Source: Gyromitra esculenta (Eukaryota > Ascomycota > Pezizomycetes > Pezizales > Discinaceae). Taken from it: DNA of 64,000 nt. The position numbers and the translations under genes were made by a program. This document shows positions 1-64,000 of the stretch, piece by piece (the first letter of the stretch is position 1; each line of letters opens with the position of its first letter). The stretch covers positions 62,001 through 126,000 of the forward strand of contig JBCAML010000019.1 in NCBI GenBank assembly GCA_038503075.1, in the 5' to 3' direction. The notes beneath the pieces were generated by a model. That model was not told where the DNA came from and made no database searches. It saw only the letters and a list, made by a program, of their open reading frames with translations.

Positions 1-119
1 ATATTGTTTCTAGATTCGAGAATAATTGGTTGAACGCAAACAAAGCCTTGTTATATCGTATATATAGTTATAAGCATGCTATCAAGCCTGGAGCGTTATG
101 TAGTTGACCAACCTGGAAA

Positions 120-3100
120 TTAGCTGAAATCTGACTGGTTTTCAATGCTTTGGTGGCATTCTCGCGGAGGGAGATATCGTTCGGATCGCAGTATTCTAAG
201 TGGTGTTAGCAGACAGAAGAGAAGCATAAAGTTCAAAGATGTCATTCCTCCAGCGGGGCAACCCCCGAATTGGAAGCTTATCAGTCTATTCCAAGGCAAA
301 TGTGAAATATTTTCGATGCACTCGAGCGATTTAGAAATCATCGTTAAGATTCTTTTATAGCTTTTTTCTTTGATGGTCGTGCTGTCCAAAATTTGAATGG
401 GAAACTTCAACTTCGGATCCGTAAAGAACGGCGACCACTGGAGTGTAATATAGCTGCGAGATATGGTTCCTATGTCAAAGATCCCAAAGTATAGTTGAAC
501 TGAAGGAGGAAGTATATCCTCTCGAGAAATAGTCTTTAAAACTTCTATTGCTCCATAGATAAACTCCAACGGGTATTTTGTTAAATCAGTAATCCTGGGC
601 AGCGTAAGCTCCGGTATACCGAGGGTAACCTAATAATTTTTAGCTAATTCGATAGTGATAGTCATCTCCTATTCTCTGAACGACTGAGAACATACCAGAA
701 GATCAAGTAAAACCCTCATCTGACCATGTCTAACACTATTTCTATCTGGCTTGGTATTGGATTTAGGGTAGCCATTTATAGTTATGGCAAGAGATTTCCA
801 CTGTTGGTCCATGGAAGACAGCTGCTTGTCCATAAAGCCAGCAGCGATGAGGTCAGTTGTGATATCTTTACTGCCAGTTACCTGATCCATCTCTGGGTGA
901 TGAAATTTGGCTAACAGGTACCCAGCCTGTATGTAGCTGAAAACTTTCACCAATTCTTGTGACTGAACCCATTTTAGTTGTTTGTTCTCAATAAGCACCC
1001 GTAGAGCATCCTCTAGAAACCCTATGCTCACGCCTATCTTGTAGGCTTCCTTGTACTTATTTTGTCGCTTGTATAGCCGGAAAACATCATCCAGCATTCC
1101 CAATCTCCTAAAAAAGCGTTCTTGCTTTGCCTCTGATCCAAGAAAGGCAAAAACAGTTGCTCCAAGTTCGGCTACAATCTTTTCTTCTGTCAATAATCGA
1201 TAACATAGCCTTGAATACTGTTTGTAACATGTTGCGCTAATTTGAGCGCGGTGACTGGAAACCTGTTAGCAATTATGGTGTGCCTTTCCAGCATATCCAA
1301 ATACAGTTCGGGGAGTTTAGAGACCAACTTCTTAAGGTATTTAACCAATTCGTTATACCGCGTTCCGTGGAAATACGTAGCAAGCACCTGTTCCTGTCTC
1401 CTAAGTTGCGAGTACTCGTCTGCCGCTTTCTCGTGCTCTCCTGCTTTCACGAACAAAAACGCAGCTTCTTCGTGTCCATCGTTTTTAGACAGGATTTCTA
1501 CCCAGGGAGTAAGTAAGCGCATCGAATCACAGAAGCCAAAGCAATTGCTGCCTTACCTGCCGCAGCCGCGTAATTCCCCATTGTTTCTTGACATGCTACG
1601 GCTTTCGCGATCCGACCAATGCTAAGAAATAGCTCGCAAGCGTTCTGGAAAGCCAAATTTGACTCCGTTTGTAAGCCACTAGCTCTGTATTCCATGCCAT
1701 CTAATTCAGAGAGATACGCCTGGGCCAATTTTATTCCTGTTTTATCATCCGCTTTTTCAAAGCAGAAACCAGCCTTAATTATAAGCGAAATTCATGGGTT
1801 AGCTAATTTCTTCTAATATGGTAAAAATGCATACTTCTTGGAAGTCCTTATTGGTCATAAATTCATAGGCCAACTCTCTCCATCGTTCCGAACTCGTTTG
1901 TTTGGTGGAGCGAAACCTTTCCCGCAGTCCAGCCGTCTTATCAATGTACATGTTAGAATTATCCTCTGGTAAAATTAAGTAAAACATACCTCGAATTCAT
2001 GTTCCCGAACAACTTCAACTAGTTCTTCTGGATAGTATCTTGGAAATAGTTTTTGAGCTGTTATATTAAATAGATTGATAACTGAATCCACCGCTTTCGA
2101 CTCGTTTTCAAGGATCCACAGCCTGCTCCGGACTCTCGTAACTCCCACATATAGATTCTAAATGCGAATGTTGTAGATCAGAAGGGTCTAAAAAATCCTT
2201 AGCAGGCTTCATAATTACCTTTAGTTCTGAACATAGAACCTGGAACCGTGACTATGAGTAACTCTGAAACACTTGGAACACGAATACTACAGGCACTCAC
2301 GATATGGCTTTTTTCCCAATCAGCATGCCGACCGGGCTCTCCTTCACTTCCTTTATGCATTGACAGTCAGACTGATAACCAAAATCACCAACCATCTGGA
2401 CAGTACCTCTGGAGTTTCTCTCGTGAAGTAACTTTTCTAGGATCGCGAAATCCGAATTGTATGAACTGGTGGTGAAAAAGTTGTAAAGGAATACATCTTC
2501 AAACTCCATGCCTTTGCTTTGGAGAATAGTGAGTACCAGAGCGAAACCCTTAACCTTAGGTCGAAGTTCATCCCGGGTTTTCACGTCACGAACAAGGATA
2601 ACACGCTCCTCTCCGAATTCCGGTTTTTTTGCATCACGCTCATCATCAGTCAAGTTAGTCGGGCTGGTCGAGTTGGCCGAGTCCACCATTTCTTGGATCA
2701 GGGTAATTAAATTAGAGCCAACTATATCACATTTAGCATTGGGCACAGGGAAAGGGTGACCTGGGCTCACTGCAAAGGGTCGGTTTTGGCCCGTGAAGCT
2801 CTCCAATCTCGCGTGGTAGCTTATCCACCAAGTTCGGGAAGCCTGTGATTAAAATTCCATAAGTTATATATCAATAAATCACAGAGCATAACCCGTTTAC
2901 CTGTGTATAAGAGCTCCATAACTAGAGATGCTAAGGATAAGATGCCCTGATGTGACCGAAAGTTTTTGCATAGAGGAAGCAGAGTTGGCTTCAGAAGTGC
3001 GTCATTATGAATTGATTTGATCTCAGAGAACCGATTATAAAATAGGGCCTTTGCGTTAGAAAACTGAAAGAGAGCATCTTTAGAGATTGACTGTGCTGTA

Positions 3101-5943
3101 TCTCCAGCTAGATTTAAGAAAGAAAGACTTAGTAATATCTTACTAGGTGTGATTAGAGTTATTACCGAAGTGAATCCCCCGAGGGTCTTGGATAAGGCTT
3201 AGTAGTAATTCAATTTCCAGAGGTCTCTGGTCCTGAACCTCTATACCAAGCAGTTGTTAGAGACGTCAAGACCGTACATGTACACGTAGAAGCAACTGCT
3301 TTTGTACTAACCGTCGACATAAATTTCATCTAGCACTCCTTCAACCCTTCTCCTAAGTTCTGGGTTTTTTTGAAGTCCCTTCATGACACGGATGACTCTA
3401 TCAGTATTGTCAGTCTCTCCGCGTGACTTTTTTATACTCTCATAGTGTTCGTATAAAGAATACACGGCCTCTCGCTCTCCAGATTCTGCGAAATTTGGTG
3501 CTACCCTCCAGCGTTTGCCTATGTAGTCACCGCGTGACAATGGTTCAAGGCTTGATGCCAAAGATGCTGAACCTTTTATAACACTCATAATCTCGATGAA
3601 AGCCAAGTCCACTTGAATTCCTTTTTTTAGGCGTGGCTGAAAGCGCCTCCAATAGTCTCTGCTGAATGCAGTAAAGTCGACCGTCCGGAGGGTTTGGCAC
3701 CCACCCAAAGCGCCATTCCGATCGCGAAAATGTCGCCAAAACGGCGCATCAGCGTGTTCGCCGGCCCTTTTGAATATTAGTCAAGCGTCAATTCAGAGTA
3801 ACTTAGCATTGTGGCAGACTTGATAGTATTCTCCAGGAGTCTTAGAAAGAAGCTAAATGTGCAGACTAAAGGAAAATCCTGTTCTCTTAAAGACAAAAGG
3901 CTTTGATCCGTATCCTCTTCGGAATCATTCCAAGAGTTCATGTTCGCATTATCCTCTGCATCTTCCTCCTCGGGAGCTATATTCATTACTCCAGCCTGCG
4001 TATCGATTAAATTTTTTGTATAATCCCTGAGCTTGTGTGCAAGATCCCTAGACCTAGTAAGTAGTAGCTATATATAGCCATCGTCCAGTTATAATTAGCG
4101 CCATTAATTTATTTCTATCGAACATAATAATTATAGGGGGTTAAAGATAGATTCTCTACAGCTGCATACCTGACGTACTGGGTTTTCACCATCTCTCTTG
4201 CTGCTCATATATCTACTCCCTAGTTTGTATATCAAACACGTTGTCTTTCCAGTGCCGCTCCTTCCAAGGATGAATGCGGGTGTTTGAAAATGGTCGATTA
4301 TTTGAACCTCTTCTGCTGAAACATCCATCGGGAATACCGCCATTTGGGCCCCCGAAGAGATGGCACTGATGACAGTAGTGGTAAGACTATAAAATTTGGC
4401 TAGAATTCTAGTTAGCTTCGTCGACAATAACAGAAAAACACGAAAACCATACTCAACATAGGAAAACTCTCGGTCATCTGTTGATCTGTAGCGATGCTTG
4501 GTGCGGAATGTTCCTCCTGCTCATTTCCCGGCGGCTCGGTCAATTCCACATACTCTGGTACTGCTGTGCCTGTAAATGTAACATTGTCTTCGCTTCTACA
4601 AGCGGTGACTCTAGCCTCGGTATAGGCTTGTTGGACGCGAATGACATAGTCGCGAGTTTCTGCTATCTATTCAATATATAACATCGTTAGAATCCTAGGA
4701 AACCAACTAAAGAATCCAAGCTCAGGTCCAGACCTTGCCGTGGGCGCCGATACCCCAAACTAGTGAATGATTTGTGTCAGCCCTTGATCTCAGAAATTAT
4801 ACTTGTCATGGCTCATACCTTTTATAACCTGTGAATTCTGGTAATACCTTTCATCGAAGCCAATGTCTACTTGCCATAGGATAACTGCATTTGGTTTGTA
4901 AAACGTTTTAAACACGGGAACTTGATAGCTTCTCGCTGGCTTGACAAGTGATCTCGGTGCCCATTTTCCAGCGGCAATTTCGAGTAACTTCGTTTGTATT
5001 TCTGTAAAATCGTCTACTCCCTAAGGTTAGAAACCAAGCTTAAGAGGAGCAGCATGAAAGAGAAGACGGGTATTCGTTTGTGGATCTTACCGCCATCAAT
5101 TGCAACCGAATCCGTCAAATCACTGAGAGCCTGTGCAGAAAGTACCATCTTCCATATACCCAAATGGTTTCCTAGTATATTTTCAAACGTGCGCATATTT
5201 GGGTCGAAATTAAGAAAATTATCCTCTCGCACTCTTAGGATTTCGATTTCGGGCTCCTCCTTATGACTAGGAAAAACCTGACACGGCAGGCAATCACGAA
5301 ATGTACAGATTACCTTCCGCATTGCTTCCCTCCCCAGAATCCGTTGACAGTCGGCACGATGGCGGTCGCATTTCGCATGGTCGGTAACTATTCTAGTCCA
5401 ACTCTCGAAAGTTGTGTTGTATGAGGTAAGGCTTTTAAAGAGCTTGGGGTATTCCTGAGACAAACCACCGATTCTACCTTCTGCAATTAGTATCTTCAAT
5501 ATGCTTGGAGCTTCCCCCAATCTTTCCCCGATCAGCCCCAAAGCCTCAGGCTTAGATATTTTTATGACTTCCATAACAATGTCAGCCATAGCCCTTTGAG
5601 ATTCAAGCTCTATAAAATCTTTGGCAAGGAGCGAAAAAAGAAATGCTCGCAGAGTCTCCTCCAGTAGCCCGGGGTTATAGTTCTCTTTCCTCGAACCCCA
5701 TTCATCTTCTGGGGGGGACGGAAAGTTTTCGGGGAATTTGCCGAATAATTTAGCCAGCTTCTTTCCATACAACTGAAACCCGGAGAGAAATTCTGTAGAT
5801 ATTTCTTTCTCGACTAGGAGAGCAAAAAGCTGCTGAGGTTTTCGATTCAAAGAGCTGTGCGCTGCTTTGAACTGTGAGAGCGCTCGTGCAGGATTCCCTG
5901 AGTCTGGCTCAAATATAAGCTCGACAAACTTATAGTCGGTCAT
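120..5943 (-). CDS. TRANK1-like UvrD/PcrA-type superfamily-1 helicase, about 19 exons
   Basis: A nucleotide-dependent helicase-like protein of about 1,580 residues, resembling fungal homologues of TPR/ankyrin-repeat protein TRANK1. I placed exons on the minus strand at 5943-5091, 5016-4819, 4759-4734 (26 nt), 4666-4453, 4399-4170, 4067-3820, 3766-3312, 3240-3166, 3107-2901, 2842-2771, 2721-2407, 2350-2301, 2251-2219, 2157-1990, 1936-1835, 1773-1557, 1497-about 1217, about 1185-696 and 629-120. Visible motifs: Walker A GRSGTGKTT near residue 475, motif Ia LLLTRSR just after, DEVQDQ (Walker B) across the 3312/3240 junction, GDTAQSI, LTILQSKGMEFEDV and YVGVTRVRSRLW (motif VI). The C-terminal third is helical, as expected for the TPR-like tail. 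GT..AG boundaries keep phase everywhere except 1185-1217, where only a 32-nt intron or an indel reconciles the frames. The start ATG at 5943 is the first of the long exon; an earlier exon is possible. Substrate and cellular role are unknown. Confidence 0.83.
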
Positions 5944-6893
5944 CTTCCCAGACGGAGGGTCTAAAATTTGATTGAGATGGAAGCCTTAGGAAAAGTAGTA
6001 GTAGCTCTTCGTTCCGAGTGGACTGGGTACACTAAAACACAAGCAGGCGATTTGAGGTAGATTAAATCAAGGTGTTTGTTTTGTTTCTCAATCTGTATCT
6101 AAAGTGTCAATAATTTTTCGAGAAGCCCATTACCTTATCAAGAAGTCTGGTGGAGGAATGGGCGGCCTTAAACTAAACCAAACTCGGTATCCAATAGATC
6201 AATTTTGGTAATACAGGGACATATATTTCCCTCTTTAACTTGAGCAAATTTAAATTACTCCAAACGGGTTACCCATCAAACCCTAAATTAACTATTTCAG
6301 ACGCCAAGGCTCTACACATGTCGTCCCAAACCAGCAATTAGTTAATGCGATACCATCTAGTCGAAAAGCTGTTTGATAGATAACCCCGTAAAGTTACCGT
6401 ATGTACTCGTGAAATACGACCCAGCTCTGCCCCGTGGCTTACGCAGGGAACAAGCTTCTAAATGGTCAAATTCTGTGGCTTGGATTCTTTTTCGCCAAGC
6501 TCAATACTATGTACATAGGGTTTCTGTGGGCTTGAATTTAAAACAATTTTTTGTAGCGTAAGATGGTTTGAGGGGTTATCAGTGCCCAAATTACTAAATC
6601 GAATCAGATTTTTGCGCTTAATGTGCGAAGTAGATGCTAGTGGGTGTGTACCCGTATCAACACCACAGGCCGGCTCAGCTGCAGCCTCAATCGATTCTTG
6701 GGGCCTGTATTCATAGCTTCCACCATCATCTCAGTAGGCACGGCTAGCACACACATATCATGTTACATATACCTAAAACGACGCCAACATGATCAAAGAT
6801 CTAGCAGACTTACATACTTTAGTGAAACCTTGGATACATGCACGTGTCTCACCTTCTCGCAGCCCTTTTAGGCCTCGGCCATGAATTTAATTA
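5944..6893. other. Intergenic, no gene seen
   Basis: AT-rich spacer upstream of the helicase gene. Only short, unconvincing open frames are present. It presumably holds the helicase promoter, but I see no clear motif. Confidence 0.5.
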
Positions 6894-7117
6894 CTCGTGA
6901 TGTAATCGGGTATTCAATGATACAAGGGTTTGAACCAATCAAGATATGGGTGAATATGGTGAGAAGTGGCATACTCTAGGCGGTTCGAAAACTTCCATAA
7001 ATGGCTTAATCAACGAAGTGGCGGTGCTATACATCACCGCCTTGAGTCTTGCTCGCCCAATAGGACGTCCCCTTTATTAGAATCCCTGTATCATTGAATA
7101 CCCGATTGCATCACGAG
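6894..7117. mobile_element. MITE, 224 bp, Tc1/mariner-type (TA target site)
   Basis: The ends are near-perfect inverted repeats of about 35 bp. The left end begins CTCGTGATG at 6894 and continues through a GGGTATTCAATGATACA core. The right end is its reverse complement, finishing CATCACGAG at 7117. Both ends abut TA (6892-6893 and 7118-7119), the target site of Tc1/mariner transposons. The interior of about 155 bp has no open frame, so the element is non-autonomous and would need a transposase encoded elsewhere. Confidence 0.85.
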
Positions 7118-7180
7118 TACTTAGCGATAACATAGCAGCTGCTTATGTCTAATACTAAATAAAAAAAATCCGAGCCCACA

Positions 7181-7276
7181 GAGACGATCTTTGTCTCGAA
7201 CCAGAGTCTGGTTGGTGAAGTAATTACATAAACAAGCTAAGCCTAATTGGGGCTGGCTCGAAACAAAGACGATCTC
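7181..7276. repeat. Imperfect inverted repeat, about 23-bp arms
   Basis: Arms at 7181-7203 (GAGACGATCTTTGTCTCG...) and 7254-7276 are reverse complements at roughly 80% identity, separated by 50 bp. It could fold as a hairpin or be the relic of a second small element. No target-site duplication was found. Confidence 0.45.
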
Positions 7277-8011
7277 AAGTTAATAGAAATTTTCGAATAT
7301 CTATTTCTTATTCCTGTATTACTAGACTAGTTTCATAATAAGAAATTAATACTGAATAGAAGATTAAAAAAACAATTACAAATACATACAAGTCGCCTCT
7401 TCTACTCTACGTGTACAGCAACTCAACTTTAACACTATTTATCACTTGTCACGTGTTTTAAAAATAGTATTTCTAATAATATATAGCATTGCTTTAGTGC
7501 GAAAGATCCACCCATATAATTTTGACCATATGCATGGGTGTGTGCAGGTTATACACCCGAACCTGTCTGAACACAACAAGGTTGCTGAAATTGTAAAAAT
7601 ATTTGTTGGGTTAGCTAGCCCGAATCATGGTTGTAAGACATCGTGTTTAACATTTCTTGTGCAACTAATTCGCATTCGGAATAATTTTAAATACTGTTTC
7701 ATAACTACAGTACTAAAAAAGGGGATATGATTGCTAAGGCATATGTGCGGTATTCTGCAAAATACGTGTGTTGGATTGTTATCTTTACAAGTTTTTACAC
7801 ATCTGGTAGAGTATTGTGAATACGGCTATTCTCTATATCTAGAACCAAGCTCTCACTTCTTAACATGATAGCAGACTCACTCAATTTTTTTGTAATGTAT
7901 TGTTGGAGTCTCTAGAACTAATAGGAATCAGTAGGGAGTACCCCATGATTCCAGGTCTATAGCGCCCTTCTCTTGTACAAGTTTAAGCCTAACGCAGTGG
8001 TATTAAGAAGC
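7277..8011. other. Intergenic, no gene seen
   Basis: AT-rich, with only short spurious frames. It lies downstream of the NLR stop codon and shows nothing recognisable. Confidence 0.5.
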
Positions 8012-8019
8012 CTACAATG

Positions 8020-8217
8020 CATTTCCGTATACCCCACCCTGTGCGTTCACATCTGCTCCCCGGTCCAGCAGCAGCTCCACAACCTCCTTGTTCCCTTTCT
8101 TAGCAGCAGCTTGCAGCGCATTTCCGTATACCCCACCCTGTGCGTTCACATCTGCTCCCCGGTCCAGCAGCAGCTCCACAACCTCCTTGTCCCCCAACCG
8201 AACAGCAGCCTGCAATG
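8020..8217 (-). repeat. Tandem 99-bp ankyrin-coding units
   Basis: Two consecutive 99-bp units (8020-8118 and 8119-8217) are almost identical over the first about 70 bp and encode one 33-residue ankyrin repeat each. A third unit begins at 8218 and diverges after about 45 bp. High internal identity is typical of fungal NLR repeat arrays that undergo unequal exchange. Confidence 0.85.
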
Positions 8218-9952
8218 CATTTCCGTATCGTCCACCCTGTGCGTTCACATCTGCTCCCTTATCAAGCAGTAACTGCACGATTTGGAAACTTCTTGCATGG
8301 CCCAATGGGGTGACACCAGATTCATCTAACGCATCGATGTCGAATCCCATGCTGCAAAGTGACTCGATAGCGTCGATCGACTCCTCTATAACAGCATAAT
8401 GCATTGCTGTAACTTTAATCTTAGATCTTTCGCTTTTTTCCGTTTGTTCCTTCTTGAACCGTTCCAAAGCCAATGGAATATTCAATAGACATGCATTGAG
8501 CAAGGGTAGAAATACCTTGCCATACGGTTTGTTCTGGACCGTCACCTCTGTTGTACTCGAATTCCCCATCGTCATCCTAAATCTAGATGAATATTGAAAT
8601 CGGTGGTTCTTAGTATGGATAAATTGGCATATAAGTTTCCAAGACTCGTTGCTAAAACATTTCACAGCCAGGGCATGTTTCTTCCAATATTTAGTAGCAT
8701 AGCCCACAAATCGTAAATGCGACGTAGGATTTCTGCCGCTGACGCAAAGGACATAAGTCAGGCAATATTGTATAATCGTATCATGTGCGGCTTGTGGCTC
8801 AAGCAGGTACTTGTTAGCTATAGAACCATTTCGTGGGCTATCTGGGTTTACCGCTGTCAAGAGGAATTCCCTCACTGAATAGTGGACAAACTGTAGTGTT
8901 GGCCCAAGATTCCCCCAGGTGCTAGCATTAGGAATAACCTGAACTAAATTGGCACAGCAATTGATAACCATATCCAGATCATTGACCATACGATGGTCAA
9001 TATCCCTGAGATCCGTCATTCCCGGTTCAATGGCAATTGCCTCAGCAATTTGCCTCGCTGTGAGAGGCTTTTCCGCATATGCTATCCAGAAAAGTACTTT
9101 CCGTGCCAAGGCGCGGTTCGCTTTGTTCCCGTCGATACCGGCAATAATTCTTGTGTATACTTGTTCAAGGTTCTCAGGGAGGGCTAACAAAGCTTCCTGT
9201 ATTTCGTAATCAGAACGTTGTTCGCAAATGTGGTCCAACTGAAACCCAACCCATAGAAACCTTGTCAAAGGTTAGCCCCTTCTACTAAACCACCAATAGA
9301 AACCGAATAATGAGATGCCATACATTCCATTTGCCTTGCCTATAAGTGCATCAAAGATCTCCTGCTTTAATCTGGGATCTTTCATTTTCAAGGAACCATC
9401 TTGGAGACGCCGATTTAATTCGAATTCGACATACGAATGGATATCTTTGCTGACTTTGATGGCTTCAATTTGGATTTTTGTGACGTTGGCAAATGCACGT
9501 TGGATATCCTCTTCTCTCCGGCTCGCAACGAAAAGCTTAACCGTAGCATCGCCGGTAACAATCCCCTGAAGAAACGGCAGAAACTCCTTTCGCTTCTTCA
9601 ACTCGCATTCGTCCAGGGCGTCCAAAACCACAAAAACCTTATCAAATCCCTTTGCAACGGCCGAGAATAGGGTTTGAAGTTCCAAAAAAGTAGGGTTTTT
9701 GGCATTCCTGTGGCAAACATCGAAAAATTTCTCGAGTTCGTCGGTCAGGTGTTCCTTCTGTCGTGATAGTTGCTTGATAAAAGTTGCTATCAAAACCGCA
9801 GGCTCATATAATTCGATGTAACTGCAGATGCATGTGCGACTCCAATGTTATCCGATGAGGAAAATTTTTCAAGAAGGGTTTGTGAAACCAGCGAACTAGA
9901 TTTTGTGTTAGATATGCCAACCAACCACTCCCATATATGTACTAAGGTTAAC

Positions 9953-9967
9953 TCACGATAAAATTGT
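9953..9967. repeat. Left target-site duplication of the LINE
   Basis: TCACGATAAAATTGT, identical to 29184-29198. Before insertion this 15-mer was single and lay across an exon/intron junction of the NLR gene. Confidence 0.92.
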
Positions 9968-10091
9968 CGCTCCGTCTGCTCTACACAATTTTTTTCAAAA
10001 AACACCTTCCTATTCGGGACTTACAACCTTCTCGCAAACCTCAAACCTTCCGCAAAACTCTCTAAATCTCAGCTTCATTCTAGCGTTCACG

Positions 10092-10517
10092 ATGTCTGAA
10101 AACACTCTACCCTTCTCGCCCTTCCCTAGTGGAAGGAATTTCTCTGCAACTCCTCTCCTCCAACCTTCTTCTGGTACTCCATCTCGAGTCAACTCTCCTG
10201 TTCGTCCTACTACCCCTACTATCATGTCCTCCAGTGCACTCTCAGAAATGCAAGATATTCTTTGCAAACTCATTGCACAATCACCCATCAATCAAACAAG
10301 CATTGCACCTATTGTCCAAAACCTTGCTCTCGCCGACCCTTCCCGCACAGAAGCAATCTTGATTGCACTTGCTATCAACACCACACACATGATTTCATCC
10401 ATAGATACTAGGATGACCAAACTCGAAGAACTCATTACCCCCTCACAAACGGCTTCACCAAACAACCACCCACAACAGCTTAATCAAATCCAAGCTGTTA
10501 TTACCAACCTTGCCGAC
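10092..10517 (+). pseudogene. LINE ORF1 (gag-like), 5' segment
   Basis: Starts at the ATG at 10092 and runs open through a Ser/Pro-rich N-terminus into a helical stretch until Gypsy-A interrupts it after GCC GAC. The codon phase continues exactly at 18561 once the LTR element and one copy of the CCGAC duplication are removed. This shows one ancestral open frame. It would encode the RNA-binding protein of the LINE particle. Confidence 0.8.
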
Positions 10518-11458
10518 TGTAAGACCGGTACTTCTTACCGCACAAGAAATCTCCAAGAAGCTTTAGATAACAATCTAGACGCTATAACCTGCCCGGTTGC
10601 TATCCGCAACACAATACACAGGCGCAAGTCCTAACTGCTTCTTATGAACCGCTAAAAGATAACCGTAGGGTTCAAAGTAGGGATCGAAAGAAAGTTCCGA
10701 AGAACTTCCAATAGTAAGGTTTTAATAACTAACGCTGAAGGGCCAAGGCCTTGCTAAGCGAGATAAAAGTAATTCACAAAAAGAAGAGAAATTGCACAAG
10801 AATTTTGCTGTAAACAATATAATATCGATAGCGCTCGTTCTTCGTCGCTAACGATCCGACTCCGAGCTTTACATCCACTGCGAGAGTATTTATAATGCCT
10901 CCTCTCTACTATGTTTGGGTATAGTGTGGTGTAGAGGCGCTAACTACTATGACAACATGAAACCACTTCGCCTTATCTCCATACCCGATACCTCATTGAG
11001 TTCCCCGCCCCGATCCGCGATTCTCCGAGCAGTATGCATGTCGGTAACACGGCAGTTACGTATTCGTCTTCATTGCGTTCGTCTCTTCGAGACGATCATT
11101 TCGCCTATCCGAATCGTCGCAGAAGATTGCGTTCCTTATCTTTGTCAGCCGTAACTCCGCCAGTCTTGGTCCCATTCGCAATCCGTTTGAACCACAGCGA
11201 AGCCAGACACTTCCCCTACATACCCTCCGGGTCCCATTCCGCCGGACGGTTTTGCTTGACGGCCTAGGGGTTACTTTTGCCCTCCGGGACAGGTCTTTTC
11301 TGGTGCTGTCCCCCCTTCTCCAAATACTAAACCTACTGGAAGGATTGGAGGCAGGGTAACAGGCGCCAGTCCCGATCCGGAAGGTGCTAAAGTAGGGTAA
11401 CTCCAAAGATAGGGTAACTCCAGGGCCAGGAACTCCTTCAAAAGGTACAGGTATAACA
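10518..11458 (-). repeat. Gypsy-A 3' LTR (left copy), 941 bp
   Basis: On the plus strand it starts TGTAAGACC and ends GTATAACA, giving the usual TG...CA termini. It matches 17622-18555 along its whole length with scattered substitutions and small indels. Confidence 0.93.
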
Positions 11459-11472
11459 GTATCCCCCTCCTG
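11459..11472 (-). other. Gypsy-A polypurine tract
   Basis: Read on the minus strand this is AGGAGGGGGATAC, directly before the 3' LTR. It is in the position expected for the plus-strand primer of reverse transcription. Confidence 0.75.
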
Positions 11473-11668
11473 TGCTAGTCGTCCTCGTCTAACTATAATT
11501 CAAAATAATTAACTAATTACAAAGTGGTACTATAGCATCTTGGGTACGTAAAAACCACCGCGTTTACTTGGCCACGATGGAAAATTTTCCTCAGCCTAGT
11601 TTCTTTTTAGTAGTAAAACATTTTATACATATTCTAAACGCAAAAAAAGAATACAAATGTGAAACAGC

Positions 11669-13029
11669 TTATGGCTTAGGCTGTTGTGGGTAAAGACTGT
11701 GTAATTCGGCAATTGCTTCGGCTGCATTGGCTAATCCTCCTTCGTCGGCAGGTTCCCATGAGGTCTCTTCTTCCGTATCCCACCCATTTGATGAAATAGA
11801 ACATCCGGCTGATCGTTCGTCGTCCCACTTTGGTTTCTCTCGCTTTTGACGATGTATTCCACCTCGTACTCATTGTCACCTTCAATGTCGTCAGACGGCG
11901 GTCGGTCTTGTTTTCGGGTTTCCCTGACGCTTGTCCGGTATGGCTCGAGCAAGGATACATGGAAGGTGGGGAATATCCTCCAGCGACCTCCTGTATCTAA
12001 AGTGCAAGCTCTAGTACCGACTCGTGTAATCGGGAAGGGTCCGTATGACTTAGGGGCTAACTTTTTCGTTGGACGCTTGGTTCTAATGTTTCTGGCGTCG
12101 AGCATTACTAAATCTCCGACCTTAAAGGATGGTTCCGCCTGTCGTTTCTTGTCAAAATATTTGGACATGTTTTCTCGGGTGGCTTTGAGCGAGGTAGTGG
12201 CAAAATCGTTTACTTTCTGAAGCCAATGTGCGTATAACTTTGACGCTGGATTCTTGACTTCGGTATCAATCGTCCAAGCTGTTCTGGGATGGAAACCATG
12301 ATTGGCATAGAAGGGGCTGATTCCAGTGGCTGTGGCTTCGGCATTGTTGTACGCAAACTCCGCTAACGGCAGTAGGTCGTACCAGTCATCTTGGTTGTAG
12401 TTGACGAAGTTTCTTAGGTAGGCTTCCAGGACTTGATTAACCCTTTCGGTTTGTCCGTTGGTCTCAGGATGGAATGCGGTGGATTTGCTGGACTTAATGT
12501 CTAGAAGTTTGCATAATGAGGTCCAGAATTCCCCTGTGAACTTAGCATCTCGGTCTGAAACAATTTCTTTCGGAAGCCTGTGAAGTTTCCAAACTTTGTC
12601 AACAAAAGCCTTTGCCACATCACTTGCTGTAGCTCTTTCTATTAGTGGGATGAAGTGCGCCATCTTGGTAAACCTGTCAACTACTACACATATTTGGGTG
12701 AATCCTCTCGACTCGGGTAACTGGACAATGAAGTCTGTTGATATCGACATCCATGGAGCGTATGGGGTCTCTAGCGGTTGCAGGAGTCCATATTTCTTAT
12801 GATGCAAGGATTTATTATGTTGGCATGGGTCGCATGAGCGGATGTAATCTGTAATCCACTCGATCATATGAGGCCAGTAGAAGTTCCGCTGAACAAGTTC
12901 TGTGGTTTTGTCCATGCCAAAGTGCCCTGCTATCTTGGAGTCATGTTCATTTTCTAAAATGGTAGTTTTGATTTCTTCATCGTTAGGGATTGTTAGCCTG
13001 TTTTTCCAATAGAGGAGTTCCTCCATCAC
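11669..13029 (-). pseudogene. Gypsy-A integrase with chromodomain
   Basis: Integrase part of pol. An HHCC zinc-binding segment is followed by the catalytic triad: D in STDFIVQLPE, D in SDRDAKFT and E in PETNGQTERVN. A GPFPITRVG C-terminal module comes next, then a chromodomain starting EYEVEYIV. The first frame runs 13029-11731. The chromodomain continues only by changing frame twice (FIKWVGYG, then TSWEPADEGG) and ends at the stop at 11669. In the family, the chromodomain steers integration to methylated-histone chromatin. The frame breaks would remove most of it. Confidence 0.85.
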
Positions 13030-13059
13030 TGTGTAGTGTTGTAGCCTTTTGATTTTGCT

Positions 13060-15262
13060 GCCTGCTTTAACTAAGTCTTGAATTTCCTTATAGTCTTAGT
13101 CAGACTCAACCTTCCTTTTAACCTGCTCCAAAAAGTCCGAATTAAATTTAAGGACTTGAAGCGCTTTGAGGGATGCTGATGAAATAAGTAGCTCCTCATG
13201 TGTTGTATTAGGATTAAAATTATAATGGTGATGATTGCCGTTTGAGTCCAGCTCGGTAAAGTGTAACGGGTCATCGTTTTGGTTTTGTACAATTGTGTTA
13301 TCGTCTTTTCTATGAATTAAGGATATAACGATTGACTTACTGGGACGGCCAGTCATATCGACTTGGCCGCTTCGAACATGGCTTCTGTAGGCTGTGTTGT
13401 ATCCTCCTTAGGACGATACTCCGGTCGTCTTGATAATGCATCTGGCTTTCCTCCCGCTGATCCAGGTCGATATATGATTTTAAAGTCGAATGACGATAAA
13501 TATTCCGCCCATCTAGCCTGTCGTCGATTTAGGATCCTTGTCTCCTTCATGAAATATTCGAGATTTTTATGGTCCGTATAGACGATCGCTTGGTGCTTGC
13601 TTCCTTTTAGGTAATGTCGCCATTCGCGAAGGCGGTTACTATCGCGAGTAGTTCTTTAACATCGTGCACCTCGTAGTTAAGTTCGGCTTTATTAAATTTT
13701 CTGGAATGGAATGCTACGGGATGTAGCTTGCTATCGATGATCTGCGAGAGGACGCAACCTAGCGCATAGTACGAGGCGTCGGTTTCTACCACAGTCTGCC
13801 GTTCCGGCGCAAAGTGACAAAGGATAGGTGCTGTCGTGAAGGCAACTTTTAGGTACTCGAAAGCTATCGCTTGACGGTCACCCCATTGGAATTTCTTGGG
13901 GTCGCTTTGGTTAACTCGGTTAAGGGACTTGCGACTTGGGAGAAATTTTCGATGAACCGTCGGTAAAAATTGGCGAATCAATGAATACCTGAACATCGCG
14001 TATCTTTCTTCGGGGTTTCATGAAAGGATTGACTCGACCTTCTTCATTGACATAGACACGCGCTTTGTCAGAAATTATGTACCCTAAAAACTCAACTTCC
14101 CGCAAGTGAAAGTAGCTTTTCTTAATGGATACTGCCAAACCCTCGTCCTCCAACCGCTGCAGGACTCTGGTCACCAAGGCCTCATGTTCATCGAGGGTCT
14201 TTGAGTAGATGAGGATGTCGTCAATATAAACCACGACCCTTGGTCCAGAAATTCGCGGAGCACCTGATGCATCATATCTTGAAAGGTTGCGGGGCGTTTG
14301 CCAAGCCGAAAGGCATGACTGTGTACTCGAAATGACCATATCTTGTACGAAACGCTGTTTTCCACTCATCGCCTTCTTTGATACGGATCTGGTGAAAACC
14401 GTCTTTGAGGTCAGTTTGGTAAAGATCGAAGCCCCATTGACTCTATCACGCAATTCGGACATTAGCGGCAGAGGGTATCGGTTCTTTACTGTCACCTTGT
14501 TCAAGCCACGCTAATCTACGCATAGTCGTAGCCCTCCGTCTGGTTTCGGCGCGAATAATATGGGCGGCCCGGCAGGTGACTTGCTTGGCCGTATCTTCCC
14601 TTCGGCCACCATTTTGTCCAAGTACTTCCGGAGAATCTCAAGTTCTTTTTCCGAAAGTTTATAGATTGGACACGGGCGGTTGTCCCATGCTCGAGATCAA
14701 TAGCGTGATCGAATGGCCTTCGTTCTGGCAAGGATTCCTGGATGGGAGTGCCAAATAGACTGACAAATCGGTGGTATGCTCCCGGGAGAGTCTTCAGAAG
14801 TTCAGTTTCTTCGTCATCGATTGCACGCACCATGCCAATTATTCGGGCATTCTCGTCCAGGCCCAGCCATTCGTCATATTCGATATCGTTCTCGGTATTA
14901 AGAGGAGCAGCCGTCACAGAGCACTGGTTACAGCAACCAGGAGATTCGAACTTCCAGTTTGCGTGGTCGTAAGGGTTTTCCAACCGGTGACTTGTCAACC
15001 ACCAACCCCCTGGCACTATCAAGTCTAACCCAGCCTCGACTGGCCCAATCTTGCAAGATACATTAGATGTATGATTGTTCACAATGAACATAGTAATAGG
15101 GTTAGTAAAGGCTTGTCCCGCTCCAACCACTTCTTCACCTGTGAAGTTTCTAATGGTTAATGGGACGTCTCTTTGCACCTTTGGGACCGACCATTTCCTA
15201 ACAAACAAAGGGGACAAGAGAAAAACATTAGCTCCAGAATCTAGCAATACATTGACCACCAC
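13060..15262 (-). pseudogene. Gypsy-A protease, reverse transcriptase and RNase H, frameshifted
   Basis: Retropepsin-like start with the DSGA active-site motif (NVLLDSGANVFLLS) near 15245. A reverse transcriptase follows, in pieces: [10 protein letters not shown], then VYIDDILIYSK near 14230, then FLGYIISD. RNase H pieces ([48 protein letters not shown]) follow down to about 13360. The frames switch at about 14510, 14240, 13980 and 13610, so no uninterrupted polyprotein can be made. Domain order is normal for Ty3/Gypsy. Confidence 0.85.
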
Positions 15263-15486
15263 CTTCCTTCCATTGATTAACAGTAGCGCTTGCCCTCGGG
15301 GCCGCTCGTATACGGTGGGTTCTGTATGTTGTTTTTTGTTGGACGATTCCGAAGAGTCGTCCTCCTTTCTTTTTCGTTTGTTTTTGTATTTTTCGGTCTC
15401 AAGGATTGAGACAATTCTTTCTTCGATTGCCAGGGTTTCGAATGTTTGGTTAACGTCTGCTACCTCCTGGCCCGCCGGTAGTCGAC

Positions 15487-17247
15487 CTAGTGAAAATTCT
15501 CTGACATTTCTTCGTCAGAATTTGTATTTGCATAGAGATTAACAGGGGTCCTGGAGATCCGCCCCTTTGGAGCGGTAACTCCGCTCACGGCCCCTTTTGC
15601 AGGTGGCGCTGTCGCGGCCCTCGTCTTGGGCGCTAGCTTCAAACGCTTCTCTAATGCATCCCCAGCACCCTGTTCATTCTTTTCGGGCTTGACCCATTTT
15701 CGTTTACGACTGGCGCCGGCTTGCGCAGATGATACCGTTCGAGGTTCCTTCATGTCGCATGTCTTCCAGTGACAGTCGGGCCGACCACACCTAGTGCAGT
15801 GTTTTGCCCGTCTGCGTCGGTCAACTAGGTCCTGACTTACCCCTTCATGAGCAGCCTTCCAACCCGAGGCATCTCCGGTGCTGTTAGTGGGGGGAGGGGC
15901 ATCCTTTTTAGGGGTATCCTCCTTGACATTACTTTTTGAGTCCTTCTTGACTCTGCTTTTGAACCCCTTTTCCCGACGTTCCTCCTGCTTTTTCTCCTCC
16001 TTTTTTCCACGACCATCCGTGGCTGGGAGACCTCTATTCTCCAGTTTCTGGTGATACAAATACTCCTCCCACAACCTTCCTCTTGATCGTAAGGCCTCCA
16101 GCCATTGCACATCATCGTCAAACGGACCACAACCTACCATCAACTCTCGTATCTTGAGAGGGATCTTTGCTTCGACCTTCATCCTCCACAGTGTCCCAGC
16201 CATCCCAACCTTTATATTTAGGTTGCTCATTTTGAGGATATATTCCTCAACGGTTGTGTAAGGTACACGATCCATGGCATATATGGCATCGCGTTTTTCG
16301 TCCGGAGAACAGAATACTTCCTTCATCTTCAGTGAGAAGGTTGCCCAGTAGGCATACTCTGGTTCCTGGATTTGTCCTTCGGCTCCGTCCATCTTGTTGG
16401 TATACATAACAACGTATGGTCGAGCCTTGTTTCCTTCACAGCGGCTGGCGGCATAGTGGATTTTGTGTCGGTCGCTGGTCCAAAGCCACTCGTTCATCTC
16501 AAAATATACTTCGCAGCTTCGGATCCATGCCCTGAGATCCTGGTTTGTGGCAGTGAATTTTTCTGGTTCACCGATCGGGATCTTGTGGTGTCGTGATGAC
16601 GGTGACGCTTGGGGGTACCTGTGATCAATGGTGATTACCATTTCACCAGGGTTATTTGGGGGGGGTGGCGGTGGAGGAGCATTACTTGGTGCCCTCCGCC
16701 GTCGGTTCTCTCTTTCTCTTTTTCTGCTGGCCAGCCATCGATTGGTATCTTCGATGTTCTTCCTGGCCCTTTCTTCCTCCGAATCATCCGATGACGATCC
16801 GTCACCTGATCCAGGGGCGCCAGCACCAACACGGTAATTAGGTCCATGTGGGGGCTGCCCACCATTACCCCGTGTCTTTCCGGAGGGTTCACCTCGTTCA
16901 CTTTGGGCTGGTTCCTTTCCTTTCTCGCTTCTAGTGGGTGGCAGTTGGGGTGCATGAATAGAGCCGCTGAGGCCTGCTTCTGATCGGGCTGGTAGTTCTG
17001 ACTGAGCACGAATATGTTGAGTGATCTGCGAGTAACACTCACGATCGTTAAGCTGACTTCGTTGTCTTTGCATTTCTCCTACTGTTTCCCCCACTATAGC
17101 TTCGACTACCGTTTCCACCCTTCCAATGCGCTGGTGTGCCTCATGTCCTTGCTGTTGCAGGGCCAGGCCAATGTTATTACCAAGACCGTGAACTAGTACC
17201 TCGATACGGGCGAGTTCTTCGGCCGAGAACTCCTGTTGGTCTGCCAT
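15487..17247 (-). CDS. Gypsy-A Gag, 586 aa, intact
   Basis: Structural capsid/nucleocapsid protein. The N-terminal third is helical and then low-complexity (Ser/Glu/Arg/Pro-rich with a run of prolines). A retrotransposon gag domain follows (HKIPIGEPEKFTATNQDLRAW ... EYILKMSNLNIKVG ... IRELMVGC). Near the C-terminus is a Cys/His knuckle of form CTRCGRPDCHWKTC, for RNA binding. The ATG at 17247 begins MADQQEFSAEELARIEVL. It ends just upstream of the protease region in another frame, so Pol was probably expressed by frameshift or as a separate frame. It is the only undamaged gene of this element. Confidence 0.85.
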   Translation of the reverse strand: MADQQEFSAEELARIEVLVHGLGNNIGLALQQQGHEAHQRIGRVETVVEAIVGETVGEMQRQRSQLNDRECYSQITQHIRAQSELPARSEAGLSGSIHAPQLPPTRSEKGKEPAQSERGEPSGKTRGNGGQPPHGPNYRVGAGAPGSGDGSSSDDSEEERARKNIEDTNRWLASRKRERENRRRRAPSNAPPPPPPPNNPGEMVITIDHRYPQASPSSRHHKIPIGEPEKFTATNQDLRAWIRSCEVYFEMNEWLWTSDRHKIHYAASRCEGNKARPYVVMYTNKMDGAEGQIQEPEYAYWATFSLKMKEVFCSPDEKRDAIYAMDRVPYTTVEEYILKMSNLNIKVGMAGTLWRMKVEAKIPLKIRELMVGCGPFDDDVQWLEALRSRGRLWEEYLYHQKLENRGLPATDGRGKKEEKKQEERREKGFKSRVKKDSKSNVKEDTPKKDAPPPTNSTGDASGWKAAHEGVSQDLVDRRRRAKHCTRCGRPDCHWKTCDMKEPRTVSSAQAGASRKRKWVKPEKNEQGAGDALEKRLKLAPKTRAATAPPAKGAVSGVTAPKGRISRTPVNLYANTNSDEEMSENFH

Positions 17248-17621
17248 GCGCTGCTGGATATGGGTTAGGCTTAGATATTGAGTTTGAGCCTGTGAGTTAA
17301 GTTGGTTTAGGGCAACGGTGTTTCCTGCCTGAGCCTCTTCTTGCGCTTAGTACAACGTGTCTGAAGGCTTCGTTTAGCGTAAGCATGAGATTATCACGCT
17401 GTGCATGAACATCCTCAATTTGAGCACTGCTCCGTAGGAATTGCGGATGAGGCGTGAAGTGTTTTGGAATGAAGGGCTTAGGAGCGGGTGTGAGATGGGT
17501 AGTTCTTCGAAGAGTGTCTCGAGATGGGATCCTCAGAACCGTCAGACATGTCTGTATCCATCACAAATACGTCCGCCATTATAGTTGAATAACCAAAGTA
17601 TTGATATGCCTATCAATATAC

Positions 17622-18555
17622 TGTAAGACCGGTACTTCTTACCGCACAGGAAATCTCCAAGAAGCTTTAGATAACAATCTAGACGCTATAACCTGCCCGG
17701 TTGCTATCCGCAACACAATACACAGGCGCAAGTCCTAACTGCTTCTTATGAACCGCTAAAAGATAACCGTAGGGTTCAAAGTAGGGATCGAGCAAAGTTC
17801 CGCGAAGAACTTCCAATAGTAAGGTTTTAATAACTAACGCTGAGGGGCCAAGGCCTTGCTAGCGAGATAAAAGTAATTCACAAGTAAAAGAGTAAATTGC
17901 GGAAGTAATTTTCTTAGAAACAATATAATATTGATAAGGCTCGTTCTTCGTCGCTAATGATCCGACTCGAGTTTACATCCACTGCGAGTATTTATAATGC
18001 CTCTCTACTATGTTTGGGTATAGTGTGGTGTAGAGGCGCTAACTACTATGACAACATGAATCCACGCGCTATCTCATACCCGATAATCATTGAGTTCCCT
18101 GGCCCCCATCCGCGATTCTCAAAGCAGTATGCATGTCGGTAACACGGGAGTTACATATTCGTCTTCATTGCGTTTGTCTCTTCGAGACGATCATTTTGCC
18201 TATCGGAATTATCGCGTAGCATTGTGTTCTCTTAACTTTGTCAGTTTGTAACTCCGCCAGTTTTGGTCCGATTCGCAATCGGTTTGAACCACAGTGAAGC
18301 CAGACATTTCCCCTACATACCCTCCAGGTCCCATTCCGCCGGACGGTTTTGCTTGACGGCCTAGGGGTTACTTTTGCCCTCCGGGACAGGTCTTTTCTGG
18401 TGCTGTCCCCCCTTCCCCAAATACTATACCAACTGGAAGGATTGGAGGCAGGGTAACAGGCACCAGTCCCAATCCGGAAGGTGCTAAAGTAGGGTAACTC
18501 CAAAGATAGGGTAACTCCAGGGCCAGGAACTCCTTAAAAAGGTACCGGTATAACA
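17622..18555 (-). repeat. Gypsy-A 5' LTR (right copy), 934 bp
   Basis: TGTAAGACC...TATAACA, homologous to 10518-11458. Compared with the left copy, many differences change CG to TG or CA. Confidence 0.93.
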
Positions 18556-18560
18556 CCGAC
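18556..18560. repeat. Gypsy-A target-site duplication, right copy
   Basis: CCGAC, matching 10513-10517 on the other side of the element. Confidence 0.85.
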
Positions 18561-19625
18561 AAAGTTGTTACACAAACAAAACGATCACCGACACGTCAGC
18601 ATCCAGCACTACCCCCGCTTGCCAAGAAAGGGAAAAAACTTACCTTTGCCGAAGCGGCTAAATCCGTACCCCTGAAAGACAACACTGCAACACCCCAAGC
18701 CCAGAAAAGCCAGCCAAAACCCAAAGAACCAAAAGACCCAAGGAAAGAAAGACCGCGCCCCCTTCCTACTGCTGAAAGAAGATTCTTTGCTTCTCGTACT
18801 ACTGCTTCTCCATTCGCAGAAGCTGCTGTATTATCCGCAACGCTCCCAGTAACCATTGGCCGCGCCTCGAGCCGCCCAATTCCCCAACAGCCAATTCGTG
18901 GCCCTGTCGCTACTGTAAATGACAGAGGCACTGTTACGTTCACCGCGAACCCCTTCACACCAGCCTCCACATTCATCCCCTATTTTTCGGCCATTCACAA
19001 AACACTCAATGAACGCTGCCTATCGACTACCCATTCAATCCCTTACGCACGCGCCCACCGACGTCAATGTCGCTATCCATAACATCCCTACATTCGCCCT
19101 CCCCGACGAGTCAAGTAAACTTACAACCACTCTTTCCGAAGCCTATCCTCTACGCGGTAGATATTCAAATCACCAGCGCAAGATTCCTTAAAACGGATGC
19201 CGCTCTTCGTGCCACAAAGAAAACTACGTCTAGTTATCTCCGCTGCGTAAACGACGCCAAAAATTGGATCTTCGATCAAACTCTTTCGACCTCGCAAGGC
19301 CAACGTTATGTGGTCTGCCTCTTCTACCACTCAAAGTGTCGTGCGCCATGCTACCGCAGGCCAAAGCCCTAACCCACACCTGCCCCATCTGTTCCAACGA
19401 CCATCCTGCACACGAGCATCGTTGTTCCATCCCTACGTGCCTGGTGAGGCAAGAACGATAAACCTATCATCAATTGCTGCCCCATTTCTCCAACTGTTTG
19501 CGTTAACTGCAACGGAAATCACACTGCCACCGACCTCCAATGCCCCCACTCGCAAAACTATTATGGACAAATCTAGTATTAAACCAGCACCATCCGCCGC
19601 CGACACATCCATGTCATCCGAATAA
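18561..19625 (+). pseudogene. LINE ORF1 3' segment with zinc knuckles
   Basis: Continues ORF1 in phase from 10517. It holds a basic Lys/Pro-rich linker, then a conserved Tad ORF1 block (LPTAERRFFASRTTASPF ... VNDRGTVTFTANPFTPAS). A frame change near 19015 is followed by THAPTDVNVAIHNIP, and further breaks lie near 19190 and 19330. Cys/His knuckles (HTCPICSNDHPAHEHRC and a second CVNCNGNHT-type one near 19500) close the frame. It is a nucleic-acid-binding chaperone of the LINE, inactive here because of the frameshifts. Confidence 0.75.
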
Positions 19626-19627
19626 TT

Positions 19628-21806
19628 ATGCCTAGAATTCCCCCACCTAAAAATCTTCCTCTCCCTCCATTTAGCGTTGTCCATCATAATTGCGCTAGAA
19701 GTTCAAAAATTTTTCATTCATTATTTTCGTCTTTCAAATCTACGCCTTCAATCGTTGCCATCCAAGATCCATACCTTTGGAACAACAAACCCCTCAAAGC
19801 TCCAGGATACTACCTTCTTATCCCTTCTACTCTCCCCAATCAAAAAATCAGAGTATGCACTTACATATCTATTGATTTCATCAATTCATATCAAGCTAGT
19901 TTTCTAGTCGAAAACTATCCTAGAGACGACATTCTTAATGTTCATCTCACCTTCAAAAACCAATCTTCAATGAGTCAACATATAGCATCAACATCCGAAC
20001 ATCTACAACCGCGCTAGACCCGATTCAGGCGGTCATTTTATTCACCATTCAAAGATCTTTTCAACCGCAATCTTCCCTCTTATAGTAGGTGACTTCAACA
20101 TCCACCATCCCTCCACACCTCTCTACGAAATATCTCCTCCCAAGAATTTAACGAAGGGGAGAAATACCACTCGTCCGCAAACCAATCTTCCTTCAAGTGC
20201 CTCAACACTGCTGGCATATTTACAAGATTTCCATACGACTCCCATTCCAGACCAAGCGTTTTGGATCTTAGCTTCGGCAATTCACACATCCTTCCATTTA
20301 TTAAGAAATGGAACGCTAACCTACCCTCAACCGGCTCGACCATATTCCCATCTGCATCCATCTCTCCACCCCAAAATTTTATACCTCAAAACCCTCTCCA
20401 GACTGGTCTAAAACAGACTGGAAAAAGCTCGCACCCCTCATCAAAGACCTAAAAATCCCCGTTCCTCCACCATCCCCAAATCTCGATGTATGGTTCCACG
20501 ATTCCTTAAACCTTCACCACCCCGCTCACCTCCTGTACCCCCACAAAAAGACCGTCTATATGGTCCAAAAAATGGTGGACACCCCTCTTATCCGAACTTC
20601 GAAGAATATTTCATTCGGTCGACAGTATCTCACAGATCTAAATTTCGTGGGCTAAAAGCACCTCCATCAGAGAAGGTTAAAAAGCCAAATATGCCTATTT
20701 CCACGAAATCGCTCGATGCAAAAAAATCATTGAACTCTTTCCTTTCTTCCGCATCTCCCTGGACATCTGGGCCGCCAAAAGACTCAAACCTCCCAACAAA
20801 TAAGCCTTTCCCAGTCTTCCCAATATCGACTCCCTCACAACTCGCCTCTACCCTCATCGAACATTTCTTTCCTCCAAAAGAAAACCCTCCTGCACCCAAC
20901 TATTTCTCTCACAGCGATTTCATTGAAATTGACTTCGATGAGATTTCAAAAGCTCTCAGCTCTTCCTCCAACTCTTCTGCGCCTGGACCCGATACTATAC
21001 CTTACAGTATCTGGAAAAGAATTAACGCAATCAACCCACAAATTATTCACCAACTACTTAATCCACTAGCACGCTATGGATATCACCCACTTCAACTAAA
21101 AAAAGCCTTCGGCATTGTCCTTCCAAAACCCAACAAAGCATCATACGACTCCCCAGCCTCGTTTAGAGTAATTGTTCTACTCGAAACACTCTCAAAAATC
21201 TTGGAAAGAATCTTTGCTTCACGCCTAACTTTTCTCTCCCCATCAAACGGACTCATTCATCCAAAACCAGTGGTTCCTCTCTCTTATTTCAACCGCAACA
21301 CAGTTTCCGCACTTCTACACGACATTCAACTTCTCCAAGCTGCTGACAAAAAGTCTCTACCCTTTTCCTTGATATTAAAGGAGGTTTTGACAATGTCAAT
21401 CCACATATCCTTAAAAAGAGACTTCTTGATCATAATATACCCCAATATATGACCTCATGGATCATCTCCTTTACACTCGCGCGAACGCGCTCTTCTTTCG
21501 CGCTCACCTCGCTCCTTTTTACCAGTCTCTGTCGAGTTCCCCAAGGCTCCCCCATTTCTCCTCTTCTTTTTGCATCTATGTTGCTCCCCTCCATTTACAA
21601 AATGACTTCAAATTCACATTTTCCTACGTCGACGACTTCGCAATCACGGTCTTCTCGCACTCATCCGTAAGAAACGCCAAACTCCTAAAAAGCCGCACAC
21701 GATATAAACCAAATTGGTCAGAACATCAAAGTCAGCTTCTCTATCCCCAAAACCGAACTTATCCACTGACTACAATCCACAACTGTCTTCCTCCAACTCC
21801 AGGCGC
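19628..21806 (+). pseudogene. LINE ORF2: endonuclease and reverse transcriptase, frameshifted
   Basis: Begins at ATG 19628 with an endonuclease/exonuclease/phosphatase-type domain (FSVVHHNCARSSKIF, SIVAIQDPYLW, and GDFNIHHP in a shifted frame near 20090). The reverse transcriptase follows: SSAPGPDTIPYSIWKRI, FGIVLPKPNK, SFRVIVLLETLSKILERI, DIKGGFDNVNP (shifted), RVPQGSPISPLLF and YVDD at 21625-21636. At least four frame changes prevent full translation. Gypsy-B interrupts it just after the palm domain, at about 21806. Confidence 0.82.
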
Positions 21807-22203
21807 TGTTTCATTGATGGTTGCATGTTGACGGTTAGGTACATGCACACGGTTGTTGGATTTCGTTGTTGTTCTTTGTGTTTCCCTGAGTTTCTCGTTA
21901 CAATGAGTCATGCCTTTGTCATCGAAAGGGTTGGATTGTGGTATATGTCGGGATTTCCCCTCATCTTGTACTTTTCCTTCTTCTTCCTTTAAGAACGTCT
22001 TCTATAGAAACTCTTGTATTTCACGAATACAAACCTCGTTATACCTCATAACCTTACGCTGTCGCCGTCCTCGAGTCTTCTACACTCGAACACTTCGTAG
22101 AGCCTGTGAAATCCCGTAAACACTCTCGCTTAGTTTTCCTTCAAGAAGACTGCTCATCTCGTGATACCTGAGAGCTTGAAGACAAAACCTCGCTCCTTGA
22201 GAT
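21807..22203 (+). repeat. Gypsy-B 5' LTR
   Basis: Matches 27359-27764, sharing for example the stretches GGTTGTTGGATTTCGTTG and CGAGTCTTCTACACTCGAA. The copies differ by small indels. Confidence 0.85.
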
Positions 22204-22479
22204 TACGTTGCTTACAATTTCAGCGGTATACTGTGTACCTTTTCCCACACAAGGCCACGTGTTCAAACCCCTTGAGTCATACTTACTTCATGGGCTTTAC
22301 AACTTGGATTCATCAATCCTTTGTGTGTTTGTTCCCTTGCGCGACATCGCGAAACCTACAGAGACCACCGAGCCTCGCTAGTCCTACCTGAGTGGCTAGA
22401 TTCCGAGTACCTCCGCGTCAATACCATCGCAAGTGTCTGTAACAACGCAGACTAAAGAACAATTGAGAACCTTTAACGC

Positions 22480-23700
22480 CGCCATGAGTAATCCCGCCCC
22501 CGCCCCTGGACTTTCCCAACCTTTGAGAATTTCCAAGCCGCCGCCAACGCCGACCTCGCCTCCGCCTATGAGGAAATCCCCTCACACTACCAACAGCGGG
22601 TGGACAACCTCACCTACGCAGACCTGCAACTTGAGGAAGCCACTCAAGAGAGGAACAACATGACTGCCAGGTTCAATACCTGTCAATCCCAGTTACAGGC
22701 GGCCGAAGCAGAAATCGCCCGCCTCCAAAATGCCGTCCCCACCACCTGCGCCGTCGCCGCCACTCCTCCTGCTCACACCCAAGCGGCTGTTCTGATAAAT
22801 GCCTGACCCAGATAAGTTCAACGGGTCCTCGCGATAAACTCCCGGTTTGTTCCCGCAACTCAGCCAAAGCTCTCGCTAACGCCGACCGCTTCTCCAACAA
22901 AGAACAACATGGTACTATACGCCATCGCCCGTGCGAGCCGCTCTCGAACAAGTTCGCCACTCCGTCCTTCCCGACGAACTACCACCTAACTCCGCCGCCG
23001 ACTTGATCACCGCTTTCTAAACAAACTTCTGCGACTCCCGACCCTCTCGCATCGCCCGCCGCGAACTGCACCAACTCCGACGCGAAAAGCGAGATTTCTC
23101 CGCCTACCTCGCCGACTTTCAACGCATCACGGGCGTCTCAACTACGACGAGTCGGCCAAAACGACGCTCTCGAGTTCGGCACGTGGATGACGAACTAAAA
23201 GAAGCGGTAGTAACTGTCGCCGACTTCCCCACTACCTTCACTTCCCTCTCGCGCCTTCCTCCTCCGCCTGATAACCGAATCCGAGCGAAAGAGAGGAGAA
23301 GAAAACGCTGTCCGCAACACCATGGGACAATTCACCGCCCCTGCCGCCGCCCCCGCCGCCTATACCCCCGCTTCATCCTCCTTCGCCCCTGCGGACTTGT
23401 CCCCACGATCTCTTTTCGGCCGCACCTCCACCTCCCGCCCCGCCCCGAACAACGATATGTTCAAATAAACGGAAGAAAACTGTCCCCCGAAGAGAAATCC
23501 TGGAGACATGCACCAATAATCGCTGTCTGTTCTGCGCGAGAAGGACATATCTTTTCCAACTGCCCTCCGCCTCCAAGCGCCTCGCCATGAGGAGCTGTTA
23601 CCAATGCCGCCGCCGCTCCTCCCGCTCCTTCTGTTTTTCCGCCGCCTCTGCCACCCCGCTTTCCTGCCTTCGATGCAGCAGACTCGCTGAGTCTTTAAAC
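22480..23700 (+). pseudogene. Gypsy-B gag, frameshifted
   Basis: Pieces of a gag protein in several frames: a coiled segment (NMTARFNTCQSQLQAAEAEIARL), PDPDKFNGS near 22800, a basic RREKRDFSAYLADFQ stretch near 23090, and a Cys/His knuckle split by a frame change near 23525 (CLFC, then EGHIFSNC). No full-length Gag can be made. A T-rich, gene-free stretch follows to about 23900, then the protease region in pieces. Confidence 0.7.
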
Positions 23701-24239
23701 TAGTTCAACCGTAGTCCGCCCGCGACCCTGCTCTGTTTCTTTTTCTTCTTTATCAGCGTTTTCTATTTCTGGTTTTTCAGTGTCTGATGTGTGTACATGG
23801 AGTGATAATTTGGATTTTAACACTTTGTAGTTTCATGTAGCCTTTCCCACCAAAATAAAATTATAAAAACACACGCACTTCTTGACACTGAGCCTCGTGA
23901 TTCGCTTTCATTGATGAAAACTTTGTGCGTCACCATTCCCTACCATTATCTCCCTTAAAACCCCTCGCCAATTAAGTCATTGACGGCCGAACAATTGCCT
24001 CGGGAGATATCACCGATCTTTGCCACTTGGAGCTTTCAATTAAACAGCATAACGAAAAGCCCCTTTCTTCGTCACCAAACCAGACACTACCCCTAAGATT
24101 TGGTATCCCGTGACGAACCTCCATGACGTTCACCTACAATTCGCTAACAAAAGCATTGAATTCAATTCTGAGTTCTGCACCACCCACCGCGCCCCAAACA
24201 ACCTATTGTTTCCGTTGCCGCCATTCCACCTCCAGCTAA

Positions 24240-24672
24240 ACTTAACGCCGCCTTTATTGGGGCCGCTAGTTTCCGTACGTCGCTAGGAAAAAGGGTATTC
24301 AGGTCTACTCAATGTCTCTGTATGAAATAAACAAAGTCCTCGATAAGAAAACCACTAAAGAGGAATGGAGACAAAGAATACCCGCCGAGTACCACGAATA
24401 CCTAGACATGTTTGACAAAGAAAAGCCCAAGGACTCCCCCGCCGCTCTTATGATCATCGCATTACCCTCCAAGAAGCGCGAATCACCATTCGGCCCCCTC
24501 TATGGTATGTCACGGATGAACTTCTAGTTCTTAAGTACATCGAAGACAACCTAGAGAAGGCGCTTTATTCGCGCCAGTTCATCTCCTGCCGGTTCCCCCG
24601 TCCTCTTCGCCGCAAAACCTGACGGTTCTCTGCGCCTCGCGCGACTACCGGCGCCTTAATGCTCTTACCGTC
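24240..24672 (+). pseudogene. Gypsy-B pol, protease-to-RT junction, frameshifted
   Basis: Contains a fragment typical of the linker before the reverse transcriptase (RIPAEYHEYLDMFDKEKP, then SPFGPLYGMS), followed by RT N-terminal motifs in shifted frames (near 24545, YIEDNLEKG-type; near 24590, PAGSPVLFAAKPDG-type). Several 1-nt breaks separate it from the long frame downstream. Confidence 0.65.
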
Positions 24673-27354
24673 ATGACCGATACACCTCCCCGCTCGTTAA
24701 AGAAACCCTCGACCGCCTCGCTAAAGCACAGTGGTATTCCAAACTGGACCTTCGAGATGATTTCACCAAATCCGCATCGCAGAAGGAGAGGAATGGAAGA
24801 CCGCCTTGTGACTCGATACGGTCTTTACGAATACATGGTCATGCCTTTCGGCCTCACCAATGCCCCCGGTACCTTCCAGCGCTTTGTCAATGATTCTCTC
24901 CGAGAATACTTGGACCTCTTTTGCACGGCCTATCTCGACGATATTCTTATCTATAGCGATACCCTCGCCGAACATAAAATCCACGTCCGACAAGTCCTCG
25001 ATGCTTTGAAAGCCAACAACATACTTCTCAAACCTGAGAAGTGTGAATTCCATGTCCAATCTATAAAATACCTCGGACTAGTCCTCACACCTGAAGGGAT
25101 CAAAATGGACGAAGAAAAACTCAAAGCCGTACGAGATTGGAACCGCCCAAAATGTATTAAAGATGTTCAGGCCTTCCTCGGTTTTGCAAACTTCTACCGA
25201 CGATTTATCCTGGGGTTCTCTCGTTTAGCGGCACCCCTTACCGCTTTTACAAAAAAAGGTACCGTTTTCGAATGGACAGTCGAAGCAGAACTCGCATTCG
25301 AGGCCCTGAAAGATGCCTTTACTAAGGCCCCCGTCCTCATCCACTTCGACCCCCGAAAGAAAATCTTCGTGGAATCCGATGCTTCTGACTTCGTCTCCGG
25401 CGGTGTCCTATCCCAACTTGACGATAATGGCGTACTTCATCCTGTGGCATTCTTTTCCAAAAAGCACTCACCTGCTGAGTGTAATTACGAAATCTACGAT
25501 AAAGAGTTGCTAGCCATTATCCGTTGCTTTGAAGAATGGCGCCCTGAACTCGAAGGATCTGAATTCCTCATCTCCGTTATCACAGACCATAAAAATTTGG
25601 AGTATTTCATGACCACCAAGCAGCTGAACCGAAGACAAGTCAGATGGGCAGAATACCTTTCGCGTTTCGACTTTGTCATTACGTATAGACCAGGGGTACA
25701 AGGAGGAAAGCCGGACGCATTGACTCGGAGATCAGGAGATCTCCCTGAAGAAGGGGATGAAAGACTACGACACCAACACCAAGTAGTCCTGAAGGAAAAG
25801 AATTTGGACCCTAAGCTGAGTTTGTTTTCGGGTTCTTTACTAAATGAACCCGCTGAATTGGATGCCACCCTTGAGACTCTAATGAAACACGGATATAACG
25901 CTGACCCGTTCCCGCAAAAAATCCTTCTAGCACTTAGGAACGGCGAACGACAATCCAAGGAGATCACCTTAGGCGATTGTACCGAAAGAGATTGCCATCT
26001 CTTCTACCGACAAAGACTCTACATTCCTGATCATGACCCTCTTCGCCTCCTCATCTTGCAACGACACCATGATGCTCCCTCTGCTGGCCACCCAGGACGC
26101 GAAAAAACCTTTGAGCTCATCTCAAGACACTTCTACTGGCCAAAAATGAGGGAATACATCGGACAATATACCCGGAATTGCCATATCTGCCGCCGAGCAA
26201 AACCAAGTACTCTCGGTACTCATGGCGTTCTAAAGCCACTTCCGATTCCCAATCGGCCCTGGGAAGAATTGTCGATGGATTTCGTTACTGGCCTCCCAGA
26301 ATCTAATGGCTTTGATGCCATTATGGTCATCGTGGATCGACTCTCGAAGATGCGGCACCTCGTCCCGTGCAATACTACCATCAACGCCGAACAAACTACC
26401 GAATTGTACCTCCAAAATGTTTGGAAACTCCATGGACTCCCGTCTCATATTACTTCTGATAGAGGGACGCAGTTCACCGCAAAGTTTTGGAAGCACCTCT
26501 GCCAGCGTTTGAATATTGCCGCCCGCATGTCTACCTCCTTCCACCCAGAAACCGATGGACAAACTGAACGACTCAACGCCGTAATGGAGCAGTACCTCCG
26601 CTGTTATGTTTCTTATCAGCAAGATGACTGGTCGAAATGGTTACCCATCGCTGAATTTGCTGCTAATAACCAAGAATCCGCGAGTACTAAGACTACGCCC
26701 TTCTTTGCGAATTATGGCTACCACCCTCGATTCGATACCTTAATTGTTCCTAATGATCGCTCTCCCCAGACCATCGATGCTGACAGCTTCGCTTCCAAGA
26801 TGGAAGAACTCAGAGACTTTCTCCGAGTACAGATGAGGACAGCCCAGGACATCTTCGAATCAAGTACAAATCGACACCGTACTCCCGCTCCAATGTTCAG
26901 GGAAAAAGACGAAGTGTTCGTGTCAATGAAGAACATGAGGACAACACGGAATTCAAGGAAGTTGGATTGGAAATGGAGTGGCCCTTTCCCGGTGAAACGC
27001 GTTATTTCAGCTTATGCCTACGAAATTGATCTCCCAAGATCAATGAAGTATCACCCTGTGTTCCACGTCTCGTTGATCAAAGCAGCTCCCGTCGATCCAC
27101 TCCCCGGTCAGATTATTGCGCCACCCCCACCCGTCCAGGTCAACGACCATGAGGAATACCTTGTTGAGGCTATCCTGATTCCCGTTTACACCGTGGAAAA
27201 CTTCAATACTTGGTTGAGTGGACTGGCTATGCACTACCCACCTGAACCTGCGGATTACCATGAAGAGACGGAAGTCGTAGATTCTTTCCACCAACGATAC
27301 CCTGATAAACCAAGGGAAGGAATGATTAGTGTTCGCAGGAGCTCACGGCCATGA
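24673..27354 (+). CDS. Gypsy-B Pol: RT, RNase H and integrase (893 aa open frame)
   Basis: Long open frame. Roughly the first 43 residues look out of frame relative to the RT family, with a break near 24805. After that it is clean. RT: YGLYEYMVMPFGLTNAP, then YLDD at residues 87-90. RNase [39 protein letters not shown]. Integrase: HHDAPSAGHPGREKT and CHICRR zinc site, then the D (SMDFVTGLPE), D (TSDRGTQFT) and E (TDGQTERLN) catalytic residues. A WKWSGPFPVKRVIS module and a chromodomain-like EEYLVEAIL tail end it. The stop lies only a few bases before the 3' LTR. It is the best-preserved pol in the window but lacks a usable 5' part. Confidence 0.85.
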   Translation: MTDTPPRSLKKPSTASLKHSGIPNWTFEMISPNPHRRRRGMEDRLVTRYGLYEYMVMPFGLTNAPGTFQRFVNDSLREYLDLFCTAYLDDILIYSDTLAEHKIHVRQVLDALKANNILLKPEKCEFHVQSIKYLGLVLTPEGIKMDEEKLKAVRDWNRPKCIKDVQAFLGFANFYRRFILGFSRLAAPLTAFTKKGTVFEWTVEAELAFEALKDAFTKAPVLIHFDPRKKIFVESDASDFVSGGVLSQLDDNGVLHPVAFFSKKHSPAECNYEIYDKELLAIIRCFEEWRPELEGSEFLISVITDHKNLEYFMTTKQLNRRQVRWAEYLSRFDFVITYRPGVQGGKPDALTRRSGDLPEEGDERLRHQHQVVLKEKNLDPKLSLFSGSLLNEPAELDATLETLMKHGYNADPFPQKILLALRNGERQSKEITLGDCTERDCHLFYRQRLYIPDHDPLRLLILQRHHDAPSAGHPGREKTFELISRHFYWPKMREYIGQYTRNCHICRRAKPSTLGTHGVLKPLPIPNRPWEELSMDFVTGLPESNGFDAIMVIVDRLSKMRHLVPCNTTINAEQTTELYLQNVWKLHGLPSHITSDRGTQFTAKFWKHLCQRLNIAARMSTSFHPETDGQTERLNAVMEQYLRCYVSYQQDDWSKWLPIAEFAANNQESASTKTTPFFANYGYHPRFDTLIVPNDRSPQTIDADSFASKMEELRDFLRVQMRTAQDIFESSTNRHRTPAPMFREKDEVFVSMKNMRTTRNSRKLDWKWSGPFPVKRVISAYAYEIDLPRSMKYHPVFHVSLIKAAPVDPLPGQIIAPPPPVQVNDHEEYLVEAILIPVYTVENFNTWLSGLAMHYPPEPADYHEETEVVDSFHQRYPDKPREGMISVRRSSRP

Positions 27355-27358
27355 GCGC

Positions 27359-27764
27359 TACTTTCATGGATGGTTGTTATGTTGATCGGTTAGCACATGG
27401 GTACACGGTTGTTGGATTTCGTTGTTGTTCTTTGTGTTTCCCTGAGTTTCTCGTTACAATGAGTCATGCCTTTGTCATCGAAAGGGTTGGATTGTGGTAT
27501 ATGCGAAGGGATTTCCTCATCTTGTACTTTTCCTTCTTCTTCCTTTAAGAACGTCTTCTATAAAGACACTCTTGTATTTCACGAATACAAACCTGCTATA
27601 CCTCATAACCTTACGCTGTCGCCGTCCTCGAGTCTTCTACACTCGAACACTTCGTAGAGCCTGTGAAATCCCGTAAACACTCTCGTGGCTTAGTTTTCCT
27701 TCAAGAAGCACTGCTCATCTCGGGGATACCTGAGAGCTTGAAGACAAAACCTCGCTCCTTGAGA
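27359..27764 (+). repeat. Gypsy-B 3' LTR
   Basis: Homologous to 21807-22203. It follows the pol stop codon at 27352-27354 almost directly. After its end near GAGA at 27764 the LINE ORF2 resumes. Confidence 0.85.
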
Positions 27765-28970
27765 CGCCGCCATAAATCTAAATGGCCACACCTTCCATCC
27801 TCTAACATGCGTTCGACGATTAGGATTTTGGTTATCCTACAACTTCAACACTAATACACACTTCCTCAAACGTCTCTCCTCGGCCCAAAAAGCCTTTTTC
27901 GCTATCAAATCTCTCTCTCTCTCTGGTTCCGGGTTGACAAGCCTCAATGCCCGCAAACTAGCAATGGGACTTATCAGACCCATCCTTTCATATGGCATGA
28001 ACGTGTTCACACCATCCGCATCAATGCTTTGCAAAATAAACCCCTTTTGGAATAATATCCTTAGATGGATCACCAATTGTTTTTCCTCCACTAATATTGG
28101 TGCCCTTACAAGAGAAGCTTCTCTTCCACCAATGATAGCCTTCGCCCACTACCTAAGAAGACGACATGCTATTCGCATCGCCACCTTACCTACTCTATTC
28201 AACCCCGCCTCAGCTCGCCTTCCCCAGACTTTCAGGCAGACGGCATCCCTTTACCTCTTCTACGAATTCATTTGAAAGGCCTAGGCGCCAAAAGACCCAG
28301 ACCATGGTTCTCTAACGCCAAAAGCCAGGTTCACCCGTTAGTCATTGACTCGCTCGCAAACGAAGCGTGGAAATTCCTCCCGCCAACTACTACCCCGGAG
28401 CTGCAGGCCCTATCCTCGAGAAACCTAACCCAAATCGAGCAATGATAATCGAGGCCAGTAATGCTGCTATCAGTTCCCAACTTATCAAAGATTGGGACTC
28501 ATATACGCTCCGATTACTACCCGTATCTCACCTCAACGCTACCACACCTATTCATGAAATTTTCAAAATTCATGGCAGGTCGCATTCATCAAATGAGAGC
28601 CCATAAAAGCTATCTCAAGGCTCATACATCCTGGTCTCATAATGGCCCTACTCTGTGTCCCCTATGCGGTGACACTCTTCAAAATTTCTCTCACGCTATT
28701 CTACACTGTTTTGCACTGTCATCCGAACGAAATTTATTTATTCCCTTTATAAATTCCTTAGATGCAGACTCTCCAATTTGGAACAATATTTCATTCTTAA
28801 TTGCTCTTGCGAATTTATTTCTAAAACAAGAACAAACTTTCCTTCAATCAAAGAAATTGCTTTATCAAATCTTTCATCTTCCGGCTCATCAGATATTTTA
28901 TCATCTGTTTCTTCTCATTCTACATCATCTCTTTCGTCCTTGTTAAATTTCTTTGATTTAATGGAGGATT
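27765..28970 (+). pseudogene. LINE ORF2 C-terminal part (RT thumb and zinc finger)
   Basis: Resumes the LINE reverse transcriptase with LGFWLSYNFN (in a frame starting near 27822), SAQKAFFAIKSLS, LIRPILSYGMNVFTPS and ALTREASLPP, the thumb/connection region of Tad-type RTs. It ends with an HTSW...CPLCGDTLQNFSHAILHC finger near 28660-28710. Frame changes near 27840, 28270 and 28500 break it. After about 28970 there is only 3' UTR leading to the A-tail at 29175-29183. Confidence 0.78.
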
Positions 28971-29183
28971 AATCTTTTCATGCTAGTTTTGTTTTGTTGG
29001 CATGTGTTTGCCATCTGGAAATACCTGGTTAAGGAAGAACCTTTTTCAGTTTTAAAAAGTTTTGTTTATTTTTAGGAGGGTTGTAGGGATTTAAGGTTTT
29101 GTTCACGCTATAACTTCGGTTGCATGTGGCATTCTTGTACCTTTTATATAAAACAATGAAACAGTGATTTAACAAAAAAAAAA

Positions 29184-29198
29184 TCACGATAAAATTGT
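29184..29198. repeat. Right target-site duplication of the LINE
   Basis: TCACGATAAAATTGT, identical to 9953-9967. On the minus strand it encodes the end of the Walker A exon plus the first bases of its 5' splice site. Confidence 0.92.
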
Positions 29199-31247
29199 TT
29201 TTCCGGCCCCGGCTATGTTAAGATACGTCAGCGTACCATCTTATACAAATTGACCTAGTATAACACTAAAATACAACACATGACATAAACAGCAGGGAGT
29301 ACGGCAGCCTTTGGTTTCAGTCAGGTTAAGGGGTAGTGTGTAGTGGATTCTCAGGGTACAAATACACCAGCAGGCTACCCCCAGATACAGAACAGCGCTA
29401 GTGTCCAGAACTGCCCATATAGCCCTGGGGACAGTATCCTCCCCAACACATCCCAGTTAAATTATCCAGACTTCCAGGAAAGAGAGAAAAATAACTTACG
29501 AGCACCATAACACCACAGCAGACAAGATTCATTGCAATCGCGCCATGTTTCATAATTCCTATCATTTAGCAACCATTCACCAGTACTGCCAAAACGTTTA
29601 GCGAAATGTCGCTGGTGTGTCTCTTCGAAGTCTATCGACGATAGCCACTTGAAAGCTGTACGGCGTTTTTCATCTTTCGGAGTGTCAGCCAACCTAATCC
29701 ACAACTTATTGCTTCCCAAATTAAATACCCCTAAGCCTCGCATCATCAATATCTGCCCTCAGTCGGACCCACTGGCGCTCGGTATTCTCGTCAATCATCC
29801 CCTGAACTTGAGCTGCTTTAAACACCACATTTGCATGACCCGAAAACCTCAGTTGGATCTCGCGAAGGCGTGTTTCGTAAGAGTCCCACGGAGGCCCCCA
29901 AAAGACTTTAAGCGATGCAGATCCTAGGAGAAAAATCAGCTCCCGCGCGTCCCAATACCTCAATTTACTGCGCTTACGAGATTTCTCCCCTTCATCGCCT
30001 GTAAAAATACGCCTCGTTTGAGTACAAAATTCCAGCAAATCACAGTATACTTTCACAAGAGCCTGTATTCCTGTTAAAATCATCTCAAGTGCAGATATTG
30101 GAAGACGAAGAGAGAAGCCCACCCACTATATGCAAGTTGCATATGTGGGCATTCCGTAATTCGCGGCGCGCGCGGCGCTAGCTCGTCTCCAAAATCTCTC
30201 CCATAAAAATTCCATCACAAAATGGGTAAGGCTTAACAAACCTCCTGTACACTCACTGACTTCTGAAACGTAGGTTCAGCGTATCTACATAGATACGACA
30301 AGTGATCTTCTATGTGATCCATCATGTCTGACAGTTTTCGAAAAAATCCAAGGGAATCCAAGGCAAGCTTTCGGAAACCGATATTAGTTGCCATCCAATC
30401 AAAGGATACCTAATATCAATAAAAGCCCGATAACTTACCTGCAAGATGCACTTAAATCCACCCAGAACAAGTGATGAGTATTTTGGGTTAAATTGTAAGC
30501 AAGTATCCAAAACACCCATAAATCGGCTAATTGTATTCAACGCCTTTTCGATGCCCGGCGTAAGTCGTCTTGATGTACTAGTGTTTTTGTGACTTTCATC
30601 GAGAGCCTTCACCCGGCTGATAAGTTCTTGAGGAGATTTGGCAGACTGCTCGTCAAACGCGATTTTTTCCTTCTCGGTCAAACCTGCCGCATACTTTTTT
30701 ATTGCTTCCACAAGCGCAGGGTCGGCGATAAAGCTATTTTAAATTAAGCATAACATTGATTGCCACAAATACCAAGATGGGATAAAAACAAATACCTTCT
30801 TGTTCGGCTATTCTGCTGATGCAGATTTGGGAGAGCTGATGCGACTAAATTACTACTCATCGGAGACTGAAGGCTTTGGCTTGGTCCCGTGGGACTAGGA
30901 GGCCGCAGATTCCCAGCATCGGGGGTGTTCTGAAGCTGGTTTGCCTGTTGATGCAGACTTGGGGGAGCTGACGCGACTAGATTACCACCCACCAGAGACT
31001 GAAGGCTTTGGCTTGGTCCCGTGGGACTAGGAGGTCGCAGATTCCCAGGATTGGGGGGGTTCTGAGGCTGGTTTGCCTGTTGATGTAGACTCGGAGGAGC
31101 AGATGCGGCCACAGACGTGCCACTACCTACACGGGGGGCAAGGGTATTATGTAGTTTTACCGAACTAGAAAGTCTCCTGGAGCCCCGAAAGCAGTTGAAC
31201 TTTTGAAGAATCCCGGAGAGTCGTTGGCGGCGCCCAACAGCCGACAT
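29188..31247 (-). pseudogene. NLR 5' half: N-terminal domain and Walker A microexon
   Basis: Proximal part of the NACHT-ankyrin receptor. Exon 1 is 31247-30796 (ATG at 31247), with a Pro/Ser/Gln-rich 44-residue repeat. Exon 2, 30733-30439, carries an N-terminal domain of the NWD-NACHT type (ADPALVEAIKKYAAGLTEKE ... SLVLGGFKCILQ). Further exons to about 29750 continue it (LSDMMDHIEDHLSYL, YCDLLEFCTQTRR). The exon ending at 29500 has the pre-NACHT signature FKWLSSIDFEETH ... GEWLL. Then 29212-29188, only 25 nt, supplies the GAPGAGKT Walker A. All joins preserve phase except two: near 30410-30440 and near 29715-29750, only 29-35 nt gaps reconcile the frames. It continues at 9895 on the other side of the LINE. 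It may still be transcribed from its own promoter, but would end inside LINE antisense sequence. Confidence 0.85.
30849..31112 (-). repeat. Tandem 132-bp repeat in the NLR N-terminus
   Basis: Two full 44-residue units (residues about 46-89 and 90-133, with SAPPSLHQQANQ and LRPPSPTGPSQSLQS) plus a partial third. The units are very similar at the DNA level and encode a disordered Pro/Gln/Ser-rich linker. Confidence 0.85.
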
Positions 31248-32402
31248 GTCTTGGCCAGAAAGGACTATACACTTAGTAGCAACCTAGAACGAGAATTCTT
31301 GAAACGAGATGTGAATAAACGAGATGAGACACAACGATGAGTGGTTGCAGAGAGTCTTCGACGCGAAATACCACGAGGGCGAGGATAGAAAAGCATAGGA
31401 GGTGAGAAACGAACCTAGAATGAGCTACTATCTAGACCACGTTCCCCAAAACTTCTGACCATCTGGACAGCATCCAGGTAGCTACCCAACCAGGACGCTG
31501 ATTCTGTACGTCAGGCAGAAATGTGAAATGCATCTACCAACCGTTTGTTGTCACGTCAGTAGCCTTGAGATTCGGGGCTCAACAAGTTGCTGCGCGTGGT
31601 TTCATGTTTCTGCGGTCCACAACACCAAACTTGATCCCCCCAGAGAAATCCTCAAGCGCTTTTGTTGTCTAAACGGTAGCCACGCCAAAATCTTTTTTTG
31701 CTGCATTTTGTTCCATTCAATCCACTGCAGTATAGTTTAGGGTTATTACTACGCGATGCACACGTATAGACTCTACTTGGCTCCTCTGATAGATAGTTGA
31801 ATTACCAATTCTAGACAATTATTTTTCTATGCCTTCGTTTTCGACGCTATCTTCCGTTATTTGAAAGTTGCTTAGGCATCTTCCACCTAAATCTCTAGAG
31901 AGCGAGCTCTCTATTAACCATTTCTCACTAGAGTGCATCATAATTTGCTCTCAGAATTAGAGCTCAGAAAGGCGGTCAAGGTCTAAGCACACCGAGATCC
32001 GCCAAGAGCAACGCTACACAGGGATTCTACACGTGATTTTATACTGTAATCTCCACCAAGTCTTCAGGTGTCAATTCAATCATCACATATCACCCGCTAT
32101 TTCGGGATTAATCTGTAAACATAAGACCTCATGCACCATGCGCGCCGCAATCATCTATTAGAGAATTAGCTGCAGTTATATGTTCAGATGCCTGCCTATT
32201 ATAATAACTATAAGTAGTACTTTAGTTAAAGCCCAATTAACCCGATGGCTAGCGATGCCACGGCCAATCAGCGATGCTTCTCCCAAGACCAAACCCCGCT
32301 CGATTTACCAACTACACTTTCCTTTCCCCTTCCTCTTAGCTCAACTTACAATTTAAGAGGCCCTAAACAACCACAACGCACAAAATCGCCAGGCGTGTAG
32401 CC
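31248..32402. other. Intergenic between divergent NLR and lectin genes
   Basis: No convincing open frame. This spacer of about 1.15 kb must hold the start regions of both the NLR (leftward) and the lectin gene (rightward). CT-rich tracts occur at 32320-32345, about 60 bp before the lectin ATG, as is common in fungal promoters. Confidence 0.5.
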
Positions 32403-33695
32403 ATGGCCTCTCCTCCACCCTACATCCCCGCTCCAGCTTTATGCCGCGGTTCATTTCTGACCGCCCCGCAGCTTATCTTAGACTTTCAAGGCTTGTTCCC
32501 GCTTCCTTTTTGCTTTTACTATCTAGCATTCCTCATCTCATCTTTCTATAGATTTTTATGCCAATCTCGAATATATCTCATGTGCGCCCATATTTGTGTT
32601 TGAGCGTTTAGTGGGGAGTGTAAGCAGCTTACAGCCTTGCTGAAAGTGACGTGCTCACCATCACGTGTATAGCTCAATCAAGTCTTCACCGTCGCTCTTG
32701 AACAAGAGCGTCTCCAACACGCTACCGCCCTTGAAAAATATCGCAACCAGAATAGAACACTCCAGCTTTCGAATAACGAACTTAAAAAAGAGCTCGCGGA
32801 ATTGAAAGAGTCTAGAAACACTTCCAACCCTGCCACTCAGCTACAAATAAGAAGCAATCCCGTTATAGGTACCTTCTGCACATGGGAGGTTCGGCCTTCA
32901 GAGCAGCCACGCTCACAAACCTCGCGGGTGGTTTCCTTTGCTAGACCGTATTCTGAACCACCAGGTTTGGTGGTGGGTCTCAATATGCTAGGTATTACGA
33001 ACAGCGGCAACATCCGTGTGAAATCTTATGCCAGTAATATAGGTAGAAGGTCCTTCGATATCAATATCAACAGCTGGTCAGATACAATGCTATGCCGCGC
33101 GGGCTGTTCATGGCTAGAGGTAGCACCGAACGACTCGGATTTTCAATTTGGCGTTTTCAGTACCGAAAACGATCACCCTATAAACGTGCGACAGAAACCC
33201 ACTACACGCCTAATCACTTTCACGCGCCCGTATCAAAAACCGCCGAAGGTAGTGGTCTGGCTAAGTGAATTGGATATTCATCATCGCAAGAACTGGCGGG
33301 TGAAATCATATGCAAATTATGTTACCACAACAGGCTTCACCATGCACATCGATACATGGGACGACACAATCTTATATTATGCTACCGCCTCGTGGGTTGC
33401 TTACTCGGCAGATAGGCCAAACGTCTTTAGCGGCGGATTCAGCACATCAGATATGAGGCCGCGGGATAAGCCTCAGCTTTACAACAGCGCATACGAGCAC
33501 TTTGGTAGCAACATCTTCACTACACCTCCTAAAACGTTGCTCGCAATCAATTCGCTTGACATGCACCGCGATTCAAATATGCGACTTGACGTAAAGGCTT
33601 CTTCTGTCAACGCTGCTGGAATGACTTGGCATATCGATAGTTGGGACGATACCATACTGTATCACGCAGGTGTTTCGTATATCGCTCTAGGTTAG
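32403..33695 (+). CDS. Triple H-type lectin domain protein with N-terminal coiled coil, 378 aa
   Basis: Predicted carbohydrate-binding protein. H-type lectins (Helix pomatia agglutinin family) typically bind GalNAc. Three exons keep phase exactly: 32403-32448, 32552-32619 and 32673-33695. The second intron has strong GTAAGC...TATAG sites; the first donor (GTTCAT) is weak, so the first 15 residues are less certain. No signal peptide is seen. Residues about 45-90 form a charged coiled coil (ALEQERLQHATALEKY..., ELKKELAELKE) suited to oligomerisation. Three tandem domains follow at about 104-208, 209-300 and 301-378. Each has a Phe/Tyr-Pro-Pro strand, an Arg/Asp-X-Lys-(Ser/Ala) core and an S/T-W-[SD]-D-T motif (SWSDT, TWDDT, SWDDT), ending SWLE, SWVA or SYIA. 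Single-domain forms usually trimerise; a covalent triple repeat may be a built-in trimer. It lies head-to-head with the NLR. Confidence 0.82.
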
Positions 33696-35049
33696 TTCCG
33701 ATTGTAGGGATTTAATACGTGGTGTGTAAACTCTGGGATACGCAGTTGGTTTCAGCAAGCCTAGGAGTGACCGCTTCATGGCAGAGGGTTAGGAAGAGGT
33801 GGATAAGGAAGTTTACGAAGGTATTGAAGAATATTGACGTTAAAGATATTACTAGGAGGCTTTCTAATTGGTTATGCCTATGGAGTGAATGGATATGGAA
33901 TATACATATTTTAGACCATATACTTGACCTCCCAACAGTGAGATTAATGGCGACCTCCAGTATCAAGTTATGCATCGCCCCCAGGTTCAAGTATTAAGAG
34001 ATGGACAACGATATTAAATTATCCAAAACCTGCAGACGATTCAAGCATAAGTTCTGGTGACAAAATTAGCCACTGACGAAGGAAAATCTATTATTTTCAA
34101 GAGCACTAGGTGGAAACACGAATATGTTAGGATACGTATTGAGCGGGAACCTATATGTAATCCTGGATTGGACGCCCCCTTTCACGTAGGAATTTTCGCT
34201 CCACGCAGTACTACCTAATGCGAGGTCACTCAAACCAAGTCAGCTGTATCTGCCTACCCCACAGCAGAATCGAATAATTTGCCAAGTGATACTGTGTATC
34301 CAAATGGTTAATCCCTCCGAGTAAATTGAAACTTGATACCTAAATTTTAACGGAACAATCCAATCTAAGTATTAAAATTACTTCCTGAACTGTCGGTGTA
34401 TCGCTTCCAGTGGTACATGTGAATTATTGATCGTATTTTATCACTCAACACTAAGAAAGGTATTACCAAACCAGAACTCCCTACAACATATATTAACACT
34501 TAAGAGAAATATAAGTTTAACTACTGACATCGGATACGATATTCCCAGCCTCAGCTATGGCCCTAAGAGGACAAGGATGTGGAAGCTCTCCGAAATGTTT
34601 CTCTATAAATAACCTTCTGAAACCCCGCATCTGCTTCGTATTGAGTGAGTGCGAAGGTCCGGGATTGGCACCCGGCTGTGTGCTTGGTTTGGATGTGCCC
34701 AGTAGAAAATATGTTTCCGGGGCTGAGCTGGTGCTGTACGCAACACTGACAACGGTTGGATACGCCCAGGGGCACAAAGTGCAACACCATTTTGCCAGAA
34801 CCGCCATCAGCGGTATGTAAGATAATTTCCTTTGCGCTTCTACTTGTTGCGGGCTCAAAACCACCGAGAGGATATATGCTAACGCACAGAAGATTGTGCA
34901 AACTGGGATTTCTAGGGAGTTTAATTCGACGATGATAGGATCGACATTATTTTCTTGATTGAGGTGGAAAAGTGTACCATTTTCCCTACAGCGAATCCAC
35001 TATCTTTAGTTTGTAGCTATGCATAGAGGGAAATCTGCAAGGTCTATGC
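33696..35049. other. Intergenic, no gene seen
   Basis: AT-rich, with no recognisable coding sequence. The part around 34560-34880 is open in several frames on both strands and has the look of an old repeat fragment, but I could not assign it. Confidence 0.4.
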
Positions 35050-36242
35050 CTACCGGAAAGGAATGATTATTTTTTCCCAGAGGTCTGTCAGGTACCCCTT
35101 CTGCGCAGAAGAAAGAAGGGAACTTGTGTTTAACACGGTATATGCTTCCAAAACAGCATATATTCCCTCTTGCTTTAGCCCGTATGCGGCCGATACTAAA
35201 AAGTCGCAGTGGCCTGTCGGCGTGCTTGGTTCTTCGAAAGAGCGAATCCCATACGCTATCCTCCGCTGTGCCTCCGAAGCTAACGTCTGTCGATTGCCCG
35301 ATATCCAAGTGATGTCCTGACTCCATCCGGTAGCTGCTAACATCTTAACTGTCTCCGGTATTCGCTCCATCAAGCTTAGACAATTCAGACACGGATTCTT
35401 AAGCTTTATTGGTGTTTGGATTGGTCCAACTTCTGGAACATACTCGACAGCCCCAATCCTGCTTACGAGCATAGCAACAGATCGTATCTCCTCTGACCCC
35501 GTCTCTTTTACAACGCCTTTCGTTATTGCCAAAGGGAAACTCTCGCTGCAGTCTCCGTACTCATGGAAGCGCGGTATCGAGATAGGGGCTGGAATCTCCA
35601 GTGGCAAGGAAACGGGCGGTGGGGGTAGAGACGACGTAAAAGATGGTGGCTCAAGCGCGACGTCTGGAGGCGAAAACTGGATGACCGATTGTTTTGACAA
35701 AAATTGGTGGTTCGGCCTGGGAAGGAGATAGCTTGGTTCCTGAGGGTGATAGGCAGGAGGATCCCCGGCCGGCTGGGGTCCGTACGGCGACTCGTCGAGG
35801 AGAGTATCAATTAGGGCATTCTTAAACACGGGCAAGAGAGGTGGATAGTCGGTCACTAGTTGTGCAGGCGACTGAAGTGGAAAGGTAGGTAGTCCTTGGC
35901 TTAGTGTGTTTAGATGCGGTAATAATTGTGAATTAAGGTTTGCTATTTGTTGCGAAAGGTCTATGAGTTGCTCCGAAATTTCCATAATCCGTTGCGGAAA
36001 TTCCACAAGCTCTTGCGAAATGGCAACCATTTTTTGCGAAACTTCCATAATTTGTTGCGGGATGTCCACGATTAGAGTAGGCTTGAAGATGACAAACTTA
36101 AACCGAGTACCAGCAGAACAAACTGATGGAGGTTAGAATGACCACTCACGATATGTGAACCAAGTCTCCGTGGCACTGAGTATCGAACAACCAGTCGCGG
36201 ACTAAGATCGTCTAGTATATCGGAAGCCGAAATCGTATCCAT
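35050..36242 (-). CDS. Orphan 379-aa protein with amphipathic heptad N-terminus
   Basis: No family recognised. Two exons fit exactly: 36242-36150 (31 codons) and 36096-35050, joined across a 53-nt intron with GTGAGT donor, TTCTAAC branch site and TTTAAG acceptor. After residue 31, about 50 residues form a register of near-identical heptads (IMEVSQKMVAISQELV..., IMEISEQLIDLSQQIANLN). These are amphipathic and suited to a coiled coil or lipid contact. A Pro-rich disordered linker follows (residues about 95-215). The last 150 residues are mixed alpha/beta with a CLNC pair and RIAYGIRSFEEPSTPTGHCDFL. No signal peptide or transmembrane segment is seen. The intron and long clean frame argue that it is a real gene. 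Confidence 0.6.
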
Positions 36243-37394
36243 AGTTAATGCAGGTCCCAGACGCCCCAAATCGATTGGATTCGGATTGAAACTTGGAAAT
36301 ACGACAGGATGTAAATTGGCCTAAATACGTGCCGTGGGGGGTTCGCAAACGGAAAAGGTATTTTTCGGTAGATTCCAACGTGTAATCTTATGTGGATCGT
36401 GTTGATACAGGATTACAGACTGGAAAGTGTATAAAAGGTATATAACGGGGTAACTTCTGATTGATGTTCGCGGTTGACTTACTGGACCTAAAAGTATGGA
36501 TCGCGTAGCGCTGGCGGGGCGATATATATCTCGCACGTGATATTTCAGGCCCACCATCAACATCACGTGGCCAAACCATAACAATAATCATGCTATGTAG
36601 ACTAGTAATGAGGCCTCCCTCTGAATACTACTTTCATCAAAAAAGTGGCGAATCTATTTCTCATAGATTTGAGAGCTGGCTATTACAGCAGTTTTTCGAG
36701 TCCATCGCTGATTTGTCGATCACCGAACACGTACAGCCTAAACGCGTTGATAGGACCTTTCACCCATCATCACCCATCACTCGGTTACCTAGGCATTCAA
36801 TTTGTTGTAATATTGGAGACGAACGAGATCGATTGCGTGCTTCTCTCCAGGCTGGCAGCACGCCCCTGTCTATATACTAGTATAATAGGTCTCTAGAACC
36901 TCTTGGGTGCTCGTGGACTTAAACCTACGTCTCTCATTAATTTCCGTCTCCGAACCTTCCCCGAGAGCTCACCCGGAGGGCCTCCATATTAGGAAGATTC
37001 TCCAACACAATTGCAAGCAGATCATAAGTAACACTATAGTTACCATAGAGTTAGTTCGATTTAAATGTGCCGAGAAAGGTATTCTATATAAATCTATTAT
37101 ACGGCTGCCTTAATACGAACGAGGAATTGCTAACTGAGATAAAATTAAAAGGCTACCGATAACAATGAAGAATGAAAGGAAACGAATATCTAAGATCACT
37201 ACTAAAGGAGATACTGTAACATAAACAAGTGAACGATAAAGAAAAATGCCCTAATCAAGCAAAAAACAGACATATGAAACTCAATCGACTCTAGGTCTAG
37301 ATCTATCACTGTAAGCATAAGTACTCGTCCCACAATTGCGCTTTCCTATCTTCTATTCATGCGTGAAGTGCTACATGGAGTAGCCACCACTCGA
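36243..37394. other. Intergenic between two minus-strand genes
   Basis: No supported gene. It carries the 3' region of the transporter gene and the upstream region of the orphan gene. Confidence 0.5.
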
Positions 37395-39213
37395 CTAACG
37401 CTCCTCTCTAGGTTGAACGTCGCTTTGGCGATCAGAGAAAGGTAACATTGGTGCTTCCGATTTCTCCTCAGCCCGCTGCAGTCCTCTATCTTTGATAAAT
37501 ATGCAGCCTAGAAGACACACGCCAATCAGCGGAACAAAGAATATGAATACCGCACGAGAACCCGCCATGTATGCGTTTAGGATTCCTTCAAGCTGTGTTT
37601 CCGAAAGAGACGAAAGGTCAGGTACGCTATAGGTTGAAGAACGGATCTTTTCAGCGAACCCGATCGGTAAATTCGTTGGAATATGTTGTCTAAAGACGCT
37701 GGATAGAACTGCTGCTGATAGCGCAAGTCCAAAGGCTCCACCTAGCGAACGCATGAAATTCCGGATACTGATAACGACAGCTCTGTCCGCCTTCTGGGAG
37801 TGTGCCTGTGCGGCAACGATAGCTACGACAACGGTTCAGTGGTTTTACTAACCCCAAAGAGGAAAGAGTGTAATACTTGGCTGAAATACGCTTCCGGTAC
37901 CACATCCTTCAATAATAAGAATGATAACAATTACCGCCGGATGGGTTTTCCTATTGAACATGCACTTCATGCCCGTGCCCAGCGTCCAAAGGAAATAGCC
38001 CAGCCAAATCACTCCTCCATATCGCTTGGTCTTCGAGATATATAGTCCTGTTATAATCGACATTGTGCTCTGGGCGACAACAAGCGGGATGGTGAGGGCC
38101 GCTGCAGTTATTGCGTTCCATCCTCTCACATTTTGATAATAGATCGGCAGATAGTACAGTTCGCTATAATAAACAATGCCAAACAGAAAATTTTGTGTCA
38201 GAATCGCGGATACGGGTGTGATCCGGAATAAACGCACTAACTCATTAGCAATTACTACTGCGGGTAAGTTTTTCCACGGTGCTAGTGAATGGGCTTACAT
38301 GGTATAAGGGGAAGCCGTGCTGCTCTCCACTCGACGAGGAGGAACAAGAAGGAAGAAACACCTCCGATGGAAAGCATAGCGATCACCATCGGACTATTCC
38401 ATGCAAAATATGACCCTCCACCAGATATCGGGATAAGAAGAAAAATAATTCCCAAGGAGCTTAACCCGAGTCCATAGAAATCGATGTTTCTCACTTTTGC
38501 CAAAAAGTCTCCTTCCAGTGGATTAGGCGGGAGAATATAACCCGTAACAAGACCAGAGATTACCGTCAACGGACAAAGGAGCCAAAACAACCCACGCCAT
38601 GTGGACTTTTCGATAAAGCCAGCTGAAAGGAAAGGCCCTATAGCATTCCCAAGTCCCACACAAGCACCAAGTATACCTTGATACCTATTACAATTATTTA
38701 GCACGGGTATTACTGTACTCCAACAAGCTAGGTTGTTTCTTACTTTCCCCTATCTTCCAAAGTGACCACATCCGATACAATCATCATTGCGAGAGCAGCA
38801 ATGCCCCCGTTTCCGATACCCGCTAATCCTCGAAAGACATAAAACTGGGTCGCAGTTTGCGCAAAACCGCATAGAAGGTCTCCAATCGCTAACAGTCCTA
38901 ATGCTGTCAGAAAGACATTTTTTCGGCCGAATATATCACTTAGTCTTCCGTATAGCACTTGAAAGACGGTATTAGCTATAAGGGAGGAAGTCCCAGCCCA
39001 AGTAATAGTGTCGAGCGCATTAAGATCCTTTCCGATAGTCGGGAGGGCAACACCGATTGCATTTTGGTCGACGAATGAGATGAGCAGTGCGAAGGCAAGG
39101 CCGGAGAAAACGGTAATCAATTGCCCTCTCGGAAGTAAGTTTGTTTGGTCCTGAAGTTCTGGTTCTTTGGGTCTCTTGTGGCCATGGCTAGTTGAAAGGA
39201 TTTGCGACGCCAT
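37395..39213 (-). CDS. MFS transporter, DHA2 (14-TM) drug/H+ antiporter type, 547 aa
   Basis: Plasma-membrane (or vacuolar) proton-coupled exporter of small molecules. Four exons: 39213-38744, 38684-38299, 38236-37877 and 37822-37395. They total 1,644 nt (547 codons plus stop), with good GTAAG...AG sites and phase kept throughout. Motif A is complete at residues 89-98 (GRLSDIFGRK). Motif C of antiporters follows exon 1 (GACVGLGNAIGP). A cytosolic loop with PLEGDFLAKVRNIDFYGLGL and the FQP...AQAHSQKADRAVVISIRNFMRSLGGAFGLA segment are hallmarks of fungal DHA2 drug pumps. Hydrophobic helices fill the whole length, with short charged termini. No biosynthetic cluster surrounds it, so the substrate cannot be guessed. 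It appears fully functional. Confidence 0.9.
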
Positions 39214-41273
39214 AATTCACTAATAATCAACAAGCGCACTAACTAGCTTTCACAGAGAGAGTTAGCATGTCGAGCATGAGAACGACGATGGAAAGGGTAG
39301 ATATCAACCCACTTGAAGGAAATTCGCACATCTGGAGAATCAGCAAACAGAGACCGTCACTTCCATATGTACAAAAAGGATTTTCTCGTTTTTGCAAAGA
39401 ATTCCCAGAGATAAGCGTTGAAACTCTAGTTATCCGAGAACCCGAGAGATCCGAACATGGGTGCCGGGTCTAATATCCGAGTTAGTGCATCGGGGAACCG
39501 ACTGTGGCGACTAGCAAGGGCAACTTTCAATGTTTTTCGGGCCCTTCCCGAAACAAGGATTTCCTATGCAGATGACGAAATAGATGTGCTTTAATACACC
39601 GACAGGCCGAGTTGCCGGATCCATGCTGGTGCTCGTAACTGCGAGTGGCCCAAGTAACCAAGCAGTGTTTGAACAACGATATACCCCACGCGAGCAATTA
39701 TTAAGTTTTTCTATGGCTACCGTAAGAGGTTTTTCAAGCATCCAGTCCACCGCGCTTCGGGCGCAAAATGTTCAACTGTGAGATACAACCCACGCACGAC
39801 GCTTAAAGTGCCAAGGAAGGTCTGTGCCCAGCCAGTCGCAACTTCAAATGATTTCCCAACACTATATGGGCAGGCCTAAGCCGTCGAATTGGGCAGCCTG
39901 CTGAATATTAACATGCTTAGTATATGATTGACAGTGTGGTGGATACGCAATGCGGTATTTAAGCTATGGCGCTAATCAGCACAAACAAAGCCACAGCGTA
40001 GCCTTGAGTCTGTATTTTGAGTCACCGGAGACTGATATACTACACTCTCTACTTTGCAACCTCTAGGAAGCTGTTGTATCTTTCATTTTTGTACTGTCCG
40101 GTTTGATATCAATAGTGGTCTCGTTATATTCACGAGTGATTGACCATGATAGTTGGAGTGGTTAACTAGCATACCCAATTCGTTTTCTAGCATTAACTAG
40201 AGACTTTAGTGCCATGAACCAATGTAGCGTGAAGGCTTTCTATAAGGCTTAAGAAACGTTTTCGGAAGTGATCTAACCCATACATGAGGGGTTGGCTTTC
40301 AGCTACTTCGTATTCCAGAAATTAGGCTAGACAGAATAGAGATTTGTTTAACCTGGCGTAAAAAGTCGGCGACCAGCTGAGAACCGAGCCTCTGGGCAAA
40401 TATCCGCTGCAATTTCAAGGGTGCGTATATATCTTGTTTGGTTACGAGGGCGTGGGATATTATGCTGGTGACAATGCATAATGTGACTCACGAGCGAAGA
40501 AAATTGAGACAATCCGAGGCAAAGCAGGTATCTCCCAACAATTTTTCTTCCCAGTATTTCCAAGAGCATTTTGAGTTTGCTGTCTCGCGAGGCACTTCTA
40601 AAAAAGGGGGAAATATCAACCCTAATTAAGAATATTTGATCGCAAGCAGCAAAAGATTAGTATCCAATACTCGGTGAGGTATCCGTAATTCCTCAAACTT
40701 TAGAGTTAACTATCGTAAAACGATCCCGGAGCAATTCCAGAATACGTGCTCGAAACCACAACGGGCGATGCTAAGAAAGAACGTACAACCTCTCTACTGT
40801 TTGCAGCAAAGTGATAGACAAGATCATCTAGGGTTAGGTTAATTGCCAACGCTGTTACTAACATACATCTTCCGATTGGTTATGTTCATGCCGAGTTTCG
40901 CTTCGCCAAATGATGCAGCTAGTTAGGCCCGCAACGACTAATCTCTCATGAGGGAGACGACCTTACTCGCAAACTTCTTTAGGCGCACACTCGTCTAAAT
41001 CCAAAGATTCCACAGCTTGATTTTGATATTTGTCACTTAGAATACCCGGCAGCCGCGATGTATGCTCCGTACGTGCCTCATATGAAACTTGGTAATATTC
41101 TCCCAAGAGCCTCTCCTTACCCCTCGTCGTGAGTCTAGCCAGCTGATAGCCTTGCAATCGTGATATCTTTCCATCAATCTGAGTAGGCCAAGGGTCAGTT
41201 ATATCTAACTCCAATAAGCTTAGTTCAGCATATTTTATAGGTAGCAGATTGTCTAACCTATCTTAATCAACAG
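39214..41273. other. Intergenic, about 2 kb, no assigned gene
   Basis: Upstream of the transporter and upstream of the MACPF-like gene. The missing first exon(s) of the latter should lie in the right-hand part. An 83-codon minus-strand open frame at 40963-41214 has protein-like composition but no recognisable family, so I do not call it. Confidence 0.45.
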
Positions 41274-43234
41274 ATACAACTCGTATCTCCAAGAGACCTG
41301 CCTCGAGGGTGCCGTTGAAGTTTTGGAGCTTGTCGAATATGGTCAACAAAAACCCGCACCACCCCAACCCGCCGAAAGTACGCCAGACACCAAAATCCGT
41401 TGGGCCATTACCGATGATCAGAATCAGTTGGAAAACTTCAAGTTGTTATATATTCAAGCCGGTTTTAAGCGGCACTATGGCTAATAGCTAGGCAGAAACT
41501 CGATCGAATGGCAAGGCATCAGTCCTGGCGCTGTTATGAAGAACGGACTTCTCAGTTCTGGGATTGCTGCTTCGTATTTGGACAAAAACAAAGTGAGTGG
41601 GCCCCAAGGTTTCTGCGTCTAATCCGAATACGTACCAATAATTTTTAGTTGAAAGATAGTCATTGCCGTTCCCAATTCGATGTCTCTGTGTCGATTAAGC
41701 AACAACCTCGTGGTACCCACAAAGATTTCAGGTTTTGCCCCCTGAGCTCGGCCAGCGTTCCGAACAGGGCCATATATGGTGATTGCTTTATTTCTGGTAA
41801 GCGAAGCTCATTCTCCACTCCGCTCTCGTTCAAGATCTCTAATCGTTAGATACGTAGATTTTATCGAAGGCGGAGAATTTTACGGCAGTGTGTCGATGAA
41901 AGGAGGGAAAGAGAAAACTCCTGAAGAGGCTCAAGCCAGGTAGCTTATTTCCTATCAGAGCTTCTAGTGTGTTTGAGACCACCGCTCACATAAATAATTC
42001 CCCAAAGTGCCGATCTAGCATTGCGTATCGGGAGTTCTCACATCGGTGGAGAAATATCTGTAGCAACAAAAAAGATGTCCGAAATCATCGCTCGTTCAGT
42101 TTCCAGTATATCTGTTAAATTCAATGGCTGCGATGCCAAGGATATTAATCCCTGGACCCTCGATGGCTTGCAGCGTGCTGCGGAAACCTTCAGCGAGCAA
42201 GTAAAGAAGACGCCCTCAAAGACCCTGTAAGTACCTAAACCAATGTCTTCACCTTTCAAGAATCTCACGAAGACACCTAAACAGTGCCGTCCTCACACCT
42301 TATAAAAACATCCGTTGCTTCTACGAGTGTAATCTAGGCTTCACTCCCCTTGATTATAGCAAAAGCTCAGTCAAGGTATGCCCGCCACTAACCACAGATG
42401 ACCATACACTTGGCTGATATTCACAACTCTACAGACTAATCAGATGTTTGATACGTACTTGAAGTATGAAAAGCTGAAATTAGAACTCCAAAGACGTAAG
42501 CATGACCTGCAAGACATTTGCCGCATCAACCTCTAACAAAGTCCGCTACTCGATAGGTATTAAGGATGATCCAGTTGTCTGGGGCGGACTCGAGGCTCTA
42601 GAAGAAGCCGTAAGTAATTGTGACGAACAGTTAGACTGCATTCGCAAAAACGTAAGTCTCTAGTTCTGCATCACGGAGCCTACTTACACGAACTTTACAG
42701 GTTCATCTAGAAGCCACTGACCCTGAAGGGGTTTCTTCCCGCCACGTATACATTAGACCTTCTGATTTCGAACAAAAAATGATGGTACGCTTCCCCCACC
42801 GTTTTGCGTTCTCGTCACTAAAACAGAATCAGCCTGCCCAAGTTCCAGTCGATATGTACATTCGTGAATGTACTATTGGCCCCCATCGTATCGTTTTCGA
42901 CTTTTTTAGCATTGGCACAAGCACTTCGACAGCTGGGTGGGCGCACAGGAGCAAATTCAAAGTCTTCAAGTACCCAGCTCCACATACGATCAAGATATCG
43001 ATTGGCTTCCTTACCAACCCTGACAGAGCCATGGCTTTTTCGAAGCGAAACGAGTCGCATATTGGCGACGGTTGGGACATGAGTCTTCATTTTTATGTTT
43101 ATGACTCTTTACAACCAAACTCGGAGCTTATTGGCGTCAGCGATGCTCCAGATCCTTGGAGGTGTATGGTTGAAAAACACGTCAATAATAACCACGGCTG
43201 GACGCACAGGCTAGGATTCTGGGCCCCGCTCTAG
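41274..43234 (+). CDS. MACPF-like protein with unassigned C-terminal domain (5' end not found)
   Basis: Candidate member of the membrane-attack-complex/perforin fold family. The clue is the segment spanning 41780-41870: after splicing it reads Tyr-Gly-Asp-Cys-Phe, six residues, then Gly-Gly. This matches the family signature Y-G-[TS]-H-[FY]-x6-G-G except for Asp and Cys in place of Thr/Ser and His. Exons: from 41274 (join near 41470-41495 unclear), to 41592, 41649-41796, 41858-41939, 42019-42226, 42285-42375, 42436-42495, 42557-42651 and 42701-43234. Most have GTAAG-type donors and agree in phase. Downstream helical segments (WTLDGLQRAAE..., PLDYSKSS) fit the same fungal family as I remember it. 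The last about 170 residues are a separate, aromatic-rich beta domain I do not recognise. Fungal MACPF proteins can be pore-forming, but function here is unproven. No start codon or secretion signal could be placed. Confidence 0.5.
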
Positions 43235-45336
43235 TGCTCGGCTATTCTTTATTCACACAAGTTATCAAGTAGCCAAGATTGATCTTTTCATTACTGTATT
43301 TTTTCTTCCATTTTCGAGCTATAAATCACAGCTCATGTGTATGGATTACTCGAATCACGAAAATGCTTCACTGGTGACTTTACCATCCATAAATCAACGT
43401 ACCACAATCCACGGGTTGAATGTATCTATTGAATAAATAAATAATAGTAATAATAATCCATACATCAGCCACCCCGCAAACTCCGCGCCGAACGCCAACG
43501 CCCTAGTACTGAGTCTGTCATATGTTCATCCTACTTTCTTTCCCCGGAATTAGTAGTTGATGGTATAATTCCGCCCAAGTGATGCGCGAGGTATGAAATT
43601 TGGCGCCAAAGATTAAAGAAGGCGGGCACGGAAACCGAACACGCACTAAATTCAGTCACAATCCGTCACTCGCATCACCTACCCACTACATAGCACCATC
43701 CTGCTGGATTGCTGTTTGTTTGTTTGTTTGTTCATTCACTGGGTACATTCAATCCGTACCTAGGTTATGAAACTCTCCGCAGCACACTTAAACCAAAATC
43801 CAAAATCCACCCTCCTACTTTCGGCCCACTACACCATACCGCTGGACACATCACATCATATCCATAACCTTCTCGGGTCCACGTCTTCCGTCATACCAGT
43901 TCAGCTAAAGAGAGGCTTTAGCTACCTACCTACTATGCGAGGTCTGCCCGAGTCGGGCCGATCTACATATTCGACACCCAAACAAACCCCCCCTATAGCC
44001 CAGTTTACACGGCTTTATATATATAGACTTAATGCCCATGCTCGCAATTAGCTTTCCCTCCCCTCCCTCTCCCCCTTCTTCACCGTATAGCATAGATATA
44101 CGAACCTGTTTGTCATTCTCAACACATCTCCACCATCCTCCCCCCCGAGACTGGCCCTCCTACACGACAGCCCAAGCTAGTAATTCACGGTACGTATAGT
44201 TGTATCACGGTGGTTATATCAGTATACCAATATAACTATAGCTAGAGAAACGGAAAGGTCATGATCCCCTTCTGGGTAGCTAGTCTCTGCTGTGGGTTTA
44301 TTTAGGGGAGACAGCTTTTCAGAAGTGAGTGAGTGTGGGAAGGTACGTGTACGTATGAGACGCTGGAGTTGGTATACGTAGGATGAGTTATGTACGAGGA
44401 TAGGGGAGGGGGGTTGGGTTAGGTAGGAGATCTAGATTATGGATATAAATGTAAATATAAATATACTTAACTGTGTCCGGTTCCAACTTTACATAAAACG
44501 CTTCCACTACTTTCCTACCCCACGCACAGAACAGTACAGTATAGTACTCAATCTTACCCAGCGCGTCCCAGTCTCGCATCATCATGTTCACTACGTACGT
44601 TCGGTGTCAAAGCCTTGACGCATTTCAGTCACGGTGTATCAATCAATCAATCGACCAACCAACCAATCAATAAAATTACAAGAACCGTCCGCTCCAATTC
44701 TACTCTACCCATCCCATTCTACCCATCCCATTCTACCCTTCCCTACCCCTCCCCCTCCCCCATCTCCATCGCTATCCATCGTCCCAGCCCACAACATCAC
44801 TTCCTACACTACATCACTACCCAACCATCTTACCCCCTCTGAGCCTACACAGCATAATCAATGCACCAACGCACCAACGCACCCGCACTAACACTCAAAC
44901 ACTAAAGCCACCGCACTAAATCGGAAAATCCGCAGGCTTACGTACGATCCATAGATCAAATGAAACCGCGAATTTTATCATAAAAATTTCAGACCACCGA
45001 AAATCGAAATCAAAATCAAAATCAAAATCAAAAACCCAAATCCATTCACACTCCAACCCAGTTTCCTAACACGAAACAAAAAAAGATAACAAACCATCAA
45101 AAAAAAAAGAAAAAAAAAGACCCAACAAATGTCAATAGAGCAACAACAAAAAAAAAAGAGTCCCAAATTATATCCCAAAAGAAAACACTATAACGACACA
45201 CAAGAACCAAAGCCAAAGCACCAATCAGAAAAAAGCCAACCAAAGAAAAAAAAAAAAAACAGAACAAGCTAAACAAGCCAAACCAACCCCCAGAGTCAAA
45301 GTCAAAATCAAAAAACGCACACAAAAAATCTATACT
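43235..45336. other. Intergenic, simple-sequence-rich
   Basis: No supported gene. Contains (TTTG)n at 43715-43732, pyrimidine-rich tracts at 44050-44080 and 44700-44770, an AATCA-type run at 44640-44680, an (AATCAA)n-like run at 45003-45032, and A-rich tracts to 45330 before the regulator gene's stop codon. Confidence 0.55.
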
Positions 45337-47969
45337 CTACACCCCAACATAACCCGGCGCGCATTCCTTCCCCATATATCCACCTACGCCACTTTTAATC
45401 CCACCCAATATCTCCCGATCCCTCCGCAGATCAAACACCACAAGGTCTTTGTATTTCCCCGCCAGTTCCGGCCAACATTCCTTCAGTCGCTCGAACACAG
45501 CCAGGATTAAATCAATTTCCGCACGCGTCGCTTTATCGCGTTCGTTTTCCAGCCATCGTACGGTGAGTATGCGGGATGACAAGTATAGTGCGCTAGTGAT
45601 GAACGGGTTTTGCAGTGCATTGATGTCGACGAGAGATGTGGACGGCTCAGATGCTGTGTTAATCACCGTCTTGAGGAGACCGAGAATGTTGCTGACAGCA
45701 GAGATGCAGCGGCTGAATGCTGGTTCCGTAGTACTCCCGTCATCGGCGGCGGATGAAGATGAAGGCGAGTCTCGTGGGTCGGGTTGGTCGGGCTGCGAGG
45801 TACATGCAGGGATATTAGGGTGGTGTAGCAAAATCGTGCAGACGTGAAGGAGGAGGTTGAGCTGTGTGACGTGAGTGATGTCTTTCGAGTCCAGTCCAAC
45901 GATACCGCGGTATTTTCGCGGGAGCGAAAGACGAAAGCGGGCGAGTGTGGTTTCGAGGGACTCGAATTCTTGGTTATCGATGGGAGGGATGGGAGAGTTG
46001 CTATACGCTACTATGCGTCCCAAGAGCACAGCCAATTTACATATGTAGTGGTAAGGGCCGCGTACTGGGGCAGAAGCAGTAACTGGGGTAACCAAATCTT
46101 CAAGATTGTGTGCAAATGGTTCAACCACAATATGTGACATTTTCTACAACGTGTTAGATTAGGCACTCACAGAGTAGTACATTCACAACTTACCTCAATT
46201 TCGCCACTCTGAAAAACTTCCTCGTCAACTGGGAAATTAACACAAAAATCCCGATCGTTAATCAACAGCGGCCATCCGGTGGAATATGACAGAAAGCTAT
46301 TAAGCACATAGATCCCCCAAGCCGCCCTCCGCCGTTCCTCTAGATCCTGCTCCGACTTTGGATGGGGCAGAAAGCCCACAAACCGGTTTCGCCGGGGTGA
46401 GTCAATCTGATGCAGACCAAGCGGATTACACATTCGATACCCTTTTGCAAGAAACACCCACAGCTCGGACATCTCCGATGTGACAAAGCCAAACAAACAT
46501 ATATAGATTGACGCCTGAACGTTGTGCAACGAATACTGTCCGCGAGTCACTGCCAGGTCGAAACCGCGTTTTGCAGCGGCATGCCAACGAACCGAGCGCT
46601 CGTGCAGTGCGGGATCAGGATGAATGTAAGACGCCAAAGCCAACATCGAATACGTGAGAGCACACGGCTTCGATAGCGGACCACCGGGGGCAATGTCAGC
46701 AAATACCTGCTTCCGGTAGAGACAAGGAACAAATGGATGTATCTGGTCGAAAAACAGGTCCACGAGCTCCATGAGAGTTTCCGGGGAAGGCAGATTTTCA
46801 CCGTCACCCGGGTAGGCCGAGACGATGGCAGTACCATTATTCTCGGGGGTTTCTACAAACCTTGGAGAGTCACCCTTCTTCGACCATCCATCGTTATGGT
46901 AGTGATGGGCATATCCGGTCCCCACCTCTGACCAGGACGAATAGTCAATCGTGTCCAGCCCAACGAACGGCGACGCCTGCAGGAACTGTGCAGTAAACAA
47001 GCTAGCATCGAAACCGGGTGTCTCGGTGGCAATAGCCTGCCTCTTGGAGGGTGGTTCGTACGACAAGCGTCCATTTTGATGGTGGTGGTGGTGATGGTGG
47101 TGGTTCAAGCTGGTGTTAATGGTTGCCGTGGGCGATGTCGATCCCTGATTGATCGGCGTGAAGGTGCTCTGCGACGAAGCGATGGTGGCAGTGGATCCAT
47201 TGGATTGTGCAGTGAGGACGGTGGGGGATGGTGTTTGCGCGGTGCGTGGAGGAGGTCCGTGGATCGGAAGGGTATGGCCATCCTCAGCGGCGGCGGCAGC
47301 GGCAGCAGCAGCGGCAGCAGCAACGGCAGCAACAACAGCGTTGGAAGCTGGCGTTGCTGACCAGCGCGAAGACGAGGATGCGGTATTGGTTTCTGCACCT
47401 CATGTCAACATCTGCCGAAACACGCGAGGCGCAACAACCACATGACAACAACAACAACCTTCTCCCCCAGGAAACAACTCACTTTGGGCGTGGAAAGAAG
47501 AAGACGAGTGAATCTTTGTCACGGTAGAAAGTCCCCCGCTCGAGTAGGCGCACCGTCTCTCGAGACGCTCACAGGCACCACAGGTAGGTTTTCCGCCCTA
47601 TTTGGTGGGTCAGCGTTCGGGGGACTCCTCGTGGCAGAAACTGGGGGGGGACGGGCAACAAACATCGCACTTGCGCTTCCTCGAGCGACACGAAAGACAG
47701 GCCTGGTTGCGTTCGAGAACCTTTTTGGTAGGGGGGGTGGTGGCCACGGAGGAAGGCACGGCGGAAGACGCGGAAGAGGTGGAGGACGAGGAGGACTGGA
47801 AGCCGTTGGCGGTTGTTGTGGCGGCCGCGGTGGAAGATGACGTCGAGCTCTCCAGTGGGCGTTTGACCGGGATAGAGGAGGGTGGGGAAGGCGAGGGGAC
47901 GGTGGAGGGGCCAGCGACGGTGATGGAATTCAGAGCGGACGGGGGGGGGGACTGGGGACTGGCAGCCAT
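45337..47969 (-). CDS. Zn2Cys6 transcription factor with fungal MHR domain, about 810 aa
   Basis: Nuclear DNA-binding regulator. Exons: 47969-47664, 47599-47483, 47398-46194 and 46143-45337. The ATG at 47969 begins MAASPQSPPP. Residues 91-101 give the first half of the binuclear zinc cluster (ACLSCRSRKRKCD) at the end of exon 1. Exon 2 supplies the second half (canonical GGKPTC, then GACERLERRC), but the two parts of exon 2 are 2 nt out of phase because TG appears duplicated near 47577-47584. The four exons sum to 2,435 nt, exactly 2 over a multiple of three. A donor 4 nt further on (GTTGCC) would rescue the frame with a different linker that lacks the usual proline. Exon 3 has poly-Ala and poly-His tracts, then the regulatory middle homology region (LPSPETLMELVDLFFDQIHPFVPCLYR ... 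NPLGLHQID ... ERRRAAWGIYVLNSFLSYSTGWP). Target genes are unknown. Confidence 0.82.
47076..47340 (-). repeat. Codon-repeat tracts in the Zn2Cys6 gene (poly-His, poly-Ala)
   Basis: A (CAC/CAT)n run around 47080-47103 encodes 8-9 histidines. A (GCN)n run at 47285-47328 encodes about 11 alanines. Both are slippage-prone and lie in the disordered linker between the zinc cluster and the middle homology region. Confidence 0.85.
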
Positions 47970-49943
47970 AGCAGTAGCGGGTGAGTGGGGAAGAGGCCGG
48001 GCCGAGTATATAATTCTCTGGGGGAGGTTGGGTGGTGGTGGTGAGAGGGTGCTGGTGCTACGGGGCGACGGTAACGGCGACGGCGACGGTGGCAGGCAGC
48101 AGGCAGCGACGGAGCAGTGGCACACAGGCAGACGGACACGACACGACACGACACGGCAGACAGGCACACGAAGGACGAAGCGAACGGGGCCAGACGGACA
48201 ACCAGGCACGGGGAGCGAAGAGAACACGTGAAGAGAACACCGTAGCGATAGAATGGGCAGGATGAGGGTGGAGCGAGCGAGCGAGCGAGACAGAGGAGTG
48301 GGAAGGAAGGGAAGGGAGAGGGAGCGAAGAGAGAAGGAAGGAGGGAAGGGAGGGCAGAGAGCGGGGGAAGGGCGGCACGAAAGGGAACTCGAGGGCGGCC
48401 GGGGCGCGGAGACCAAAGCTGTGGGGCGCTAAACAGCAAGCAAGCAGCAAAGCAGAGCAAAGCAAAAAAGCCCCAACAACAGCAAACCCACCCAGGCAGA
48501 CAGACAGCCAGCCAGCCAGCCAGCCAGCCCTGCCCGTAGTGTAGTGGAAAAATAAAATAAAAAAATAAAGACACGCAAACAACCACCACCGACCGACCAC
48601 TCCAGCCCAAAACAAGCAGACAGCGACAGACAGACAGACAGACAGACAGACTCCCAGACGGACAGCAGGCAGCGAGTAGCTGGAAGCGGCGGTGTATCTC
48701 TTCTTATTTTATTTTTCCTCCTCTCTCAAACGCAGCCATGCAACTTCTCCCCCACCAGTGGGCCACTCAGTTCTGTCCGCGCCGCCGCCGGCTTGGGGCG
48801 GCGCCGTGACCGTGTTACGGCTCTGCATCTGCATTCGTCCTGTTGAAACGGATCCCGCATGGATGGGTGATATTTTAGCCCCACAGCCCCCACGAACACA
48901 TCCCCCCCGTAGCCGAGCGTGCTCGCCCAATCAGACCCGCCCACTCAGCCCCAAGCCACCAGTGCCACCCCGTGCTCCGCTGGGGTCCGTGCGCAGACTG
49001 TGTCCCGCTAAGCGACCTGGCTCCGAGTGATATCTCGAGACGAGCGAGTCAAGCGATGGATGCTTATCCGCCAAGAGAAGCGCCTGGATTGGTGGATTCT
49101 GTCTCTGCCCGCACGTGTGAATGGCGATGCTGGCAAACGCTGGTTCCAGTCGCGATCCCGACGGTGATCGTCGTTGCCAAGACTCTGCCCGCGAGAGACC
49201 ACCGCACCGTCGTCTGCCCCCCGACCGCTCGCGGGTGGGTGGGTGCTTTTCTCACCGCGTGGGATCCCGTGTAGGGTGTCGTTCTCGCTGGGGTTACGTA
49301 TTGGCTGGGCGCTGGGCTGGTGGGCGCTTGGGGGCCGTTGGTACCGGGTGAATATCCCCGCAAGACCACGACGTGGAAGTGGGAGCCGAGTAGGTATCTG
49401 TACTACGTGGCCCTGAAGGGTGCAAGTGGGCTCGTGCTGTAGATACTTAAGTATATAGTAATCGCTGAGGAAGCAGAGACCCTAGAATAGCAGTTAATCT
49501 TGATAATTCGACCTCTATATCCAATTTCAATTTGACTTACGTGCAACATTGATTCGCTGCAGTATACATGCGATATTGTTCTTCTTGTCAATATCTCAAT
49601 CAAAAACTCGCTCGTTTGTGTCTTCAATTTGCAGCAATCCATGACAGAAAAAACCCAATCCGCCAGTTTATCAATTTCGTGCCTCTGGCCACCCCTCGCT
49701 CTTCCCGTCTACCCGCCTATCTCCGCCCTTCCCATTTGTCCCCACCCTTCCGCATCGCCTTCCATTCCCACCCAGCCCAGCCACTCTAACCCGTTATCAC
49801 ACCTTACTTCTGCCAGACAAAAAAAACGGACCGCGTCACTTCTACAGCGCTGTTCTTCCAAAGGGCGGCAGAGATTGTGTTTAATTGGCGGGGGAAGGTT
49901 ACGGTAGAGTAAGTGTGGCATGGGATGGTATGCGATAGCACGG
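47970..49943. other. Upstream region of the Zn2Cys6 gene, low complexity
   Basis: About 650 bp of purine/pyrimidine-biased sequence precedes the regulator ATG (CT-rich on its coding strand), consistent with a long fungal 5' leader. Many overlapping open frames here are composition artefacts. From 48700 on no supported gene is seen. Confidence 0.55.
48506..48651. repeat. Tetranucleotide microsatellites (CAGC)n and (CAGA)n
   Basis: A (GCCA)n run at 48506-48530 and a (CAGA)n run at about 48625-48651, in the likely promoter or leader of the regulator gene. Confidence 0.85.
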
Positions 49944-51120
49944 TTATGGCATTTGAATCGGTGCTTGCCAGTCGTTACGGATGAAGAGTTTATTGCAGGT
50001 GGTGCAGTTCCATTCTACGGGTTCAAAGAGTTGAAAGCCACATGTATCCACAGCTAATCACGTCACATGCAGCCGGTACACAGAAAGCCGTCTTACAAAA
50101 AGATACATCTACGAATGTAGATCCTAAGTACATACATGTAGTTACATCCATCCATCCATCCCATCCAGTTTCCATCCCTCAGCCACAATCATCCAATAAC
50201 GCCTTACCAAACTGCATCACCTCTAATCACTCGCCCCTCCTCCCCTCCATTTCATCCCCCCCTCCTCTCCCTCCATTTCATCCCCCCTTCCTCCCCCCCT
50301 AAAAACCAGACCAAACCAAAAAAACCTACACCCCCACGCCCATCCAAAAACACCCTCCTCACTCACCAATCCCCACCGGCCCAGAAATACCCCTCCTAAC
50401 TCCAACCCCCATGTCCTCCCCCCCTCCTCCATCCATCCTCTTCCTCCTCCCACTACCACGTCTCTTGAAAACTCGCCCCCAAAACCCACCCTCGCCTCCA
50501 TCCCCGCCACCTTTATCTTTATCTTTATCTCTATCCTTGCCGCCATACACCCGCCACTCGCACAGCTCTTGCTGCCAGTACAGTTGCGGCCGTCCCTCTT
50601 TTTCCAGATCGACGTGGCGCGCGGTGCTGCACGCGCGTGTGCGGTTCGCAGAGTGCCGTTTAGTGGCTGCGCAGGGAGCGCAGGAAGAGGGAGAGGGAGA
50701 GGGAGTGTGGGAGGTCAAGGTGTTGGGTTGTGGGGGTGTGAAGAGGCCTGGAGTGGGGAGGCGGAGGGGGAGGAACTGGTCTTGGCCTGCGAGGCGGGGT
50801 GGGTGGGGTGGGGTGGAGATGGGTGATGGTGGAGCTGGTGGAGCTGGAGCTGGAGCTGGAATTGGAGCTGGAGTAAGAGTTGGAACTGGAGCAAGAGTTG
50901 GAGCAAGAGTTGGAACTGGAGCAAGAGCTGGAGCTGGAGCAAGAGCAAGAGCAAGAGCAAGAGCTGGAACTGGAGCAAGAGTAGGAGAAGGAGAAGGCGG
51001 AGAAGGAGGACGGGTGATTGGCGATGATGGTGGGGTGGGAGGCAGCGGGATTGTGGGTGGTGGTGAGGGCGGTAATGATATAATGAGCCTGTAGTTGGGT
51101 TGGTAGTTTTGTTGCTTCAT
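49944..51120 (-). CDS. Tentative small Cys-containing protein with Ala/Pro repeat linker
   Basis: Unrecognised and uncertain. An open frame from ATG 51120 to 50359 has a Pro-rich start, then an (Ala-Leu/Pro)n stretch made by a GGAGCT-type repeat, then a less biased part with Cys residues (SSCAPCAATKRHSANRTR..., LYWQQELCEWR). A separate minus-strand segment at about 50062-49944 follows a TTAG acceptor and reads CGFQLFEPVEWNCTTCNKLF...NDWQAPIQMP before a TAA. It looks like a genuine terminal exon with two CxxC-like pairs. The splice joining them is not resolved and would be unusually long (300-500 nt). I give this as a lead, not as a firm model. Confidence 0.3.
50820..51000. repeat. Degenerate GGAGCT/GGAGCAAGA minisatellite
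   Basis: Interleaved copies of GGAGCT, GGAACT and GGAGCAAGA-type units. On the minus strand they encode alternating Ala-Pro and Ala-Leu. Confidence 0.8.
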
Positions 51121-51828
51121 TTTGTTTGATGATAGCGATCGATAATAGCAATGATGACAGTGGTTGATGACGACTAGCAGTAGCAGAGAGTGGGGGTTTT
51201 TAAAGCAGTAGAACTGTGTAATTGTGTTCAAGTTGATGATGGATGGTGGGTGGTGGGTGGTGGCGGTGGTGGGTTATAAAGGCTGCACATATTCTTTCAC
51301 GCTCGTCGTGGGCTTGGTAGGGCTATATACCGTAGGGTAGGGTGGATATAGGGCAGACAGACCTATCGCGGAGAAGGCGATTGTACTGATGGTGTTGCAT
51401 CAGGACGTGTATATTCAATAGCATTGCTGGGCTATTCAGTACGTACAAATGCAGGGATGTCCAGCCGGAACAATGGATAAAATACTAGTGCCCTCTCCGC
51501 ATCCATCCATTCAATTGAGCTCCGTTGGTAGCATCGAGTGATAATATATGACTCCTCTTTCACACCTGAAACCAACGAGCGATCAGTGTAGTAGTTGGAG
51601 ATCCGGTGTTTCACATCGGTTCCCGAGCGGTCACCTATACTTTAATTACATTTCTGTGGTATCTATTGTTATTCGTTTATTTATTCAGTCGGTAGCATTT
51701 CTGTAGTCTCATTCCCGCCTCCCTGCTACGCTAACACGACTTGTACGCAACGATCTGATAAGACCAGGAGTTGCTGCACAAATCAGAGTACGAAACTATC
51801 ATTCCTGCGATGTAAATAACTAGAGCAA
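51121..51828. other. Intergenic, no gene seen
   Basis: Contains TGGTGGGTGG-type repeats at 51240-51275. No coding sequence can be supported. Confidence 0.45.
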
Positions 51829-52005
51829 AAAAAAACCTGGATGGCCCCGGCCTTGAAGGACGGCTAATCTACAAGGTTTATAACCCAGTGCGTGAAAGTT
51901 ATCAAATAACCTCCCCTGGGAGGGTTGAACTTGTGTTGTCCATTCCCCCGGCCCCTCTGGGCGACACCATAACCGTTGCGCTATGATGGCTGATGGTACC
52001 ATAGA
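51829..52005 (-). mobile_element. Candidate tRNA-derived SINE
   Basis: On the minus strand there is a polymerase III A-box-like TAGCGCAACGG near 51970-51985. About 50 nt later comes a B-box-like AGTTCAACCC near 51923-51934, then an unrelated body and a T9 run at 51827-51836. The spacing fits a tRNA head, but the body and T-run point to a SINE rather than a tRNA, and no clean tRNA cloverleaf forms. The short motif TATTTAC occurs on both sides and may be a target duplication. Confidence 0.4.
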
Positions 52006-55000
52006 AGGTCCCGTAAATATAACTTGCCGTCAACCTGCAGGGACTGTGCAAAGAAAATTAACGAGGATCAGATATATATTTTTAGACCCCATTCAATGGT
52101 TTATTTCTTATAAACTGTGTGTAGCATCTCCCCCATAGCCCCACTAGGATCCGACGAATACACTATTTAGAGAAAATATAACACCGCGATATAACGAGCC
52201 TAGTTCCGATTCTTAGTAACGTATCAATGATCTTGGAGACTACCAACTTTATCATCCCTGTAGAACCTCCAAATACTAAGCTACCGCGTTTGAGAGAAGG
52301 AACCCGTAAATACGTGTGCTATATCTGGGTAATATTCAAGTTACCATATTTTACGCGCAGTACTCTCAGCATGAGGTGTCTTGGCGGGCTTCTTTACTGC
52401 GCAGAGTTTGCCAGTGGCAGTTTTCAATATCTAGAGAACCTATGCCCCGATATACACTTTACCACATGTATTCTAACGCATATCCCAGTATCCATTTATC
52501 CGTTTCTATAGCTAGAGTACCCAATCAATCCGTGAAAAGATACATGTACTAACAAGCGAACTGGAAAACATCTATAGTCGAGCTTAACCCAAACCCCACA
52601 ACCCCACAGCCCCAACTAAACAATAACCAAGCACGAGACCCATCAGCGCCCAAGAACAACACGCGAAACACAAGACCAACGTGCGCCAAGGCCCCACGAA
52701 TCCATGGGTTAGGGCAGCAACAGTTCCTCCAACACGACCACCGAGTCGCTAGCTTGAGAATCAAGCACGCTCTAAGCTCCAAGGCTCCAAGGCTACTATA
52801 GCTATCTAAGTGTGCTATTCGCGACTATTACCAAAAGCCTTCTCCAGATGTCGCCAGAGTAAGGGTTGGGATGTTATTCCGTCTTTGGGGATCCGGTGAA
52901 TATAGTAAACTTAGAGTTATAATAGCGATTCACCCTTATCGCTCGTCGCCCTGGTAGCTTACTCATTTCAGTGCGTAGAGATACTGCACTACCCACAACA
53001 GCACTGCGTGGTACAACCCAGGAACATATGTCCACAACGGACTACACGTTCCCCGCAAGAGCAACCATCCTATAGCTACGCATATCTCTAGTGCTAAGGC
53101 AATCAATTCGCACACGACCCAACCGACCTACAACACAACACCTCAAGGCTGCATCCCTGCAGAGAAAAGTAGAGCAAGTGTATCACAAACTATCACTCGG
53201 TCGCCGTCTCCGGATTTTGGACCGCGATCGGGTATTATTTGAGCTTAGGATACCGAACGAGGTGCAGATAAAGCAGGCAGTATATATATAGGAACTCAAC
53301 CAATAGAAAAACTCCCAAAACATGGGTCTTCCAAAGCCCGTCTAGTTATCAAAGATCTACAAGGGGCGGAGCTCTGAGCACTAGTACTAGTACTAGTACT
53401 ATTAGGGCGCAATATCAATAGTTTCAACAGATTCGGGAGAGCACGGAGTCCAAGGCAACAATCTTGTCGAAAACGTATTCAATCAATGTACCTCCATCAC
53501 GCCCTGCACTCTCAACAACAACCCGAAAACCAAAGAGTACCAGGGTCTCAAAAGCACAGAGGAATAGCCAAAAACCAAGGCTCTGAGCAGCACCAACCAA
53601 GGAAACTACATAGGGAATCTAGGCACCCTCGCTTACGAGTAACTCTCCGCCTCCCCGCCGTGCCAGACCGTAAGAATGCGACGACGAACCAGGAAGGTGT
53701 TGCTGGCAAGAATAAAAAATCCCCCCCAAGGTGCCAACCACTCATAGCGCTGTCACAGACGACAATTACATGTATGCTTTTTTCGCCACCGTCTGGGGCT
53801 GCGCCAAGCATAGACCGATACCCTTACCTCGATTAGGTGATTTCTAATTGTAGACACCACAGCGCAGGAATAGAAATGGTTAGGTTGGCCCTCTCGCTTG
53901 AAGGCTTGACTTGATCTGAGTAGACCTAAGCCTCGCTGGAGGCAGTTTTTGGATTAGCGCGGCGGCTGGGGAGTGTCTCGAGCGGGCCGTGCTAGGTATC
54001 CGCCAACGGTTGATTCAGAAGGGGAGTTTTAACGGAAAAACGTTTGCACGGTGTGGGCAGGGTGCGTGTGTGTATATATAACTGAGGCTCTCCGGCGCCC
54101 TCAGGGAGGGTAAGTGCTAGTATGTAATTAGCTCATCCGAGTCCTACCGTGTGGCCGTGAACGGTAACAGAACGGATGGCAGGGCCCGGCGGACGAGAAG
54201 CTTCGACGAAACAGGGTTCGTATGCTGGCTGCTAACTTCTTCCATCGGGGAACTGATGACCCGTGGGTTTATCCCGAGCCAAAATACTGCACGCATGCTA
54301 TAAATAAGCATACGGAAACTGTCTGTGCTTTGATGGCAGGCAGCGACAGGGATGACCAGATATTTGATTACAGCAAAGAACCTGGAACGATGGGCGATCA
54401 CCCGAACTGCTGGATTGATTGCGCCCTGTCCTGGCTGTCTGGAGACAAGTCTTGCCGAGCGATACATACACGGCCCCTCAGTCCTTGACGTAAACCCCAG
54501 ATTGCGGAGTACGTTTTTCCGGTAACCCGGTCATAGCTTTTATGGCAGTCGTTGCTTGGAATGGAGTGACTCTTGCGATCATGCTGCCGTTGGGGCTTTG
54601 CCAGTGAACATGAATACCGGATTTCGGCTGGAGCCATCTCCTGATTATCGTGGGAGTGGTTTCTCATCATGGGGGAGATGCAATCTTGATGGAACCCCAC
54701 CTCCCTCCCTGCCCAATACATCATCACCATCATCACCGATTGAACGACGCCCCAGCAGGGGTGGCTTCGTGTAACCCTCCCATCCATCCCATCCCATTCC
54801 ACACGCAATGACAAAAACAGGACTCGTTTAGAATACGTGCCTGCCTATCGGCCCATCTAGTCAGGCACCTGCTCGACAATTATCCGGTCGCTTATTCCGC
54901 TGATCCAGCTCGCTGGGAGCCAAGTTTCAGATGAATTTCGTTCCTGTCGATCGAAAACGCCTTGTTCCACATTTTCAGCGTGGAGCCTCATCTTCAGCAT

Positions 55001-55971
55001 CTCTTGCTAGGCACCCAACGCTACGCTGAGGCAGCCGGTGGACACTCGGAGAGTGCAGTGCGTCTTCAGGCAGCCACAAACACGCTGCCCCTAATCTCTG
55101 CTCTGCCAAAACTTTAAATTTCTACCGAGGTTTCAAGAAGAGTGCCTGTCTGTCCCTGGCCCCTTCCTGCTCGTCACATGAATCTTTGCGGGGCGCCACG
55201 TGTGCTGGATCCATCTCGCCGACGGCCGGGTTCATCGTTCAGTCGAGAGAGGTTTCATGTATTTCCACGCTGACATAGCCCACCGTTCCCAAAAAAGCTT
55301 TTTTAGAGACGATTATATTTTAGTAAATATTACTAGAGCTGTAACCGGGAACCAATACAGTAGCAACAAAACGGAACAAACAAAAACTAGGTAACCAGCT
55401 AGCTGCAGGTATAAAAAAACAGGAAAGAAAAAAAAAAAACACAAGAGACAAAAATCAGACCTTGAAGTAATAAAGATTACTATAATGTAAAAATACTCGT
55501 TGGGCCAAAACCGGTCCCTCCTCCCCCGCCAAAAATAAAATAAATGCAAAACCGAAAAAACGAAAACACCAAACCCCTTCTGCCCATAAAACAAAAATAC
55601 GCTGTAAAAACCATGACATCCGCTGGTAATGCTCAAAACAAGCAAACAAACAAAGAAAAGAGAAAGAAAAATCCCCAATAAAAATACAAGATGCCTCTTC
55701 ATCAGCTCATGGTAGACCGTGACTTGCACAATTGCATCTCCATACCACATGCCTCATTGAAACTCCTCTCCACAAGAAGTCCGTTCTAGTCGTCAACACC
55801 CCTCTCTGTCCTCATCGTACAGTGTCATTTCCTCGTAGTTATCCGTAGTTTCGATAGTAATATGAAATATTCCCTTCTGTCAACAGAAGTCTGCCTTTTG
55901 CTTTACCCGCAACCTTTGGTGTCTTTTTCTTCTCTTCCTGCACAGGCTTATCCGGTATGGTGTCTTGCCGA
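52006..55971. other. Gene-poor stretch, nothing assigned
   Basis: Around 4 kb with only short open frames. The stretch around 52550-53850 has moderate GC content and some protein-like frames (for example 53091-53291 and 53486-53836, plus) that may be decayed transposon, but no family motif is visible. An (ACTAGT)n tract lies at 53380-53400. A-rich tracts occupy 55340-55680. Confidence 0.4.
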
Positions 55972-56286
55972 TTACCTTCTGGCTGGGAAACCGAACTGTC
56001 CTTCCGATTGGTGGGCCCTGCTAACCCTTCCTCCGCTCCCTGGAAAGGACTGAAAATCACTGCTGCTGTTGCTGGAGCTGTTGCTGGAGCTGTTGCCATT
56101 GTGGAATGTGCCCGCTGCCGCGGCCGCAAACCTCATGTTGGAGTGGCTGGGACAGGTGTGGCCGACTAGCACTATCTTGTCTTGTACTAGATGTCCTCGC
56201 CGGCCGAAGGCGGGACATTGGTCGGTGCCGTGGGTGAAATAGACGCACTTGCAAACCGCATAGCGCTCGACGACTCGCATGCACAT
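55972..56286 (-). CDS. Small Cys/His-containing fungal protein, 104 aa
   Basis: Unnamed family. The ATG at 56286 opens MCMRVVERYAVCKCVYF, with TDQCPAFGRRGH and VLVGHTCPSH following. The arrangement C-x9-C-x-C ... C ... GH ... C-x2-H, all within about 50 residues, suggests a metal-binding or disulfide-stabilised module. It resembles short conserved ascomycete hypothetical proteins as I remember them. After residue 55 the protein becomes an Asn/Ser repeat (NSSSNSSSNSSS), coded by a GCTGTTGCTGGA-type repeat, and a disordered tail. There is no signal peptide. An intron leading to the other frame at 56129-55839 is possible, so the C-terminus is uncertain. Confidence 0.45.
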   Translation of the reverse strand: MCMRVVERYAVCKCVYFTHGTDQCPAFGRRGHLVQDKIVLVGHTCPSHSNMRFAAAAAGTFHNGNSSSNSSSNSSSDFQSFPGSGGRVSRAHQSEGQFGFPARR

Positions 56287-56805
56287 GGTTGGAGATGCTG
56301 GGGGTGGTTGTTTGTGGGATAGGGTATTGGATGGGTGGATTGATGGGTTGAGTTGGATTGAGTTGGATTGAGATGGAGGCAGGTGGATTGAGACGGAGGT
56401 AGGTGGATTGGATGGGGGTGTTGAGTGGGTTATATAGTTTGGTTTGGTCTAGTCTAGTTTTACTGAGAGTAGAGGGTGGTAGTGGTAGTAGTAGTAGTAG
56501 TAGCGGTAGTGGTAGTGATAGTAGGAGGTTTATGAAGGGGGTTTGCTGTTGTATATATATAAAAACCAGAAAATGGGATAGCTCAAGATTGAATATAGTG
56601 TTTAGGAATTGCTGCGTAGATGGGAGTAGACAGATGCAGAGAAGCTATAACCACTGATGCTGTGATGTTTTTTTTTTCTCCGATGGGATGTGGCAAGTAG
56701 TAGAGTATTATATACGGACCCCCCCTCCCCCCCGTTTCTTTAACGGATGTGCATGATTTGATTCGGTCGTGCACTGACTTTGTCTCATTCGAACGGTCTC
56801 CCGCT

Positions 56806-56831
56806 GCTTGCTTGCTTGCTTGCTTGCTTGC
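56806..56831. repeat. (GCTT)n microsatellite
   Basis: Six tandem GCTT units. Confidence 0.9.
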
Positions 56832-59210
56832 GTCTCCAGCACACAGCCTACCTGCCCACCAAAAACAACAGTAATAATATCACCATGACTCTCCCACATA
56901 GCATAGTCATCGGTAAGTTTCCCAAGGCTAGCGGGGGGGGGGAGGGGGTGCGGCGATGGAGGGGCCTGCAGTAGTGGGGTTCAAGGGGGGAGGAGACCGC
57001 TGCTGCTGCTGTGCAACACTAATCACGTTGGACCCCTGACATAAACGTCCACGCCGTTTCCGACATGACTTCACATAAGTGTTAGGTGATCAAGGAAGAA
57101 GAAGAAAAAAGAACCAGACGGTAGGTGCTGCGCAGGAATACTAGGAGAGAGAGAGAGAGACAGATGGGAGAGTCAAAGTCGGGGGGGCAGATCAGACACG
57201 TTGCATGTATGCATGGGCGTGAGATTGCCATGGATTTCGGGGGGGGGGACCACATTCTTGGTAGCTGTAGAGTATACCGTAAAATGAAGGGAAAACGTGA
57301 GGCTGCGATGGGATGACCTTCTTCAGCTGGTGCCTGGCTAACGCGACAGGACAGGACAGAAGATCTCAGCCCAGGTCTGTCTAGCATCACCGACAGAGAT
57401 CATATCATCAGTAGAGCAGAGCGTTACTGGACCGAGCTGTACCCGCGAACCAGGAATGGAAAGATGGATGATGGAAGGAACTTGGCAGCAGGTACCTTCC
57501 CACTACCAACACTACTAGAGCTACCTATTGCGATGATGATGAGTATAGGGCCAGGGGCCGGTTAAGATGCCATATGCATGGCATGCCATGACATGACCGC
57601 CGAGACAGATCCTCAGCTCGATTATAGGCCACAGGTCAGGGTGAGGGTTGACGGTGCCGGTCTTGACCTAGTTCTCTGCAATTTTTAGGTGAGGCGAATT
57701 GCGGATGCGACAAGGCTGTCTTGCCATTTTTCCTTTTTCCTTTTTTATCCTCCACTGGATCCATACTAAGCCACAGAACCAAGGGCTACTTGCGGAGGCT
57801 GAAGCCTCTCTCCCCCATGGGTATGGCCCAGCTCGCTATGTTCCCTAATATCTGCTTTATCGCCGCAACGGGTGCTTTTGGCTCCCCTGAACCCCTTTAT
57901 CCCAGGCTAAATAGCCTGATCGGGGCTAGACAGCTGAGAATATGCTGATAAGATCCCTTGCTATAGGCAGCAGCCAGTCAGTGGAACGGAAATTTAAATT
58001 ATTTCGGGAGATGCTCGCTTGCCCGCCATGAGATTCTCGCCCACGCCCGGATCTCGGAGCAGATCGCGATCGCCCCATCAGAACGGTTCCGTGGATGGAC
58101 GGACGGAGTTTTGTTATTTCTGAGCCTCTTCCTCTTTGCTGGATGTCAGCCAAGTAATAGCTTTTGCTGGGCCCGCCATAGGTTCTGCTAGCGCGCGCTC
58201 TACGGACACCAAGCGGGACCGCAGTAAGTTCTCCAGCGACCCGGCAGGTGAGAATCGTCCAGAGTGAACTGCATCGCGTCTATTCCCTCAGGTCTCTATC
58301 TTCGCCAAGACTTTTCTTTGTTTGCTCTGAAATACGTGGGCTGGCTGGCTGTAATCCCATCGCGAAACACCAACCCGCTTACATACAGTAGTGCTCACTT
58401 CGGAATCAGAAAAAAATCACCCTCCCCCCACTCCAGTACATATATGATGTGATTAAAATCGACAGCATTAGGCGAAGGAGAGATTCCAATATCGCGCTGA
58501 GAAAAAACGCCGACGGGCATAGCTAGTAAATTACAGGGACTCTCCTATTTTCAGCCCTAAGAAACATACCCCCCCTCTTCTCTGTTCCCCTTCGTTGCTT
58601 GTACCTGCAGTAGGGCTGCAGAACGCAGAACGCAGAACGGTGGTTTTTTGAGCCTCGATCATGAATGTGTGGCATCAAATGCAGGTACGCGGCGTTAAGC
58701 CACCCCACCGCTCCCACCCCCACATAGCGGTGATCGACCCTCTATTGCATATACACATACATACATACATCCGTAAAAAATAAATGGATAAATAAACAAC
58801 AGATCAATTGTGGATGAAGGATACGATGGATCGTTACTTGCTGGACGGAATTATAGCCCGAGAGTTACATCGAATACCCCTAAGGCTACAATTCGCCACG
58901 GAGAGGGAGCGGGAAATAGAAATTGTAGCTCAAGCTCAAGCTCAAGCTGTGTTTGTTGAGGAGGGGGGGAGGTGGGTGGGTGGGTGATCGTTTCGTTTCA
59001 AGATCAACACGAAAGACAACGAAAATAAAAATAAAATAAAAAAACAACAACGGCCAATTAACTGCACGATCGAACATCCTTGGATTCTCCGCGCAAGAGA
59101 GCCGACATTGTCACGTTATACAGATCGTCGCGCAAAGTAATAATAATAATAGTAATAATTGAAATAACTAATAAAATAAAATAAAATAAAATACGATCTT
59201 GCTAGCGCTA

Positions 59211-59236
59211 GCTGGCTGGCTGGCTGGCTGGCTGGT
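59211..59236. repeat. (GCTG)n microsatellite
   Basis: Six tandem GCTG units, next to an AAAAT repeat. Confidence 0.9.
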
Positions 59237-62200
59237 TGTCAAACGCGCATAGTTGACAGACGGTCACGTCACGGCTGATTCCCGGAGTTCCGGCACCGAA
59301 AATACGTATATCGTACTGTGTGTTACAGTAGGTAATTATAATTATGGACCACCTGGGGGGGGGAAGGGTATCTAATAATTTTCGTTGCTCGAGTCGCGCA
59401 AAGGAGGCAAAAACATATGGCGATCTTGAATTCCAATTGGAATTTCAGGCGGGACGAAACAAAAACCATCATGGCCGTGACCATATATAGACTAGTTACC
59501 ATATATAGCGTTTTTGGCGGGGTGGGAGGGGGAGGGGTGAGGGGTGAGGGGTGATTTTTTTCCCACCACATCGACGAGCGGAAGGCAAAAGGAGTCGAAC
59601 CTTATCGCTGTACTACAATGCGCATGTGTGGAGAATACGGAGGGAGGTTTGGTGAGATCTTCTCCGCGCGGAAAGGGAAACATGAACATCGTGAGCTGTG
59701 TATTAAGTTTCTGGTGGCGGTAGTATAGGCAGGTACCCGAAAATACGACCCAATGGCTGACCGTGATTGTAGCAGGAACATCTATTTATTATCCTTACGC
59801 ATACCATACCTATGGCGGTGAAATTTGGTTTATCGTTCTCCTTGTCTTATGTGGGTTTACTGTTCGCTAAGATATATCCTCATCTCTCGCGAAGAGGAGA
59901 ACATCATACGATCGTGAACCTCGCTGCGGATTAGGTTTTTTTTTTTAGTGGCGATACCACAGCGACACTGGGCAGAAATGGGACAATTGCTAGCTACAGT
60001 TGCAAGTAGAAAAGAAATCCACCTATTACTCCAAGGCTACAAGGCTAAAAAATTATGTGAGTTGGGAATCGTTCATCATCTCCTTATCTTATGTGGTTTG
60101 TACATGTATTTTGTTTCGATGGAGTTGGTAAAAGAGATCTGGTCTAGCCGCCTTCGGCAAGACACCCGGGTTACGAGGTGCTAAGCATTTCACCTCGATT
60201 CCCCAAACTTGCGGGCAGGGGCAGTTTACCGTGAATGGGAAGGAATGGCCCGTGCCTGACAGCTGATCACCTAACCCTAAAGCGCGGCGCTGGGTCCGAA
60301 GGGGAGGGGGAGGGGGTTTTGTTTCTTGGTTTGTCATTACAAATTTATTCTAAGCCTCCTCCCTTAACGGTAATTTAGGCTTCAGCTTTCTTTCTTCCCT
60401 TCTTGCGCTTGAATCCTGTTGTTTGTTTTACAAATAATCAGAGGTCCTACCTAGACGCCGGCCGTGTATTCCGTATTTTCCAAAAAAACCTGAATCCCGC
60501 AAGCTACAAGTACCGTCCTGCAGAGCCATAGAAGCAAGAAAATTGTCAGCCTCGCCCTACAGGGGGAGAGTGGAAGCGCGCTCACTCCAAGCTGCGCTCT
60601 CTACTTGCGAACAATTCTCTAGCTCCAGCGTCAGATTCTGTCAGCATGCAGTTCCATGGTTGTGATCCGCCACGATCACATGACCGGATCAACTAATTTC
60701 CACCAGCGGAAGAATAGCCCATTGGCCGAGTTAATCCGGATATGGTAAGCGCTATTCCAATCAAAGTTAGAGCAGCCCGAAATAGTCATTTCCATTAGAC
60801 CGCAGCCAAGGAAAATAGTTAATCCGGCCGAAAGCTGAGCTTTTTTTTTTTTCAAAAACCTGATTTCTTGTTATCTATTACTTTTACTTTTCTGGTTTTG
60901 AACCAGGCTTTTTTTTTCAGCTATGTACTGACCAAAAGATATTATTGACTCGAGGGATCTTCGAGAGAGTTAGGGGGAGCATGTTAAAACATATGAAGGA
61001 AGGTTTTTTTGCTGCTGCTCCCCGAGAAGCCGAGGACTTGTATGAATGGATAGGATAATTCCTAGGATGACAAGTTCTCCCGCGCGTGACCAGAGAGTTT
61101 CGCCTCAATTTCTCATGCAGATGCAGAAAACACATAATCGGGAAAACGAGCCTACAGAACGGTCTAGCTCTAGATCTCTCCCATCTGGCATTATCCCTGA
61201 AGCTCCCCTTTCTCTCCCTCCTTGTTTGACATCATCACACACCCTCTCTGTGAATTCTCAATTGAATGTCTGCCTAGTGCCAAGTTTTTTGATGATCTAT
61301 GCATGTTGTAATTTCCTTCAAGGGTGCGCGGGGGAGTATCTAGGTTACCAATAGACGGCGCAGAGGATACAGATCTCGTCAGGGGAATCGTTTTTTTTGG
61401 CTAGTGCGAGTATCACGTAGATCGATTCATGCAGGGTCGGGGCACTTTGTGAATCACCCTTTCCTCCCCCCCGTTCATTCCTGTGTTCTTAGTGTTGCGG
61501 CTTTTTGGTCACGTTGGATCGCCTGATATGCGGTGTTTGAATCTACGTCAATTCAGAATCGTGCATAGCTGGGTGGGAAGAGTAGGGCTACAGTACTGCA
61601 ATTTCTGTTATCAGTGTTTTCAGATGGTGATGTTAGGTCTGGCTGTGCTCTGTTGCTTAATTAGGTTCCGGATTGGCTATCAGAATCAGTAGAAGAATTG
61701 TCGGCAGTTAGGCGACTACCGAGCTATGGCATTGGTGGCATCATAAAGTGCTGACCAGTGCGGGGTGGATCTCATTGGATTACCAAGGGGACGGGAAGAG
61801 TCAACTCACCTCACTGCCGGCATGAAGAACGGTTTAAGGAAAGCAAACCACATTGGTTCCCCATTCCGCAACTATTTCCCCGAGTACCGATATATACCGC
61901 CTTCGGGGCTCCCAGCTAGCCTCGGATTTACTCGATTCTTTGATAAGCGGCAGTCACATAGCTACCCGGGTGGCTCAGACTATCTCTAATTTTATTTTAT
62001 TTTATTTTAGTTTTGAAAATGGCCAGTAGGGACGACCGGACGCCTGAAAGGAGCTGTGCGAAAACAAAAAAAGATCTCCCATAGTTCGTACCTAATCTAC
62101 AGTATATCCACCAAGACTCATCGTTATACGGTGGTTTCTAATGCACCATGGATCACGCGTGGTGGTCTCGGAAAAAGGCACGTCATCTGCTCGCTGCCAG

Positions 62201-62680
62201 ACTAAATTGCTTGTGCGAAGCGAAGACGCCCCCCCGACAAGATCTACCATTCATCGGAGGATCTTGGAAACCGTCAAGATAAAAAAAAAAAAAACCTATA
62301 TTTACGTTGCCCCGGTTCGTGGGGGTGGGGATCTAGGTGACCATTGCGTGATGACACATACACACGCACGCATGGATTGGATTGGAGCTGTCCTGCATAC
62401 GTACGCACTCGGATTTATAAACCGCTACGGAGAGGAAAATACATGCAGTTTCTAGAGTAACGATTAAACAGGTTTACGTAGCTACTAATCTCAATGACCA
62501 AAATAAGGCGTTAGGCAGACATTCCATTATGCATAAGGAAAATAAGTCGCGTGAGTTTGGCCGACGAGTCAAAAGACCCAATTCGTTTTGTATTCATTTA
62601 ACTCAAGGTGTTTTCTGCAGCTGCAGGTGCTACCAGATGTCCCTTCCGTCTAAATCAAAACGGTATCATTGACAATAGTG

Positions 62681-62698
62681 TTTAGGGTTAGGGTTTAG
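62681..62698. repeat. Short interstitial telomere-like repeat
   Basis: TTTAGGGTTAGGGTTTAG: two perfect TTAGGG units and a degenerate third. It is too short to be a telomere end and lies inside non-repetitive sequence. Confidence 0.6.
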
Positions 62699-63721
62699 CT
62701 CACCGTTGATCTTGGCTTCTTGGTAACAGATGTTTGCCACCTCTCCTCTAATCCGCAATGTCGTATTGCCTTATCCGGTAGTTTCTAATTCATTTTTGCT
62801 CCTCCTAAGCCCTCAAGGTAACGGCCTCCTAGATTACGGCGCCTGATACCCATTCATGCACGTATCATAAGTAATCACTCGCACCGTTTCTTTCTTTATG
62901 CCGGGTGGGGGGAAGGGCCAAGGGCTCCCCTACCCATACCGTTGTTTTTGGGAGCCAGTTCCATGGTCAGTTTGTCTCGCGCTTGGGTAAAGCTATTTCC
63001 CTCTTGTATCGAAAATAGAAGGTGGCTCAGCATGGAGATTGTGGCTTGTAATTTGCCTAGGGTGGCTTGGCATACAACTTGTGGCGACTTACCTATTTTA
63101 TTTAGTTAGTCATTCGTCAACGGCGTTTATTCATTAGGCATGTATGTACTACTGGTGACTCTTCTTCGTGAGCGCTGCTTAGAAGACCTAAAAAAAAAAA
63201 TTAAAAAATAAGGATTAAAGGCGAGTTCCGTAAGATTATGTCGGTTAGTATTTAGCCTGGACAACGTTCTGCTCTGACGAGAGTTTAGCTGAAAGACTTA
63301 CGGGGAGAAGTTAGGTATTATTGTTCTGCACTGATGGTTTGGGTCTGATTGGTCTGCGGCTTAGACGGACTCCATAGATCCTCGCTGTTTGCTCACCCGT
63401 GTACAGAAGTACTTATTTGTCTGTTGTGTTTAAGAATATCTGAAATTTTGGGCTATACTTGAATGTATATGGAACAAGACAATCTAGTCATTCAAGGCAG
63501 TCCCGACGAGATTGTTTATAGTATGGCCGGATGAGCGACCGAGGCTTTATGATCCATAAATGTAAACAAGGCGGTTGGATAACTCGAGATGTAGTCACTG
63601 AGAATCACTCGATTAGTGTATCTAAATATTTATTTAGGTAAGCTTATTTGTCTAGTAACGGCTGGATCCAGGATGGAGGCTATATGACTAGATGACTAGA
63701 TGTTCAATTCTATTAGTACTA
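62699..63721. other. Intergenic, no gene seen
   Basis: AT-rich sequence without supported features, up to the TA target site of the second MITE. Confidence 0.5.
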
Positions 63722-63898
63722 CAGTACAAGCGCTCTATAAGAATACTAACTATAAGAATACTCGCCTTATAAGAATGCTGAATCCGGCCCTGACAGGGTG
63801 GTTTTGGGTGTGGCACGCGCGCTTTTTATATGAGAATAACTCTTTTATAAGAATATGATTTTCGGAACCAACCGTATTCTTATAGGGCGATTGTACTG
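63722..63898. mobile_element. MITE, 177 bp, TA target site, with TATAAGAATAC iterations
   Basis: Inverted ends CAGTACAA(G/T)CGC(T/C)CTATAAGAATAC and reverse complement, bounded by TA at 63720-63721 and 63899-63900. Inside both ends the motif TATAAGAAT(A/G) recurs (near 63737, 63751, 63769, and inverted near 63845 and 63880). Termini starting CAGT with a TA target suit Tc1/mariner-pogo (Fot1-like) elements. No transposase is encoded. Confidence 0.82.
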
Positions 63899-64000
63899 TA
63901 TACAAGATGTTAAGTTTTGGATCTCCGTGGCTGGTAGGGGTTTGTTCGATTTGGGGGAAATATGCTTTTTCTCTTAAATGTGTTTTCTTCCCACGATACG

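Follow-up and report, generated by a model that had tools for sequence, protein, structure and literature searches.

A probable disruption of an NLR gene of Gyromitra esculenta by a LINE and two nested Ty3-type retrotransposons at the border of a P-loop micro-exon

In the window, a 64-kb stretch of the genome of Gyromitra esculenta, we found two parts of a minus-strand gene on either side of a nested retrotransposon block (Table 1). Very probably, these are the halves of a single ankyrin-type NLR (STAND) gene, which was disrupted by a LINE at the border of its P-loop micro-exon and later received two Ty3-type insertions. Judging by its predicted domains, the gene is an NLR with a DUF7708-type N-terminus, a NACHT-like NTPase, a putative winged helix and ankyrin repeats. 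The killing of an NLR by a transposon is an already known kind of event; the more promising lead here is the P-loop micro-exon.

Table 1. Features of the interrupted gene and of the inserted block (positions in the window)
Feature	Position	Strand	Content or basis
NLR exon 8	8012-9260	-	putative winged helix, ankyrin repeats; ends at TAG within repeat
NLR exon 7	9324-9895	-	NACHT-like NTPase second half, Walker B VFVVLDALDE; NPHP3_N profile 68-164
Original intron after micro-exon	9896-9956	-	61 nt, GTGAGT...TAG, now severed from micro-exon
Target-site duplication, left copy	9953-9967	+	exact 15-mer at LINE 5' border
LINE 5' part	9968-10517	+	5' start common to sister copies with other flanks
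Nested LTR element 1	10518-18555	-	Ty3-like integrase, RNase H, RT; LTRs 10518-11458 and 17622-18555
LINE middle part	18556-21806	+	alignment to L016, L018, L019; many small indels vs relatives
Nested LTR element 2	about 21807-27764	+	LTRs about 21807-22202 and 27359-27764; uninterrupted LINE relatives
LINE 3' part	27765-29183	+	55 matches in host genome; sister 3' ends; 10-A tail 29174-29183
Target-site duplication, right copy	29184-29198	+	micro-exon end plus GTGA of donor
P-loop (Walker A) micro-exon	29188-29212	-	25 nt, (A)PGAGKTIL(S)
NLR exon 5	29500-29693	-	ends ...LLWCYGA before P-loop; NPHP3_N profile 2-29
NLR exon 4	29773-30062	-	tblastn to P0008 residues 208-273
NLR exon 3	30242-30367	-	tblastn to P0008 residues 167-197
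NLR exon 2	30439-30733	-	DUF7708-like N-terminal domain; tblastn to P0008 residues 72-168
NLR exon 1	30796-31247	-	452 nt, ATG at 31247; open frame, GT/AG borders

The right part comprises six exons, from the ATG to the 25-nt exon, which are open when spliced; exon borders were picked from GT/AG sites in the sequence and not from transcripts. The spliced right half exceeded the cut-off of the Pfam profile DUF7708 (E 3.3e-07, score 30.7 vs 25) and stayed below that of the Goodbye profile (21 vs 24.8), and the Walker A motif of the NTPase, PGAGKT, lies within the micro-exon. The first-pass annotation had described this side as an N-terminal domain with Walker A, which is what we found. For exon 4 the donor GTGGGT was chosen because it restores the frame; the site may instead hold a frameshift. 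A frameshift considered at 29730 is explained equally well by a 79-nt GT/AG intron and was left out of the lesion tally. Exon 1 contains an in-frame, proline/serine-rich tandem repeat of 132 nt (30813-31076, 89%) ahead of the N-terminal domain.

The left part was expected to carry Walker B, a winged helix and ankyrin repeats; of these, Walker B and the ankyrin repeats held. The ankyrin repeats are C-terminal (Ank E 9.5e-24), and the winged-helix profile that follows the NTPase (GPIID_WHD) scored 25.3 bits, just under its cut-off of 27, which is exceeded by the homologues P0008 and P0030. The NPHP3_N profile is matched over its cut-off on the left side and just under the curated cut-off on the right side. 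Near 9830-9840 two frames must be joined, with GVAHA in one and CSYIELY in the other, where P0030 carries GVAHIYFNY as a single frame. This points to a probable 1-nt frameshift, which could be an assembly error. Moreover, an in-frame TAG at 8012-8014 interrupts an ankyrin repeat, and some tblastn alignments continue beyond it to about 7931. Together, these two left-half lesions suggest a gene that has become a pseudogene. The ankyrin repeats at 8006-8302 are exactly 99 nt each, with neighbours up to 91% identical, and resemble rapidly reshuffled NLR repeat arrays.

Both halves lie on the minus strand and fit together in phase. The left donor GTGAGT is located at 9956-9951, and 61 nt below it, at 9895, the next exon begins in matching phase (codon TC/T). 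The 25-nt exon, its donor, an intron of about 60 nt and the in-phase exon had been foreseen correctly; the peptide GAPGAGKT had been assigned to the micro-exon in error, its GA belonging to the preceding exon. Scoring in our homologue search was restricted to the 7994 candidates with the most shared words. Of the resulting 87 homologues, 46 match both sides at E <= 1 and 21 at E <= 1e-3; in these 21 the right-side stretch comes first, and the reverse order occurred in 0 of the 87. The other 66 fail the strict test (E <= 1e-3 on each side), in part because the N-termini differ.

The one-gene claim of the first-pass annotation had been made to depend on a homologue that runs continuously across the join. 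Such alignments to fungal NACHT-ankyrin proteins were obtained. P0030 from Morchella snyderi, one of the 21, carries the LLWGYG-like ILWGYGIPGAGKTFLSS across the join, and P0008 from Stemphylium lycopersici aligns to the right exons 2-4 and then to the left side. In P0074 and P0079 the exon 5 sequence passes directly into the micro-exon sequence. P0030 and P0008 both share NPHP3_N/NACHT, the putative winged helix and ankyrin repeats with the window gene. The N-terminus of P0030, however, is PigL_N, whereas that of P0008 is DUF7708-like, although the deposited P0008 sequence is missing the stretch ahead of the P-loop. A close DNA paralogue of the left half was also sought in the host genome, which gave two short weak matches besides the gene itself and thus no empty-site copy.

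The two junctions carry the same 15-mer, as had been noted. TCACGATAAAATTGT occurs twice in the 64-kb window, without a mismatch in either copy, whereas shuffled windows (n=100, up to 2 mismatches) gave a mean of 0.15 matches and no shuffle had two. The copies are 19,216 bp apart, in agreement with the proposed nested block of 19.2 kb, which consists of the LINE and two LTR elements. Both contain ACAATTTTATC/GTGA, the exon/intron border. Because the duplication straddles this border, the micro-exon is whole: all of its 25 letters survive, the insertion point lies between intron positions +4 and +5, and only donor positions +5/+6 are altered, from GTGAGT originally to GTGATT now. The insertion is therefore placed at the P-loop exon border as claimed, but it did not split the exon itself.

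The outer layer of the block is a LINE, as seen from its A tail, the variable-length duplication at defined ends and a reverse transcriptase without LTRs in a relative. It starts with CGCTCCGTCT at 9968, and the same start stands at the match start in 17 of 30 fetched loci; those without it include some reverse-strand or truncated copies. The 3' terminus is TTTAAC followed by ten A, ending at 29183. The three pieces (550, 3251 and 1419 bp, CCGAC duplicate included) sum to about 5.2 kb, which fits the 5.2-5.3 kb of simple sister copies such as C15:1223176-1228410. Duplications of 14-17 bp were found at seven of eight sister 5'/3' end pairs and none at L043/L025. The nearest scored sister copies are 92% identical in the 3' part and 89% in the 5' part. 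A Pfam scan of some of the window LINE pieces gave no match; RVT_1 is encoded by the intact relative L019. In its features, the element resembles fungal LINEs of the Tad/I type: it has an A tail, two coding regions and duplications of 14-17 bp, and its intact relative encodes RVT_1. Unlike these, the window copy is riddled with small indels.

As each of the LTR elements sits within LINE sequence, the LINE was inserted first. Each is of the Ty3 type, with an LTR pair and the pol order RT, RNase H, integrase. Element 1 has LTRs of 0.94 kb, begins with TG, ends with CA and is flanked by the 5-bp duplication CCGAC (10513-10517 and 18556-18560). Element 2 has 0.4-kb LTRs and a Ty3-like pol at 24535-27354 with part of RT, RNase H and integrase; its ends are not fully resolved because the borders share only 3 bp (CGC). 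A RIP-like skew was sought and not found, the insert having indices like those found elsewhere in the window (TpA/ApT 0.67-0.89). Rfam and tRNA scans of the 64-kb window gave 0 matches each.

Dating by LTR divergence was dropped and no age is given, since indels rival substitutions and gap density is uneven along the LINE. The LTR pair of element 1 differs by 19 indel openings and 47 substitutions in 925 bp and that of element 2 by 13 and 8 in 395 bp, with long identical blocks between the differences. Compared with relatives, gap bases make up about 2% of the LINE middle part and 0.3% of the 3' part. Possibly, the indel-rich LTR differences are sequence error in repeats, which may have spoilt the clock, as indels are more numerous than substitutions in one pair and rival them in the other. 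Transitions in LTR 1 fall mainly at CpG (15 of 26). The indel rate of LTR 1 predicts about 26 frameshifts in coding sequence per lineage, against one seen. Given how old the block appears to be, the halves thus look too well preserved, which counts against the simple story. Sequence error in the transposable elements, their faster decay than that of the gene, or a protected gene could each account for this mismatch, and we cannot choose between them.

The most probable course of events is that a full-length LINE entered the exon/intron border by target-primed reverse transcription, leaving the 15-bp duplication, and that the two Ty3-type elements subsequently entered the LINE. Splicing would have been damaged, the 61-nt intron having been stretched to about 19.3 kb (29187-9896) and its donor weakened to GTGATT. 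Unspliced, the reading from the micro-exon ends immediately (ATT TTA TCG TGA), and the product would be no more than a stub of about 460 N-terminal residues, presumably with loss of function.

Fungal introns are generally short. That the gene is still alive, with a block of three retrotransposons spliced out as a 19.3-kb intron, is very improbable, and the loss of the donor +5 G, the probable frameshift and the TAG at 8012 speak against it as well; still, the border exon letters and GTGA of the donor are all kept, the right half is open once spliced and the lesions are fewer than the LTR clock predicts. Another reading is that the NLR was already dead from its frameshift and stop when the LINE arrived, so that the insertion was harmless. 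The left-half lesions are independent of the insertion, and a single copy cannot show the order. However, a coding sequence of about 3.2 kb with so few lesions suggests a gene that long stayed intact or nearly intact, and we regard a prior death as unlikely, though worth keeping in mind.

The first-pass annotation had also raised a segregating allele. In the one assembly at hand, presence and absence alleles under balancing selection seem quite improbable to us. NLR-type het genes are often polymorphic, and the available text of PMC1805685 and PMC9262711 agrees with this; on the other hand, the two mapped incompatibility genes of M. importuna are reported as non-NLR in the accessible part of PMC8940278. 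We do not favour this reading because the LTR elements entered the LINE after its insertion, identity to the scored sister LINEs peaks at 89-92%, and the left half carries additional lesions. As for two unrelated adjacent NLR fragments with a chance 15-mer, a genome with 40 NLR-like matches offers material for it, but the exact duplication at both LINE ends, the fit of phase and of micro-exon with donor, and the collinear homologues make it scarcely credible. The disruption of one NLR gene by the LINE would make this a well-resolved case from the Morchella group in which nested retrotransposition removed an NLR; the genes controlling self/non-self recognition in that group are described as largely unsettled in the text available of PMC8940278. 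The RPB2 sequence of the host assembly shows 97% identity to Morchella sextelata and 95% to Tuber species across 890 residues, which puts the host in or close to the Morchellaceae.

The micro-exon is not peculiar to this gene. A search of the host assembly (47.1 Mb, 23 contigs) with the 98-aa exon-5 frame gave 40 loci at E <= 0.01. Walker A stands in the exact form AG, 25 nt, GT in 34 of these NLR-like loci (the window gene, L006-L014, L061-L068, L070, L071, L073-L075, L077, L078, L080 and L082-L089) and in 0 of 40 on the opposite strand. Other lengths were rarer in the same scan: 32 nt fits 6 loci, and 29 nt fits 16, in which another GT stands 4 nt further along, the pattern of GTNNGT donors. 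Among the six exceptions, L060 lacks the AG and L069 and L072 the GT, no exon of this kind could be fitted to L076 and L079, and no P-loop was seen in L081. In ten loci inspected, the exon end ahead of the P-loop has the same position and phase. Our literature search, which covered few subscription papers, found no paper on an NLR P-loop micro-exon.

The G....GK[ST] motif is present in 44 of the 87 homologues and absent in 43, some of the latter being fragments or non-NLRs. The deposited NACHT-ankyrin proteins P0001, P0005, P0006 and P0008 are without it, and perhaps these are gene models that miss the micro-exon. As gene finders can miss such an exon, counting NLRs by Walker A may give too few. 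Since 25 is not divisible by three, skipping the exon or retaining either intron would abolish nucleotide binding and truncate the receptor. Splicing of an obligate micro-exon might thus act as a family-wide on/off switch or as an expression brake on cell-death receptors, a speculative idea that we hold to be rather doubtful. If it were true, the LINE insertion would be a natural, permanent 'off' at the micro-exon. With the micro-exon, splicing control of immune-type receptors becomes a testable proposition.

Related cases have been described in other fungi. NWDp-3 of Podospora anserina is, in the available text of PMC1805685, a NACHT-family pseudogene next to a transposon relic, and in the view of its authors the gene was broken up into segments that now lie far apart. 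There the split came via inversion of a 60-kb fragment, whereas the halves of the window gene keep the same orientation around a LINE and its duplication. Tuber melanosporum, of the same fungal class, likewise has NACHT-ankyrin genes with very small exons; as far as the accessible parts of PMC9815663 and PMC4986451 describe them, these are 3-bp mini-exons, a source of diversity in the C-terminal recognition domain, in contrast to the one 25-nt P-loop exon of our host. In Trichoderma, micro-exon inclusion in Xlr2 decides whether a key domain is made (PMC11121469, available text). Xlr2, however, is a transcription factor whose switching was shown experimentally, whereas a switch in the host NLRs is hypothetical.

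In the neighbourhood, a 340-aa open frame with H-type lectin domains (32673-33695, plus strand, E 2.8e-58) adjoins the NLR start on the opposite strand. Further away, the minus strand holds pieces of an MFS transporter (37848-39216) and a fungal-specific transcription factor domain (46167-47399).
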